From assembly GCF_964019385.1 (NCBI RefSeq), contig NC_088643.1, positions 76,837,747 through 76,901,746 on the forward strand: a DNA stretch of 64,000 nt, written 5' to 3'. The position numbers and the translations under genes are program-made. The stretch's first letter is position 1. The number at the start of each line of letters is the position of its first letter. Source of the stretch: Sycon ciliatum. Its lineage: Eukaryota > Porifera > Calcarea > Leucosolenida > Sycettidae. A model generated the notes under the pieces. The model ran no database searches, had not been told where the DNA came from, and worked only from the letters and a program-made list of their open reading frames with translations. Below, piece by piece: positions 1 through 64,000 of the stretch.

Positions 1-2359
1 TTGCAGGGAATCGTGATGAAGGTGGCAACAGATTTCGGGTATGTGAACACATTGGCAATGACGGTTGATGACAATGATGGTGTTCCATGATCGCGTGCCC
101 GCACACTGAATGCAAGATGCACATATGTCTCAAGGACATCGTCTGTGGTGATCTTTCCGGACTCAGGAGCGACCTGAAATATCCCTGCATCGCCCACGTT
201 GTACGTGACCAGCGCGTTGGATCCAGCATCAGCATCAATGGCGGTGACAGTCAGGATGACACCTGGTACGTGCTGTGTTTCTGGCTGTACCAATGCAGCC
301 GCATAGTATGCTTCTTCGGTGAACACTGGTCGGTTGTCATTCTCATCGATCACGGTCACGTTGATGGTGAAGAGTGTCGAGATATTATTGAGTTGAGGAT
401 TTGTCATTCGAAGCGTCACGAGCAGGTAAGGGTTTTCTTCTCGGTCTATCACGTCGGGAGTTGTTACCATGAGTTCGTTGGTCAAACCGGACAGTGCAAA
501 GTGATTTCCACTGCTCTGGCCGACGATTGTGAAGTTGGCCATGACGTGAGATGGCAAGCCGCCAGGCTCCTGTACGTCCGTTGTGTTCAGCACGTTAAAA
601 CCTGGCGCAGTGTTCTCATCAACGTCGGCTGATATCCTGACTGGTACGGGACCTAAGTCATCGGGATCATCGGGACCGAGGAATGTCACAATAACACGTT
701 GGAAGCTGTACAGTCGAACAGTGCCATTGTCAGCAGCTTCAATGAACAGATAGTAAGACACGGGTCTTGCTTCTGTCGTCTCTTGCTCCAAGACAAGCTC
801 CCCGGTCGGCGACACAGAGAACAAGCTGTATGCATCAACAAACAGGTCATAGCTGACGTCAGCAGCATGATTCAGATCTGGATCGGTGGCGTTGGTCTGG
901 TAGATAACGTCTCCAGGTTGAGGTGTTCGGAGAGTCAGATGAACGTTGGATGTGTGGAACGTAGGATGGTTGTCATTGACATCCTTCAAGATGATTGTAA
1001 TGACGCACACAGCCGTGCGCCGCGGTGCCGGTGCAGGAGCCTGATCAGTGGCAATCACCCTGATCACCATTCCCAGAGGATGTGTTTCTCTGTCCAGAGT
1101 CTTCGCCACGATCACCTCACCACTCAACGGGTCCACTGTGAAGTACTTGGAGTAGGTGCCATTCTCAATCGTGTAGCGGACTTCTCCAGATGGACCAGAA
1201 TCTCCATCATAGGCCTGCGTCTGAGCGATAGTTTCATCAATCTTGATATCTTCCTTCACAGTAACAGTGTGAGATTTCGGATGGAAGAAAGGTGAATAAT
1301 CGTTGGACGCCAGAATTGTCAAAACAAACGTAGATGAGTTTCCAAGGAGCTGAGGAGATCCCCGGTCGTAAACCTGAAGCTCATACATGATCTGTGAAGT
1401 CTTGTTCCAGACCAGTTGGTCCATCAGAGTTAACACACCGCTGTTGGGATCCAGTGATACAATTCTCTCCAGCCACATCGAGTCGTAGTCGGACAGATTG
1501 TTGACAGTCTCGTACTCGACCGCTAAGATGGTGTCGTTGTCGATTCCCCAGACTGGGAAAGCAAACCCGGTCATGGTCATGTTATACCACACCGAGCCAT
1601 TGCTTCCAAGATCAGCATCCGTCGCGCTGACCAGTCCCAGCGTTGTACCGAATGCCGCATCCTCGCTGACTGCTATTGACCAGTTAAAGGTGGTGAACAC
1701 AGGCTTATTATCATTGGCGTCTTCAATCAGTATGCTTACATTCGTTTCTGTTGAGAGAGATACTCTTGGCGGAGCTTCATTGATCCTCGCAATAGACAGG
1801 GTGAAGGAATACTCATCCAACGTCTCTCTATCAAGGTGTCTGTCCAGCCATAGATCTCCTGAAGCAGAGTCGAGATGGAATGGAAGGCTGTCTGCGTTTC
1901 CAGATGTGATGCTGTAAACGTACGAGTTGATTTCAAAGTTTTCACGCTTCTCAGGAAGAATTTTGGCGATTGAGCCACCCACAGGAACTGCTTCTGATAC
2001 CTGGCGTATGGTGGGGTTTGTTTGATTGCACTGGAATCCCCAGGCATAACTGTCATCGCAAACGCACTCGTACATGGCAAGTCGATCAACACATGTGCTA
2101 CCAAGCGCACATGGATTCGACTCACACTCGTCAATCTCCACTTCACAATGAGTACCAGTGTAACCAATGCTACACAGGCATGAATAGTCGCGGTCACCAC
2201 TCAGACAGAAGCCATCGTTCGCGCACAGTCTGGCCGCAAATTCACCGTCACAGTCACACAGATCGCCAATACCATCTCCATCGCTGTCCACTTGTAAAGT
2301 GTTCTTGTAGTGTATGCAATTGTCAATCACATCCGGTATTCCATCTCCATCTTGGTCAG
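1..2359 (-). CDS. Gene A exon 6 (3' partial): TSP type-3, two EGF, cadherin repeats
   Basis: Entered in phase 1 at TCTGCAG|CTGACC and open to the window edge. The join gives [18 protein letters not shown], an intact thrombospondin type-3 calcium motif, followed by [12 protein letters not shown]. An EGF unit (CANDGFC...[12 protein letters not shown]) and a calcium-binding EGF ([10 protein letters not shown]) come next. Then at least six cadherin repeats follow, with [24 protein letters not shown] and DADAGSNA calcium motifs and a final [11 protein letters not shown]. Cadherin ectodomains need calcium for rigidity and adhesion. No transmembrane segment is reached. Plus-strand frames here are shadows. 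Confidence 0.9.
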
Positions 2360-2578
2360 CTGCAGATTGAACAAGAACAATGACAAGCCCGAGTGGCCAG
2401 GAGTCAACAATAATGTAGAGGACTAGAATCGAATTTTTCCAGAAAGGAATGGATATACTCATTACATTTGCTTGTACTCTCAGTACCATGACTTTCATGC
2501 CCAGTGAGGGATTTGGACTATGGAGCATGAAAACATGTCCTGCTCTACAGCAAAAGAAAAAGAGAATGTGTGTGCAGG

Positions 2579-2618
<40 letters not shown>

Positions 2619-5600
2619 CACGTGAACATGCTTGCATGCATTCTCATGTAGTGTATCGAAAGAAAGATTAGGTTAATTCGCGAAATGAGACATATGGTCC
2701 GGGAATTTGCAATAATTTTATCCCAGATATGCACATAAGCAGATGCACAGCCTCAGTCTACAATGTGAAACCCACCTCCAATCAGGAATAGCATGCACAT
2801 ACACCAGCATATCTGTGTTGTATGCATGTCAACTGCTGTAATCCTGATCATAGAATAAGTTATAAAGACAGGTTTGGGTGATGCCGGCAGGTTTGAATTT
2901 GCTCATACGTCCGTATTTGGAGACCAGCTCCAAGCATTTTTTGAGCCTGGTATCCAAGAAAAATACACTTACCTAAGCAATCTGTAGGTAATTTGCTTCC
3001 TCTGCCAATGGTTGCAGTTCCGGAAGGACACCAGGTACAGTTGCTTTGTCTTGCTTGAGACTGGTAGGTTCCTCTTGGGCACAGCTGGCATGGATCAAGT
3101 CCAGTGTCGTCTTGTGACATTGTTCCTCGCTGACACACAGCTGGAAGAACGTGCCAAGAAAACCGTCCATGCACTAGTCACATTCTCAGATATGAGGTGC
3201 TCTGACCAACTGGGCTGTATAGTGGACACTAGATACACCCCAATATACCCTTCGTTTAAATAGATCACCTGTCAGCAAGGAGCCATTGAAAAGTAAGTGA
3301 CTCCCATGCTAGTACCGGCACCCCATCGGTCCCCAGAGCTGATTCAGTGTTGGCATTTTAAAATATGCAGTTTGATATCCCAAGTATCATTCTGTTTTAT
3401 TTCACAATTACTGTCATGTATCTACTGCAGAACTCGGAAGACTTTGAAGTTAAGTTGAAATAATAATCCCCTCCCAAATACATCCCCATGTCTGATGATT
3501 CGCTCGGCAACATACATCGTGACGCTGAAGTAATACTCGCTCCGGGCTCGATGTGTAATGGTATCACATGAAGCCAATAGCCATTTATTTTATATTTATC
3601 TTCACAAGTTTCTGTTTTCATTAGAAAGGCAACACAAACAAGCCACCAAATACGGTCTATCACGCAACATTCCCTGAAAACGACATTGGTGAGCCGGGGA
3701 GGAGGAAAACCATCCTTGCATGTAGGTGTGCAATGGATGCCACGGTGAACTTACCACGGCATTTGGACAGCTTATCGGCTGCGGTGTTGATGGTCACTTC
3801 CTTGTTAGGACACAATGTGCAGTTGGATTCACCGAATCTTTCCTGGTAGGTGGCTAGAGGGCATGCTGTGCAGGGTAGGAAACCAGATGTACTGGCAGTG
3901 CCCGGTCGACAGCGTGATGTGAAGTTGATGGCAACAGAGAGTGAGAAGATGGAAGACAGCGACGGGACACCATGATCCCGGACGGCAAGCTGTGTGATGC
4001 ACAAGTCAGACGTGTTCCAAGGCATGAGGGGCACTTTGTTTGTCGCCACACCGGCTACTGGATCAATAGACAGCCAGCTGCAGTTGCTGGACGTGTCCGA
4101 ACGGTAAAATGAATATTCACCATTGCTGCCCAGGTCAGGGTCTGTTGCATTGAGTGAGACTATCACTGCACCAGCAAGTCTCACGTAGTCCTCTTGCAGA
4201 AAGACGGAAGCTGATGTTGGGTGGAATGCTGGTGTGTGGTCATTCTTTGGCATAATTGTGACGTCAGAAGTGTTTGGCATTCCAATTCTTGCACCACCAG
4301 TTACATTGGCAAGGATAACACTGAATGTTTCATTCCACTCCGGTATATCGTCATTGACAATGTAGACCTTCAGATCCACACTGGCTTGTCCCTCGGCCAA
4401 TACTACACTAGATGATGTTGGGATAAAGTCCAGTTCTTGTGCCAGTGTTCCTTGCTTACTCCGCTGTATTATAGCTGAGAGGTTTGCAGACGATAGGTGA
4501 CTGGAATCGTCAAGACCCAATGCTGTAGCACCGATTGCGTCCCACTGCACTTGCACTGATCCAAACTTGCCTCGGTCACGAAGTAGTGTCAGGGACAGGT
4601 ATTGATTTGCAGATTCCTTGACAGCAGCTTCATCTGATGCCAGCCGTAGTACACCATGGGCATCGTCGTTTTCCAAAATGACAATTTGCAGTTGAGATTC
4701 TGGACCAAGGGTAGAATTACCTGTTGCTATTATGTCAATGGTCAATGTTTCATTCAGTTCTGGGGTATTGTCATTGAGGATATCAATGACAAGGTAGTTA
4801 GTCTCTTCATTGGCAGCAAAAATAACTGTTGGCGTAGCAACGATGTAGTCACTGGTGTTGTACGCCGAGGCACTTGACGATGTGGCTGGGTATGCCTGGT
4901 AGCGCACATTGAAGTGCACGGTGACACTTTCGGAGTCACTGCATCTCCGAGACACAGGGATGTGAAGTCTCCCAATGGTCTCGTTCACTGCCACAACTCT
5001 TTGACCAAGACTGAACTCAATCACGCCGCCTGGAAGTGCAGTCTTCAGCACAAATATGGAGGCATAGGGGTTGTCGATCCTTGCATGTTCATGGGTTGTT
5101 GTAAAGCTGACTTTGATATGTCCCACGGTAGCATTAGGCAGTTGAAGTGGCACCTCAATAGCTGGAAGCCAGTTTGCCTCCTGAACAACATGGCTTGATT
5201 GTGCATAGTTACCCAGCTGTTCATAGCCCAGTGTCTTTGTCGCCAGCCATGAGATGTTTACAACTCCATATGCACCCTTTTCACGCAGCACTTCAATCAG
5301 CGTGGTGTTTGATTGTGCCACACTGACACACTCATAGGGTTCCTTCACACCGAACACTCCGTACTGGTCCGAGTAGTTGAAGAAGGTGCCCAGCTGCAGC
5401 GGACTGCGGTAACGATCAAGGTACGACGTGGCCATGGTCTCTGTACGATTCATGAACGTCCCGGTGGAGCTGGCATCACAGTCTTCACAGGTCGGTGTCC
5501 ATTCATCGGACGTCGTGTTGTACATCATGATGTAGACATCAATCTCATCATCGGGGATCGATGGATCAGTCACGTTCCTGTTGGCACCCAACAGTTTGGC

Positions 5601-8600
5601 AGATCGGTAGATGAAGAAGACCTCGGTGAGATTGGCACGGACCTTGACTGGCTCAGTGATAAGGCTGCTATCACTACTGAACAGTTTCAAATCAAAGGTG
5701 TAGTCGGCACTCATCAAACCCTGTACAGAACACAAATATACGCAACGAGTTAGTACATGTACATGCGCTGCTCTCGTCACACAGCCTCATTGGCAAACAA
5801 GAGGAACAATTTAACATCCCAGCATCGGCAAACAAGAGGAACAATTTAGCATCCCTTGTAAAGCAGTGCGCAACGCTTTGCCCTATACCATAATTATCTT
5901 TTTCTCCTCCAGGTTTGGTAAAATCTGCAACTGCAATTCATCACCATTAGGCATTCGCCTGGATAATTTTTCAGAAACTGCATATTTTTTATCATCAATC
6001 CAGATGTGAAAAAAGGAATTTTGACAACTTCCAACTACAATAAAATTACCAAAGCTCTACTTGAAGTACATGTAGTTCATAGTGACCACAAGAGGTTTTA
6101 CGCAGAACCCAGGAGCTTTTTTAACAGTTCGAGGGCACTGCCCGCGGTCACCCAGCAAGCATACCTCCTAAAACCACCATGGCAAACCAGAAATGACTGC
6201 AATAGCATGAGCAGTGACAGCAAACCTGGTGCAGCTAAAGCCAGAAATGCACGTACATGTACACACATCACCAGCCACAGCAGTCAGAAAAAAAACATTC
6301 CAGTGATTATCAGAAACAATGGTTTTTGACACAAGGCTCCGATGTGGCAAAAAGGATAACATTGATGTTATCACATCAGCATATGGAGGGTTCAGGCAAG
6401 CATAGTAATTACAAGACAACAGACGGCAATGGCGGACATCACATCAGAGACGTGCTTACATTTGGAGCAGTTTTGGCGGGGTCGACGTACGAAGGGCCGG
6501 CACCTCGCTTCCGGCGTGATCCCGTGGCGAAGTCACGATTCTCCAACCGACGTCCGGTGATATTCAGCCCGCCATTGTAGTCAACTGCGCTGAATTTATA
6601 AGCACCTATGGAGTCGGTCTGATTGACAAGCAACTCTCCGCTGCTGTCGTTCAGTCGGTCACCACCGACACTTGAAGACAGATCGGTGGAGTCAAAATAG
6701 ATGAAAGTGCTATCGTCGAAGGACACTTCCACCTCAGTAAGACTTTCACCGACGACAAAGCCATTGGAAGTCATGTTAGATGTCAGACCAGCGTAGTTCT
6801 CAGCCTCGACAGTAACGTAGTATTTTGAGTTGACCAAGAGCTTGACATTAGGAACAATGTATTGAGTAGTGACTCCCACCTCAACGCCAGAAGCCATGTC
6901 ATTTCCACCTGGCGTCGTTCCGACCGAGATCCTGTACAGGCGCACGCCACTGTCTTCGTCCGCTCCGATCCAGTTGGTTGGCACAGCGTCGGTGAACACC
7001 ATGCGTATCTCATCTGGTGGGAAATAGCCGTCGTTCACCACCGTCATGACAGGTGGAGTGAGATCCACGACCAGTCCATTAGATGTTGCGTTAGCTGACA
7101 GGTTGGCCCAGTTGTACGCCACTACGGTTATATAGTATGTTTGCTTGTCAACAATCCTACAGTCTGAACAACCCGACGCAAACGACGTGTTTCCTGTCGG
7201 CGTTAGTGCTATGAAGTCACACTCTCCAGGCGTTGTACCAACGCACCAATAATATTCTCTGATTCCACTCTCTGCGTCATCAAATCCACCGAATGTGCAG
7301 CCCATATCGAATGTGCTCACGTCCAAATACTGTGCGTCGTTTCCATCAGTGCCATCAAGCACATCACCGGGAATTGGAGGTGTTACATCCAGCTCAAACA
7401 CAGCTGATGTTGAAGACAGCTTTCTTCCAGACGGACTAGTTGAGTTCACCTGAAGCACATACCTTTCAGCCTGGGTCAATCCAGGGCCAGTTACAATAGG
7501 CACAACTGTGTTGATACGCTTTTGATTTGGACGAAGACACGACGCAGATTTGTCGCAGAAGCGACAGTCGTCCAAGACACCACCACTGGAAAGGGAGCCA
7601 CCTTCACACGGTTTACACTGCAATGGCAATCTTTGCAGATCTGATGTGCCTTGTCTGCTGTTGTTTCTATTGCAGAATGGTGCCACTTGAATGGTACTGT
7701 TTGCTTGTATGCTCGCTAGTAGCTCGTAACCGAATGAGACCGAGTCTGTTCCAATGTTGCCATCTGTTGAAGCGGTGTTCTCTGTACGTCCAATTCCAGT
7801 ACACACTACACGTTGTTTTTGTTGATCCAGCTGGACATCAACCATGTTGATATAGTCCTTTTGAGTGGTATTTGATGTCACAACCAGTACTCCACCGTCA
7901 CCACTGGCATCAGCCTGCCATTGCAGTGAGTTGCCAAATCGTTCCGTGCTGAGCTTTTTTCCTCTAAGTGTGCACTGTGGTGTAGAGGTCGGTGCTGGAC
8001 AAAGTGTTGCTGACTGGCTGGTGAGTTTGATGACCCTGACCTCGCCGCTAGAGCTGCTGGATGCAGGGCTGCTGCTCTTGCTTCCCAGTCCCACTGCTAG
8101 ATAGTTCTCTGTGCCGATGTTCATCAGCTTCACAGATTGCACTGGACCATTGAATGGCATTGTGCAGTTGTTTACAAAGCGACCACTGCTAGTCCTTACT
8201 AGTAGAGTCACACTATCCAGATGTGATTGTGAAATAGCAAGTAAGTCGTCAGTTCCATCAATGTGCAGATCATTCCTGTCCTGAACAGGTCGAGTGCACT
8301 CCGACAGTGAGAACCCACTAGAGTCAAATGGACACGGTAGATAGCTTCCGCCATTCATCTCCACAACAAAGAAAGTGTACGTGTTGGTGATGACAAGTGG
8401 CGTGTGGAGACGTACAGCATTTGGAATATCAGATACACTCAACTTTTGGCTCACTGCTGGTTTACTTGGTGTTGCTCCACTGAACACTAGGTTCTCAAGT
8501 CGATTTGCCGACATCAAGACTAGTGAGTTGCCATCACTAGCACTGGACCAACTTGTTGTGTTGTCGCTGTCAGCAGCTTCCTCCAGGCGATACAGCAACT

Positions 8601-11600
8601 CCGAAGGAAGATCGGCATGGAACACAAGAGCTTGGCTGGCACTTCCCAGTGAAATATATCCAGACGACGAGATCGCCACAGTGGAAAGAGCTGCATCGAC
8701 ACCCACCACAGACATCTGTGTGCCAAAGGCAAATGTGTCAGCAGCACGGCGTGTAGAAGCACAGCATGGCGAGTCCGAATCCTCGAAAATACCCATGGTG
8801 ATGTTCTGACCTGCATAGTCACCGGTCAGGATGTAGTCTGTTGCCAATGTTGTGTCGTTGTTGGTGGTAGAGTTGCCCAATTCAATGCTTGGAATGGATA
8901 GGTGATACACGGTCCTTGGGTCGAGAGCGTGGCGACCATCAGCAATTGCGTCAGCACCAACTGCCACTGTTCCATTAGCAGTGCTGACATTTCCAGACAA
9001 CACAATGGACGAGGCAATATTCACCGGGTCACTGACGTACGACGACGCATAGATTTCACCACCTGACCAACCTTCAACGCTAAACTGGGTAGCTGGTACC
9101 TCTACTGTGAAGCCATCACTACGGGCCTCCACAAACCTCTGCGCATTGTTGTATCCTCGGATCACAATGATATATCTCCTCTCTGGAAGCAGCAAATTAG
9201 AAGATGCCACAATACTTGTATTCAATCCAGCAGTGCTGTAATTCTGCACTGAAACTGCCTGTAGCCATGAATCGCCGTCTGTAGAACGCTTTTGTTCTAG
9301 AATAGCAAACTCATAACGGTCAATTCCACTCTCGCTGTCGCTGAACGGCAGCCAATTAGCACTGACTGTAGTGGCATCCACTTGATAGTCCAGCTCTTGT
9401 TGAGGATCTTGTGACAAGCCGTCAAAGACTTGGGCCGCACGTGGGGGCGTTCGGTCAACAAGTACACCATCAGACGTGACCGTAGTCATCAATCCTGCCC
9501 TGTTCGTACCGGTCACGGATACAAAGTACATCTGGTTGTGCTGCAGTTGCAATCCCGTCATCACCGCGCTTGTTGCCTTCCCAACAGCTGTCGGTTGCAG
9601 AATGTCGGCCTTCATCGGCTGAGTGCCAATGCTCCATGTGTACTCCAGGGAGTCTGTGTGATTGTGTGCAAAGCCACTCCAACTAGCGGACAACTCTGTC
9701 TTGCTAAATTGATAGTCAATGTCTTCAGTTCCAGTACCATCATATACTTCACCAGCTGGTGGAGCTTGTGTAATAACTTCAACACCATTAGTGAAGACCT
9801 CAGTAGACATTCCTGCAGCATTGGTAGCAGTCACCTTCACAACATAAAGACTCAAATCAGTAAGAGGTAGAGAGAGGGTAGCGGATGTTGCCATCTTATT
9901 TGATATCTTCTTGCAAATGATTGAGATGTTGCGATGATCTTCCTCATGAGCACAAACTTCGAAGGAATCAATCATACTCTCACTGTCCTGGATGTTCCAA
10001 TTCACTGACAACTCAGATACATTGGTCTGGTAGCTTGTATCGGATCCGAGAGTTGAGCCATCATACACAAAGTTGACCTCTGGTGGCGTTGAGTCAACTG
10101 TTACAGATGAAAGAGATGTGACTTCAGTGAACAGGCCTGCTCCGTTGTATGCCCGGATTACAACAACATACGTATCACCATCTAGCAACCGAACTGAACT
10201 CGTGGCATTCATATGCTTGCCAACATTGATGAAGTTCAGTGGACATCTGCTGGAGGAGAGAGAACAGACTTTGAGCATGTAGTGTGTTATTCCACTGTCG
10301 CTATCCATGAATCCGCTCCAACTGGCTGAGATGCCCGTCAAGTCGGATTGGTATCCCACACTGCTATCCAGCCAAACCAGACCGGATCGAGGCGGTGAAG
10401 CATCAATCTTTACACCATCGGTGGACAGCTGCGTTGACCGGTTGGCTTTGTTCCAGGCTCTCACGGTGGGGTATACCGTGTCACCTGTCTTCAGTGTGCA
10501 CGCCAATGTTGTTTCCAGCAAAACACCAACGTTGGTCCAATCGCGAACATCAGTCAATCCTGGTGCTGATCCTACAGCCACATCATAGTGGTCTATATCA
10601 CTGATGTTATCGGAAAACAATGCCCAGGAAACTGCCACCGCTACTGTATTGCTACTGTAATCAGAGTCCACATCACTCAGGCCATCCAGAACTAGACCAG
10701 TACGTGGTGGCGACAAGTCAATCACCACAACACTTGTCAGGATGCTGCGTGTTAAGCCAGCACCATTCGCTGCCCGGACTGTCGTGTAGTATGTCGCTCC
10801 TTCCTTCAGCTTGGCTGAGTTGTAGACTGCAGTTGTCGTCTTAGTGTCCACTGGTGTACAGGGCATGACATCATCGAGAGTAGTCAGTGATGAACCGATG
10901 CACCAAGACTGATTCAAAATACCACTTTGATGGTCTAGGAAACCTTCCCATGCAGTGCTAATTTCCAGCTTGCTGACATACGTTATAGATGTTCGGTCGG
11001 CTTTCTTGCTTGCTATGACAGTCTCTGGCGGCGTCCAGTCAAAAGTAGTGCAAGCTGAGTCAGCAGTGGCGACTGCACCGGCACCATTCGTTACCTTCAC
11101 CTTCGCAAAGTAGCAGACACCGGGTTTGATTTGAGAATTGAAGGAGCTGGCATTGGTGTTCTTCAGGACATTGGTGAAGTTCTGAATGCAATGCTCACCA
11201 GTGGGCGTAAGCGAGCAGATGGACCACTCGCTCTTGCCTATGCCACTTTCTGCATCAGATGTTGTCCAGTGGGCTGCAAATGTGGACTGTATGCTCTCGT
11301 AGGCACCGTACACTGCATTCCTGGGACCGGCACCCACACTGGCAATAGTCGGTGGAGAGGAATCAACGGTGAGACCATTGGACGTTATCACTTTACTTCT
11401 TCCAGCAGGATTGATTGCACGCACGGACACGAATATCTTGCTTCCACTGGTGATAGGCCTCAGCATTACATTAGCATCTGTGTTCAAACCAACACTGGTA
11501 AATGCCAAGACGTCACTGTACCCGGCTTTGGAACCGATGGCCCATTCATAGTCCACGATACCACTTTCTGCGTCGGTGCAGGCATCCCATGAAGCAGAGA

Positions 11601-14600
11601 CGTGATTGACAGAGCTCTGGTAGTCGGAATCAGTTCGTGCACTGCCGTCTCGGATCAAGGTGCATGCTGGTTCCGTCGTGTCGATTGTGATGCCGTCTGA
11701 GTGCGAGATAGTGAACAAACCTGCTCTGTTTGTAGCTCTCACGGCCACAAAGTATGTGCCGGAATGTGCCAATGCCAGGCCTGATACACTTGCCTTCAAG
11801 TCTGCGCCCTGAACTGTGGTCCATGCTAGCACATCACACTTCTCCAGCGCACTACCAACGCACCAGTCATACGTCAGTATACCACTTTCAACATCACTGA
11901 ACTTTGTCCAGCTGGCAGATGCTATAGATGCTGTACTTTGATAATCTGCATCTGCTAGACCACTTCCGTCCATCACTTGTCCAGGCAATGGTGACGTTGA
12001 GTCAAATGTGATTGGTTTAGAAATTACTGTTGTTGTTGATCCTGCATTGTTAGTAGCTCTTACCAGCACAACATAGCATTGGCCGCTGACGAGGGCAAGA
12101 TTGGGATTGGTCGAATTTGTTGCCATGCCAACCGAAGTGAAGTTCTGTAGACACACCGTGTTGTCCTCGCTGTTACACAGAGCCCATTCATACGATCTGA
12201 TACCAGACTGCATGTCATTGAACTGCCATTTCCCTGTGATTTGGCTGCTCCTGGAGTATTCAATGTGGTTTGTTCCGTCTTCGGTTGCAATCAAATAAAC
12301 CTCCTCAGGTGCACTGGAGTCGATAATGATACCATTGGTTGACGCTTGTGTTGACAGTCCAGCACCGTTGGTTACTTTCAGCGTTGTGAAGTATTTGTCT
12401 CCTTCCGTGATGTTGGCATTCTTGAATGTAAACGACGAGACGATTCCGATGTGTTTCATTGGAACGACGTCACACAGGCCTGCCTTCGTTCCGAGACAAA
12501 TCTCAAGCTTTGTGACATCAGTCTCATCATCCTTGAATCCACTCCATGATGCAGCAATGAACTGTCCATCAGATTGGTACTCCATGTCGCCCACCTCAAG
12601 ACCATCCCAAAGCCTTCCCATGGCCGGTGGAGTTTTGTCAACGACAAACAGATCGGAGTATGATTGGGTGCTCAAACCAGCGCCATCGAAAGCTTCGACG
12701 GTGGCCACCAGTAGACTGCCCTGCTTCACGTTGACCTTATCAGTGGAGGCGACTGTCGAAATGGCAGCGTCAGTCCAGTTCCATACATCACCCTGCCCGG
12801 CGCTGCTCCCCAAGCACCAGCGGTAGTTGGTTACACCGCTGTCCAGGTCTGTAAACCCTGTCCACTTCAGATTGAAAATATCGGATTTCAATTCAACTGT
12901 GACCACTCCACCTCGTGGTGGAGTGTTATCAACCGACAGTGACTGCGACGTTGATGTGACTGCAAACAGTCCAGCGTTGTTGAACACTTTGACAGTGGCA
13001 TAGATAGGCTGACCTTGTTTGTCGAGCAAGTTCGGTGGTATTATGAAGTCTGAGTTTTGGCCAAGATTGCTGGAATCCAGCACATTGTGACCGTGGGGAT
13101 ATGTGCCAAGAGATAGTAGCGAGTGAGAGATTGAACTCTGAGCGTCAGACGCCGTCCACTGCACCCGTACTTCTTCTTGAGAGCTAACAAACTTCCTGGC
13201 GGTGCTAAACGACAACATGCTGATGGCAGGAGCAGTTAGATCCACCACCACGCCATCTGATTCGGAACATTTCTTTTGTCCAATCTTGTTCACTGCGCAA
13301 ACACTGGCGTAGTACGTTCGGCCGTCAACTAGCTTCAGGCCGTGAACATAACCCGCAGATGATTTCAATCCTGCGTCTTTGTACGCGATGATGTCAGTAA
13401 GACCAGACGCTGTACCGAGTCCCCACTCATACCGTGCGATTCCGTGTGTTGGATCGCGGAAACCTTGCCAGCTGCACCATGCTGCTGTAGTGACAGTTTG
13501 GTAGTCTGAGTCGGCATCATCCGGCCCGTCATTCACCACACCAGCAACAAATATACCAAACGATGCCGTCACCACGTCAGAGCTTCCGTACGATGAGAGA
13601 CCGGCTCCGTTGGTGGCACGTACAATCACGCGATACTTGGCATTGTTGGTGACGGTGAAACTAGTCACCTGGCCTCTGGTAGCAATACCACCAGCTGCCG
13701 ATCTGCTGACTTTCTGGTAGCTAAGTGTGCTGTACGAACTGGTGGACGTACCGTCCGTTGTCATTGCCAATTCAATGCTGTTGATGTCCGTTTCGGGATC
13801 TGTGATACCGTACCACCTGGCAGATACGTTCACGGAAACAGACGTTGATGATGTTATTGTTGTTGGGTACAAGATGTTGCCCGTGATCTTGCCACCGAAA
13901 ACTGGCGGTGTGGTGTCGGTCGTGACTCTGGCGCTGTGCACATTCTTCAGACCAACCTTATCCTGGACTTCCAAAGTTAGGAAGTATTGCTTGTTGGCTT
14001 GGATGGTAACTGAAGCAAAGTCCAATGTGGAAATTGTCGTGACACTGCCGACAGTTGTAGTGGGGAGGATGTTGTCACCGCCATACTGATCACCGATTTT
14101 CAAGCTGAAGTTGTGGACACCACTGCCAACGTCAGTGGCAACCCAGGTACCAGTAATGGCATTTGTTGACTGACTGTACGCAAACTTGGCAGTGGTTATC
14201 TTGGGCGGTGTTGTGTCTACAATTACGCCATTGGTCTGATACACTGACTTGAGACCAGCTTTGTTGGAGAGGGAGATGTTCACAGTGTACTTTGTCCCCG
14301 AGACCAAAGTGTAGCCACTCACAACAGAGACATTCTCCGACAGCTTCAATGGTAACATGGCTGTTGTTGGAGTAGTTCTCGTGATAGAACTAATTCCTGA
14401 CTCCGGATCTGAACACTGCCAGTTTGCTGCGAGAGTAGCAGTGGTTACTTGGTACAGCAAGTCGGTAGCATACACGGACCCGTCGTAGACATGAGTACAC
14501 ACTGGTGGTGTCAGGTCCAACAGTACACCATCCGATGACAGTGTTGCCTGCAGCCTGGCCTTGTTGGTGACTCTCACCGTTGTATAGTACATTGTGTTCT

Positions 14601-17600
14601 GCACAAAACTGCCTGGTATGTCAGTTGATGTTTTGGACGTTGGCACACTCACAAATCCGACAATATCATCCTTGCCCTGGCTAGATCCAACACCAATATC
14701 AATACTGCCAATGCCACTCTGTAGGTCGATAATGTTCCAAGTTGCCTGCAGATGAGTCTTGTTTGACGTGTAATTCGTATCCACCTGTCGACTGCTTCCA
14801 TCGTTGATGAATATTGCGGTTGGCGGGGTGCTATCAAAGCCCATTCCATCACTGCTGTAGGATTCCTTCCAGCCCAGACCATTAGTTACACGAATAGTGC
14901 TGAAGTAGATAGTACCTTCCTTCATCGTGAAGGACAAATCCTGCTGTGATTTGACCGTATTAGATAGAGTAAAGAATGGCTTCACATTCTGTGCACCCGG
15001 AGACGTTCCGACTGCCCATTCCGTTTTTATTATACCACTCTCTGGGTCAGTGCAGTCAAAGTTGACGCTGAGTATGCCTGCTGTAGTGGTCCAGTCGACG
15101 TTGCCAGTCAAACCATCATGCACATGTGTACAGTTAGGTGGCGTGCTGTCCACTTGGAAGCCATTGCTTACTACCGTTGTTGACAGGCCAGCTTTGTTGA
15201 CAGCTTTCACAAGACTGTAGTATTTCTTGTTGTTCACCAGGCTGGCACCATAGACGATGGCTTGCTTTGTGATACCGACCGCTTTGAACTTGTATGCACT
15301 ATCTACCAGCTCTGTTGGATCCTCGGTAAGGCCCAGGTAGTATTGCTGAACTCCTGAATCACTGTCTGTGCAAGTGTCCCAGTTTGCTGCAAACCAGCTG
15401 TCTTGAGTGACCCAGGCAGCTTCACCATGCAGGCCATCTCTTATAGACCCACTGCACACTGGTGGAGATGAGTCCACAGTGATACCATTGGAAGCTGACA
15501 CTGTCACAAATCCAGCCAGATCTGTTTCTCGCACAAGGAAGTAGAGAGGTTTTCCACTTGGTAACCCAGTCACATCGGTGAGAGCTTTCGACGATGTTCT
15601 TATCGATACAGGTGTAAAGGGAATGATGTCGTCGGTGGTTTTAGTGGATCCAACAGCTACTTCCCTGCTCGCCAAACCCACATTGTCACCAGTCCACTTC
15701 CACTGGCCACCCAGTGTCTTGTTGAATGACTGGAAGTCGCTGTCCACTTTGCTCCAGCCATCCGTGACGACACCATGCTGCGGCGGCGTTCTATCTGCAG
15801 TGAATCCTCGCTTCGTCACGCTTGTGATCTGATTGGCTCCGTTGCGAGATGTGATGGTAAGGTAGTATGCCTGTCCATCAAACAGAGGACCGACAGTAGC
15901 AGAGGGCTGTCCACTTGCTGGAGGCTTAGTTGGAGGGATAAAGTCTGAGCCACCACTGTATGTGCCAATGAACCAGTAGTCCTCTACAACGCCCGATTCG
16001 GGATCAGATGTTGTGAAGTGAACAGTCAGATCCAGAAAGTCACTCTTCACCATATCTAGAGGTAGGGTGTCATTCGGGTCACTGACAAATACATCCTTGA
16101 CGATGGGATCCGTAGTGTCGACCGTAAAGCCATCACTCTTTCCCTCACTCTTCAGACCAGCCTTGTTGTAGAGACGTAGTGCAAACACATAGCTTTCACC
16201 ATCTACCAAGTCACCTGTTCTGCCAGTCACATCAAAATCCACACTAACGTACTGCCATGGAATCACTAGAGTTCCACTTTTCGACAGAACAGCTGTCTCG
16301 GCGTACTGCAGACCAGATTCCCAGTCGTACCATGAGTCTTTGCTGCACGTTGATGGGTCAGGTGTTTTTACTGCACCCACTGGAGGCCAGTTGTCAGATG
16401 CATTCGTAGCCATACAGAGCTTGTAATTGCCAAATGCTGATGTAGCATGGTGCCAGTAGTTGAGGTCGGTACCCAGTTTTTGTCCGTCACCAACAATGCC
16501 AACACGAGGTGCGGTTATGTCGACCATAAACCCGTCCGTCTCGGTTGATGATGTCAGCCCGGCCTCATTACTGCAGTTGATTCTGACTTTGTATATTCCA
16601 CCATTGTCAAGCTTCAACTCTGAGATTGTGGTAGCGGTGATGCTTTTGGGGTAGTCTGCATCAGCAAGTACAGTGCCAGCGCTATCCATTAGCTCAATGG
16701 TATACATGGTGACTGGACTTTCTGAGTCGAGGAAGACAAACTTCCACTGGGTGGATGAAGCTGCCGCTGTAGTTTGGTAGTCTTCATCAAAGCGATTGAA
16801 ACCAGTGGGCAACATGTCGTAAAGATAGCCCTGAGCAATATGGGGTGCTGTAATGTCCAACATAATTCCATCGGACCACTCTGTGCGTTCCAAACCAGCT
16901 CCGTTGCTGGCGCTGATCAGCACGTAGTAGGTCTTGCCGGGTACAACTGAGAAGGAGGAGAAGGTCACAGATCCAGTGTTGTTCTTGCCAATAGATACAT
17001 CCATATACGGATGCTCATCTTGACCACCCTTGAAAGATCCGATGGCTGCACGATATTTGACCAGACCACTTTCCTCATCCTGGCAGGACCAAGACGCCTT
17101 GATTTGCGGCAAGACTGCCGTGTAGTCAACATCTGTAGATAGTCCAGTTGCATCAGTGAGATCCAGGACAGGGGTGCATTCCGCAAAGGTGTAGTCAATA
17201 GTGAATCCATCTGATGTAACGTTTGTGATGAGACCAGCCCTGTTCCACACTCTGACAAACGTGCGGTACGTTTGGCCTTGCTTCATTTTCAGACCATTTG
17301 CATAGGCGTTGGTACTCAGGCCAACGGACCTCCAATCAAACAGCTCATCACCGGCATAGTCTATAATCGTCCATTCATAGTGTACGAGGGGACTTTCAGG
17401 ATCACTGAAACCACTCCAAGCAACCTTGATGTTCACCGTCGAGATCAGGTAGTCCTTATCATTCTTTTGATCATAGACATATGAGCCTTCAATGACCTTG
17501 CCTGCCACAGGGTGGGTTGTGTCGATGAGCACTCCGGTACTGCTCATTGTAGTCACCATACCAAGTTTATTGGTGGAGACCACAGTGACATAGTAGCGTT

Positions 17601-20600
17601 GATTGTGTTGCAGATTCAGCTCAGTGTTCACCAATTCGTTTGTGTAGCCAGCATTTATGAATGGCTGCACGTCACTTGCACCAGGTTTAGTGCCTATTGC
17701 CCAGTCTGTACTGGCGATAGGTGTTTCATCACTGACAGTCATGACGGCTTGAAGGGTATCCGTGCTCCACTGATAGTCCACATCACCAGTGTGCGTGTAG
17801 TTACCATCGCGCAGTGTCACATATGGTGATGTTGTATCGGCTACGAATGGCTTGGATGTCACTGGAGTGATAAGGGTCTCTTCATTGCGACAATAGACCG
17901 TGACAAACACTTGCTTGTTGTGAGGCAGAGAGAGACTTCCGAGAGAGGCTGTTGATGCAGATGCCTGGTCGGTCTGGGCCAGAATGTTCTTTCCACCAGC
18001 AAAGGTTCCCACACTGATATCATAATTCAGTTCTTGAGACTCCGGGTCGTTGAAGCCCTCCCAAGATGAAAAGATACTATCCTTAGATGTTTGCTTGGCC
18101 TGCAATGTTCCTGGGTTCGGGTAGGTCTTATCTGGAGGCTTCAGGCAAAATGTCAGAACCCTGGCATTGAAACGGCCAACGCTGAAGGATGCCACAGTAG
18201 CATAGAGAGGGTCACACCAGTCGAACCAAGGTATGCAGATCGGGGTGCTGCCTCCGAGGCATTTCCACTTGATGCAAATCCTGAAGCTCACAAAGGCCCG
18301 CAGCGACAGTGTCAGTGCAGTAGCGTCAACGTCAACAAGCAAACAGATTTTCAGTGCACCGGAGGTTGTCAAGCCGAGGGACACGGTCGGTAGGAACTGG
18401 GTCTTCATGATGGTAGCGCGCAGCTCAATTCCAAATCGGACAATAAAAGCGTTGACCGCCAACTGGCCGGCAATATCCAGTTGAGCATAGGGGATGACTG
18501 ACCCCTTGATACTGCGGTCTGCCAGGCATAAGCCAGCTGTGTAATCCACACCCCAGCCGGCATCTATCAGCATTGTGAAATCCATCGGGATGACAAACAC
18601 TACGAAGTAGATTCTGTACGTGAGGAGTCTCTTCAGCTTTGGTTTGAGAAGAACACCGCCAGTAGTGAAGCAACCATCGAAAGGATCATCAGGTGACCGC
18701 TTCTCTCGCTTCTTGTTTTTCTTGGTGGCGGTATACTTATCGCTTCCAAATTTGATAAGAGGCTTAGGAGATACGACGTACTTATTCAAAACCTTCAGGT
18801 AGCGCTGATTCTTTATGACCGCTTTCTTCGGATCCAATTGCTGTTCCATTACAGGGAACGTGAATGTCCAGCTGCTGTCCTCAACATCGGCAATGGAGAG
18901 CGCAATGTTAGCCTGGTTAGCTTGCGCACCGCTGTCAAACGTGATGACAAGATTATCGTCAATCTTACCAGTGTATCCAAGTCCACATGCACCATCAGGC
19001 ACACGCACAGAGCGAGAAGGATCCTTTTTGAGGAGGGATTTCATCGACACTCCTTTGTAGGGATAGGACGAACCACTGACTGGTATCTTCCTGAAGTCGG
19101 TACGGCATGCAAAGCCGATTTGCTTCATGCAGACTAGCAGTGCAGCATAGCGGCCGAAAGGACGTTCTGCAACGACCAAGTCCTGGACACCAGGACCAAC
19201 GAGCAAAGCAGCAGACGGACGCATTGACCTGGATTGTATTGAGCCATCGCTGTTGAGCTTCACGCCGATGGCTATGCCGCCTTCGCCGATTTTGTGGCTC
19301 TTGGGAATATCTTCCTTTCCACGGATGTCGTAGTAGTCACTCAGCCACAGGAGGCCCTTTGATTTCTCGAAATACACGCCATACCCGTACACATCTGGAT
19401 GGTAAGTGTTCTTGATCGAAACACCAGATGGACCCGGGGTGCTGAGCGTTGACAGGAAGTCTGATTTCAAAATGGCATGCAGAACACTGCGACGCTTTTT
19501 GGAGACATGATACGAACCGAAGAGGTAGATATAGTTCCCGGCTTCAGCAATACCAAACTGAGTTGTTTCCAGCTTGGACATTGGATCCGTTATTGTGTAG
19601 ATTTTGAGGAATGCTCCGGTTTTCTTGTTCATTGCTACAATCAGTGGTGTTTTTCCGGCATTCAAGTCAGTGCCAAATAGCGTCTGCAGCACAATGTCCT
19701 TGTCCCTGTCCAGCATGGTGATGCCTTGAGCGTTCCAATCTTCGTACAGGCCGGGTATTATGAATTGTTGCCGAGACAGTGTGAAGAAATGAATGTACTT
19801 CAGCGGTGCCACGTAGTCACGGTAAGCTATTGTAGAGCGCGCTAATTGTCGAATACACACAGTATCTGAGCATTGGCTCAAGTCGGACCACGGCTTGAAT
19901 GTTGAGGGGTCAATTGAGCGGCTCTGCCATTGCAGGCTGTCCAGGAATGCCTTCACTTTCTTTAGGATATCTCTTGGGATCTTTAGGATGTCTTGGAGGA
20001 AGCCAGTGACCTTGGAGACAATGTCAAAGCTCAGTACACCCTTCACGGCTCTCACCACCTCTCTGGCTTGTTGAAGATAGCCAGATGCTGTCTGGTATGC
20101 CCTGTACACTGAGGAGCTCTTGAACAGCTTGATTGCCTCAGAAAAGGCAACCGCTGTCAGCCAAGGTTTAAGTTGTGCTGGATTAGGTATAACCGATGAC
20201 AGTCGATTGACGAAGGAGCATGATGTGCTGATGTCATTTGCAAATGTCCGCATCTTCTCCACAAAACCACCGGGACCAATTGCCTTAGAGAGAGTTGTTG
20301 TAACTGTCGATGTTATTGTGCTTCTCACAACTTCAACGCTTGATCTAAGTTTGCCAATTGTCTTTGTCAGCACACCCAACACACTGTCCTTTGCCAGCTT
20401 TTCCAGGCTCGCGAAATAGGCGATATACTTCAGTGCCTTTTGCTGGAGCGGTTTAAACGGCTGGAATGTCTTTGTCAATGAAAGGGTGCCTTGTTTCAGA
20501 AAACCCAAGTCATTATTCACAAAGTTTGACACGGTGCCAAGTTGAGATTGTAGTGTATTCATTGCCTTGACGACAACAGCCAAGTCATCCTTCAATACAT

Positions 20601-23600
20601 CCGTCACACACACCGAGCCAGGAACGCAGACGAAGTTGACATAGTCATCCAGTTGAGACATGTGATCGTTCAGCATAAACTGTACACTGGAGCGCAGGCT
20701 TTTGTAGTCTTTATAGTAGCGCTCCACAATCGGTACTGTTGTGTTGACAATTCTTGCTAGTGTTTGTCGGTAGGTTGAAACTTTGGTAGCAATTGTCTTG
20801 AGAGCAGTGAGTTGGGGCAAAATGTTGGTTGAATTTATCTTGAACTGGACAAACTCGCCGGCCAGGTTGATTTTGGATCTGGCTTGATCTGCCACATCAG
20901 CTAATATTGTGTGGTAGCTCTTTATCCGAGATCTGATAACAGAGACGCCGTCCGAAATTAGAGAGCGACTGTAAGCTTTGAACTCCTGTACCAACGACTG
21001 TATCCTGCTCATAATGTTGATGCTGTTCCGTGTCTTCTGGATTAGACCGTTGATTTCACTTTCCTTTTGAGAGACAAGCCCAGAAACCAAGTCAAGTTTC
21101 TGATTGATTAGGGACTGTAGCGGAGCTGTCAGTTTGGTTGTCTTGTTGTAGGCATCATACAGGCGGTTAGCGATGAAGTCGATTCGAGTTCCTTCAACAA
21201 CAATGTTGTTAGCCATCTGGACAAATTTATGGACGGATTCTCCAGTAGGGCCGAGAAACTTGAGATGTTTTGAGAAGCGAGCTGCACCATCCAACACATC
21301 ACGTGACAGTTGCAGCACTTTTCCAAATGTGCTGTTGCTCTTATCAAGTACCCAGTTGCGGAGGTCATTAAGTTTCTTCAACGTGAACTCGATGACGACT
21401 TCTGCCTTGTCATTGATAAAGCCCTGCACGGCATTGATAGCTTTCTGTATGTAGGGCTTGATCTTCAGGGCGATCAAGTCGTTCACAAATGTTGCCAGCT
21501 TTGTCACTTGTTCCTGAAGAAGGTTGCTGGCTTTGTCCAAAAGCTGTCCAAGATTGACCCTTTTCCCAGCATCCATGAACGAGTTCAGTAGAGCGTTAGC
21601 AACATCGTCAATGAAGGCATTGACCTTGCTCTCAACGGTAAGGATCAACTCGTCAACTTTGTTCAAAAGTGCAGCACCTTTGTCTTCTGCAATTTTCACA
21701 CCTTGCTGCAACTTGACCATGGCAGTCTGCACAGTTGACGACAACTTCCTTGACGCTGCAGCGTTGATGTCACTCAGAATGATTATAGCCTTATCGGCTT
21801 TTGCAATCAACGCGTTAATAGCCGGGCCACCCTTCTGATCAAGGTTATTGTAGAAAGTCAGTGCACTATCTGCAATGGTCTTCAGCTGCTCAATCTTATC
21901 ATCAGCTTTGTTGATGGAGTTGTTAACGAAGGTAATGGCCGATGCAAACTTTTGCTTGATCTTTTGCCGCACTGCTATTGGTGTGCCTGAAGCTATGCCG
22001 TATGTTGTGAAGTTGTGAATGGCATCCTTGGATTGTTCAACGGTCACATTCAAGTCCGTTATGACATTATTGATCTCCGTTGGAAGAGTTGTGCTCCAGC
22101 TTACAACCAAGGAAAATTTGAATGTCGTATCTCCAAAATCCAGGGCAGGCTGCAAAGCGGTCTTTACTTGTCCCATAATGTCGATGGATTGAATGATGTT
22201 TGTCGACATGTTTTCCACAGTGTCCAGGGCGTTCACCGTCTTATCTAAGACAGTGTCCGTGATGAGCAGAGCAGAGGACTGGATTTCAGTCAGAGTGTCT
22301 TGGATGCGATCCGCAACTTTGTTGATGGCACCGGACACTGGGCCGGTGATGTTGTTGCAGACTCCTTCCAGTTTGTCGAATTTACTCTGGATTACGTTGT
22401 ACACGTTCTGAAGAGTATTGAATGTCTTTGTTACAAACTGGAGCTGTGGCAATTGATCCAGCAGCTTCTTGGCCAACTTATCAAAGTCGGTCATTTCCTC
22501 GATTTTGGCAAGAGCATTGTCCACGTTGTCCACAAATTTCTTGGCCGGCTTCACAAATTCTATGAGAGGATTGGTGATGAGCTTGGCAATGGGCTGGATG
22601 TAGCTCTCGAGAAGGTCAATGAACTTGTGTATTTGCTGCATGACGACCTGCGTCGCTGACTTGATGGATGAGGCAGCATTGCTTATCACGGCCCAGGCTG
22701 AATCCAGCAGGTCTGGCGGGATGAGGTTTTTGTAGGTGAGGGCAGCGCTGAATTCCACAAGTCCATCAACTAGGTCGTACTTTGTGCCGAATGCGTTCAA
22801 CCAAATTAGACCTTGGTTGTAGATGTCGATATCAATTTTGCCATCAAACACGGAGAGGTAGACGTTGAGAAGGTTACGGAGCACCAAGCTGGCCTCAGCA
22901 GACGCATACTTGAATCCCAGCTTTTGGGGTCTCCATTCTTTGTTAATACCAATTTGGGCATCAACGAGGGGCTTGAGGAATTGGCGTACTGTCACTGCTC
23001 TCTTTACGCGCTGCCTCGTTTCTCTGACCGTCTTTCCAGTCGCTTGAAGCGATTGCCAGAACTCGAAGTCCTCGTCTGTGATCTCTTCATTCTTCTCAAA
23101 GAAAGCACGTAGGGCAGATTCCATGGGGCTCTCAGAGCCAATCTCAGCAAGAGCATGCTCGCGTATGTGTTGCAAGGTGGATGGTTTGATGCCAATGTTC
23201 CGGTGTCGTGTGCGCAGGCTATGCACAATGACGGCCTTGTCGTCGCTAGTCGCATTCACGTGTTGCATTTCCGTCACGTACAAATCCTCCGCTCGCGTGC
23301 AGTTGAAATGTGCCAGTGCATGTAGAGCGGTCTGACGTACGCCAATGCGCTCATCACGCAGCCAAGGTAGCAAGCTGTAGAAAGTGCTGCACTCGCGACT
23401 GTTGGCAAGCGCTGCCAGATGAGCATGCGTATAGGACTCCTGGTCCTCGTGGGACAGGTGGACTGGTGATATAAGCAGTCTGCTCTGGATGTGTTTCAGA
23501 GCTGCCGCCTTGTGTGCGGGATGCTCGTCCCTGATTGTGTGACTCACCGATCCAAGTGCCAGTGTCGCAGCAAGTTGCACATCCAGATCAGAATGTTGCT

Positions 23601-25309
23601 CTGCCACTGTTAAGATGGCCGAGGCAAAGCTGTGATGAACGTCATCTATGAAATGACCTTCCAACAAGATGTCGCTAATGTGCTCATGAGGCTGCGTGCT
23701 ATTCAGTAGTACTCGAGCCAAACATTGCTGAGCGTTCAGATTGAGTAGAGATGCAGCCAGTTGAACTCGGAGCTCAAGTCTAGACGAAACGTGACCAGAA
23801 CAAAGACGGCTTGTTGCCTCTGAGACTACGGCATCATTCTCTGACGCTTCCGTTAGGACTTCCTTCAGACAGTCTCCTTCATCATGAGGCTTTTGGGCAT
23901 TGGTCAGGCAAGTTGCAAAGTATGACAGATGCTCTGAAGGCGATTTGGCCTCTTTCGTTTCATCTTCATCAGTAGGGTAGCTGAAGTATGGCAATTGGTG
24001 GAGATCCGTTGTGTGCATTAGGCTTTCCTTCACATAAGCATCACGGACGGCGCTGTCTGTCTCACTCGAACGTCGCCATCTTGATGAGCTGCATGAGCCA
24101 GTTTTTTTCAGCTGTCCTCTCGCAAACACTTCCAAGTCACTCGCCGGTGACGGGTTTTTCTCGTATCGGCGAGCTGGTTTTGAGCCAGGATGGTTGTTGT
24201 ATTTGAAAGCCACTGAATCCAGGACACCTTCCTTGATGGCAAAGTCGAATTCGTACTGAGCTGTACTTGTGCCTTCTTCCAGTGCTGGATGAGCAAACTG
24301 CAGGAAGTCCTTGCCAGACACAGTTTTAGTTAGGTCAATTGACATTTTGCCTTGACTGTTGACCTCCATTGAGTGGACGGTGTAGTTTGACCTGTACCGG
24401 CCACTTTCTCCCGTCTCCTCAGAAATGTAGCTCCGAACTTCAGGGTTTGATATGTTCAGCTGGATACTGGCCAGTAGACCTGCAGAGAAAGAAAGATGGG
24501 AAGGAAACAATGGCCATGTTTTAGCACTAGTTAACCAAATCATGTCATTCCGAGTTTACCTATTTTTACCTGAAAACTGGCACTGTCCAAGTACAAACAA
24601 ATTTGCCAATGCTCACTCCCTCTATTTCTATCTCTCCCTCTCCAAATTATGACCTCGAGTAATAATCCACTGTAAGTTTTAAGGACAACCCTCTGGTGTA
24701 AAAGGCAAAGGCCCCGTCGAATTTCACATTGCCGATAATCTTAATCATATAATGGTGTTAAGTGAAGGGTGCTGGACCGAGGCAGTAATGGCGGGGGAGG
24801 CAAAAGCCTGTCCACGTGATGATTCATACTCATCTACATAACATGTCTAGAAGGGAGGTCACAGTATAGTATCACAAAACTGCATGTGTGAGCTTCAATG
24901 AAAATAAACGGGATGTAACTGCAAAACACTTTGCTCACCGGGTCCCAGAAACCATGTCCTCGACCTAAAAAACATACCTCTCTTGAAAACATTAGCGTTG
25001 ACATGATCATCCTTTGGAAATAGGATGTGAGTGATATGGCCAGTGGTATCTTGTTCAAAGAAGAGTTCACCAGCTAGTGTTTCCTGCAGCTCATGGTCAA
25101 CACCCTGACATTGTCCACCTATGCATGGGCGCGGACGAGAAATTGTCGCCTTTATTAGCCACATGTCTGGATTTGTAGAGACTTGACGAACTGTCTTCAT
25201 TTCCACCTGTGCACGGGTATGAACACATTACAGCAGAACATATCACACAGTGATTTATTCCAAACAGATTAAAACAAAAGACCGGGAACAAAACTTCGGG
25301 CCAGTGCAT

Positions 25310-25355
<46 letters not shown>

Positions 25356-28300
25356 CCAGTAGGTCTTGCAACCACTACTAGCATGTCACAGACAGGCTGG
25401 ATCCAATTTCTATTGAAGAATGCACTTTCAGCACGGTTTACACCACAGCGGAATCACTCTTCTATATCACCCTCCACTAATTCTTGTGATCCTTGACTGG
25501 TCCTATAATTATTACCCATGCAGCCATAATATCACATTACGATCACCCATTCACTTGTAATAGGGCTAGATTGGGCTTTTAAGGACTGCCATGGGTCGGG
25601 TTGGATACTTACATGATTGTATTAATCCCTACGGTTTGCATCTACTCGTAAGTCAACATTTGGGTACCTGTTTAAAAGTGGTTCTCGCCAGACTTTGAAT
25701 GTGAAATTTTTGCATGAAGGTACCCCTGAACCTTTTCATTACTCTAGACTAATAAAACTTTACCAGCAGTCACAGTATTAAGTCCCTGCACTTTGTTTGC
25801 TTGTTTTTGATCTATTTCAGTTTGTTGCCTCAATAGTTCAATGACTATGTACAACTTCAAAGCGGTTCAAACAGGAAAAAAAATAAATGATGGTCATCAG
25901 AAAGGGAGCTGCACTAACTGATTTTCTCCCCCCCCCCCCCCCCACACATCCTCTCCATATACCCCCCCCCCCCCCCACACACACACACATCCTCTCCATA
26001 ACCCCCCCCCCCCCACAAACACACACATCCTCTCCATTTACCCCCCCCCCCCCACACACACACACATCCTCTCCATATACCCCCCCCCCCCCACACACAC
26101 ACATCCTCTCCATATACCCCCCCCCCCCCACACACACACACATCCTCTCCATATACCCCCCCCCCCCCACACACACACACACATCCTCTCCATATACCCC
26201 CCCCCCCCACACACACACATCCTCTCCATATACCCCCCCCCCCCCCACACACACACATCCTCTCCATATACCCCCCCCCACACACACACACACATCCTCT
26301 CCATATACCCCCCCCCCCCCCACACACACACACACATCCTCTCCATATACCCCCCCCCCCCCCACACACACACACACATCCTCTCCATATACCCCCCCCC
26401 CCCCCCACACACACACATCCTCTCCATATACCCCCCCCCCCCCACACACACACACACTGTAGTGTTATCTTGTAGATCATTTACAGTAATATTCCATATT
26501 GCACTCGGCACAATGGGTATTTACAGTAATATTCCATATTGCACTCGGCACAATGGGTATTGACAGTAATATTCCATATTGCACTCGGCACAATGGGTAT
26601 TGACAGTAATATTCCATATTGCACTCGGCACAATGGGTATTGACAGTAATATTCCATATTGCACTCGGCACAATGGGTATTGACAGTAATATTCCATATT
26701 GCACTCGGCACAATGGGTATTGACAGTAATATTCCATATTGCACTCGGCACAATGGGTATTGACAGTAATATTCCATATTGCACTCGGCACAATGGGTAT
26801 TGACAGTAATATTCCATATTGCACTCGGCACAATGGGTATTGACAGTAATATTCCATATTGCACTCGGCACAATGGGTATTGACAGTAATATTCCATATT
26901 GCACTCGGCACAATGGGTATTGACAGTAATATTCCATATTGCACTCGGCACAATGAGTATTGACAGTAATATTCCATATTGCACTCGGCACAATGGGTAT
27001 TGTTCTCTGTAGTCGACATTAATGCGACCCCCCCCCCCCCCCTTTGTCTTTGTCTTCTCCACTAATCTTGCATGGTGCTGTCCGTGAAAATGAGTCTCAC
27101 GATCTCCTACTTCAAGCGCATGATGGCAAGATGCGAACGCATGAGCGATGCACAGTGCATGTGTCGTTTCACACGACCTGCACACATGACCGCGTGCAGG
27201 TCAAGTGGACAATGCGTGTGCAATAGCGCCGAAACGCAACTCGCACTGCACGCCATTTTTAGACCATCAGCAACCTGCATTATATACTGTTGTGTCAAAC
27301 ATTGCCTCTGGGCCTTTGGCATCTATGCACACTCTCGCGAAGCATTGGTTCACTGTGGCGTTGTGCTCATGACCAAATAAGGAAGTCAGGGCGCACCACG
27401 AAAGTCCACCTTCCTTCACAGGAAAATCATCCTAGCAGACATCAACGACCCACAATTGAGCAATTCGGGGCTGTCGTAATGTGCTGCGCACTGCATTCAT
27501 ATCAGCAGGGTAGTTGACATACGTATGCATTGTCATGTGATCACCATTCACTTCGACTTGCCACAGGTGCACTAGTATGAGTTGAGGATTATGCAGAGCA
27601 CTGTCTGTGGGTGGCTGCAACCCATAACCCGGTGGCAGCATAATTATTACTAGCACCAGTACTGGTAGTTGACACACCATACCCATACTAGGGCCATTGG
27701 CATAGCCACTGAGTGACAGCAGTAGTCAACATGGCATGTCACCACTGACCACACGCTCTCAAAAACATGCACCGTGATCTATCATGCTCTGAAGCCAGTG
27801 AAAGGCTATCCACAACCTTACTTGGCCACACTAGCTGGCCACAGTAGTCAGTAGCTGCTTGTCAGATATCATACCAATAGTATGGTAACGACCTTGGGCT
27901 CAGCCGGTCTAGTACCATGAACGTGCAAAATACAATTAGCAGGTAAGCATGGGGAAGACTTCAGCCGACCATATTACTAATGCCGTCATTGCATCAGCAA
28001 TCAGCAAGCCAGTTCTAAGTGACTACTGAATGGACATGACTTGAAATATGCAATTAGCCAGAAAAATACTGCCCCTGATTTTCCCCACAGCATACTAGTT
28101 GACCAAAACATGTCACCATTGTTTTCATCATGCATGATGCCTATGAACAATCAGTGACCGCCGCGATAGTTATTCAAGATCAACATTGGTTGTGAGGAAG
28201 ATGTGTATGGCAGGCTGGCCAACTGATAATTTCTTTATGCACTTAAGGTACGTTCAGGCCTCGTTTAAATCTGGCTTTGGAAAATTCATTTTTCACTGCT

Positions 28301-31300
28301 ATCAGGTTCGGCCTCATTTCCTCAGTGCTTCCCTGATCACTGTCCACAAAGGACGAAACAGTTCTATCCGCAGATTGAGAGTATTCACAGTTGGTATGTA
28401 TGTACTGAGGTGTACTCGTAGCGCTGAAGTCATGAATAACTCATGAATACCTGAACACCTCATGAATACCTCAATGAATAACCACATGGACCAGTGCGAC
28501 TACAGATCAGTCGGGCACCTGCGACAGCCGGTGCTTAGCTCATTTCAACTGTAAGCCGGTAACAATCATTTGCGTCAATAGTTCATTCCCTGGCAAGGGT
28601 ATGTACATGTACTGTCAGCCAGTCCAGCGGACAATGCAATACCATTAGTCATTACATGTACTTAGTCATACACTGATACACTGATACAGAGAACAACAAC
28701 ACAACACATATACATGTACATGTAGTCCGTTGATCTTGCAACGACAAAGGCAGCATCCGTCAACACCGGTCACGATTAATTATTTTCTCTTCAGTCTGGA
28801 CGCTCTGATATCATGTGTGCCATAATTAGATGCTAGTTGCCGACGCTTGGCACATTCGCATGTGCATTCTACATACTATGGTATTCGCCACTTCCCAGTG
28901 TACTCGCTCGGAACGTGGAAACGTGCATCTGATTCCTTCACCACAGGGCTGAACTTCAAGAAGATGATGTTCGTGGTTTCCTCCACTAGACCGTGATGAG
29001 TAACATTTGGACGTGGCGATGTTCTGACACCAGTGTCTAGACGAAGACTGCCTACCGCAGTTCAAGTGCAAGTGGAAAAGAGCTGGCAAGCGAAATCCAT
29101 TTCATGAGCATACATTGTAACATCGCCGGGTCTGTGTAGCCCTAATACCATGAACAGTGGACTGTGCAGTGAACACGGCTTCGCTCTTTTCATGTTGTTG
29201 GATTTCACTTACGACCAGGGTGGGTTGGAGTGGCGGTAGGTGCGCAATGCACTCGATGTCCCCTGAGACTGAGTAAGTGAACCATGGATAACTGCCGGAC
29301 TTCTCACTTATCCACACGTATCACTGCCGTGATGTGAGGATTGAAGAGAATAGGCAGCCTCGGCATACCTCTCTACCAGCATAGCATGTTAGTAGTAAGC
29401 AGCGGCGGATCCAGCGATCTCTACAGGGGGGTTCCAGTATAGTCAAAACTGAATAGCTGATACGTGTACACAGACACTCCTATGGTTGCCAGTAGTACAT
29501 TTAGGAAATTTAGGGGGTTCCGCGGAACCCCTGGAACCTCTCCTGGATCCGCCCCTTCCAAGTGAACTGCCAGTGTGGCTGGCAGACAAGTGGTTGACAT
29601 GATTAGCAAGCGGAGATACACGTGTTCACAGCTACCATTTGTCAATGCTGAATCAGTCTCAGATCGTCCAGCAAGAAGAGCAGACGACCACCAAACCGCG
29701 ACGAATCGTTGCTTCCCGACCACGGTTCGTTTACCATGCCCATATTTGCCAGAACTCAGAGCCTGGCAATGGAGTTGTCGCGTGCAGTGCTAGTATAGTA
29801 GTGAAGTTAGCAATCTCTGTTTTAGCCCATCAGGCAAGCAACCTCCATATACTGGCCTTGTCCCACAACGGTTGCGGGCGGGTATTTGCATTCCTAGCTC
29901 CCGGATTCCATAAGAAAGAAAATATTGACATTACCAGAGAAATGAACAGACAGTTCATCAGTTCCATGGCTCACTGCGATAGGTATAGTGTATGCCACTG
30001 GATGTCTACACATATTTGTAAGCACTTTTGAACTTTTGTAAATTACGTGAGGAAGCTTTGCTGAATCATAGTATCAAAACGGGACACAGTGCTGCCGCCT
30101 AAAACCTTGTATGCTTTGGGTAGCTGCCCTAAATTAATTTTTACGTTAAGTTTGCTACCTGAGAGTTGTAGGTTTCCAAAATTTGCCAAGATTGTCTCAC
30201 AGTGCTTTACGGTATGCAGTCATGATGACCTTTCGGTCAGTGACCCTTTGTCAGAGTACATCACAAAGGCAAAACCTGGCCCAGCTACAGTGTCGATACT
30301 ACTTTGCTTTTCAACAAGGAGGTTCCCTCTATCTCCAAACCAAGGTAAGTATTAGTTCGCAAGTATCCACGCAAACACACACACACACACACATCCAGTC
30401 AAATAAAACACTTGTCATTATAGTATCCAAACATTTTCGTTCCCTTCCCATCAAGGATCATACAGGGAATGGCTCAAGTTGGTTCCCTTCAGCCGGCATT
30501 AAAGCGGCTTTTCTACATTTTACTTCATTTCATTTTTGACACTGACCGGGAAAATTGCAATGCCTATTCTGCACCACTGTACAGCCACGTAGGCAGATTT
30601 CCTGGCATTACAAGCTGCACACCTCTGAACACCATCAATAGAGCATAGCTCAGCTTTATCTAGTCGAGCAACGATGAATAGAAAAAAGTTCTTCTCGCTC
30701 AATTGAAAGTGCTAGAAACCGTTTAAATTCACGAGTGCCAGCCAGACTTTTGCATTCAGAAAGACACCGTCATTGCACTCACACTCTTTCCGTAATTCAT
30801 ACAGTTCCGTGTTCGGGTATTCCATGTTCTCACTTCGTCATGCCCTACAATATTTTTATCAGGCTAGCGTTCATACGCTATGTTCTGCCTAAATGTTTCA
30901 CATTCCTTGTGTGCACCGGGTACATGTACTTGTATTTATGTTGGCCACCCTTTCTGGCGGAAGAAATCTGAAACAGGTCCGTGGGTGTCCCCGGGCATGC
31001 GCTGAGGGGTCAGGACACAGTGCTACCACTATAAGCCAAGGCATGTCTAGAATTTTTGAAAGTGCCTGAAACAATAGACTAGGGCACTTTCGTGAACAAT
31101 CCGTGTAAGAAAGTGAAGATAGGTTTCGGTCGGTGTGTCGGCATGACCTGTAAACATCAGAGCGTTTCCGAAAAATCAGGACAAGTGGCAGCCCTGTCAT
31201 TGTCACAAGAAAACGTCCATGGAACCTTGTGGAGTATTCTGAGTGCGCAGTTAATGGTATTCACAGCTATTATGATTATCTCCAGATACAGATTGTTCAG

Positions 31301-32011
31301 ATTCAATTTCGTCCTCTTTTTTTCGCAATGGGTCTTGGAACTAAAATTAATAGATTGCCCAGCCGACGATGATTTTTCAAATTTTCAATAGGTTCCGTCA
31401 TACATGGATGAGCTTCACTATGTTGTGTTCGATTTTTCAATCTCTTAATGAAACATAATTTTAACTTTTCATGGAAGACCCTTCCCCCACACGAGGGGTG
31501 CAGCATCTAGAAGTTGAAGGACCACGCCGGTTGTCTTTCAACACAACAACAAGCGTATACTATTACTAGGTCACACAGTAGAATTTCCCCTCTGTCTACG
31601 TAGCTACACAGTGCTCGATGCCAAAGGGCAGACCTTCCTACACGTATCTTATCATGTGATGTTATGCGAACAATTATTTGCACTTACATCGGTGCTAATG
31701 CCAGCAGTTTGTTGACGTCTCTCATTGGGTTTGCGGCCGCCAAAGATCATATCGTACTGGTAGAGGACACACGCACCTTCCTCAAAGGACAGTCCGGGGC
31801 GGCTGTGAGCTGTGTCGGCATCTTCTTCGGACCCGATATTGCCGGTCGGCTTTGGAAGCTGTCGCGACTCATCATCTCGCTGGGTTACCTCTGCCGCATC
31901 TTGTTTCGTTTCATCGGTCTTGTATTGAATGGAGCCTGCTTTCACTGTCAGGGTAGACGACTCGTGCCAGATAATGGCGAGCATCAAGCAAAGCGCTAGC
32001 TTGGACACCAT
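1..32011 (-). CDS. Gene A: giant lipid-transfer-protein / FN3-like repeat / Calx-beta / cadherin protein (3' partial)
   Basis: Six exons join in phase on the minus strand (31688-32011, 24978-25206, 6460-24479, 3755-5720, 2973-3140, 1-2359), about 7,690 codons so far. Order: signal peptide; LPD_N/vitellogenin-N module; about 1,000 residues of helical sequence; a beta-rich segment; about 30 tandem ~110-residue repeats with DxTPP linkers; Calx-beta domains; two GCC2/GCC3 Cys-rich modules; thrombospondin type-3 repeats; two EGF; at least six cadherin repeats. In known families the N-terminal module binds and transfers lipid (vitellogenin, apoB, MTP), while the C-terminal domains are calcium-dependent adhesion and matrix modules. 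I infer a secreted or surface-anchored protein. The ATG at 32011 has a strong Kozak context (GCCATGG) and precedes a hydrophobic leader. Every junction preserves phase and often completes a motif, for example exon 2/3 gives FKRGLLASIQ. I know no named family with this architecture. Any transmembrane segment or tail lies beyond position 1. Confidence 0.88.
2360..2972 (-). other. Gene A intron 5 with (GT)n microsatellite at 2582-2617
   Basis: GTAAGTG...TCTGCAG intron. It contains an uninterrupted dinucleotide run of about 36 nt. Nothing else is recognised. Confidence 0.8.
2973..3140 (-). CDS. Gene A exon 5: second GCC2/GCC3 Cys-rich module
   Basis: 168 nt from acceptor TTCTTCCAG| to donor TTAG|GTAAGTG, phase 1 on both sides. 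It encodes [34 protein letters not shown] and [13 protein letters not shown], the C..CP.G.Y.....S.C..CP.G pattern of GCC2/GCC3 modules. The phase-1 symmetric exon is a classic shuffled extracellular module. Confidence 0.88.
   Translation of the reverse strand: MCVSEEQCHKTTLDLIHASCAQEEPTSLKQDKATVPGVLPELQPLAEEANYLQIA
3141..3754 (-). other. Gene A intron 4
   Basis: GTAAGTTC...TTCTTCCAG. An 88-codon ATG frame (3397-3663, minus) with a hydrophobic start lies inside, but it has no family resemblance. I treat it as chance. Confidence 0.75.
3755..5720 (-). CDS. Gene A exon 4: Calx-beta domains, one cadherin repeat, first GCC2/GCC3 module
   Basis: 1,966 nt, entered in phase 0 at TGTACAG|GGTTTG and leaving in phase 1 at CGTG|GTAAGTTC. 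After about 130 unassigned residues it encodes Calx-beta-type domains recognisable by repeated 'DYI..P..V.F......L.I.ILND..PE.NET' ([13 protein letters not shown] and [13 protein letters not shown]). A cadherin-like unit follows ([26 protein letters not shown]). It ends in a Cys-rich module (CRPGTAS....[17 protein letters not shown]) of the GCC2/GCC3 or ephrin-receptor-like type. Calx-beta plus cadherin plus N-glycosylation sequons indicate an extracellular location. Confidence 0.9.
5721..6459 (-). other. Gene A intron 3
   Basis: GTAAGC...TGTACAG intron. It contains a short direct duplication at about 5790-5856 (GGCAAACAAGAGGAACAATTT twice, 36 nt apart). I see no other feature and no conserved-looking ORF. 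Confidence 0.8.
6460..24479 (-). CDS. Gene A exon 3: 18-kb exon with LLTP helical domain, apolipoprotein-like helices and ~30 FN3-like repeats
   Basis: 18,020 nt, of which 6,006 whole codons are open without a stop. It runs from acceptor TCTCTGCAG| (phase 1) to donor AAT|GTAAGC (phase 0). It begins [13 protein letters not shown], continuing the KRG motif of exon 2. It then covers the LLTP helical domain (to ~23.0 kb), about 1,000 residues of helix-rich sequence (~23.0-19.9 kb), a beta-rich segment (~19.9-18.8 kb), about 27 tandem repeats (~18.1-9.1 kb), a second beta-rich and Cys-rich stretch (~9.1-7.5 kb) and two or three more repeats. Three dibasic RxKR-type sites lie within it. I see no frameshift or repeat-driven break. 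Confidence 0.93.
6505..6516 (-). other. Putative furin site RRKR near the end of exon 3
   Basis: Reads [17 protein letters not shown] just before the exon 3 donor. A convertase cut here would separate the repeat array from the Calx-beta/cadherin part. Confidence 0.45.
7490..9090 (-). other. Interrupting beta-rich and Cys-rich segment in the gene A repeat array
   Basis: About 530 residues break the repeat array. The segment begins after [19 protein letters not shown] and has repeated '[14 protein letters not shown]', '[11 protein letters not shown]' and 'GVLVVTSNT' strands, reminiscent of FG-GAP or beta-propeller blades. It ends in a compact Cys cluster ([23 protein letters not shown]) similar to a GCC2/GCC3 module. 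Two or three further repeats follow (about 7.49-6.74 kb). Confidence 0.5.
9090..18110 (-). other. Tandem array of ~27 FN3-like ~110-residue repeats (gene A)
   Basis: About 3,000 residues. Each unit follows a pattern like DTTPP..G.V.DG....D.DYQ......A.W.GF.D.ESGI..Y.WAIGT.PG..D...F..VG..........G..YY..V.A.N.AGL.T...SDGV.VD. The linker variants I counted include DTTSP, DTTHP, DSSPP, DRTPP, DLTPP, DNTPP, DKTPP and DASPP. Length, the W in strand B and the YYVTVRATN-type strand suggest a fibronectin type III-like fold; this is inference. Units are clearly diverged at residue level, so the array is old rather than a recent expansion. Confidence 0.85.
18697..18708 (-). other. Putative furin site REKR
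   Basis: The context [17 protein letters not shown] is strongly basic and followed by Ser-Pro-Asp-Asp, an exposed linker typical of convertase sites. It separates the propeller-like segment from a ~180-residue hydrophobic beta-rich stretch with five or six Cys that leads into the repeats. Confidence 0.5.
18770..19880 (-). other. Beta-rich, propeller-like segment of gene A
   Basis: About 370 residues rich in aromatic and glycine beta-strand patterns ([42 protein letters not shown]). It resembles a quinoprotein-type or other beta-propeller, but I cannot count blades by eye. It lies between the helical rod and a dibasic site. Family assignment is open. Confidence 0.4.
19930..22990 (-). other. 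Long helix-rich segment of gene A (about 1,020 residues)
   Basis: The segment has almost no Cys, is rich in A, L, V, I, K, D, N and Q with heptad-like hydrophobic spacing, and contains many '[20 protein letters not shown]'-type stretches. It looks like long amphipathic helices or coiled coils. It sits directly after the LLTP unit, where apoB-like proteins keep lipid-associating helices and sheets. It could equally be a structural spectrin-like or apolipoprotein-A-like rod. Confidence 0.6.
22990..24479 (-). other. LLTP helical (vitellogenin-N superhelix) domain within gene A exon 3
   Basis: About 490 residues of alternating amphipathic helices. A diagnostic stretch reads [20 protein letters not shown] followed by [16 protein letters not shown]. 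This is the 'ALGNAG..... I......V R..A..ALRHF' helical-repeat pattern of the large lipid transfer protein superfamily. Together with exons 1 and 2 the module is about 675 residues, the usual length of the LLTP N-terminal lipid-binding and assembly unit. I did not see a vWD domain of the vitellogenin/apolipophorin type in the window. Confidence 0.8.
22999..23010 (-). other. Putative furin site RVKR
   Basis: The protein reads [14 protein letters not shown] here, an R-x-K-R proprotein convertase site right where the LLTP helical domain ends. Cleavage would release the lipid-transfer module or yield a two-chain protein, as in insect apolipophorins and vitellogenins, which are cut at RxxR sites. 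Cleavage is an inference. Confidence 0.5.
24480..24977 (-). other. Gene A intron 2
   Basis: GTATGTT...TTCTCTGCAG intron with a pyrimidine-rich end. Nothing else is recognised. Confidence 0.8.
24978..25206 (-). CDS. Gene A exon 2: LLTP N-terminal beta-barrel
   Basis: 229 nt running from acceptor TGCACAG| to donor G|GTATGTT. It is entered in phase 0 from exon 1 and leaves in phase 1. It encodes [20 protein letters not shown], a Cys-containing loop, then [19 protein letters not shown] and NANVFKRG. The pattern (L)F...G.I..I..P.D....N.KRG is the LPD_N signature that introduces the helical domain in vitellogenins and MTP. Confidence 0.88.
25311..25352. repeat. (CA)n microsatellite
   Basis: Uninterrupted CA dinucleotide, 42 nt, inside gene A intron 1, about 100 nt upstream of exon 2. 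Confidence 0.97.
25928..26456. repeat. Compound minisatellite: poly-C / (AC)n / TCCTCTCCATATA
   Basis: About 13 copies of a unit made of C(9-15), then (AC)4-7, then the constant core ATCCTCTCCATATAC. Unit length varies from about 35 to 44 nt because the C and AC runs vary. The long ORFs that cross it on both strands are artefacts of the repeat. Confidence 0.95.
26484..27003. repeat. 40-bp satellite array, 13 near-identical copies
   Basis: The unit starts TTGACAGTAATATTCCATAT and continues TGCACTCGGCACAATGGGTA (period exactly 40). Copies are nearly perfect: the first two have TTTACAG and one has ATGAGTAT, so the array is recent. Because 40 is not a multiple of 3 and the minus strand carries no stop in any phase, all three minus frames stay open, producing false ORFs of up to 234 codons. 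Confidence 0.98.
29402..29566. mobile_element. MITE-like element with inverted ends
   Basis: The left end GGCGGATCCAG is inverted as CTGGATCCGCC at the right, with inner inverted segments GGGGGGTTCCA and TGGAACC. It is about 165 nt and non-coding, consistent with a short non-autonomous DNA transposon. Family not identified. Confidence 0.5.
31688..32011 (-). CDS. Gene A exon 1: signal peptide and start of LLTP N-terminus
   Basis: 108 codons in phase 0. The product starts [15 protein letters not shown], a typical signal peptide, followed by a low-complexity acidic linker. It then reads [17 protein letters not shown], which matches the start of the vitellogenin/MTP N-terminal domain (a FxxGxxYxYxY-like opening strand). 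The donor is GAT|GTAAGTG at 31687. The plus-strand reading frame over the same bases (31664-31999) is treated as its shadow. Confidence 0.85.
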
Positions 32012-32820
32012 GGCAGTAGGGTCAAGAGAAGGTCGTTACGTGCTCATTATCCAACCACCAAGACTGTAAGTAGTTAGCCCAGCGTTGTAGATCCAACGGT
32101 GAACGAAACGCAACGCGCTCCTTTGCAATGGTTGAAAGAGATCCAAAAGATACTGGTCCAGTTCTGCTTTCGGTTGTGCAGACATGAAATAAATTCACTG
32201 CCTTCTCCTCTGAACTTTGGTTCAAGCCAAACTCAAAGCCAAGGACACCTGGCCATGTTCACAGCATGCGTACATGTAAGCGTGCATTGCTCGTACACTG
32301 CCCAACAGGCAACACCACTCTACGGTCGATGTCCGGCACGGGCCAATATCGCCGACTCATGGGGCAGTATTTCCGCATCCGAGAACTTCTCGCCAAGCAC
32401 ACGAAACTGCATTTCTGCCTGGGGTGGCGCCACGAAATCACGACGTGATCGTAGTGAAGTGGATGAGCCAGGTGTGGGGCTAGCTCCAGAGGAGACTCGT
32501 ACCAGGTGCGGAGCATTCGGCACTTCTGCCAAACTGTCTTTTTCAGCTGTCAAGGCAATGGACCTCGACTGACCAGTACTCTTTAGCAGTACACTCTCGG
32601 AGCATGGATAGCAGGATACCTGGATACACAGCAAGCCGAAATGTCGACTAAGTTAGTTGCTAGCTGGTCGACATGCTTAGCTGCACTGGATGAGGAGAGA
32701 CCGACGTAGTTCTGCTCAGCGAGAACGCAAAGGCACGATGATCGTAGGTCAGTGAACGTTTTCTTTCGTTCATGGTGGCCTCACCGAGCTCTAAGCCAGG
32801 GCCAAGCAAGCCCTCACTGG

Positions 32821-32878
<58 letters not shown>

Positions 32879-33715
32879 TGTGTGGGTGTGTGGAGTTAGT
32901 TTCTTCGCTAATCTTCAACTCGAGATCTGACAAGTACATCTACCCCAGAGTAGGGAAGAATCCCATCGATCCGGTCCCAAACCTCCAGCTCCCAGGCCTG
33001 CTACAGGCACCGGGACCTTTTAATTTGCGGAAAACCACCGTCTTTCGAACTAAGTGTGTTTGAACCGCAAGAGCTGGCTGCCAGGCGTCTCTGCGCCACT
33101 GGATTGGGTGTCTTTGGCCTGCTTGACCAAACACCACGTGAAGGCAATCAGGTAAGCCGTCCCTGGGTTGACTGCCGAACCCGACTTCGTTTCACTGCTA
33201 TTTTACTCATTGGACTCGTGCTGTGAGCAATCCTGATAGATGCTGCGTTTGTCTTTTGAATTGGAGCATGCACCGCAGGATAACCGTGATAACGGGGATA
33301 ACGGGGATAAGGGTTAGGAAGATGGCATGTAGAACACCCGGCGGCGTCTGGCACTCATCGGTGTTGATCAAGTTATAATTATTTCTTGGAAAGAGTTCAC
33401 TTTGTCGCCCGCTTTTTGCTGCGCATACGAATCCTCAGTGATGGATCAGTCGACCGTTGCACTGCTTTCCGAGTCTCTCTGCCGCTACTACGGCCTTTGT
33501 CCTTGTCAATCCTGTTGCAATGGCTGACTAACGCCCCTTCCATTCAAATTAACTCTCGCCATTGGCCAATGTTGGAATGTAGATATTGCTGGATAACTAA
33601 TTAGCGGTGCGATCGCGCGACCAGCCGCCTGTGTTTCTCCGTAATTTTACGGAAATGTGAAGCACGGGTTTGGCCCGGTTGGCATAAGATTTCCTGCCTA
33701 ATAGAAACATAACAA
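32012..33715. other. Upstream region of gene A with (GA)n tract
   Basis: Presumed 5' UTR and promoter side of gene A. No TATA box or known regulatory motif is convincing. A (GA)n run of about 52 nt lies at 32824-32876. Overlapping ORFs on both strands at 32.1-32.6 kb lack any family resemblance. Confidence 0.5.
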
Positions 33716-33741
33716 TTATTATTATTATTATTATTATTATT
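33716..33741. repeat. (ATT)n microsatellite
   Basis: ATT trinucleotide run immediately left of the foldback element. Matching ATT runs lie at its right end (about 34670-34688) and around the next cluster. Confidence 0.95.
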
Positions 33742-33761
33742 TAAAAATTCGACGAGGAGAC

Positions 33762-34678
33762 AATAATTTTAATATGGCAATAAGTAGGACGAGCTGAAGC
33801 GACATGTGGACTACTTTATTAACAATGTAAGCGATGGAGACGATGCAAGAAACAACCTAAAGGGTAAGGAAAAATACATGTAAGAAGAAAAAGGGCAATG
33901 GAAAAAAAAAAAAGATGATTCGAACAAGTTTTCGTACAACACTCTTCAGGAATCACCGTTGTACTAAAGAACAAAATGAGAACAAAGGAAATAATATAGC
34001 AATCAAGGTAGGGTGACACGATACAATGACTAGTACTGACTGTTGTCGTACTTATTCTGATTCCTGTTTTTCTGTTTTGTGCCGTGCTCGTCATGGTTAT
34101 CTTTTGCAGTTACAAGTTTTGGAAGCTGTTTGTCAGCGCATTCATAAGCCGAATTTGTGTGTCCAGAAAGATAGTGTTATTACCTTAAAATTGTTCAAAT
34201 AATGTTCTGTTGTGTAGTGTGGCAACGTTGTTGCCACTTGTGCCTAAATGTGTTTTGTCACCTTCTTGTTTATTATTGTTATTATTATCATTCATTCTCA
34301 CTTTTTTGTTTTTTGTTGCTGATACACACTTGTCACGCTTAGTTCTTACTTGTATACCCTTGTTTTCTGCACACTTTTGTGAGAAATCGCACCTCGATAT
34401 TCTAGTGCTGTCATTGTATCGTGTCACCCTACCTTGATTGCTATATTATTTCCTTTGTTCTCATTTTGTTCTTTAGTACAACGGTGATTCCTGAAGAGTG
34501 TTGTACGAAAACTTGTTCGAATCATCTTTTTTTTTTCCATTGCCCTTTTTCTTCTTACATGTATTTTTCCTTACCCTTTAGGTTGTTTCTTGCATCGTCT
34601 CCATCGCTTACATTGTTAATAAAGTAGTCCACATGTCGCTTCAGCTCGTCCTACTTATTGCCATATTAAAATTATTAT
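33762..34678. mobile_element. Foldback-like element with 269-nt inverted arms
   Basis: The left arm 33762-34030 (starting AATAATTTTAATATGGCAAT) is repeated in inverse orientation at 34410-34678, almost base for base. The spacer of about 380 nt has no coding potential. Long inverted arms, a short non-coding centre and ATT-rich flanks mark it as a non-autonomous foldback or MITE-type transposon. The two copies of one reading frame at 33819-34094 (minus) and 34421-34627 (plus) are the two arms. Confidence 0.85.
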
Positions 34679-34689
34679 TATTATTATTT

Positions 34690-35873
34690 GAAACTCGGAT
34701 GTTGAGCCATAAATAAATGTGGAAGAGAAAAGGACATATGGATACGAGTTAAGAGTAACTCTCCATCACTGTAACATGATCCTATATACAGTCAGAAAGT
34801 GCAATAACTAGGCACAAAACTGACAGAGTACTGAAACATTCGACGTCCTGACACCTAGCTTCAACACATCTCCGTAGCGCTAACCGACAGCCTTCCAACT
34901 TGGAAGGTTCAAGGTTATGGAAAAGACCAAAGAGGGGAAGGCAAGCGCAACGAAAACGAGCAAAAGCTACAGTCCCAACGGAACAAAGAATGTCGATTGT
35001 TACTGGACGATGACGAGACCAGTACGATATTTGACAAAGCGGTCTAACTACAATTCGAAGCAGCAAAGCAGCACACCACCCAACTTGGGTGGGTCATAAA
35101 TATCAAAGATAAGTAAAGAAAGGGAAGCTTTGCGAAAACGAATTGTACAAGCCGAAAGCCAAACTCCTACAGTACTCCTCATGCATGACAATGTGATGGA
35201 CTAGTTGACTACAAAACAAGTTGTTTCACACGACGTACGTTTCGCCGTATGGTTCGTGACGGCTCATCAGGTGTGCAATTTGAAACTCGGATGTTGAGCC
35301 ATAAATAAATGTGGAAGAGAAAAGGACATATGGATACGAGTTAAGAGTAACTCTCCATCACTGTAACATGATCCTATATACAGTCAGAAAGTGCAATAAC
35401 TAGGCACAAAACTGACAGAGTACTGAAACATTCGACGTCCTGACACCTAGCTTCAACACATCTCCGTAGCGCTAACCGACAGCCTTCCAACTTGGAAGGT
35501 TCAAGGTTATGGAAAAGACCAAAGAGGGGAAGGCAAGCGCAACGAAAACGAGCAAAAGCTACAGTCCCAACGGAACAAAGAATGTCGATTGTTACTGGAC
35601 GATGACGAGACCAGTACGATATTTGACAAAGCGGTCTAACTACAATTCGAAGCAGCAAAGCAGCACACCACCCAACTTGGGTGGGTCATAAATATCAAAG
35701 ATAAGTAAAGAAAGGGAAGCTTTGCGAAAACGAATTGTACAAGCCGAAAGCCAAACTCCTACAGTACTCCTCATGCATGACAATGTGATGGACTAGTTGA
35801 CTACAAAACAAGTTGTTTCACACGACGTACGTTTCGCCGTATGGTTCGTGACGGCTCATCAGGTGTGCAATTT
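34690..35873. repeat. 592-bp tandem duplication
   Basis: Two consecutive identical-looking 592-bp units; the offset is exact between GAAACTCGG landmarks at 34690, 35282 and 35874. Each carries the same meaningless 94-codon minus-strand frame. The near-identity implies a very recent duplication or an assembly artefact. Confidence 0.95.
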
Positions 35874-36052
35874 GAAACTCGGATGTTGAGCCATAAATAA
35901 ATGTGGAAGAGAAAAGGACATATGGATACGAGTTAAGAGTAACTCTCCATCACTGTAACATGATCCTATATACAGGATCCAGGTATATAGGATCATGTTA
36001 CAGTGATGGAGAGTTACTCTTAACTCGTATCCATATGTCCTTTTCTCTTCCA

Positions 36053-36089
<37 letters not shown>

Positions 36090-36385
36090 GTAGAAGAGAA
36101 AAGGACATATGGATACGAGTTAAGAGTAACTCTCCATCACTGTAACATGATACTTTATACAGTCAGAAAGTGCAATAACTAGGCACAAAACTGACAGAGT
36201 ACTGAAACATTCGACGTCCTGACACCTAGCTTCAACACATCTCCGTAGCGCTAACCGACAGCCTTCTAGTTATTGCACTTTCTGACTGTATAAAGTATCA
36301 TGTTACAGTGATGGAGAGTTACTCTTAACTCGTATCCATATGTCCTTTTCTCTTCTACATTTATTTATGGCTCAACATCCGAGTT

Positions 36386-36387
<2 letters not shown>
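34690..36387. mobile_element. Nested palindromic transposon cluster
   Basis: The cluster begins GAAACTCGGATGTTGAGCCA and ends with the inverse TGGCTCAACATCCGAGTTTC. Copies 1 (34690-35281) and 2 (35282-35873) are a head-to-tail 592-bp duplication, essentially identical. A third, partial copy turns back on itself in a palindrome centred near 35980, followed by (ATT)n (36056-36090). A further copy follows, truncated at its left end but with a complete inverted right arm (36268-36387). The terminal segment of about 100 nt is therefore present at least five times in both orientations. No transposase is seen. Confidence 0.85.

Positions 36388-36424
<37 letters not shown>
36388..36424. repeat. (ATT)n microsatellite
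   Basis: ATT trinucleotide run bounding the right end of the nested cluster. Confidence 0.95.
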
Positions 36425-36425
<1 letters not shown>

Positions 36426-36553
36426 GCTGTAGCACGGAATGTGAGGGAAATACTGGTTGAACCATGTACATGACAACAGATTGTAAGCTACAGTGCAGCT
36501 TAGTCTTTATTCCGTTGTAGCCATATGGGTATGTATACGCCTGGATCATATTT

Positions 36554-36733
36554 ACTGTATTTTCCGGAGTATAACAGCCGCACCCAGATTTCTTGTCATG
36601 AAATACAAACATCTATCCCGTTTACCACCGGTCACCGTTAGTTTGATCATCGTTGAACAAAAGCCGCACCAACTTTTAGGGATGCACTTCTGGTGTTCAT
36701 AGTGCGGCTTGTACAGGTACTCCGGAAAATAGG
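36554..36733. mobile_element. MITE-like element with TATTTTCCGGAGTA ends
   Basis: The left end TATTTTCCGGAGTATAACAG followed by CCGCAC is mirrored on the right by GTGCGGCTTGTACAGGTACT then CCGGAAAATA. About 180 nt, non-coding. Elements with this type of terminus are widespread in invertebrate genomes, but I cannot name the superfamily with certainty. Confidence 0.65.
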
Positions 36734-37003
36734 GTAGGCTAACCAGCGGTAATCGAATACGCAAATCTATGAAAACGTCCGCAAAATTGCACTGACCAGC
36801 ACACAAACTGGGCCAAAGAGTGCATGGTAATAGTGAGTTCGGATTCTTATTTGACTCCATATCTCCTTTATGATTTTCTTCCCACCTCGTTTGGTCAACC
36901 GTCCACACATTTACAAAGTCATATCAGCGGCAGCGGTGGCGTCGGACTACTCGCTGCTACGGTCACTACAGTATTGACCGTACCACTTGTTGCCCCAGGT
37001 AGC

Positions 37004-37062
37004 CAGGTGCTCCAGCTAGCCAGGTGCTCCAGCTAGCCAGGTGCTCCAGCTAGCCAGGTGCC
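37004..37062. repeat. 17-bp tandem repeat (CCAGGTGCTCCAGCTAG)
   Basis: Three copies plus partial units of CCAGGTGCTCCAGCTAG in tandem. Confidence 0.9.
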
Positions 37063-37373
37063 CCGTGAATCAATCAAATGCACTGATTTGGGCTTTAAAT
37101 TTCAAAAGCTGCAGAGCCCCTCCTCCCAATAAGTTAGTTGTACCTCAGATGGCTGACCACCGTACCATCCTACACAACCTTTCGACGTTGCCCCTGCACA
37201 TGCACATGCACATGCAGGACATGCGACACGATGGGGCGCTCTTGAGAGACCAGACACTCACTTCACCGTCGGTACATGACGTTTGCTATGCAGACACCCT
37301 GAATGGCCCTGGGTGAAACCCAAACCCATCAATAAAGGACAACAACCCGTTGCTCATGACACAGCCTAGTGTT

Positions 37374-37477
37374 GACTGTAGTGGAAGGCGCTCAGCCCCC
37401 CCCCCCCCCTCCCCCCACACACACAGTGGAAGGCGCTCAGCCCCCCCCCCCCTCCCCCCCCCCCCCACACACACACA
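37374..37477. repeat. Duplicated AGTGGAAGGCGCTCAGC + poly-C/(AC)n tract
   Basis: Two copies of the AGTGGAAGGCGCTCAGC leader, each followed by long C runs broken by T and an (AC)n tail. Confidence 0.9.
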
Positions 37478-37945
37478 TTCATGTGGTCGGTTTACACCTG
37501 CCACCGCCGTCCACGTGAATATTCGTACCGTGAGCCCGCAGTGCCACATGTAGCATCAATGGTTGCTGACTGGGCAAGCATGGTCTGGATGCTAGTGTGA
37601 GGTGGGAATGTAGGAATGTACAGTTCAAAGTATTGATACCTAACACTGCGTATGCGTTGTGTGGTTCACATTCACCATGTCTTGTTTTCACCATGCATAT
37701 CCAGACGTGTCCATGAGCTGGCAAGATGCTTGTGATTGAATGGGTGAGCAAAGCACTCTGGCTGGTGGTCATCCTTACCACTGCTGCCAGAGCGGATCCC
37801 AGCGGGTAAGCAGAGAGATCGTGTAATACATGATGCTGAAAGAACAGTAATACCATACTGGTCTTTCAGCATCAACGGAACATTACGTATTTGAACAATC
37901 CCCACTAACATTGCTGTATCCCGCCGGTAGTTATACTCCATACAG

Positions 37946-38168
37946 CCCTTGGGTAAATACACACTTGCACACACCCTCCCTTGGGTAAATACACACTTGC
38001 ACACACCTTCCCTTGGGTAAATACACACTTGCACACACGTTTCCCTTGGGTAAATACACACTTGCACACACCTTCCCTTGGGTAAATACACACTTGCACA
38101 CACCTTTCCTTGGGTAAATACACACTTGCACACACTAGCCCTTGGGTAAATACACACTTGCACACACC
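37946..38168. repeat. 33-bp minisatellite, ~7 copies
   Basis: The unit CTTGGGTAAATACACACTTG then CACACAC plus a variable CCTTCCC is repeated seven times, with 1-2 nt length variation. All minus-strand frames are open through it, giving a false 238-codon ORF. Confidence 0.95.
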
Positions 38169-38489
38169 TTCTCCATTTTTGACCTTTTCCGCCCATCGCC
38201 GAAGGCAATGATAGCGATGCTACAGCAGAAGCCGTGGCAACCTGTGCTGGAATTGCACCACTCAGCAGCTTGCAAGGCTGAAGAATTTCACTTCCTTGCC
38301 TGCTACCCTCGATGAACCCTTTGCCAGTGCCTGCGGGGACTCTGGCTGAGGAAGTGTCGCTTGCATTCCCAGTACCATTGCCCCCCACCGCCCCGATCCT
38401 CTGCCCTCAGGGCCGGTGGTGGTGAAGCGTGGCCAGCCAACAACAACAGCACCACTAACACTACAATCAACAACCCAAATTGACCTACC

Positions 38490-38932
38490 TACCATATTTG
38501 ACGGAGTATAGTGCGCACGCTAGATGTACTATTTCAGGCCCTAGAATTGCAGGTGTGCACTATGCTCCGTACATGAAAATGCATGTACTTCAAAGCGTAG
38601 TGCAATGCATCAAGTGGTTGGTAAGTTTGCCACCTCTCACCCATGCGCAAGTCATTATCTGTGTCTACTGCCAGCTGCACTGCTAATGCGTGATGGGTAT
38701 GAGACCCCATCGGTAGCATATGCATTGGACAAATGTACGTACCACTAATCTTATGATAAATTCTGACAATGGTGGCACTATAGTACCGTGTCTTTATGAT
38801 CGATATTGGTCTCAAATCAAGGCTACGCATTACACTCCGGATATACATGTACCTTGAATCGCCAAAATGTTGCTCAAAAAATGGGGATGCGCATGTTACT
38901 CAGGTGCACGTTATACTCGGCAAAAACGGTAC
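38490..38932. mobile_element. MITE-like element with ACCATATTTGACGGAGTATA ends
   Basis: The left end ACCATATTTGACGGAGTATA then GTGCGCAC is mirrored by GTGCACGTTATACTCGGCAA then AAACGGTA on the right (about 22 of 28 positions match). Internal GTGTGCACTATGCTCCGTAC-like segments suggest subterminal repeats. Non-coding. Confidence 0.6.
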
Positions 38933-38980
38933 CTAGTGTGTTGTCAGTTTTTGGCATGCGAGTATTGTGTTCACATGCAG

Positions 38981-39058
38981 ATGCCACAAGTGTCCAACCG
39001 CACCATGAACTGGAAAACCTGTGAGCTAAACGAGGCGTGTGATTACGTTTCTGTTCTG
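38981..39058 (+). CDS. Gene B candidate upstream exon
   Basis: Acceptor CACATGCAG| then 26 open codons containing NWKTCELNEACDYVSVL, a W..C....C spacing like the neighbouring modules. The donor CTG|GTTTGT is weak. Joined in phase 0 to 39111 it would read straight into RWKTTYYNSCGWW. Tentative. Confidence 0.3.
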
Positions 39059-42000
39059 GTTTGTGACAACTAGGGCCTACACGTGTGCTTACACAGAGAG
39101 AGGTACACAGAGATGGAAGACCACCTACTACAACTCCTGTGGATGGTGGGGCAACAGCCGATGTGTTCGACACAAAACGTAAGCCGATTTGGTAGAGAAA
39201 ACCAGCAGCCTGTTCAGAGCAGCCAGTAGTCGTCGATGTGCAGGCCGGCTGGTGAATATTGCCGGGTACGGAAGTAGGATGGTAGAACTGATGTGCATGT
39301 TACCTGGAGGTGCATTATACTAAACGTTCGCTGCAATTCAATGGTAATGTTTGCACTTGACCCTAACCCTCTGAGATGGCACATGCTGCAGGGTATTTCT
39401 ATGTACTGAGTGCATTTCTGATAAGATGCAAAGCATTAAAAAAAACCATGAATCATGACATGTGTTGCCCTTCGTGAACTGCACATTTTGCTGGTTTTCA
39501 CAGGTACTTCAACAAGAATATATTAGTCAATAGAAGGAGGTGCTGCCAGGGCTCGCGTCAGTCTGGCAACTCATGTGTCAGTAAGTCTTCATGAATTCTC
39601 ACTGCATCATCAAAGAATCATATTACGGTGGCGAAGACCCACCAGGCGAAACGGCAGTAACTACAGGCCTGCCCCCACACACTCCCACAGGATGGTATTA
39701 TAGTTTCATTACGAAGTACTGTTACAGAAGTGTCGAACGCAGTATAGGAATGTGGAAGAATTAGAACTTGCTTTGAAGTAGATAAGACAAGAACCACTGG
39801 AGCATGCACTCTTCTATACCTGATGGGTTCTAATCACTATGACAAAGAAGCGGGAAATACGAATAGTGAGTACAGAGTATCTTATACTGTGTGGATATCT
39901 TAGCATAACTACACATGTAACACACCTCCACAAAACTGGGCGAGTGTGCCCTACCAGATGGGGATTTTGTGCGGAAATTTTCACTGAAAGCGTCCATTCG
40001 TTCTTATAGCAGCATGTGAGAAACTGACACACTCAGAACCTATAGTCTTCGGGATGCTGAATCGAATGGTCAGTGTCCAAGCTTCAGGATTGGAAGCTTG
40101 GACACTTTGGTTACGCACACATACATGTGTGTGTTTGTTTCTTCACCCGTTAGTTTTCATTATCCTTCTCGGGGCTATCATCCGTTGTGCATACCACCAA
40201 TGCTCAGACATACCGGGCATACCGTCTCAGTCGACTAGAAGTCGGGGGCTTCTATTTTTTCAATACCAATTTTGAGGAGGCTTCTATTCAAGAGGGGCTT
40301 CTATTCGAGAGGGGCTTTTATTGTTTCATTTCATATCAGTATTCCAATCACATCTCTAAAACTTTCATATTCACAGCAACTCGGCCCCGAGTTAGTTTGC
40401 ACACACTACGTCGACCAGGACATGTACCAATATGAACATGCACGAGATGTTTTTTGCACACTTGACCTTCATACATGGCACTACCTGGTCACCCCATGCT
40501 TTGCGAATAGTAATCCGGGGTTCTATTCGAGAGGGGCTTGTATATTTTCAAACAGTCCTTGTAGGGGGGGGGGGGGCTATTGTTCACAGAGAGGGGCTTT
40601 TACTCGAGAGGAGCTTCTAATCAAGTGAGTACGGTATTTGTGTTGCTTGCTGCAGTTGACTGTCTTGTCAATGGGTGGAATAATTGGAGTTCGTGCACGA
40701 ACAGCTGCTATCCAGGCACGCGCTCTCGTTACCGCTACGTATCCCGCAATGCTGATCGTGGTTATGGCTGCCCTACACTGGCCCAAGCCACGGGCTGCAA
40801 CAGTCATCTGAACAAGTGCGACATTGACAGAAAATGCTGGGATAACGGTTACATCAACACTGTCACTTGCAGGGTAAGATTCCAGTCCTGTTATTCATAT
40901 CACTTTCTGACACTCTCGGTGCCTAGCGATCATGTGTAATCCTACCGTAGCCGAATGGCCCTGCGACATCAGAACCACGACTTCCCCATGTCTATCGCCA
41001 CCCCAGAGTGGCTGAATGTACAGTGAGCAGAAAGTTAGGGTACATATTATATTGATGTACTTCCTCCGCGTCATTAAAATTGTCGCTTCGCACATCGCAA
41101 TATTTGTGACTTGGCTCGTCTTAGTCAGACTGTCGGAATCACTGTTTTCTGCGTTCGAACACTGGTGTGACCCTTCCTGCGCAATGTCTACTTGTCACTG
41201 ACGCTGCGGTGGTCTCGGACTTTGTCGGAGCTCTCTTCCGCACCAAGCAAATTCATCGCGCTCCGCACTATTCCGCCCCAGAGCACATTTCGTTTTCTGG
41301 AGTTCGTGCAGTCCCACATCGTTCGCATGGGCATTTGTCAAGACTGCAAGCTCGGGTATAAGAATCCTGGTATCTCTCCTGAATACGAACTGCTGAAGCT
41401 AACGATGGCAAGAACAAAGTGGTCTGAAATTTCTAAAATGCGCTACTTGTGGCACATGTTGCTGCGAAGGTAGCAGGTCCGAAAACACCAACAAAATCAG
41501 CGAAGCGCTTGCCAAGGAAAGAAGTTGCGGAACTGCTTACCCTATTCCGCTGGAAGGTCGTTACAGTGTACTTGAAAAATGCTACCTTGCCTTCATCGCC
41601 TGCCACCTGGAGGCATGGATCGCTTGAAAGCGAAGTTTCTTGACCTGAATTTGAACGCGCGTCTTGTTCAGCGTATTGTTGAGTGCTGAAGGGTCTGCCT
41701 GAAACTCTGGTGAAGACGTTGACCTTAGTTGCAAGTGCAGCGAAGCGGGGGGTCACAAACTAAAGCTTGGTGCGTCGAAAATGCTCCGCCTCCATTTCTA
41801 GCTGATTTCTTTGCCCTTCGAGTGGACAAAAATAATTTCGAAAAATCGCTCTGGGAAGCGACAATTTTAATGACGCGGAGGAAGTAGTGATGTGAACACT
41901 CCAATGCACCCTATCTTAAAGCAATAGAGAAATGGTGGTTAAAGCAGTAAAACACGCCTAGGCACCATGCACAAACAGATGCAATGGTGGTGAGAAAAGG

Positions 42001-45000
42001 AGCACGCTTTGCCAGAATTTTGCACCTTAGAGGGTGCTGTCTGGGGCCTGGGCACACATGTATTTTGGTGCAGCCCAAGTGAAAGGGTACTTAGCTGCAC
42101 TAGACTGAAACGGAAATCACAGTAGACGCATTTGAACTTAGAACTTGCCCCCCCCCCCCCAGTAGAAGCGATTCTGTACTAAATTTTGCTTCGTGGAATG
42201 TCAGAACACTCATGAATGCTGACACCCAATTGAAACTGCTGCGTCTAGATATTGACTAGTAGAGGACAGGAACTAGATATCGACTAGTAGAGGACAGGAA
42301 CTAGATATTGACTAGTAGAGGACAGGAACTAGATATCGACTAGTAGAGGACAGGAACTAGATATGGACTAGTAGAGGACAGGAACTAGATATCGACTAGT
42401 AGAGGACAGGAAGATCAATACTGTTGTAACGAGCTGAAGAGACTCGATATCGAAGTGACTGGACTTCAGGAATCGAAGTGGTTTGGAGCTGAGATCTACA
42501 ACGTCACGGACTCGATCGTCTTGTAGTCTGGACATCCCATACCATCTGAGAATTTCAAACCATGAGAAGGAGTCTGCATCGTCCGGAGAGGCCGTGCACG
42601 GAGCGCTTTCTCTGCAGGACGAAAACAATGGACAGCGGTGTTGCCGACAATTGCACAATACAAGTTGAAGTTCGTCCACCATGGAAATAGTGACACCTAG
42701 ATTCACCTGGATTAATGTGATTGCATGTTACGCTCCAACTTTCAGATCGAGTAGGGAGTCCAAAATGAATTTTTGCATTCCTGCAAGCGAGCATAAACTC
42801 AGTGCCACCAAGCCAACAATTGATGACGCGTAAGATTCAAAGATTTTATCGCGGCATATGGCATACATTTACTCCACCTTGTTTTTGTATGATATACAAT
42901 GTAGGCCACCTTACCAATTTTGAGTGTTGATGACTACTGACTATAAAAGTTGGTTCAAATTGTGCATGTTTGCAGCGCAGAGAGCACTTGCGTTAGTGCT
43001 GGTGTAGGGTGTATCAATGCTATCAAGTGGATGAGCTGGAGCTTGAGCACCTGTAGCAATATTTATTTATCCAACAAAAGAATAACTTTGCTTCTGTTCT
43101 GGCCCGTTCATCTGTTTCTACTGCAGTATTGCGATGCAAGCACTGCGACTCGCAATGCATGGCAAAAACAATCGGGAGCCAAGTGCAATGACGGCAATGC
43201 CTGCACAAAGGATGACACCTGCAGCAGTGGAGTATGCCGCGGCACTAGTTTCACATGCTCATCCTGCGAGTATTGCACTGGGAGTGGCTGTGCTGTGAAG
43301 AAAGGCTATTGCAAGATCCAGGGAAAATGCTACAGCCATGGTGCTACCAATCCAGACTCTCCCCAATGCCAGGTAAGCAACTTTTCGACAAGAACGCACC
43401 CTCCCCGGCACATCCAAGATCCTTGGATTTGGATCCTTCGCATGCACCATTGTAATTGCTAGCCACAGAATGTGTTCCTTCAAGTCTAAACCCGATAAAG
43501 AGCCCCTATAGGGGTGTTCTGACTTTGAAACTATCGTAATTCCATACGCTCAAAATGAGTCACTGACGAGGTTGGTTTCTCCTTAGAATCAAACGGCTCT
43601 AAGCCACATGCCAATCGGATAGCCCCGCTTGGTGCATCCAGATTCTTTTCTCCTGTTTTAGCTCAATTGGTCCTGCGTCATGCCCTGCGCATGCCCTGAT
43701 CAGACCCCGCTGCAAAACCGACCAAGGTGAATGTCATATTTGAGCGATGTCCGAGGAATGATACAGTGCTCCCAAACACGATTATGACTGCAATGAAATG
43801 TCCACGCCTAGCAGGTCCGTCTCGGTTTGGGGACCCGACAAGTACTGGGACAATGATAGAGAGGACTTAAAAGCACCAACATTTATGTTATCATTGACAC
43901 CAATACAAGAGGTTGCTAATGTTTCCAGTCTCTTTGATCACACAAAGCTATGAGGCACGTTCACCCTTCTAAGTGCAGCAGTGTGCCAGAAATGTACTGA
44001 AGTGAAGCTGCAATGTCACCGGCTGAATTCATCGTTAATCTGCTGGGCCAGTGGACATCTGCTTCTCCCGTGCTCGAAAATTCAATGTCGTCGAAGGGTT
44101 TCTTATGAGCTGATTCCGTGCTGTGTTTTCTGTTCCCTGTGCAGTACTGCAATGCGCCAACATCATGGGCTACTGGTGCCAGCTCATGGACAAACAGACC
44201 AACAGGAACACGTTGTTCGGACGGCAATGACTGTACTCGCAACGACCAGTGTGACGCTAACGGTCAATGCCAACCAGGCTATAACTACAAGCACGAGTGT
44301 GCATCACCATGCCAGGACTGCAGCGCCGGTGGAACTTGTGTCAATGTGCGCGGCTGTGAAATCGGCGGCAAGTGCGGTTGCTACATAGGCGGAAAGTGCT
44401 ATGCAGACCGGGCACTGCAGCCTGGCCGTCAATGCGACCACTGCAACTACGGCGCTAATCCGACCGGTTGGACGCGGATACCGGACGGCACAACATGCAC
44501 TGACGGTAACCAGTGCACGTACCAGGATGAATGCAAGACCGGCACATGCGCTGGCAAAGCCTACACGTGTCCCATTGGAGGTCCGTGTATGGATACGAAC
44601 ACATGCAATGGCAATGCACCTCCACACAATTGTGTACCCGCTTACAAGAGCTCGTCGGTGGTATGCTACCGCAACCAAGATGCGTGTGATCACCCTGATA
44701 CCAAATGCACTGGCACCCTAGCTGCGTGCCCTGTGACGACACTAAAACCTCTCACTGCTACACCAATTGTCACTGGTTCAATCGCACTACGGGCCACTGG
44801 TACAATAACTAGTCTTGGAGCCGGTCCAATTAACCACTTCAACTTGGGCTCAATATCGGGTGTCTACTTGGCAAGTTCAGCATCGATGGACATGTTTCTT
44901 ACTGGATACACAGTGCCATGTGGTGATGTGACCTATTCGGTAACTCTCTACCATATGCAAACTAGCTTTGCCATCCCATCTGGCGGAAATTTGATCAAAA

Positions 45001-48000
45001 ACTTTAATGCGAAATCCTCCAGCAACTCACCAACAACTATACCAATCAGCACAAGCTTCCTGCAGAATAACGTATACAGGCTGCAGGTTTCAGCCAGTAA
45101 TGTTCGTGGAAATACACTCACCACCTACTCGCTGCCTGTACTTGTTGATACAACTGGACCCACACTCAGCGGACAGCTCTATGATGGAAACAAACCAGTT
45201 TCCACTCCATTGTTTGCGGATGTAGACTATCAGGCAATTACTAATCAACTCTGGATTCACTGGAACATAGCAGACCTGCGGGATGCGGAGAGCGGAATTG
45301 ACCTGAACAGCTACAAGATGTCCATTGGTACTTCGTCTGGAGGCGATGACATTGTGTCTCGCTCCGCATGCACTTTAGCAGACTTGTCAAAGGGTGTGTG
45401 CAGTGTAGCGGGATTGAACCTACAGAGCGGCACAAAGTACTATTCTTCTTTGGATGTGACCAGTCGCGCTGGCGTCACAACTCGGTTAACATCCAATGGG
45501 GTCACACCTGATAATTCACCACCGAATGCAGGACAGCTGTCATTCCCGAACCTGCCGGTACTTCTCTCAGACACCACTGGAGCTCAGGTGCAAAACAAAG
45601 CCACACGAAGCTTGGACTTTAAACTTGTCCACACGAGCGATCCACAAAGTCACCTGAAATCACTGGTGTGGTGGCTCTGCGACACTACAGCAGCCCCGAC
45701 TGTGTGTTCAACTCAAGGATACAAGCCGTTCAGCTGTGCATCGTTCCCATGCACTACAACCATAACACAACCGGCTGATAAGATCACCCTGCCCACCCGA
45801 CTGATCGACAACCATGTGTACAACTTGCTGATACGAGTCACCAACAATGCTGGACTGTCGTCTGAAGTGCGCAAGTCGTTCCGCGTCGATGCAACACCAC
45901 CGGTAGTGGGCACAGTGAATGACGGTCTGACCGGGGATTTGATGTATCAAAGTAGTAAGACGACTTTCAGCGCAAACTGGAACAGTTTCAAGGACGTGGA
46001 CACGGGCATTGACCATTATGAGTGGGCCGTCTACAAGAAGACAGGAAAGGTGCGCCTGGGCAATGTTCTGAATGCTGGAAAAGCAACATCAGGTACGACG
46101 ACCGGATTGAACATGGTTCACGGTACAATTTACATGGCCTGCGTCAACGCTGTGGATCGAGCAGGCAACAAAGCAGAGAAATGCTCAGATGGTTTGACAA
46201 TCGATGCAGTACCACCTGCAGCTGGAACAGTACTGGACATCGATCCTAGCGGAGGATCGCTTATTGACATTGATTACCAGAGCGACGCTGCCCGTCTGAA
46301 GACCAGATGGCAGGGCTTCACAGCACTAAGTGGCATACTCTCGTACTCGTGGGGAATCGGAACTGCTCCTGGCCAATCGGATGTCATTGCCATGCAAAGC
46401 TACGGTCTAGCAAGTATGGGGACAAAGTCATCCTTGAAGCTGAACAGCGGCACAAAGTACTATTCTGTCATCAAGTGCACTAGCAGATCCGGTTTGACTA
46501 CAACTGTGTCCAGCGATGGAGTCACAGTAGACACGAGTCCACCTGTGGTTGGCAGTATCTTTGACCTGTGCGTTGATAACTGTGGCTCGCTCGATGACAT
46601 CGACTTTACGGCTAGCAACACCAAGTTCTCCCTGCGCTGGAGCGGTTTCTCAGACTCCCAGAGCGGCATAAAGGGTTACTTCTGGAACTATGCCTACTGC
46701 GGGCGCACCATTCTCCTTCATTCTAGTGACATTGATGCTGGCACGGCAACGCGGAGTGAAGTGGCAGTGTCTGTCACTACAGGTGTGAAATACTGCATGC
46801 AGGTCAGGGTCGTAAACAAAGCCGGTCTGATGTCCACGGCCTGGTCGAATGGCGTCCTTGTTGACATCACGCCACCCGACGATTTCCTTGTCGTTGACGG
46901 TCCGACACTGAGCGACGACATTGACCACCAAGACAGCAACTCAACGCTCACAGCATCTTGGTCAGCCTCCGCCGATGCGCAGTCAGGAATGTCTCATATC
47001 ACCATCGGTGCTGGCACACGTCCATCGGCGCTTGACGTACGCGCACCGGTGAGCATTGATAAAGCGCTGCTTTCCTACACGCTGACGGGCTTCAAGCTGA
47101 CCGATCTGACGGAGTATCACTTGACCGTGTGCTACGTGAACAGGGCAAAGCTATCCAAGTGCTTCACAACAGATGGCAGCCTGGTTGATGTCACCGCGCC
47201 AACCAAAGGTATCATTCTGACTGGTGAAGGTCTCAAAGGTCAGCTATACCAATCTAGCACAACTGAACTGAAAGCACAATGGTCAGCATTTGAAGACGTT
47301 CACAGCGACATCGCCGAGTTCAAGGTGGCCGTTGGAACACACGGCGATGCCACTGCCATTCGTAATTACTACTCTGTCGGTCTAAAGCTGTCGACGATCG
47401 TTTCAAACTTGGCCCTTGTCAGCGGCACTTCATACATAGTTACAGTGGCAGCAGTGAACAACGCTGGATCAACCGAAACTAGTCGCAGTGCCGGTATCAT
47501 CATCGACAACACACCGCCTGTATTCCAATACAAGCCCAAACTGGAATTGAAGGGCACACGTGCCACACTTTCTTGGCCCGGTGTCGTGGATCAGGAAAGC
47601 TCAGTATGGTACTATCGCTGGGCCATGGGAGTATCCTGCAATGGCAATCAAATGTTCGGTTACTTCAACGAGGCCAATGGAACGACAAGTGCACAGCGCA
47701 CTCTGACATCTATCACAGGGCAGGCATTCTACGGCACCGTCGTGGCTCGAAACCGTGCTGGCCTCTCCAAGAGCGTGTGCACAGATCCAGTTTGGTTTGA
47801 CGGAACACCACCCGTCATGCAGGAAGTGACCATCGGTTTGGGTGACACTTCGGCCAAGTTCTTCCGGACTGCAGGCAAGGTACCATGCTCCTGGGGCAAA
47901 CCAACCGATCATGAGAGCGGTGTAACAAACTGCACAGCCGAGATCCTAGACTTCGCCTCCGGTACCATCCACGGAGTTCTGCAGCTTCAGAGCATCAACA

Positions 48001-51000
48001 CTACATCAGGAAACGTTCCAGTGTCTGTTCCCCTGCAGGATGGCAAGCAATATCAATGCCGTGTAATGTGCAGAAACGGCGTTGGAGCAGTCGCCTCCAG
48101 TACGTCAGCTGTGCCTGCATTGTTTGACTCAAGTCCACCCATGATTGGCCACATCAACATTGCACAGTACTGGCCCAAGTCATCAGAGCTGGACTTCACC
48201 TGGGCTCCATGCATTGATCGAGATTCAGAAATCACTGACTACCACTGGGGTGTTGGAACGCCAGCCAGTCTCTACAGTACCCAGGCTAGCACCAGTGCTG
48301 GCGTCAGCCTCCAAGCTAGATCGGACACTATCCGCATGACAGAGGGAGGGACGTACATCATCACTCTCATCTGTAAGAACGGAGCGGGCTCTACCAAGAC
48401 GATGACATCACAGGCCTTCACCGTGGACACAACACCTCCGGTTGTTGCCAGTTCGGTCAAGGTGGATTTTGACCTAACTGATAGCGCACTGTCTGCACAG
48501 TGGGCAGCAGCTACCGACTCTGTTAGCGGTATCCGTGGGTACGAATGGTCCATCGGTGTCAGTCCTGGTGGCTGCCAAGTGTTGGATAATACCTTCATTG
48601 GAGATGTAATGAACGCAACATGCTCTAACTGCAGCATCAAGTCTGGCGAAAAGTACTACATTGCAGTCCGCGCCATCAACAACGCTAACCTTACCACTCA
48701 CATGTCCACCAGCACAATCACGGTGGACAGCTCTGCACCTATTGCCGGAAGAGTGTACGTTGCAAAGGAAGCTGCTGGAAGCAAGACAATCACTATTGGT
48801 TGTGAGAAGTTCATGGATAATGAGGCGGGCATTGAGCAATGTACATGGCTGCTGAAGAACAACTCTGCACTACTTTCAGAAGGATCTACTGGCTGTCAAT
48901 GTCAAAATTGCACGTTTGACGTTCTTCTACCTGCCATCATCACCCAGCAAGACTCAGCAACATCGCTGAGCGTCGATGTGATGTGTAAAAACCGCGTCAG
49001 TCTAAGTGTTACCAAGACGTTGGATATTGATGTTAGCAAACCGGTGGACGGCACACTGAAGTGCGATGCCTACACCAGTAATACAACTCAGATCAATGCA
49101 GTTTGGTCAGGCGTCTTTGACAGCCAAACGGCCGTAAGTCTGCGCTGGGCTGTAGGTCACCAGGATATAGATGATATCTTGTCCTGGACAACAGGTGGCA
49201 TTGACTCAGATCAGAGTCAGCTGAGTGCTACAGGACTGAACCTTGTCAACGGTGAACACTACAACATAATACTGGAAGCTAGTAATTCTGCAGGCATGCT
49301 GTCAACAGTGACTTGCAAAACAACTATTGATACCACTCCACCGACGGCAGGATTGGTACAAGATGGGAAAAGTACATCAATGGACATGGATTTCATCTCC
49401 ACACCGGAGAGCATATCAGCATCATGGAACGGCTTCAGTGACGCCGAGACCTCTGTCACCTACCAGTGGTGCATCGGCCTGGCGAAGTTCAAGCAGAACT
49501 TCATGACATGCCGGTCTGTTGGGTCGGCCACGCGGGCAACATGCCACACGTGCATCATGTCGGCCGGTGTGACCTACTACATCACAGTGAGAGCAAGAAA
49601 CAAGGCAGGCCTGGTGACATCTGTGTCATCTGATGGAATCACCCTGGACACATCGCCCCCCAACAAGGGCAGTGTACAGGAAGGAACAGACACACCAACA
49701 TCGTCGGTACAGTACATGGCTGGAGATATCTCACCACTGATCTATTGGAGTGGCTTTGTGGACCAACAATCCAGCATTCGGGACTGCTCCGTGTCTATCC
49801 TAGCCGAAGACAAAACACCTCTTTGGTCAAGGTCTGCAGTTCTTGAATCACTATCTCCGCTGGCACCCAACATCACCCTTCCTGTGGGAAAGAAAATGTT
49901 CACTCGTGTTGAATGCATCAATAAGGCTGGACTGGCTTCAAGCAACATGTCGAGTGGATTTGTCCTCGATACGACACTCCCAGTGACGGGAACTGTACAG
50001 CTAGGCTGGACTGAGACAATTCTAGGAGAGGATGCTCTGTTGGTGATATGCAGTGGGTTTGACGACCCTGAGTCGCACATCACCCACTTTGATATCACTG
50101 TAGTGGATAATGCTACCGACATGACACTGCATAGTAGTCGTGTAACGCAGCTGAACACTACCTTCACCATTCCGATTGCAAATCTCAGCGACGGCGAAGT
50201 ATATTCTGCAACAATTTCAGCAAGCAACCGGGTTGGCCTCTCCTCTCAAGTCACAACCGAGCCAATTGTCTATGATACCACACCGCCATCCATTGGCACA
50301 GTGCTGGACGGTCCAGTCGGTAGCAAGGATGAAAACTTCACCAGCGATAGTACTCGCCTCCAGGCCCACTGGGAGAGCATCCAGGACCCAGATAGTGACA
50401 TCATTGAGTTCTACTGGGCTATAGGAACGAACCCAGGCGGCACACAGATATTGCCATACACTGCTATTGGACTGAACACGTCCGCCTGGTGCGATCCTCC
50501 TCGCTGCGTTCCTGTCAGCAGTGTGTCATACTTCACTACAGTGCGAGCAGAGAATGCCGCACGTAAACTGGCTTGGTTTACTTCGGATGGCATCACCGTG
50601 GATACAACAGCACCAGGGACAGTGACAGTAACATTGAACAACAAGGCTGCAGGACAAGATGTGCAGTTTGTCAACGAGAACACAACCATAGCCATCACGT
50701 GGTCCACGGCTGAAGACCCGGACAGTCCGATAGCAGACTACAGTGTATGCATTGGTAGTCAACCAGAGCAATGTGATGTACTGCCGTGGCAACCTACTGG
50801 ACTCGCAACAGTCTACCGTCACCAAGGCCTGCACTCATCTCTCTCCATAGTCTATGCTATTGTCAAAGTAACCAATGCGGCGGGATTGTATTCCTTGACC
50901 ACCTCAACGGCAATGCACATCGACAATACACCACCAGATGTGGGACACGTTATTGACGGCGGTGGAATGTCGGATGCTGACTGCCAAGATGCCTCACAGC

Positions 51001-51326
51001 CATTGGTTGCTCAGTGGAGCGGATTTGTGGACCAGGAAAGTTACATAACAGATTACCACTGGGCAATCGGCACTCAACCAGGGATGGACAACATACAGCC
51101 GTGGACATCGGTGGGATCCCAGCTCTCTGCCGAAGTGGCTTCCACAGCACTCAGTCAGCCGGACGATATCGTATTTGCTTCGGTTCGTGCCACAAATGGG
51201 GCTGGTCTTTCAGCAGTAGTGTCGTCGGACGGTGTTCGCATTCTACATGGCAGTGGAACCGGCACACTGGCATCTTCCGAGGTTGCACGCCTCTGCGTAT
51301 CATTCGCCAAGGACCAATCTCCCTGA
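38981..51326 (+). CDS. Gene B: TSP1-like / Cys-rich / FN3-like repeat protein (5' end uncertain)
   Basis: Plus-strand exons 39097 (or 39111)-39178, 39504-39580, 40656-40873, 43127-43372 and 44145-51326 join in consistent phase. A weaker candidate exon lies at 38981-39058. The product has TSP1-like Trp/Cys modules, three or more Cys modules of the type GT.C.DGN.CT..D.C..G.C, then about 19 copies of the ~107-residue DxTPP-linked repeat also found in gene A, and a short unrelated tail ending in TGA at 51324-51326. It has no transmembrane segment in the last exon, so I infer a secreted matrix protein. The start codon and signal peptide were not found; they should lie between 32 and 39 kb. It is divergent from gene A and probably its relative through the repeat array. 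An alternative is that the listed TGA is bypassed by an unrecognised splice. Confidence 0.82.
39097..39178 (+). CDS. Gene B exon: Trp/Cys-rich module, first half
   Basis: Encodes RWKTTYYNSCGWWGNSRCV, then RHK, and leaves in phase 2 at AC|GTAAGC. Two acceptors are possible: GCTTACACAG| at 39096 (entered in phase 1) or GGTACACAG| at 39110 (phase 0). The Cys/Trp spacing and direct continuation into the next exon support it. Confidence 0.6.
39504..39580 (+). CDS. Gene B exon: Cys-rich module, second half
   Basis: 77 nt from TTTTCACAG| to GTGTCA|GTAAGT. Encodes YFNKNILVNRRRCCQGSRQS then GNSCV. Entry phase 2 and exit phase 1 fit its neighbours exactly. Confidence 0.7.
40230..40645. repeat. Repeat block of GAGAGGGGCTTCTATTC-type units
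   Basis: Several direct copies of AGAGGGGCTTCTATTCGAGAG-like words cluster at 40252-40325 and 40517-40620, separated by about 190 nt. This looks like a degraded transposon terminus family. It ends immediately upstream of the next gene B exon. Class unknown. Confidence 0.45.
40656..40873 (+). CDS. Gene B exon: thrombospondin type-1-like module
   Basis: 218 nt from GCTGCAG| to TGCAGG|GTAAGA. Encodes NGWNNWSSCTNSCYPGTRSR and then YRYVSRNADRGYGCP...C. The W..W..C...C..G...R.R pattern is that of a TSP1 repeat, and a Cys-rich tail (CDIDRKCWDNGYINTVTCR) follows. Entered in phase 1, leaves in phase 0. Confidence 0.82.
41058..41886. mobile_element. DNA transposon remnant with 32-nt terminal inverted repeats
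   Basis: The left terminus 41058-41089 (TACTTCCTCCGCGTCATTAA...) is perfectly inverted at 41855-41886 (...TTAATGACGCGGAGGAAGTA). TGATG lies just outside both ends (41053-41057 and 41888-41892), a possible partial target duplication. The 830-nt body has short frames only, without a recognised transposase motif. It sits in a gene B intron. Confidence 0.85.
42187..42790 (+). pseudogene. Degraded LINE endonuclease-domain fragment
   Basis: Reads ASWNVRTLMNADTQLKLLRL with a stop soon after, then, past a tandem-repeat interruption, EVTGLQESKWFGAEIYNV and further blocks broken by stops (EGVCIV). The 'A.WNVRTL' and 'GLQE.KW' motifs are those of the apurinic-type endonuclease of non-LTR retrotransposons. 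Stops and frameshifts show it is dead. Confidence 0.7.
42247..42412. repeat. 28-bp tandem repeat inside the LINE fragment
   Basis: About six copies of GATATCGACTAGTAGAGGAC then AGGAACTA, varying only at GATATT/GATATC/GATATG. It splits the endonuclease reading frame. Confidence 0.93.
43127..43372 (+). CDS. Gene B exon: Cys-rich DGN module
   Basis: 246 nt in phase 0 at both ends, from TTTCTACTGCAG| to TGCCAG|GTAAGC. It encodes AKCNDGNACTKDDTCSSGVC then RGTSFTCSSCEYC, the same Cys plan as the start of the next exon (YCNAPTS...). An exon-sized module was duplicated. Confidence 0.85.
43373..44144 (+). other. Gene B intron before the large exon
   Basis: GTAAGC...CCCTGTGCAG intron of 772 nt. No repeat or ORF of note. 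Confidence 0.75.
44145..51326 (+). CDS. Gene B terminal exon: Cys-rich modules and ~19 FN3-like repeats
   Basis: 7,182 nt, open from acceptor CTGTGCAG| to TGA. The first ~190 residues are Cys-rich (YCNAPTSWATG; RCSDGNDCTRNDQC; TCTDGNQCTYQDEC). After an unassigned ~170-residue beta-like segment come about 19 repeats with linkers DTTGP, DNSPP, DATPP, DAVPP, DTSPP, DITPP, DSSPP and DNTPP. They share the core motifs WAIGT.PG..D, YYITVRARNKAGL and SDGITLD with gene A. Unlike gene A, several units carry extra Cys pairs (TCHTCIMSAG, CSNCSIKSG). It ends EVARLCVSFAKDQSP. Minus-strand frames here are shadows. Confidence 0.9.
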   Translation, partial: YCNAPTSWATGASSWTNRPTGTRCSDGNDCTRNDQCDANGQCQPGYNYKHECASPCQDCSAGGTCVNVRGCEIGGKCGCYIGGKCYADRALQPGRQCDHCNYGANPTGWTRIPDGTTCTDGNQCTYQDECKTGTCAGKAYTCPIGGPCMDTNTCNGNAPPHNCVPAYKSSSVVCYRNQDACDHPDTKCTGTLAACPVTTLKPLTATPIVTGSIALRATGTITSLGAGPINHFNLGSISGVYLASSASMDMFLTGYTVPCGDVTYSVTLYHMQTSFAIPSGGNLIKNFNAKSSSNSPTTIPISTSFLQNNVYRLQVSASNVRGNTLTTYSLPVLVDTTGPTLSGQLYDGNKPVSTPLFADVDYQAITNQLWIHWNIADLRDAESGIDLNSYKMSIGTSSGGDDIVSRSACTLADLSKGVCSVAGLNLQSGTKYYSSLDVTSRAGVTTRLTSNGVTPDNSPPNAGQLSFPNLPVLLSDTTGAQVQNKATRSLDFKLVHTSDPQSHLKSLVWWLCDTTAAPTVCSTQGYKPFSCASFPCTTTITQPADKITLPTRLIDNHVYNLLIRVTNNAGLSSEVRKSFRVDATPPVVGTVNDGLTGDLMYQSSKTTFSANWNSFKDVDTGIDHYEWAVYKKTGKVRLGNVLNAGKATSGTTTGLNMVHGTIYMACVNAVDRAGNKAEKCSDGLTIDAVPPAAGTVLDIDPSGGSLIDIDYQSDAARLKTRWQGFTALSGILSYSWGIGTAPGQSDVIAMQSYGLASMGTKSSLKLNSGTKYYSVIKCTSRSGLTTTVSSDGVTVDTSPPVVGSIFDLCVDNCGSLDDIDFTASNTKFSLRWSGFSDSQSGIKGYFWNYAYCGRTILLHSSDIDAGTATRSEVAVSVTTGVKYCMQVRVVNKAGLMSTAWSNGVLVDITPPDDFLVVDGPTLSDDIDHQDSNSTLTASWSASADAQSGMSHITIGAGTRPSALDVRAPVSIDKALLSYTLTGFKLTDLTEYHLTVCYVNRAKLSKCFTTDGSLVDVTAPTKGIILTGEGLKGQLYQSSTTELKAQWSAFEDVHSDIAEFKVAVGTHGDATAIRNYYSVGLKLSTIVSNLALVSGTSYIVTVAAVNNAGSTETSRSAGIIIDNTPPVFQYKPKLELKGTRATLSWPGVVDQESSVWYYRWAMGVSCNGNQMFGYFNEANGTTSAQRTLTSITGQAFYGTVVARNRAGLSKSVCTDPVWFDGTPPVMQEVTIGLGDTSAKFFRTAGKVPCSWGKPTDHESGVTNCTAEILDFASGTIHGVLQLQSINTTSGNVPVSVPLQDGKQYQCRVMCRNGVGAVASSTSAVPALFDSSPPMIGHINIAQYWPKSSELDFTWAPCIDRDSEITDYHWGVGTPASLYSTQASTSAGVSLQARSDTIRMTEGGTYIITLICKNGAGSTKTMTSQAFTVDTTPPVVASSVKVDFDLTDSALSAQWAAATDSVSGIRGYEWSIGVSPGGCQVLDNTFIGDVMNATCSNCSIKSGEKYYIAVRAINNANLTTHMSTSTITVDSSAPIAGRVYVAKEAAGSKTITIGCEKFMDNEAGIEQCTWLLKNNSALLSEGSTGCQCQNCTFDVLLPAIITQQDSATSLSVDVMCKNRVSLSVTKTLDIDVSKPVDGTLKCDAYTSNTTQINAVWSGVFDSQTAVSLRWAVGHQDIDDILSWTTGGIDSDQSQLSATGLNLVNGEHYNIILEASNSAGMLSTVTCKTTIDTTPPTAGLVQDGKSTSMDMDFISTPESISASWNGFSDAETSVTYQWCIGLAKFKQNFMTCRSVGSATRATCHTCIMSAGVTYYITVRARNKAGLVTSVSSDGITLDTSPPNKGSVQEGTDTPTSSVQYMAGDISPLIYWSGFVDQQSSIRDCSVSILAEDKTPLWSRSAVLESLSPLAPNITLPVGKKMFTRVECINKAGLASSNMSSGFVLDTTLPVTGTVQLGWTETILGEDALLVICSGFDDPESHITHFDITVVDNATDMTLHSSRVTQLNTTFTIPIANLSDGEVYSATISASNRVGLSSQVTTEPIVYDTTPPSIGTVLDGPVGSKDENFTSDSTRLQAHWESIQDPDSDIIEFYWAIGTNPGGTQILPYTAIGLNTSAWCDPPRCVPVSSVSYFTTVRAENAARKLAWFTSDGITVDTTAPGTVTVTLNNKAAGQDVQFVNENTTIAITWSTAEDPDSPIADYSVCIGSQPEQCDVLPWQPTGLATVYRHQGLHSSLSIVYAIVKVTNAAGLYSLTTSTAMHIDNTPPDVGHVIDGGGMSDADCQDASQPLVAQWSGFVDQESYITDYHWAIGTQPGMDNIQPWTSVGSQLSAEVASTALSQPDDIVFASVRATNGAGLSAVVSSDGVRILHGSGTGTLASSEVARLCVSFAKDQSP

Positions 51327-51959
51327 GCAGCTGCTGATTCAGCCACCAGTAACTACCTCAGCAGATATTTCTCCATTCATTAAGCAAGCACTGGCATTTT
51401 GATATTCTTTTCATCATTAGGCCTCAATTGTAGCTCACAAATACTCTGCCCTAAGACATTGAATGTAACAGATGCAGTACACATGCCACTGCATACTCGT
51501 CAACACATTTTTATTGAGTCTCGTTCGGCAAATAACCATATTTTCAATATCTTTTAGTTTAAATTGACGTCCACTTCTTACATTCTGCCGCAGCACGTAA
51601 GCATAGTTCCTCTTGCAGATATCGTTTGGAATGTTTTCATTGCCATAGTTACCATCGTCACATTCAAAACAAACTACTTGCAAAGTAGGAGTCTGTGGCA
51701 ATATGCATATTAATTATTATGATTTACACATACTATTTAAAGTACAATCGTGTATTAATCCGATATGAAAGTAGAAGATAAGAATCTCTTGAATACTATG
51801 AATAGGTGAACTGTTGTGTCCTGGTGTTCTGTATCCGCATACCCTCCCCGGAATTAGTTCTAGACATACTGTATTGCAGTTGAAGCATGCCCATTACGGA
51901 GGGAAACGGCAGGGCGATCATAACTCCAATCATCCGAATACACTGTATTATCCCAACAG

Positions 51960-51992
<33 letters not shown>

Positions 51993-53299
51993 TGTATACT
52001 AGTACTTACTAGTGTTGCACTGCACATACGGGTATTAAGCGTTCATAACACCAGGGGGCATAACCCCAGGGGTTATGTGCTCTGGCTGATATCATGACGG
52101 CCTTGCCAATGATACTAGCAAGAAATGATAATTATGAGCAGTGTGTTCAGGCTTGTGTGTGTTTCCGATCGCCTTTTTGACTAATGAGCCTATGGCAGAT
52201 CATAACTATTATTTTCAATAATTTGCAATCCTCCAAGTAAGAGTGACTATTGTAGTCTTGTGTGTCACTCAGTAAGTTACTATAGTATGTCACTATGTGC
52301 CTTTGTAAATTGTAGTCTGGTCTTACCGTACACAAAAGAGTCATGCACTCCTACTAGAAAGTAGAAGTCTAGATCCCGGCAAGTGGTAGGGGCACCGGGA
52401 TGGCCGGTTGCACAAGCTTGCAAGGCAAGCTAGCGATGCTCATTCGAGTCATTGACAGCTGTGACAGTGTATGCCTACTCCGGCATTAGTCCGCGCCACT
52501 GCCACTGGCACTACGAGTGGTGGTAGGTCTCCTGCAGATCGGCACCGTGGTGGCGGTGCCCGACAGCCCCATAGGCATAGATAGACCTCAGTACCTCTGT
52601 TGTGCCACTTCTTTCCCTACTGACAGTCAGTAGTACTGTATTAGCAGTAACGGTAACACAGTTATGTAGTACTGTAGCAGTACTAGTAGATCAGCAATTT
52701 ACCTTCGAAATAGCATGAATTGAACATCAGAATTTTCTGAAGCCCGCGAGCTTCTGCAGGCTTCCTCGACGCAGTGTGTCGAAACGCAAATGGCAAGCTA
52801 GATGACCCGATGACTGAGTGAGGTATCGTCTTTACAACGTGGCTTCGCCCCTGAAATCGGTGAGTTCCGCCGTATAGCAAAAAATGCTCTTTTTCAAGAC
52901 TGCACTTTTGTAGGTAAGACTCTAGCTCTGGGCCATGGCGCCATGGCATGGGCCAGATCCGCGGAACAATCTTCATCCTGACCTGAGTTCATGCATGATG
53001 AGGAGTTTTCAGCACTAAAAACTCACTCATAATTTTGCTGTCCGGAGTTTTAGTGGTGGAGGTGCACAGAGTTGTCAATCAGTAGGAAATTTTTATCGGC
53101 ATGCAGTCCAGAAATTTTCTGCTACACAAGATCAAGAGCTGACTGAACGCTGTGTCTTGTCCGTGTCTAGGGTAGCGGTCTAGCAGTTGCAGGCAAGTCC
53201 GCTGTCCGTCGTGTTGCCTGGGCCGCCGAGCCCGAGCAGCAACGGACCCCAGTGCCGCCAGGCTGCAGGAGCACTAGCAGAAGGAGCAGTGACAACAAC
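51327..53299. other. Intergenic region between gene B and gene C
   Basis: No coding exon recognised. It contains a poly-C/(CA)n tract at about 51960-51990 and a short palindrome at about 52050-52080 (CATAACCCCAGGGGTTATG). The last few hundred bases, moderately GC-rich, are the likely promoter and 5' UTR of gene C. Confidence 0.6.
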
Positions 53300-53368
53300 A
53301 TGGAGCCGCTCAGTGCTGCGACACACGACGGAAGTCGCGGAGAAGATGAGGTCGATGGCGAGACTCGA
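53300..53368 (+). CDS. iRhom exon 1 (start)
   Basis: MEPLSAATHDGSRGEDEVDG then ETR, with donor CGA|GTAAGA. The context AACATGG is a good initiator. It joins exon 2 in phase 0. An upstream non-coding exon is possible. Confidence 0.65.
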
Positions 53369-56300
53369 GTAAGAAAGTCTGTACATGCTCCATTGATTAC
53401 ACAGGTGCTCTGTTAGTGTCTTGAGTCTTAGTCAAGGCAAACTGAACGCAAGCACGTGAACGCACAGTGTGCACATGACGGTGTTCATTGGAACTAACTA
53501 ATACTTGGATCCACATTTGCATGCAAGTACATGTAGGTCATTCGTTGAAGCTCAGTGGCTCATGATTCAAAATTACAATGTACAGTAACATTTAAACGTG
53601 GCCAGTTATTGCATGATGATGATGATGATGATGTTGATAATGTCCTGCACATGTAGCAGTATATACTTTATTGCATGATACGGTTTTGGGGAATTCAACA
53701 GTAAAAACATGAATAGAACTGTTTCCAGGACACGCGATGCGGCGATCATCCCGAGATTGTGGTGAACAGGCAGGCCGCACATTGAAAAGTATACGAAATG
53801 TTGCAGGTTCGCCTCCACCAGCGCTTTGAGCGATTCTGAAGCTTGTTTTTTAACACGAGTGTCAGGCATGAAGTTGAGCGCCGTACAAGTGCTTCTTTCA
53901 CCTCCACGTGTCCATTTCCGTACGAACTGAATGTGACCTGGGTTTCGCCTGTTCATCATCGATTCAAACATTTCTCACACATGATCCCAATAAGTCACCG
54001 TTGGTCTCACCTTGAAACACCGCCAGAGGGATTTATCCCAGTGAAACATACTACCACATGTAGCGACAAAGCTAGTTTGATGAGGCTTTTGCCTGCCTCC
54101 TTGTGATTGTTACAGTGCTCTTATGCTTTGTGCAATCTGCGCCATCAGTTCCAACTAGTGCAGATTTTATCACCACGTCACTGCCAACAAAGCTGTACAA
54201 ATTGACATTGTTTTGTTTCGGCACAATATCACGGTGTACCGATTTGAGAAGTAATGGTCCGAAGGGCCTCATCGGATTTTCAACTGACTTTGTCGCCACG
54301 TGTGTTAGTATAGAAAATGTCTGGCTATCTTGCTTCTAAACTCAACCGCACACCGTTGTCCTTCTGTTGTCGCTAGGTTATTGAGGTCAGCAGTACGGAT
54401 GCGCTGAAGAATCACTTCCTGCGATTGAGAAACAACAGTCAACAGTCCGTCCGCCGAATAATGGGTTTCCCAGACCCGCCGCCTCCGCCAAAGTGAGCGG
54501 ATTAACTATTGCCTTTTGATTGGTAGTATTGTGCGTAGGTGTGTACGTCGTTTCAAAATTTGAAGGCACGTGAGATGGGCATTGTTGTCGTCGTCATTGT
54601 TGTACTTTATTTAAAGTCGCATCACAAACAGGCAACTATGCCTTCTTACATGTGTGTCAAAGTTACTTGAAATTGCACAATACACGGGGTTGTGTGTATG
54701 TGGGCGGCGTGTGTGGGTGGTGGGCTGATTGTGTGATTCAGTGTCTATACTGTACTCGTGCGATTAGAGCCCTCTCTGGAATAGTGCCCTGTCTCGAATA
54801 GTGCCCCAGTCTCTAAGAGCCTGTCACTGTGAATTTTTTTAACAAAGTCCTCTCTTGAGCTGTGCTTCCCCCCCCCCCCCCCCCCCCCCCGCTTGTAACC
54901 AAGCACATGGGCTAGTTTGGTGTTCTTTTGCTTATGTTCTTGTCCATCTCATTGCACTGGTGATTTCAGGATCGCAGTTCTTGTTGCCATTTCTGTTGAG
55001 TCGTCATAGTTTACAGTAAACTTTAGACCCTGTTTTTCTTCGCCTTCTATGTTTTGTGCTGGATGACGGAAATGTACCAGCATAAAAAAAAAATAGTGCC
55101 CCAGGGGCACTAATCGCACGAGTATGGTATGTGATCTACAACGGACGAGAACTAGTCTGACATGCGTATTGACGAGGATGTACATCTGCATGCAATGTGT
55201 ACTGAAGCCAACACAGAAAAAATGGTTGCTGACGATGTGGCAATTTCGAGCTTGGACTTCGCAGAGAATTTCGGGAAATTCGGTCACCCGACTATTACTC
55301 ATTTTCTCTCCTAACGCTATGGTGACTATGGGCTATGGTAACTATGGTAGCTATGGTAACTATGGGCTATGGTAACTATGGGTTATGGTAACTATGGTAA
55401 CTTGAAAGCAAACACCCAACGTGGTACTCCAAACCAAAGGGAAACAGCAGGTCATGTTCCAGCCCCATTGTCACACCTTGGAAAAGATAATAGTGAACTT
55501 TTGAATCACTTGTTTAAGTAGTTTTAGTAACAACATGTGCTTGTACGGTGTATTCGTGCCTTCGTCATCCGCAGATCTTTCTGGGAGCGATTGGCTCGGT
55601 TCTTCGGCGTAGATGAGGACCAAGCGGAGCTGAAGAGCTGGAGAATCCGCCATGCACTTGCTCTTCAGGTATGCACATACATGTATATCTGTGGTGTAAG
55701 TGAGGAATGTGCAGTGTATATCTGTTGTGTAACTGGCGGAGCTTAATGGGCCCCACCACCACACTCCATCATTCACCCCAGTGTCTGGAGATATGTGGAT
55801 TTTGTAGAAAAAAAATACTGAGGAATGTGTATATCTGTGGTGTAAGTGAGGAATGTGCAGTGTGAGGGATGTGCAGTTTGCATTCAGTGTTATATACATG
55901 TAGCTGTATGCTTGATGCTCATTTTGCTGCACAGTGAACACGCTGATTTATGTATTCATCTTCTTTATAACATGGGAATATAACCTACTTACAGGGCTAT
56001 CTAAAGCGGGAACACGTACCCCAACTGCGCGACTACGAGACTGACGAGGTGGATACAGTCTGCTTCCGCTGGAAGGTGAAGACACAAGACCAAGAGCGGC
56101 TACACCTAGACCCGGCGCATTCCACGGGAAGAAGCTTTGAGTACCGGGAACTGTGCAGGTGAGCAGCATGAAATGAGATATTGACATTATAAAAACATCA
56201 TGCATTTTGAATTGGCCCGCCACAGATAAATTCGACATCCAGTTCAAACTGTTTCGATTGTAATAACCTTTTTGTAAACCGTAAGCTTGGTATAACTAGT

Positions 56301-59300
56301 ACATGCTATTTCCAGTATTTTTGTCAGCTCAGTTTCAACAGCATTAATTAATATTTAAAAAACGTGACTATGGACGATGAGTGGGCAAGTTCAAATATTG
56401 CTGTCAGCCACAAGTTTGTTTCCATTTCATGTAGTTCATCAACAATGGTGTAGTCCAGCTATCAGTATCCTATAATCGCTGACCTTGATGTTTTCAACTG
56501 TGCAGGCCGAATCCGCCATCGAAAGCACATGTGTGGGTCATGTTCTGGGAGTTTCTGGAGTATATCGGACATCGAGTGAGTCAGACTGCTCAGAATGGTA
56601 TTCATCTTGTTCTGTTATCACCTATTTCTGTCTTTCCACAGCCTTGACTGGTGTATGGGGTCTTGGTATTGGGTTGGAGCGCCAAGATACATGCATGTTC
56701 GACCAGACACCATTGATCCACCAGTATCCATGCTCACCGTTCATCATTGTGTTGATCATTACGTCACTGTGGACACCCCACCTCTCCAACTCCCAGACTA
56801 GCATCATAAAGACATCCGCGACGCTTTACAGGGTACAGCACTTCAACGTTATAGACTGCGTGGCAGTACACTGTTTGGCAAGAGCAGAGAATGTATGTCT
56901 GTTGTTGTTTTGTTTTACGCAATCTCCTCCTGCCTAGCTGAATATCTGGAGAAAGAACCGAGCTGTGCAGGTGAGTCTGTCGCGGTTGGTTATGGCTGCT
57001 GGTGCTGGTCTGCTGCGTCACTGGCTGGCTTGCCCTTTAGCCGGCTCACTTGCAATACCCATGTATATTGCTAGCTCATGCCCAGGGTGTCTTGTGTAGT
57101 CACATGAAGAGCCTGGGGGCCCCGCTCGTGAGTCATGCCGCTCTTGCATGCCACCACGTGGGTCAGTCGAGGGCACTGAGATTTGACTGCGGGTATCCAC
57201 CTTGCACCTGCAATACTATCGCGCACATCATCCTCGTTATTATCATAACCTCAATAGCTGTATGACCGCACCCCCTTTACTATATAATCTCAATTTATGT
57301 GGTCACCGCCGTGACATGTTTAATTACAGTATTATCGGGCGCCAAAGAACGACCAAGCTAGAATTTCACCAAGCACAGCATACCAATGTATACACGGTGA
57401 CTCAACCACCGTGCATGGACTGTAGTACATGAAGATAGGAACGGTCTAGGCTAGGAGGTTGACCCCCCCCCCCCCCCCACAGACACACACACACTTAATC
57501 ATGCCTGACAAAAGAGGCATGCTGGGCCTTGCTGATAGAAAGCACTTGTGCAAGCTTTGCCATGACATTGTGATGTGTTACTGCTTTACCGCTTGTCACC
57601 AGGTCAGAGCATTCGGAGACAACATTGTTGAGCAGTTCCAGACACTTGTGGAGGATATCAAGTCAAGAGACAGTGCCGACGGAGCTGTATCTGAGGTAAC
57701 GTATTCATGTACATGCAGGGTTCTAGCCAAAGGGGGTAGCACCCCCCCCCCCCCCCCCACTCTGTTTGTGCCCACCCCCCCCCCCCCCCCCTTGTGAAAA
57801 AGTGCCGCCACGTACTCATTTTCCGATTTTTGTGTTTTTTCATGCAATTCAACGAAAATGCAGTTGATAGACAGTACTACAGGGTTCATAAAGGCACATT
57901 TGTCTGGGGTGAAGTCAGGTGTTCGCCCTGTACGTTGCATTTCGCATTGTAAGACAGTTATTTTGAAAATGGAAAAATGGGTTACGGGGAACTGTAATTT
58001 CACTAATTTTCGGTGTACTTTTATTTTCGGTACTTTTGGTGCATCTGTTTCATACCTAAATTTTCAATACACCGAACAAACGCCAACACACATAATCCAA
58101 TAGGGAACTGCTTTTCTGTACCTGGAATTTCTGTTCAACTAACCTGTCCTTTTGCCCTCATACCGAATATATTGAGCACTGAAAATTTCTGAAATTAGAG
58201 TAACTGTTCCCCCCCCCCCCCCCTACTATTTACCTGGCTAGAACTTGACCCTGACATGTACTCGGCATTGTGTGTGGAAAGATCGTCTCGTGGGCTGCCT
58301 ATTTCAACTGAGTACTGATTACACATTTGAGCCGATGTGATACCGTAATATCTTCTATCGTGATGGGGGGGGGGGGGGGAGGGGGATACTCAGAGGAACA
58401 GAAACATTATTGCTAGTCCCTTGTACTCTGCTTCTGATAGCCACCGGATTTGTTCATGCTGTTTTGACACAGTGTTTGAGTGGAGGAGAGAATGATAAGT
58501 TAGGAAAAATTAACTTGACCATACCATAGCTTTAAAGAGCATAGCTGGCCATAAGCGAGGGTCCCTGGTTCGAGTCTTGGTGGTGACAGTCAATTTCTTG
58601 AATTTTTTCATCAGATGTTTCCAGTTTTCAACTCCCTCAAACTTCTGAATAAAAAAAATAAAAAAATCGTGCCCCCTGTGAGGATCGAACTCACGACCTT
58701 CAGATTATGAGACTGACGCGCTGCCTACTGCGCTAAGGAGGCAGCTACTTATACGCCAGTGCAGTGTAAGATGAGATCGCATAATATCGCAGTGCAACTG
58801 TGCTTCTTTCTTGCAGAGCCTCTACTTCATTTGCGTACACTAACGTGTTAGCATGGTCATTCTACTGCACAGGAGGAAGACGAGGAACCGGAGGAGCTGA
58901 CGTTCTTTGACAGCCGCTCGTATCCGCTTTCCTTCTCGGCGGATGGTGAGGATGAGACCGACGGGCCTGAACTGATGTCGTCCAGTTTGGCCAGGCCTCT
59001 GTAAGTTTTGTAACCATAATAGTACTAGTAAAGCTATGTGAAACCCAAACTGACAGAAGGTTCAAGGCTTGGGAGGAGACGATGGCTGAGCCTATGGTGT
59101 CTTGGTGCGTCACCCTAAATCCTTGTGTGCGTGCCTTGTGTGCGTGCCTTGTGTTAGAGTTCCCCATACGGTAGGTGGTCCGAGTTTAGACCCCTACTGC
59201 ATATCTCGGCGACTAACATCATGGCATTGACTGGACAATTGCTGACCATGTGGAGAACTGTGCTGCGTGACGCAGGATAGAGAAGCCTTCAGAACCATAG

Positions 59301-60194
59301 CTGTCACCCATCGGCTAAAGGACGACGTTTAGACAGAGATAAAAAGCCTGTAGGTGCGTCGGAAGTGCCGTGGGTTACTTTGAAAGCATTCCAGCGTAGC
59401 TATCTCGTTAATTTGATCTGGCTTTTCAGCTATGGAACCCGTGGTTACTTCTGACTCTTCGTGTGGGTTTTGTTCTTCTTCTGTAACAGGAAAGATGTGT
59501 TCACAGAGCGTGCGGCGGAGCGTCAAGCCACAGATGGTAATGCTCGCCGCGGACATCGCACCATTGAGCAGGAGAAACCAGCCCGGCAATCAGACCGCTC
59601 CAAGACCAACTTTGGCCTGATCTCATTCATTCTCGGCCGTAGGTACAAGCCAGGAACAATTGACTCTGCCACGGCTGACAAACTCAGCGATGTGTACAGC
59701 TACCGGTAAGCCTTCTGTGCTGAACCAGCTGCACTCTTCATCAGAGCCGGGGAGTTGATTTTTAAGATGTGTATTGCTTGTCTGCTTAGTCAAGATCTGC
59801 ATGGGAAGTCAGGCTATGTAAACCTTGTTGCTGGTAGAGAAAGAACAGCTGCCAGACTAGCACCTAACATGCATGTAGGTTATGTTTGATTTCTATCCAC
59901 CTTCATTATATTGCATCAACCACACATAGCCATAGAACACCATCAGCAAAGCAACACTTTGTGAAAAGTGTAGACTGGTTCCAGTGTAGACTATTTACTT
60001 GGTGTATTCTACTGTGTTTCATTATGAAAATATCTGATGGGTGCTTTCGCACAAAACTTAGAGTAGCAACGAATTTTTCGGCTGTCCATTGCCTGATGAC
60101 TTGTATGTACTACAATTATGTGTTCATGTGTGGTCATGTGTGTGTGTGTACGTGTGTGTATGTGTGTATATATTGCTGCATGTGTATGCGTTTG

Positions 60195-60233
<39 letters not shown>

Positions 60234-63200
60234 GCGTGTGCGTGTGTGCGTGTGACATGCCATATGTGCATCAGGCCATACTTCATGTACTGGGCATCCA
60301 CTGTACACATTCTCGTGCTGATTATTTCTCTGGCACAATTTGGATTTGCACCCGTCGGTGTTGGTAACAAAGTGGAGACAACGAATGTAAGTACTTCAGT
60401 AAGACACACCGAACGTGTTCCTGTAGTTTGGGTATCACATCGTGTGCAGAACAGGGAAGTCTAACAGTGACCATGCTCTGATTTGCACTTGTTTTTCTTT
60501 CTTCTCTTTTTGCCATGGCTGGCTATAATCGCCCTCACCTCCTCCTTGATTGGCCTTGGCCATGAGTGTGTGCGTAATAATAATAATGCTGTAGTGCACA
60601 AGGAATGATGCATTGTCTTCTCGCTATGTCCTCCCACTGTCTCTCTGTCTGATTGATGTTTAAAGCTAGTGCTTTTCCGTCTTTTTTTTGCGATGCTTTT
60701 ATTTCTGAAACTCAGGTTGCCGCAGTTACCGGTGGCTCTGTGTCTGTGGAGCGAGAGATCGAGCGCAACTTCTGGTTTGGACCAACTTTTGTAAGTGTGT
60801 GCTGCTGCTGCTGCTGCGCCGGGGCTTGTAGTATTTGTGCACGTACTTCCCTGTTCAATGTCAGGCACTTTGGCTACTGCCTTAACCCTTTGTCCTTTCG
60901 CCCATACTTGAACCGTACACCTGTGTACGGTTCAACCCACGCATGTTCAAAGCGACCTGGAAGCTACGCGGATCACCCGATCCACATGAAAATTCACGTG
61001 CACACAGCCTATGCTATGTAGAGGATAATACACGGGTCGCTGGGGCTAGTTGCCATTTGAAAAATTTCAGGAAATCAAAGTCGAAGTTTGCTTGCGCCGT
61101 AACTTCCGACATGGCAGCACGCAGGTCGCTTGATGCAGATGAAGCGCTTGTTTGAGGATAGCTGGAGTGACCCAAGCGACAATCCTATGTCCTCTGATGA
61201 AGAGAACGAACTGGACGAAGCCTTATTAGAAGGTGTTGATTCTGATTTTGATGAAGACGCGGATTATGATGTCGTAACCGTCGACCCAACTGTCGGACAT
61301 GTCGACCGCTCCGATTTGAGCGCAGGATCGGCAGAACAGCACTCGCGTGGTGAAGAGAGTGTACCACCGCCGTGTCTTACCCGTCGTGGAGCAGCAGGGT
61401 CAGCTAGAATGCCGCAGCATGTGGAGCGGGAGCGTAGTCCGATCCCAGAGAGGTCCAGATCTCCGTCACCTGCGCGCCGTCAAACTCATGGTCGACAGCC
61501 GCGCAGAGCGAGGAGAGTAGCCGCACGGGGCCGCAATGTCGAGCATGTTGCCACTGGCACTCCTCTGGCTAATGCTCCGTGTTTGCCCAACATGCCAGGG
61601 GTGCTACTCCAGGTCATACTTGTACAAATTGCACATTATTATACATAGGAAAGAATTTGAACTTAGAATTTTGCTAATTTTTGCCAAAAATCATTTTTGA
61701 TACTCTTGTTTAGCCACGCCTATCTGAGGAATTCAACCCAAACTGCACTTTTAGTTCACAATTATCATAAGCTTTCAGGAAAATATAAAGTGTACATACA
61801 AAATATCAGCTGCTTGGGAATGGTGAGTGGATTTGTTGAAGCAGTTACCCCTCACATACATTTTGGGCAAAAGGACAAAGGGTTAAGTCAAAACACTGAG
61901 ATGTGTTTAGCAATGCTTGTCACATTTTTTTCACAATGACATGCTCTTTGTTCGGACTAAGCCTTATTCCTCCTGACTCATTGCAAAGGCATACACTGTA
62001 CAGTGTGTTCCATTACGATGCATCAAATCATTCGTTGCGCTATGTGTGATCTATGGGATGTGTGGGGTGCTTGTAATCATGGCTAACTGTGATCTATGGG
62101 ATGTGTGGGGTGCTTGTAATCCTGGCTAACTGTGATCTATGGGATGTGTGGGGTGCTTCTTATTTTGCAGACAAACCTCATTCACTTGGGTGCCAAGTAC
62201 GGTCCGTGTATGCGGCAAGACAAGCGCATATTTGACGAGATTGTTCGAGAGCGTGGTGTGGAGCGCGACTTGACCGCATGCTGTGTGCGTACCGACTCGC
62301 AGATCTGCTTCCAGAGTACGCAGGCCCAATGCACGGAGGTTGGTCATATTGTCTGGTCTGTTTTCTTTAGGCATGTGGCCTGTGGGATGTCCCACTTGCA
62401 TCCAGAATACATAGTGAACTTAAGGGTATGCAACTATACTCTATGGAGTCCACGACGGTAGCAGTAAAGTTACATGTTCTTCACATGACATGAAATCCAT
62501 GCAGACTGCCTGCACTCTGCATTTTGTATGATACGTTGCTACCTACAGGCTTGTAAGCGACCCCCGCTTTGAGTGCAAGTCTCCGATGGCCACTTACTAG
62601 CGGCACTGTTTTGTTTGCGCACCATTTTGAACGTGTTCACGATTGTGTCACACTCTGCCGTTGCAGCAGCACTGGGCAGAGAATGTGTAGGCAATGTGTA
62701 GGCAGTTGTACATTCTTTGCAGGTTTTGTTCTCTTGACGAAAAATATCCGAGTCTTCATCAGATGTGGCCAAGCGGCATGATGACTGTGTGCATGCCTCA
62801 GTGATTCTTGTATTTGGAAATGCACACATGCATATACACACATACAGTATAACCTAGTTTAGACGACCACCTCACGGTGCAAGGAAAAGCGGTCGTTAAA
62901 CGGCCAGGTGGTCTTTAGAACCAGGTCCCACAGTGTCGGTGTAGAACTGTCCGTGCATGGAAAAATGGTGGTTAAGAGCAGGTGGTTGCTAAAACGAGAG
63001 GTGGCTTACACCAACTTTTACTGTACATGTATGTTGAGTCTAATCATAGCACTATCATGTGATCATGCTATCATGTGATCATACTATCATGTGATCATAG
63101 CACTATCATGTGATCATAGCACTATCATGTGATCATGCTATCATGTGATCATGCTATCATGTGGATGACCAAAGATAGAAAAAAAACTGTGAAATACATG

Positions 63201-64000
63201 GCACCCCGTTGAAATTCATTGTACCTAGGCCGGCGTGTGTTTTAAAATTCTTGTGCGAACTTCTTGTACGCCGGTGCTGCAGAACTTCTTTCGTTGGCTG
63301 AAGTGGACTGGCAATGCTACAGTGCAGTTCACGAACAACATACCCGTGGCTGTGCCCACGTACTCGACGCCCAGCCTAGTGAGCCAGGCCAATCCAGCAA
63401 CGTGCTTCACCGCTAACAACGTTACACGCTGCTACCGCACGTCGGGCTCTGTGTGCGGCCAGGATCCCATGTAAGCACGCCATGCATGATACCGTGTCTA
63501 TGGGCAAGAATCTACAGATTGTTGCGCAGTGCTACAATTAGTCCATCAGTCCCTTTATTGTCAAGACCCGGATTGGAGACTTGCCGTGTCTGCTCGGCAA
63601 GATACGTGCCTGTTGTTGGGTTGTGAGCTGGCAAGGAATGCTCACGTTCATTCTCTTCCAGTGCAATCGTATGTATCACTGTGGCCTACAGGATAGCCCT
63701 GTAGATGCCTCTAGAGTATTATTTGGCCTGCTGACAGTTGCTACTGTTGCTGTAGCTCCCCCTTACCGCGGCTCATGCTCTTGAGGTTGTGTATGGATAT
63801 GTTCCTATGCATGGATATGTTTCTATGCATGGATATGTTCCTATGCATGGATATGTTCCTATGCATGGCTATGTTCCTATGATATGTTCCTATGCATGGA
63901 TATGTTTCCATGCATGGATATGTTCCCATGCATGGATATGTTTCCATGCATGGATATGTTCCCATGCATGGATATGTTCCTATGCATGGATATGTTCCTA
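53300..64000 (+). CDS. Gene C: iRhom (inactive rhomboid, RHBDF1/2 family), 3' partial
   Basis: At least twelve short plus-strand exons joined in phase give an iRhom. In animals iRhoms are ER/Golgi polytopic membrane pseudoproteases that escort ADAM17 and control EGFR-ligand and TNF signalling. Visible parts: cytosolic N-terminus with SFWERLARFFGVDEDQ (the conserved 'FFGV' block); acidic EEDEEPEELTFF stretch; basic juxtamembrane segment GLISFILGRRYKPGTIDSAT; first transmembrane exon PYFMYWASTVHILVLIISLA followed by the invariant GFAPVG; NFWFGP; and the luminal iRhom homology domain HLGAKYGPCMRQD...ACCVRTDS...C and SGSVCGQDP. The rhomboid core lies past 64000, so absence of the catalytic GxSG cannot be checked. 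The start ATG at 53300 has A at -3 and G at +4. Exon layout at 56.58-56.97 kb is unresolved. Confidence 0.93.
54377..54492 (+). CDS. iRhom exon 2
   Basis: From TTGTCGCTAG| to CCAAA|GTGAGC. Encodes ALKNHFLRLRNNSQQSVRRI then a proline run (PDPPPPP). Leaves in phase 2. Confidence 0.75.
54753..55124. mobile_element. MITE-like element with CTCGTGCGATTAG ends (iRhom intron)
   Basis: ACTCGTGCGATTAGAGCCCT at the left is mirrored by GGGGCACTAATCGCACGAGT at the right. Internal AATAGTGCCC units also face each other. About 370 nt, containing a long poly-C run, non-coding. Confidence 0.7.
55316..55402. repeat. GGTAACTAT short tandem repeat
   Basis: Irregular tandem CTATGGTAACTATGG/GCTATGGTAACTATG units over about 85 nt in an iRhom intron. 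Confidence 0.9.
55575..55668 (+). CDS. iRhom exon 3 (FFGV block)
   Basis: From CATCCGCAG| to CTTCAG|GTATGC. Encodes SFWERLARFFGVDEDQAELK then SWRIRHALALQ, aligning with the conserved N-terminal iRhom block around FFGV...W..KSIRH. Entered in phase 2, leaves in phase 0. Confidence 0.9.
55995..56158 (+). CDS. iRhom exon 4
   Basis: From CTACTTACAG| to TGTGCAG|GTGAGC. Encodes GYLKREHVPQLRDYETDEVD and TVCFRWKVKTQDQERLHLDP, in the cytosolic domain. Leaves in phase 2. Confidence 0.85.
56506..56575 (+). CDS. iRhom exon 5
   Basis: From CAACTGTGCAG| to CATCGA|GTGAGT. Encodes PNPPSKAHVWVMFWEFLEYI then GHR. A later donor (AATG|GTATTC at 56597) is possible but poorer. Confidence 0.7.
56576..56937 (+). 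other. iRhom region with unresolved exon structure
   Basis: A strong acceptor (TGTCTTTCCACAG|) at 56641 opens two competing frames, neither of which joins the best upstream donor in phase. A phase-correct alternative is 56797-56892 (TSIIKTSATLYR...ARAEN), ending at AAT|GTATGT before a 45-nt intron. Splicing straight from exon 5 to 56938 is also phase-compatible. cDNA would decide; an assembly indel is possible. Confidence 0.4.
56938..56970 (+). CDS. iRhom 33-nt microexon
   Basis: From CTCCTCCTGCCTAG| to GTGCAG|GTGAGT, encoding LNIWRKNRAVQ in phase 0 into VRAFGDN of the next exon. The pyrimidine-rich acceptor and consensus donor support it. Confidence 0.55.
57603..57695 (+). CDS. iRhom exon (VRAFGDN)
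   Basis: From TTGTCACCAG| to TCTGAG|GTAACG, phase 0 on both sides. Encodes VRAFGDNIVEQFQTLVEDIK then SRDSADGAVSE. The frame is fixed by the next exon, which has stops in other phases. Confidence 0.8.
57716..58248. mobile_element. MITE-like element with AGGGTTCTAGCCA ends
   Basis: AGGGTTCTAGCCAAAGGGGG on the left and CCTGGCTAGAACTTGACCCT on the right are imperfect inverse copies. Long poly-C runs lie just inside both ends (57742-57792 and 58209-58222). About 530 nt in an iRhom intron. Confidence 0.55.
58670..58742 (-). tRNA. tRNA-Met (CAT), elongator type
   Basis: The reverse complement folds as a 73-nt cloverleaf. The acceptor stem GCCTCCT pairs with AGGGGGC (one T-G wobble) with discriminator A. 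The D arm contains TAGCGCAGTAGG (A box). The anticodon stem TCAGT/TCTGA carries loop CTCATAA with anticodon CAT. The T arm contains GTGAGTTCGATCCTCAC (B box GTTCGATCC). There is no intron. Two T runs directly downstream on the minus strand (58651-58668) fit a Pol III terminator. It lacks the AUCGAAA-type initiator T loop and lies antisense in an iRhom intron. Confidence 0.95.
58873..59000 (+). CDS. iRhom exon (acidic segment)
   Basis: From ACTGCACAG| to CCTCT|GTAAGT. Encodes EEDEEPEELTFFDSRSYPLS and an acidic stretch, corresponding to the acidic part of the iRhom cytosolic domain. Entered in phase 0, leaves in phase 2. Confidence 0.85.
59490..59705 (+). CDS. iRhom exon (juxtamembrane cytosolic)
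   Basis: From TCTGTAACAG| to TACCG|GTAAGC. Encodes DVFTERAAERQATDGNARRG and GLISFILGRRYKPGTIDSAT then DKLSDVYSYR, matching the basic segment before TM1 in iRhoms. Phase 2 in and out. Confidence 0.9.
60125..60254. repeat. (GT)n-rich microsatellite
   Basis: GT/GTGC dinucleotide-rich tract with the cleanest run at about 60200-60229. It ends about 20 nt before the TM1 exon acceptor. Confidence 0.9.
60275..60386 (+). CDS. iRhom exon: first transmembrane segment and GFAPVG
   Basis: From TGTGCATCAG| to ACGAAT|GTAAGT. Encodes PYFMYWASTVHILVLIISLA then QFGFAPVGVGNKVETTN. Hydrophobic TM1 followed by (G)xAPVG is diagnostic of the family. Leaves in phase 0. Confidence 0.93.
60716..60790 (+). CDS. iRhom exon: NFWFGP
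   Basis: 75 nt, phase 0 both ends, from TGAAACTCAG| to ACTTTT|GTAAGT. Encodes VAAVTGGSVSVEREIERNFW then FGPTF, equivalent to the E(N/R)FW(I/F)GP motif at the start of the luminal iRhom homology domain. Confidence 0.92.
60886..61882. mobile_element. Non-autonomous piggyBac-like transposon
   Basis: The element is flanked by TTAA on both sides (60882-60885 and 61883-61886). Its ends are CCCTTTGTCCTTTCGCCC at the left and the inverse of CCCTTTGTCCTTTTGCCC at the right, one mismatch in 18. A subterminal palindrome (TTGAACCGTACAC...GTGTACGGTTCAA) follows the left end. TTAA duplication and CCCTTT-type ends are the hallmarks of piggyBac. At about 1 kb it can encode only an N-terminal transposase remnant. 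It lies in the iRhom intron before the GAKYGPCMRQD exon. Confidence 0.88.
61111..61648 (+). pseudogene. piggyBac transposase N-terminal remnant
   Basis: An ATG frame MAARRSLDADEALV stops at once. A shifted frame continues LFEDSWSDPSDNPMSSDEEN and a long acidic run (DSDFDEDADYD), then an Arg/Ser/Pro-rich stretch (ERSRSPSPARR). An acidic Ser/Asp/Glu N-terminus is usual for piggyBac transposases. The catalytic DDD domain is absent, so this is a broken fragment, not a host gene. Confidence 0.65.
62045..62158. repeat. 43-bp tandem triplication next to a splice acceptor
   Basis: TGTGATCTATGGGATGTGTG then GGGTGCTT... occurs at 62045, 62088 and 62131. The third copy runs into the TATTTTGCAG acceptor of the next iRhom exon. 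Confidence 0.93.
62171..62338 (+). CDS. iRhom exon: iRhom homology domain core
   Basis: From TATTTTGCAG| to ACGGAG|GTTGGT, phase 0 both ends. Encodes NLIHLGAKYGPCMRQDKRIF, ERGVERDLTACCVRTDS and CFQSTQAQCTE, matching LGAKF.PCMRQD....ERE..ACCVR.D.SGC.Q.....C of animal iRhoms. The Cys residues are disulfide-forming luminal ones. Confidence 0.95.
62855..63020. mobile_element. MITE-like element (GTATAACCTAGTTTAGACGACC)
   Basis: About 165 nt beginning CAGTATAACCTAGTTTAGAC and ending TTTTACTGTA, with internal GGTGGTT/AACGACC words in both orientations. Ends are only weakly inverted. Confidence 0.4.
63050..63165. repeat. CTATCATGTGATCAT tandem repeat
   Basis: About seven copies of a CTATCATGTGATCAT(AGCA) unit, itself rich in the palindrome ATGTGATCAT/ATGATCACAT. 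Confidence 0.92.
63283..63470 (+). CDS. iRhom exon: end of luminal Cys-rich segment (last in window)
   Basis: From GTGCTGCAG| to CCCAT|GTAAGC. Encodes NFFRWLKWTGNATVQFTNNI ... SGSVCGQDPM, matching the (V)KW...GSVCHQDPR region of iRhoms. It leaves in phase 2, so the gene continues past the window. Confidence 0.92.
63786..64000. repeat. 18-bp tandem repeat (GGATATGTTCCTATGCAT), runs off the window
   Basis: About 11 copies with TTCC/TTTC variation and one shortened unit. It fills the end of the window inside an iRhom intron. Confidence 0.95.

Follow-up and report, generated by a model that had tools for sequence, protein, structure and literature searches.

The window, by which we mean the whole stretch of 64,000 nucleotides analysed (C1:76837747-76901746), carries on its minus strand a giant gene whose predicted product begins with a module that appears to be of the LLTP type (vitellogenin/MTP/apoB) and continues into adhesion modules. 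One uninterrupted frame of 6,038 codons runs from 24555 to 6439. Six phase-matched exons, starting at an ATG at 32011, join into 7,688 codons without a stop up to the window edge; the phases at the joins, from exon 1 to exon 6, are 0, 1, 0, 1 and 1. Exon 1 (32011-31688), placed by its splice sites and phases, has a signal-peptide-like start and the first LLTP-type strands, and ends in AGISTD in phase 0. It shares its phase and 42% identity over 64 aa with exon 1 of a paralogue at 68.75 Mb, one of two paralogues described below. Exon 2 (25206-24978; phase 0 in, phase 1 out) carries part of the LLTP beta-barrel, ends in NVFKRG and is 51% and 32% identical to the paralogues. The giant exon 3 (24479-6460), placed by its open frame and phases, has 18,020 bases in one open frame and encodes residues 185-6191 of the joined protein. 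Exon 4 (5720-3755; 45% and 33% identity to the paralogues) holds Calx-beta, a degenerate cadherin and an Ephrin_rec_like (GCC2/3-type) motif, as recognised by Pfam, and exon 5 (3140-2973; 61% and 42%) a second GCC2/3-type cysteine motif, recognised by eye. Exon 6 (2359 to the edge at 1) holds TSP type-3, EGF and cadherin repeats by Pfam and, according to the flanking bases, extends beyond the window edge to about -107. The first-pass annotation had placed a signal peptide, an LPD_N head and adhesion modules in one gene, and this uninterrupted chain bears it out. Furthermore, exon 3 alone encodes part of the LLTP-type N-terminus together with 30-31 FN3-like repeats, so the LLTP/FN3 fusion is independent of splicing. 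The exon chain, the domain order, the conservation in the paralogues and the conserved RX[KR]R sites are all read directly from the sequence.

An extra exon at 29051-28877 was dropped because its phases fit neither neighbour and exons 1 and 2 join directly in phase 0, as in the paralogue. The Vitellogenin_N score was 21.9 bits for the model with this stretch and 22.4 bits for the model without it. A dicodon test gave -0.22 for exon 5 (below coding), 0.05 for exon 1 and 0.03 for the rejected exon, against a null with a 95% point of 0.02 and a maximum of 0.36; the test is a soft one, as its 201 null frames came from the DNA that trained its own background. Intron 1 contains, at about 25887-27061, long tandem arrays in the translations, a GT-rich array followed by another repeated unit. 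Elsewhere in the window, a giant plus-strand frame of 2,405 codons (44109-51326) with 19 FN3-like repeat matches points away from the LLTP-headed gene, and a thrombospondin-type-1-like stretch was seen, by eye only, near 40.6-40.9 kb. Two minus-strand frames of 103 codons each (34782-35093 and 35374-35685), 592 bases apart and identical in translation, are probably a recent direct duplication.

The Pfam profile Vitellogenin_N (cut-off 24 bits) matched the N-terminal 761 residues of the window gene at residues 163-237, spanning the exon 2/3 junction, with an E value of 5.3e-5 and 22.4 bits, 1.6 bits short of the cut-off. The two paralogues on C1 exceeded the cut-off, with 44.7 bits (E 9.3e-12) and 35.4 bits (E 6.3e-9). 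At E 0.01 the profile matched three of the four family members (the window gene, its paralogues and the protein P0001 of a second genome); the one without a match, P0001, starts inside the module and has no exons 1-2. The proposed assignment to PF01347 thus holds above the cut-off in both paralogues but falls slightly below it in the window gene itself. A genome-wide Vitellogenin_N search, run exon by exon with the best candidates scored, returned one other locus only, and neither the window gene nor the paralogues appeared in it. The LLTP module had been assigned to exons 1-3; it is present there, but its extent has to be corrected, as it reaches only about 490 codons into exon 3.

A profile built from the four members matched lipovitellin (1LSH) with an E value of 0.0076 (profile positions 54-114, chain positions 90-149), the seventh of 18 PDB matches. 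Designed alphaRep-type proteins or their fusions made up 16 of the 18, one was another HEAT protein, and those ranked above lipovitellin were of the designed HEAT type. Searching the PDB sequences directly with the protein of the window gene gave no useful match; one of these searches used a model containing the rejected 29051-28877 stretch. Residues 322-674 (23011-24069), where an LLTP would have its alpha-superhelix, appear helical and HEAT-like, as judged from helices in a low-confidence model and a HEAT_2 match below cut-off; HEAT_2 matched two of the four members. The structure prediction of the N-terminus had a mean pLDDT of 37.5, too poor to judge an LLTP cavity. A short segment that follows (residues 679-785, 22678-22998), beta by eye, is 45-54% identical to all three relatives and is also matched in P0002, a more distant protein discussed below. 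At E up to 0.1, Pfam matched neither DUF1943 nor DUF1081 in exon 3, and it showed no VWD in exon 3, exon 4 or the window part of exon 6. It is chiefly the lack of a match to these three domains that argues against a functional lipid cavity. MTP has no VWD either. According to PMC1783640, DUF1081 is common to the APO group of LLTPs only, so it does not define the superfamily. Taken together, the sequence comparisons support an N-terminus of the LLTP type for the window gene, and we infer that such a head may load or bind lipid.

Beyond the LLTP-type module, about 920 residues of exon 3 (786-1705, 19918-22677) are predicted to be amphipathic helix, both from hydrophobic periodicity and from helices in the model. 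The periodicity peaked at 100-102.5 degrees in all four members. Its power in the window gene was 3.08; shuffled sequences (n = 50) averaged 1.17 and never exceeded 1.58, and two FN3 stretches of the same length in the same gene gave 1.04-1.30. Pfam DUF7217 scored below cut-off on this region. A match to a '60 kDa protein', obtained with a three-sequence profile (E 7e-4), was set aside as helix likeness. The adjoining residues 1706-2108 (18709-19917) are 47-58% identical to all three relatives and are probably a beta-propeller, as judged from a weak model (mean pLDDT <40) and Foldseek. The best 50 of 658 Foldseek matches, which we take to be mostly propeller proteins, had TM-scores of 0.14-0.24 when normalised by the query and 0.10-0.35 when normalised by the target. 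A cysteine-containing domain, read as beta, occupies residues 2113-2298 (18139-18696); it is 36-54% identical to the three relatives and has no Pfam match. No relative was found in bacterial or archaeal contigs with the propeller alignment, nor in viral contigs with two alignments.

The remainder of exon 3 is dominated by FN3-like repeats. Pfam was run on exon 3 in three pieces, on exon 4 and on the window part of exon 6; it recognised fn3 (1e-11) in one stretch of the third exon 3 piece only. An HMM made from 14 of the protein's own repeats gave 31 matches, two of which (residues 2837-2879 and 2894-2970) could belong to a single unit; the count is therefore 30 or 31, in agreement with the roughly 30 repeats first noticed. 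The same HMM placed 29 matches, including the two that may be one unit, in a first block (residues 2299-5309, 9106-18138) and the last two repeats at residues 5881-6093 (6754-7392). Calx-beta (2.1e-15), Cadherin (5.2e-54, six stretches) and EGF (5.7e-7) were all matched by Pfam, as had been predicted from the translations. The proposed GCC2/GCC3 motif was recovered as Ephrin_rec_like (1.4e-9), which we take as being of the GCC2/GCC3 type. For TSP type-3 the outcome was mixed, since a TSP_3 signal is present but reaches only 20.9 bits, under the cut-off of 25.

The exon chain stands as far as the window goes, but the protein does not end at the window edge and continues to a transmembrane exon to the left, on the same strand, at about -572 to -832. 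This exon was placed by hydropathy and by a phase shared with one paralogue; it encodes a strongly hydrophobic stretch followed by basic stop-transfer residues. Extended through this exon, the model is stop-free over 7,811 codons, with its most hydrophobic window (3.39) beginning at residue 7781. Exon 6 joins the transmembrane exon in phase 2 in the 68.75-Mb paralogue as it does in the window gene, and the two transmembrane exons start alike (TSLEVIF in the paralogue, TLLEVVV in the window gene). In the same soft dicodon test, the transmembrane exon scored 0.15 and a candidate tail exon 0.32, against the null 95% point of 0.02. For the candidate tail exons, no counterpart was found in either paralogue at E 0.01. 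Downstream NPx[YF] motifs (three sense vs. one antisense), alike for the window gene and one paralogue, are weakly above chance. The product may accordingly span the membrane as a type I protein and be no shorter than 7,811 residues, which we hold with even confidence as part of the furin-processed, tethered LLTP-head reading set out below.

Furin-type RX[KR]R motifs occur four times in the first 6,191 residues, compared with a mean of 0.62 in 300 shuffles, and they fall at module borders. Site 1 (RWRR, residues 318-321, 24070-24081) lies between barrel and superhelix, and site 2 (RVKR, residues 675-678, 22999-23010) at the end of the helical region. Site 3 (REKR, residues 2109-2112, 18697-18708) follows the propeller-like domain, and site 4 (RRKR, residues 6173-6176, 6505-6516) stands just before exon 4. 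Sites 1, 2 and 4 are present in all four family members and site 3 in three of the four; additional motifs are limited to one overlapping in P0001 and one elsewhere in the 86.13-Mb copy. According to PMC1783640, the convertase site of most insect vitellogenins falls between motifs N6 and N7. That of apolipocrustacein falls between N19 and N20, at residues 725-728 in one shrimp, a placement resembling that of the apolipophorin II/I furin site. By place along the module, unaligned, we would read site 1 as corresponding to the N6/N7 position and site 2 to the N19/N20 position. The conserved sites predict cuts on either side of the superhelix and just before the Calx-beta part. Head and stalk may therefore be separate chains, and these sites count against a simple one-chain receptor.

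Two protein relatives of the window gene passed among 5,070 candidates. P0001 (6,006 aa), from the second genome, aligns over all of exon 3, with identity at 3038 of 6037 positions (50%) and 1% gaps. P0002 (5,953 aa) is 21% identical over the beta-like and helical segment and 34% over the start of the propeller-like domain. Vitellogenin_N gave 24.5 bits in P0002 (profile positions 475-564), and HEAT_2 gave 28.4 bits at the same place; the former may thus reflect HEAT likeness, as HEAT_2 scores higher there. P0002 has a HEAT/LLTP-type superhelix, several thousand residues that are mostly helical by eye and the beginning of the propeller-like domain; no FN3 repeats were seen by eye, and the gene is possibly incomplete. 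Its composition gives a hint that the core may predate the FN3/cadherin part. Size-limited protein sets (about 550-1750 aa and about 330-1050 aa) contained no relatives among the roughly 8,000 best word-sharing candidates scored in each.

The window's own genome was searched over 538 Mb in 313 contigs. With the initial 1,000 residues of exon 3 as query, three loci were identified, all on C1 and all with frames of about 6,000 codons, and a search with the propeller returned the same three. In the paralogues, one at 68.75 Mb and the other at 86.13 Mb, the open frames of exon 3 have 6,035 and 6,095 codons. Both keep the window gene's order of exons 2 to 6 and have the same phases as it at joins 2/3, 4/5 and 5/6. 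Exon 1 was found in the 68.75-Mb copy only, where the phases could also be compared, and agree, at 1/2, 3/4 and the join of exon 6 to the transmembrane exon. The 86.13-Mb paralogue showed no transmembrane exon in about 17 kb scanned (frames of at least 45 codons). Exon 6 of this paralogue (C1:86.10-86.12 Mb; L021, L022) is a frame of 1,342 codons in which cadherin repeats turn into unlike 3' sequence. In an unrooted tree of the four sequences, the window gene groups with the 68.75-Mb copy. The same domain order thus exists elsewhere in the two paralogues, but the support from the second genome extends to exon 3 only. A separate LLTP exon was observed at C1:95558344-95558784 (L001), with Vitellogenin_N at 27.4 and 29.7 bits in two scans; by eye it sits in an intron-rich gene and perhaps belongs to an ordinary lipid carrier of this genome.

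The original proposal was that a lipid-loading domain is coupled to an adhesion or matrix scaffold. It is supported in part: the LLTP-type N-terminus, the modules and the anchor are arranged as one predicted gene, but DUF1943, DUF1081 and VWD have no match and lipid loading is a conjecture. Our preferred reading, held with about as much confidence as doubt, is that the product consists of furin-cut, partly associated chains in which an LLTP/amphipathic-helix head able to bind lipid sits on an adhesive, membrane-anchored stalk. The LLTP-type head would be followed by the amphipathic helical region, the propeller-like domain and the 30-31 FN3-like repeats, then by the Calx-beta/GCC/TSP3/EGF/cadherin stalk and the transmembrane helix. 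In the secretory pathway, the precursor would be cleaved by a furin-like protease behind the barrel and behind the superhelix, usually also behind the propeller, and once more ahead of the Calx-beta part. The cleaved chains would stay partly associated, as in apolipophorin II/I, whose chains remain together after cleavage. The adhesive stalk would then display the head, capable of lipid binding, on the cell surface or within the matrix. More tentatively, and as a possibility rather than a probability, the protein could be a membrane-tethered lipoprotein, its head lipidated during secretion, cut by furin, still attached and displayed on the cadherin/EGF stalk for intercellular exchange of lipid or lipid-bound signals; it would represent an LLTP branch with an old core (LLTP head, long helices and propeller) shared with the organism of P0002.

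The same gene and protein could also carry an LLTP-type module without lipid loading, serving as a structural or protein-binding head of a matrix or adhesion protein. We regard this as a serious minority possibility. The three unmatched domains favour it, as do the little beta sequence apparent (in a weak model) between superhelix and helical region, the bulk of adhesion/matrix repeats, and the lower conservation of barrel and superhelix (30-49% identity to relatives) than of the FN3 part (43-60%). However, barrel, superhelix and adjoining segment are still at 30-54% identity, and the long amphipathic helices suit lipid association. It is unlikely that the precursor is a polyprotein from which furin-type cleavage frees an LLTP-like carrier, the fusion being a device for co-expression with no tethering: the RX[KR]R sites mark four module borders and three of these sites recur in every member, which would fit such release, but the apolipophorin chains stay associated after the cut. 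That two adjacent genes, or an assembly or annotation artefact, were joined on paper is very improbable, as a single open exon holds both the LLTP-type superhelix region and the FN3 repeats, three loci share the order and another genome has the same exon.

The LLTPs known so far act as lipid carriers that are either soluble or resident in the ER. In the titles and abstract openings of the open-access literature, we found no description of a fusion between an LLTP module and cadherin or FN3 repeats. If the preferred reading of a lipid-binding head on a tethered stalk is true, a membrane-anchored LLTP on an adhesion stalk would link lipid transport to cell adhesion. The conversion of a lipid nutrient uptake system into one of cell-cell communication is raised as a possibility in PMC9222137. 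The window gene would then be a concrete candidate for lipid uptake recruited to cell-cell communication, and would test the diversification of LLTPs. Even with lipid loading lost, the presence of an LLTP-type head on adhesion proteins encoded by three genes would count as a novel use of this module.

Compared with known systems, the window gene shares an N-terminal LPD_N module and very large size with apolipophorin II/I, apoB and apolipocrustacein. ApoB also has long amphipathic helical regions, as the window gene does. Those three proteins are soluble, whereas the window gene adds a propeller, FN3-like repeats, cadherins and a transmembrane helix. A further likeness to apolipophorin II/I and apolipocrustacein is the RX(K/R)R convertase site, and all three carry DUF1081 and VWD, according to PMC1783640. 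With vitellogenin the window gene has the LPD_N module in common, but it shows no VWD or open beta-sheet match and has a membrane-anchored adhesion part. A Daphnia vitellogenin reportedly has a superoxide-dismutase-like domain, so LLTPs can acquire extra domains. The microsomal triglyceride transfer protein (MTP) would be similar in its barrel and, if the helical region is one, in its superhelix, and the exon 1/2 and 2/3 joins presumably resemble MTP motifs, which is a lead only; MTP is shorter, ER-resident and without adhesion modules. The giant non-classical cadherins of the Fat/CELSR type share the cadherin and EGF repeats and the transmembrane helix, but the cadherins of the window gene are confined to the membrane-proximal part, and we know of no LLTP module in Fat/CELSR-type cadherins. 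Finally, members of the LRP1/LDL receptor family are furin-cut and membrane-anchored and have NPxY-type tail motifs, features in which the predicted product may resemble them, weakly so for the motifs. They bind lipoproteins through LDLa repeats, whereas the window gene has a lipid-carrier-type module built in.
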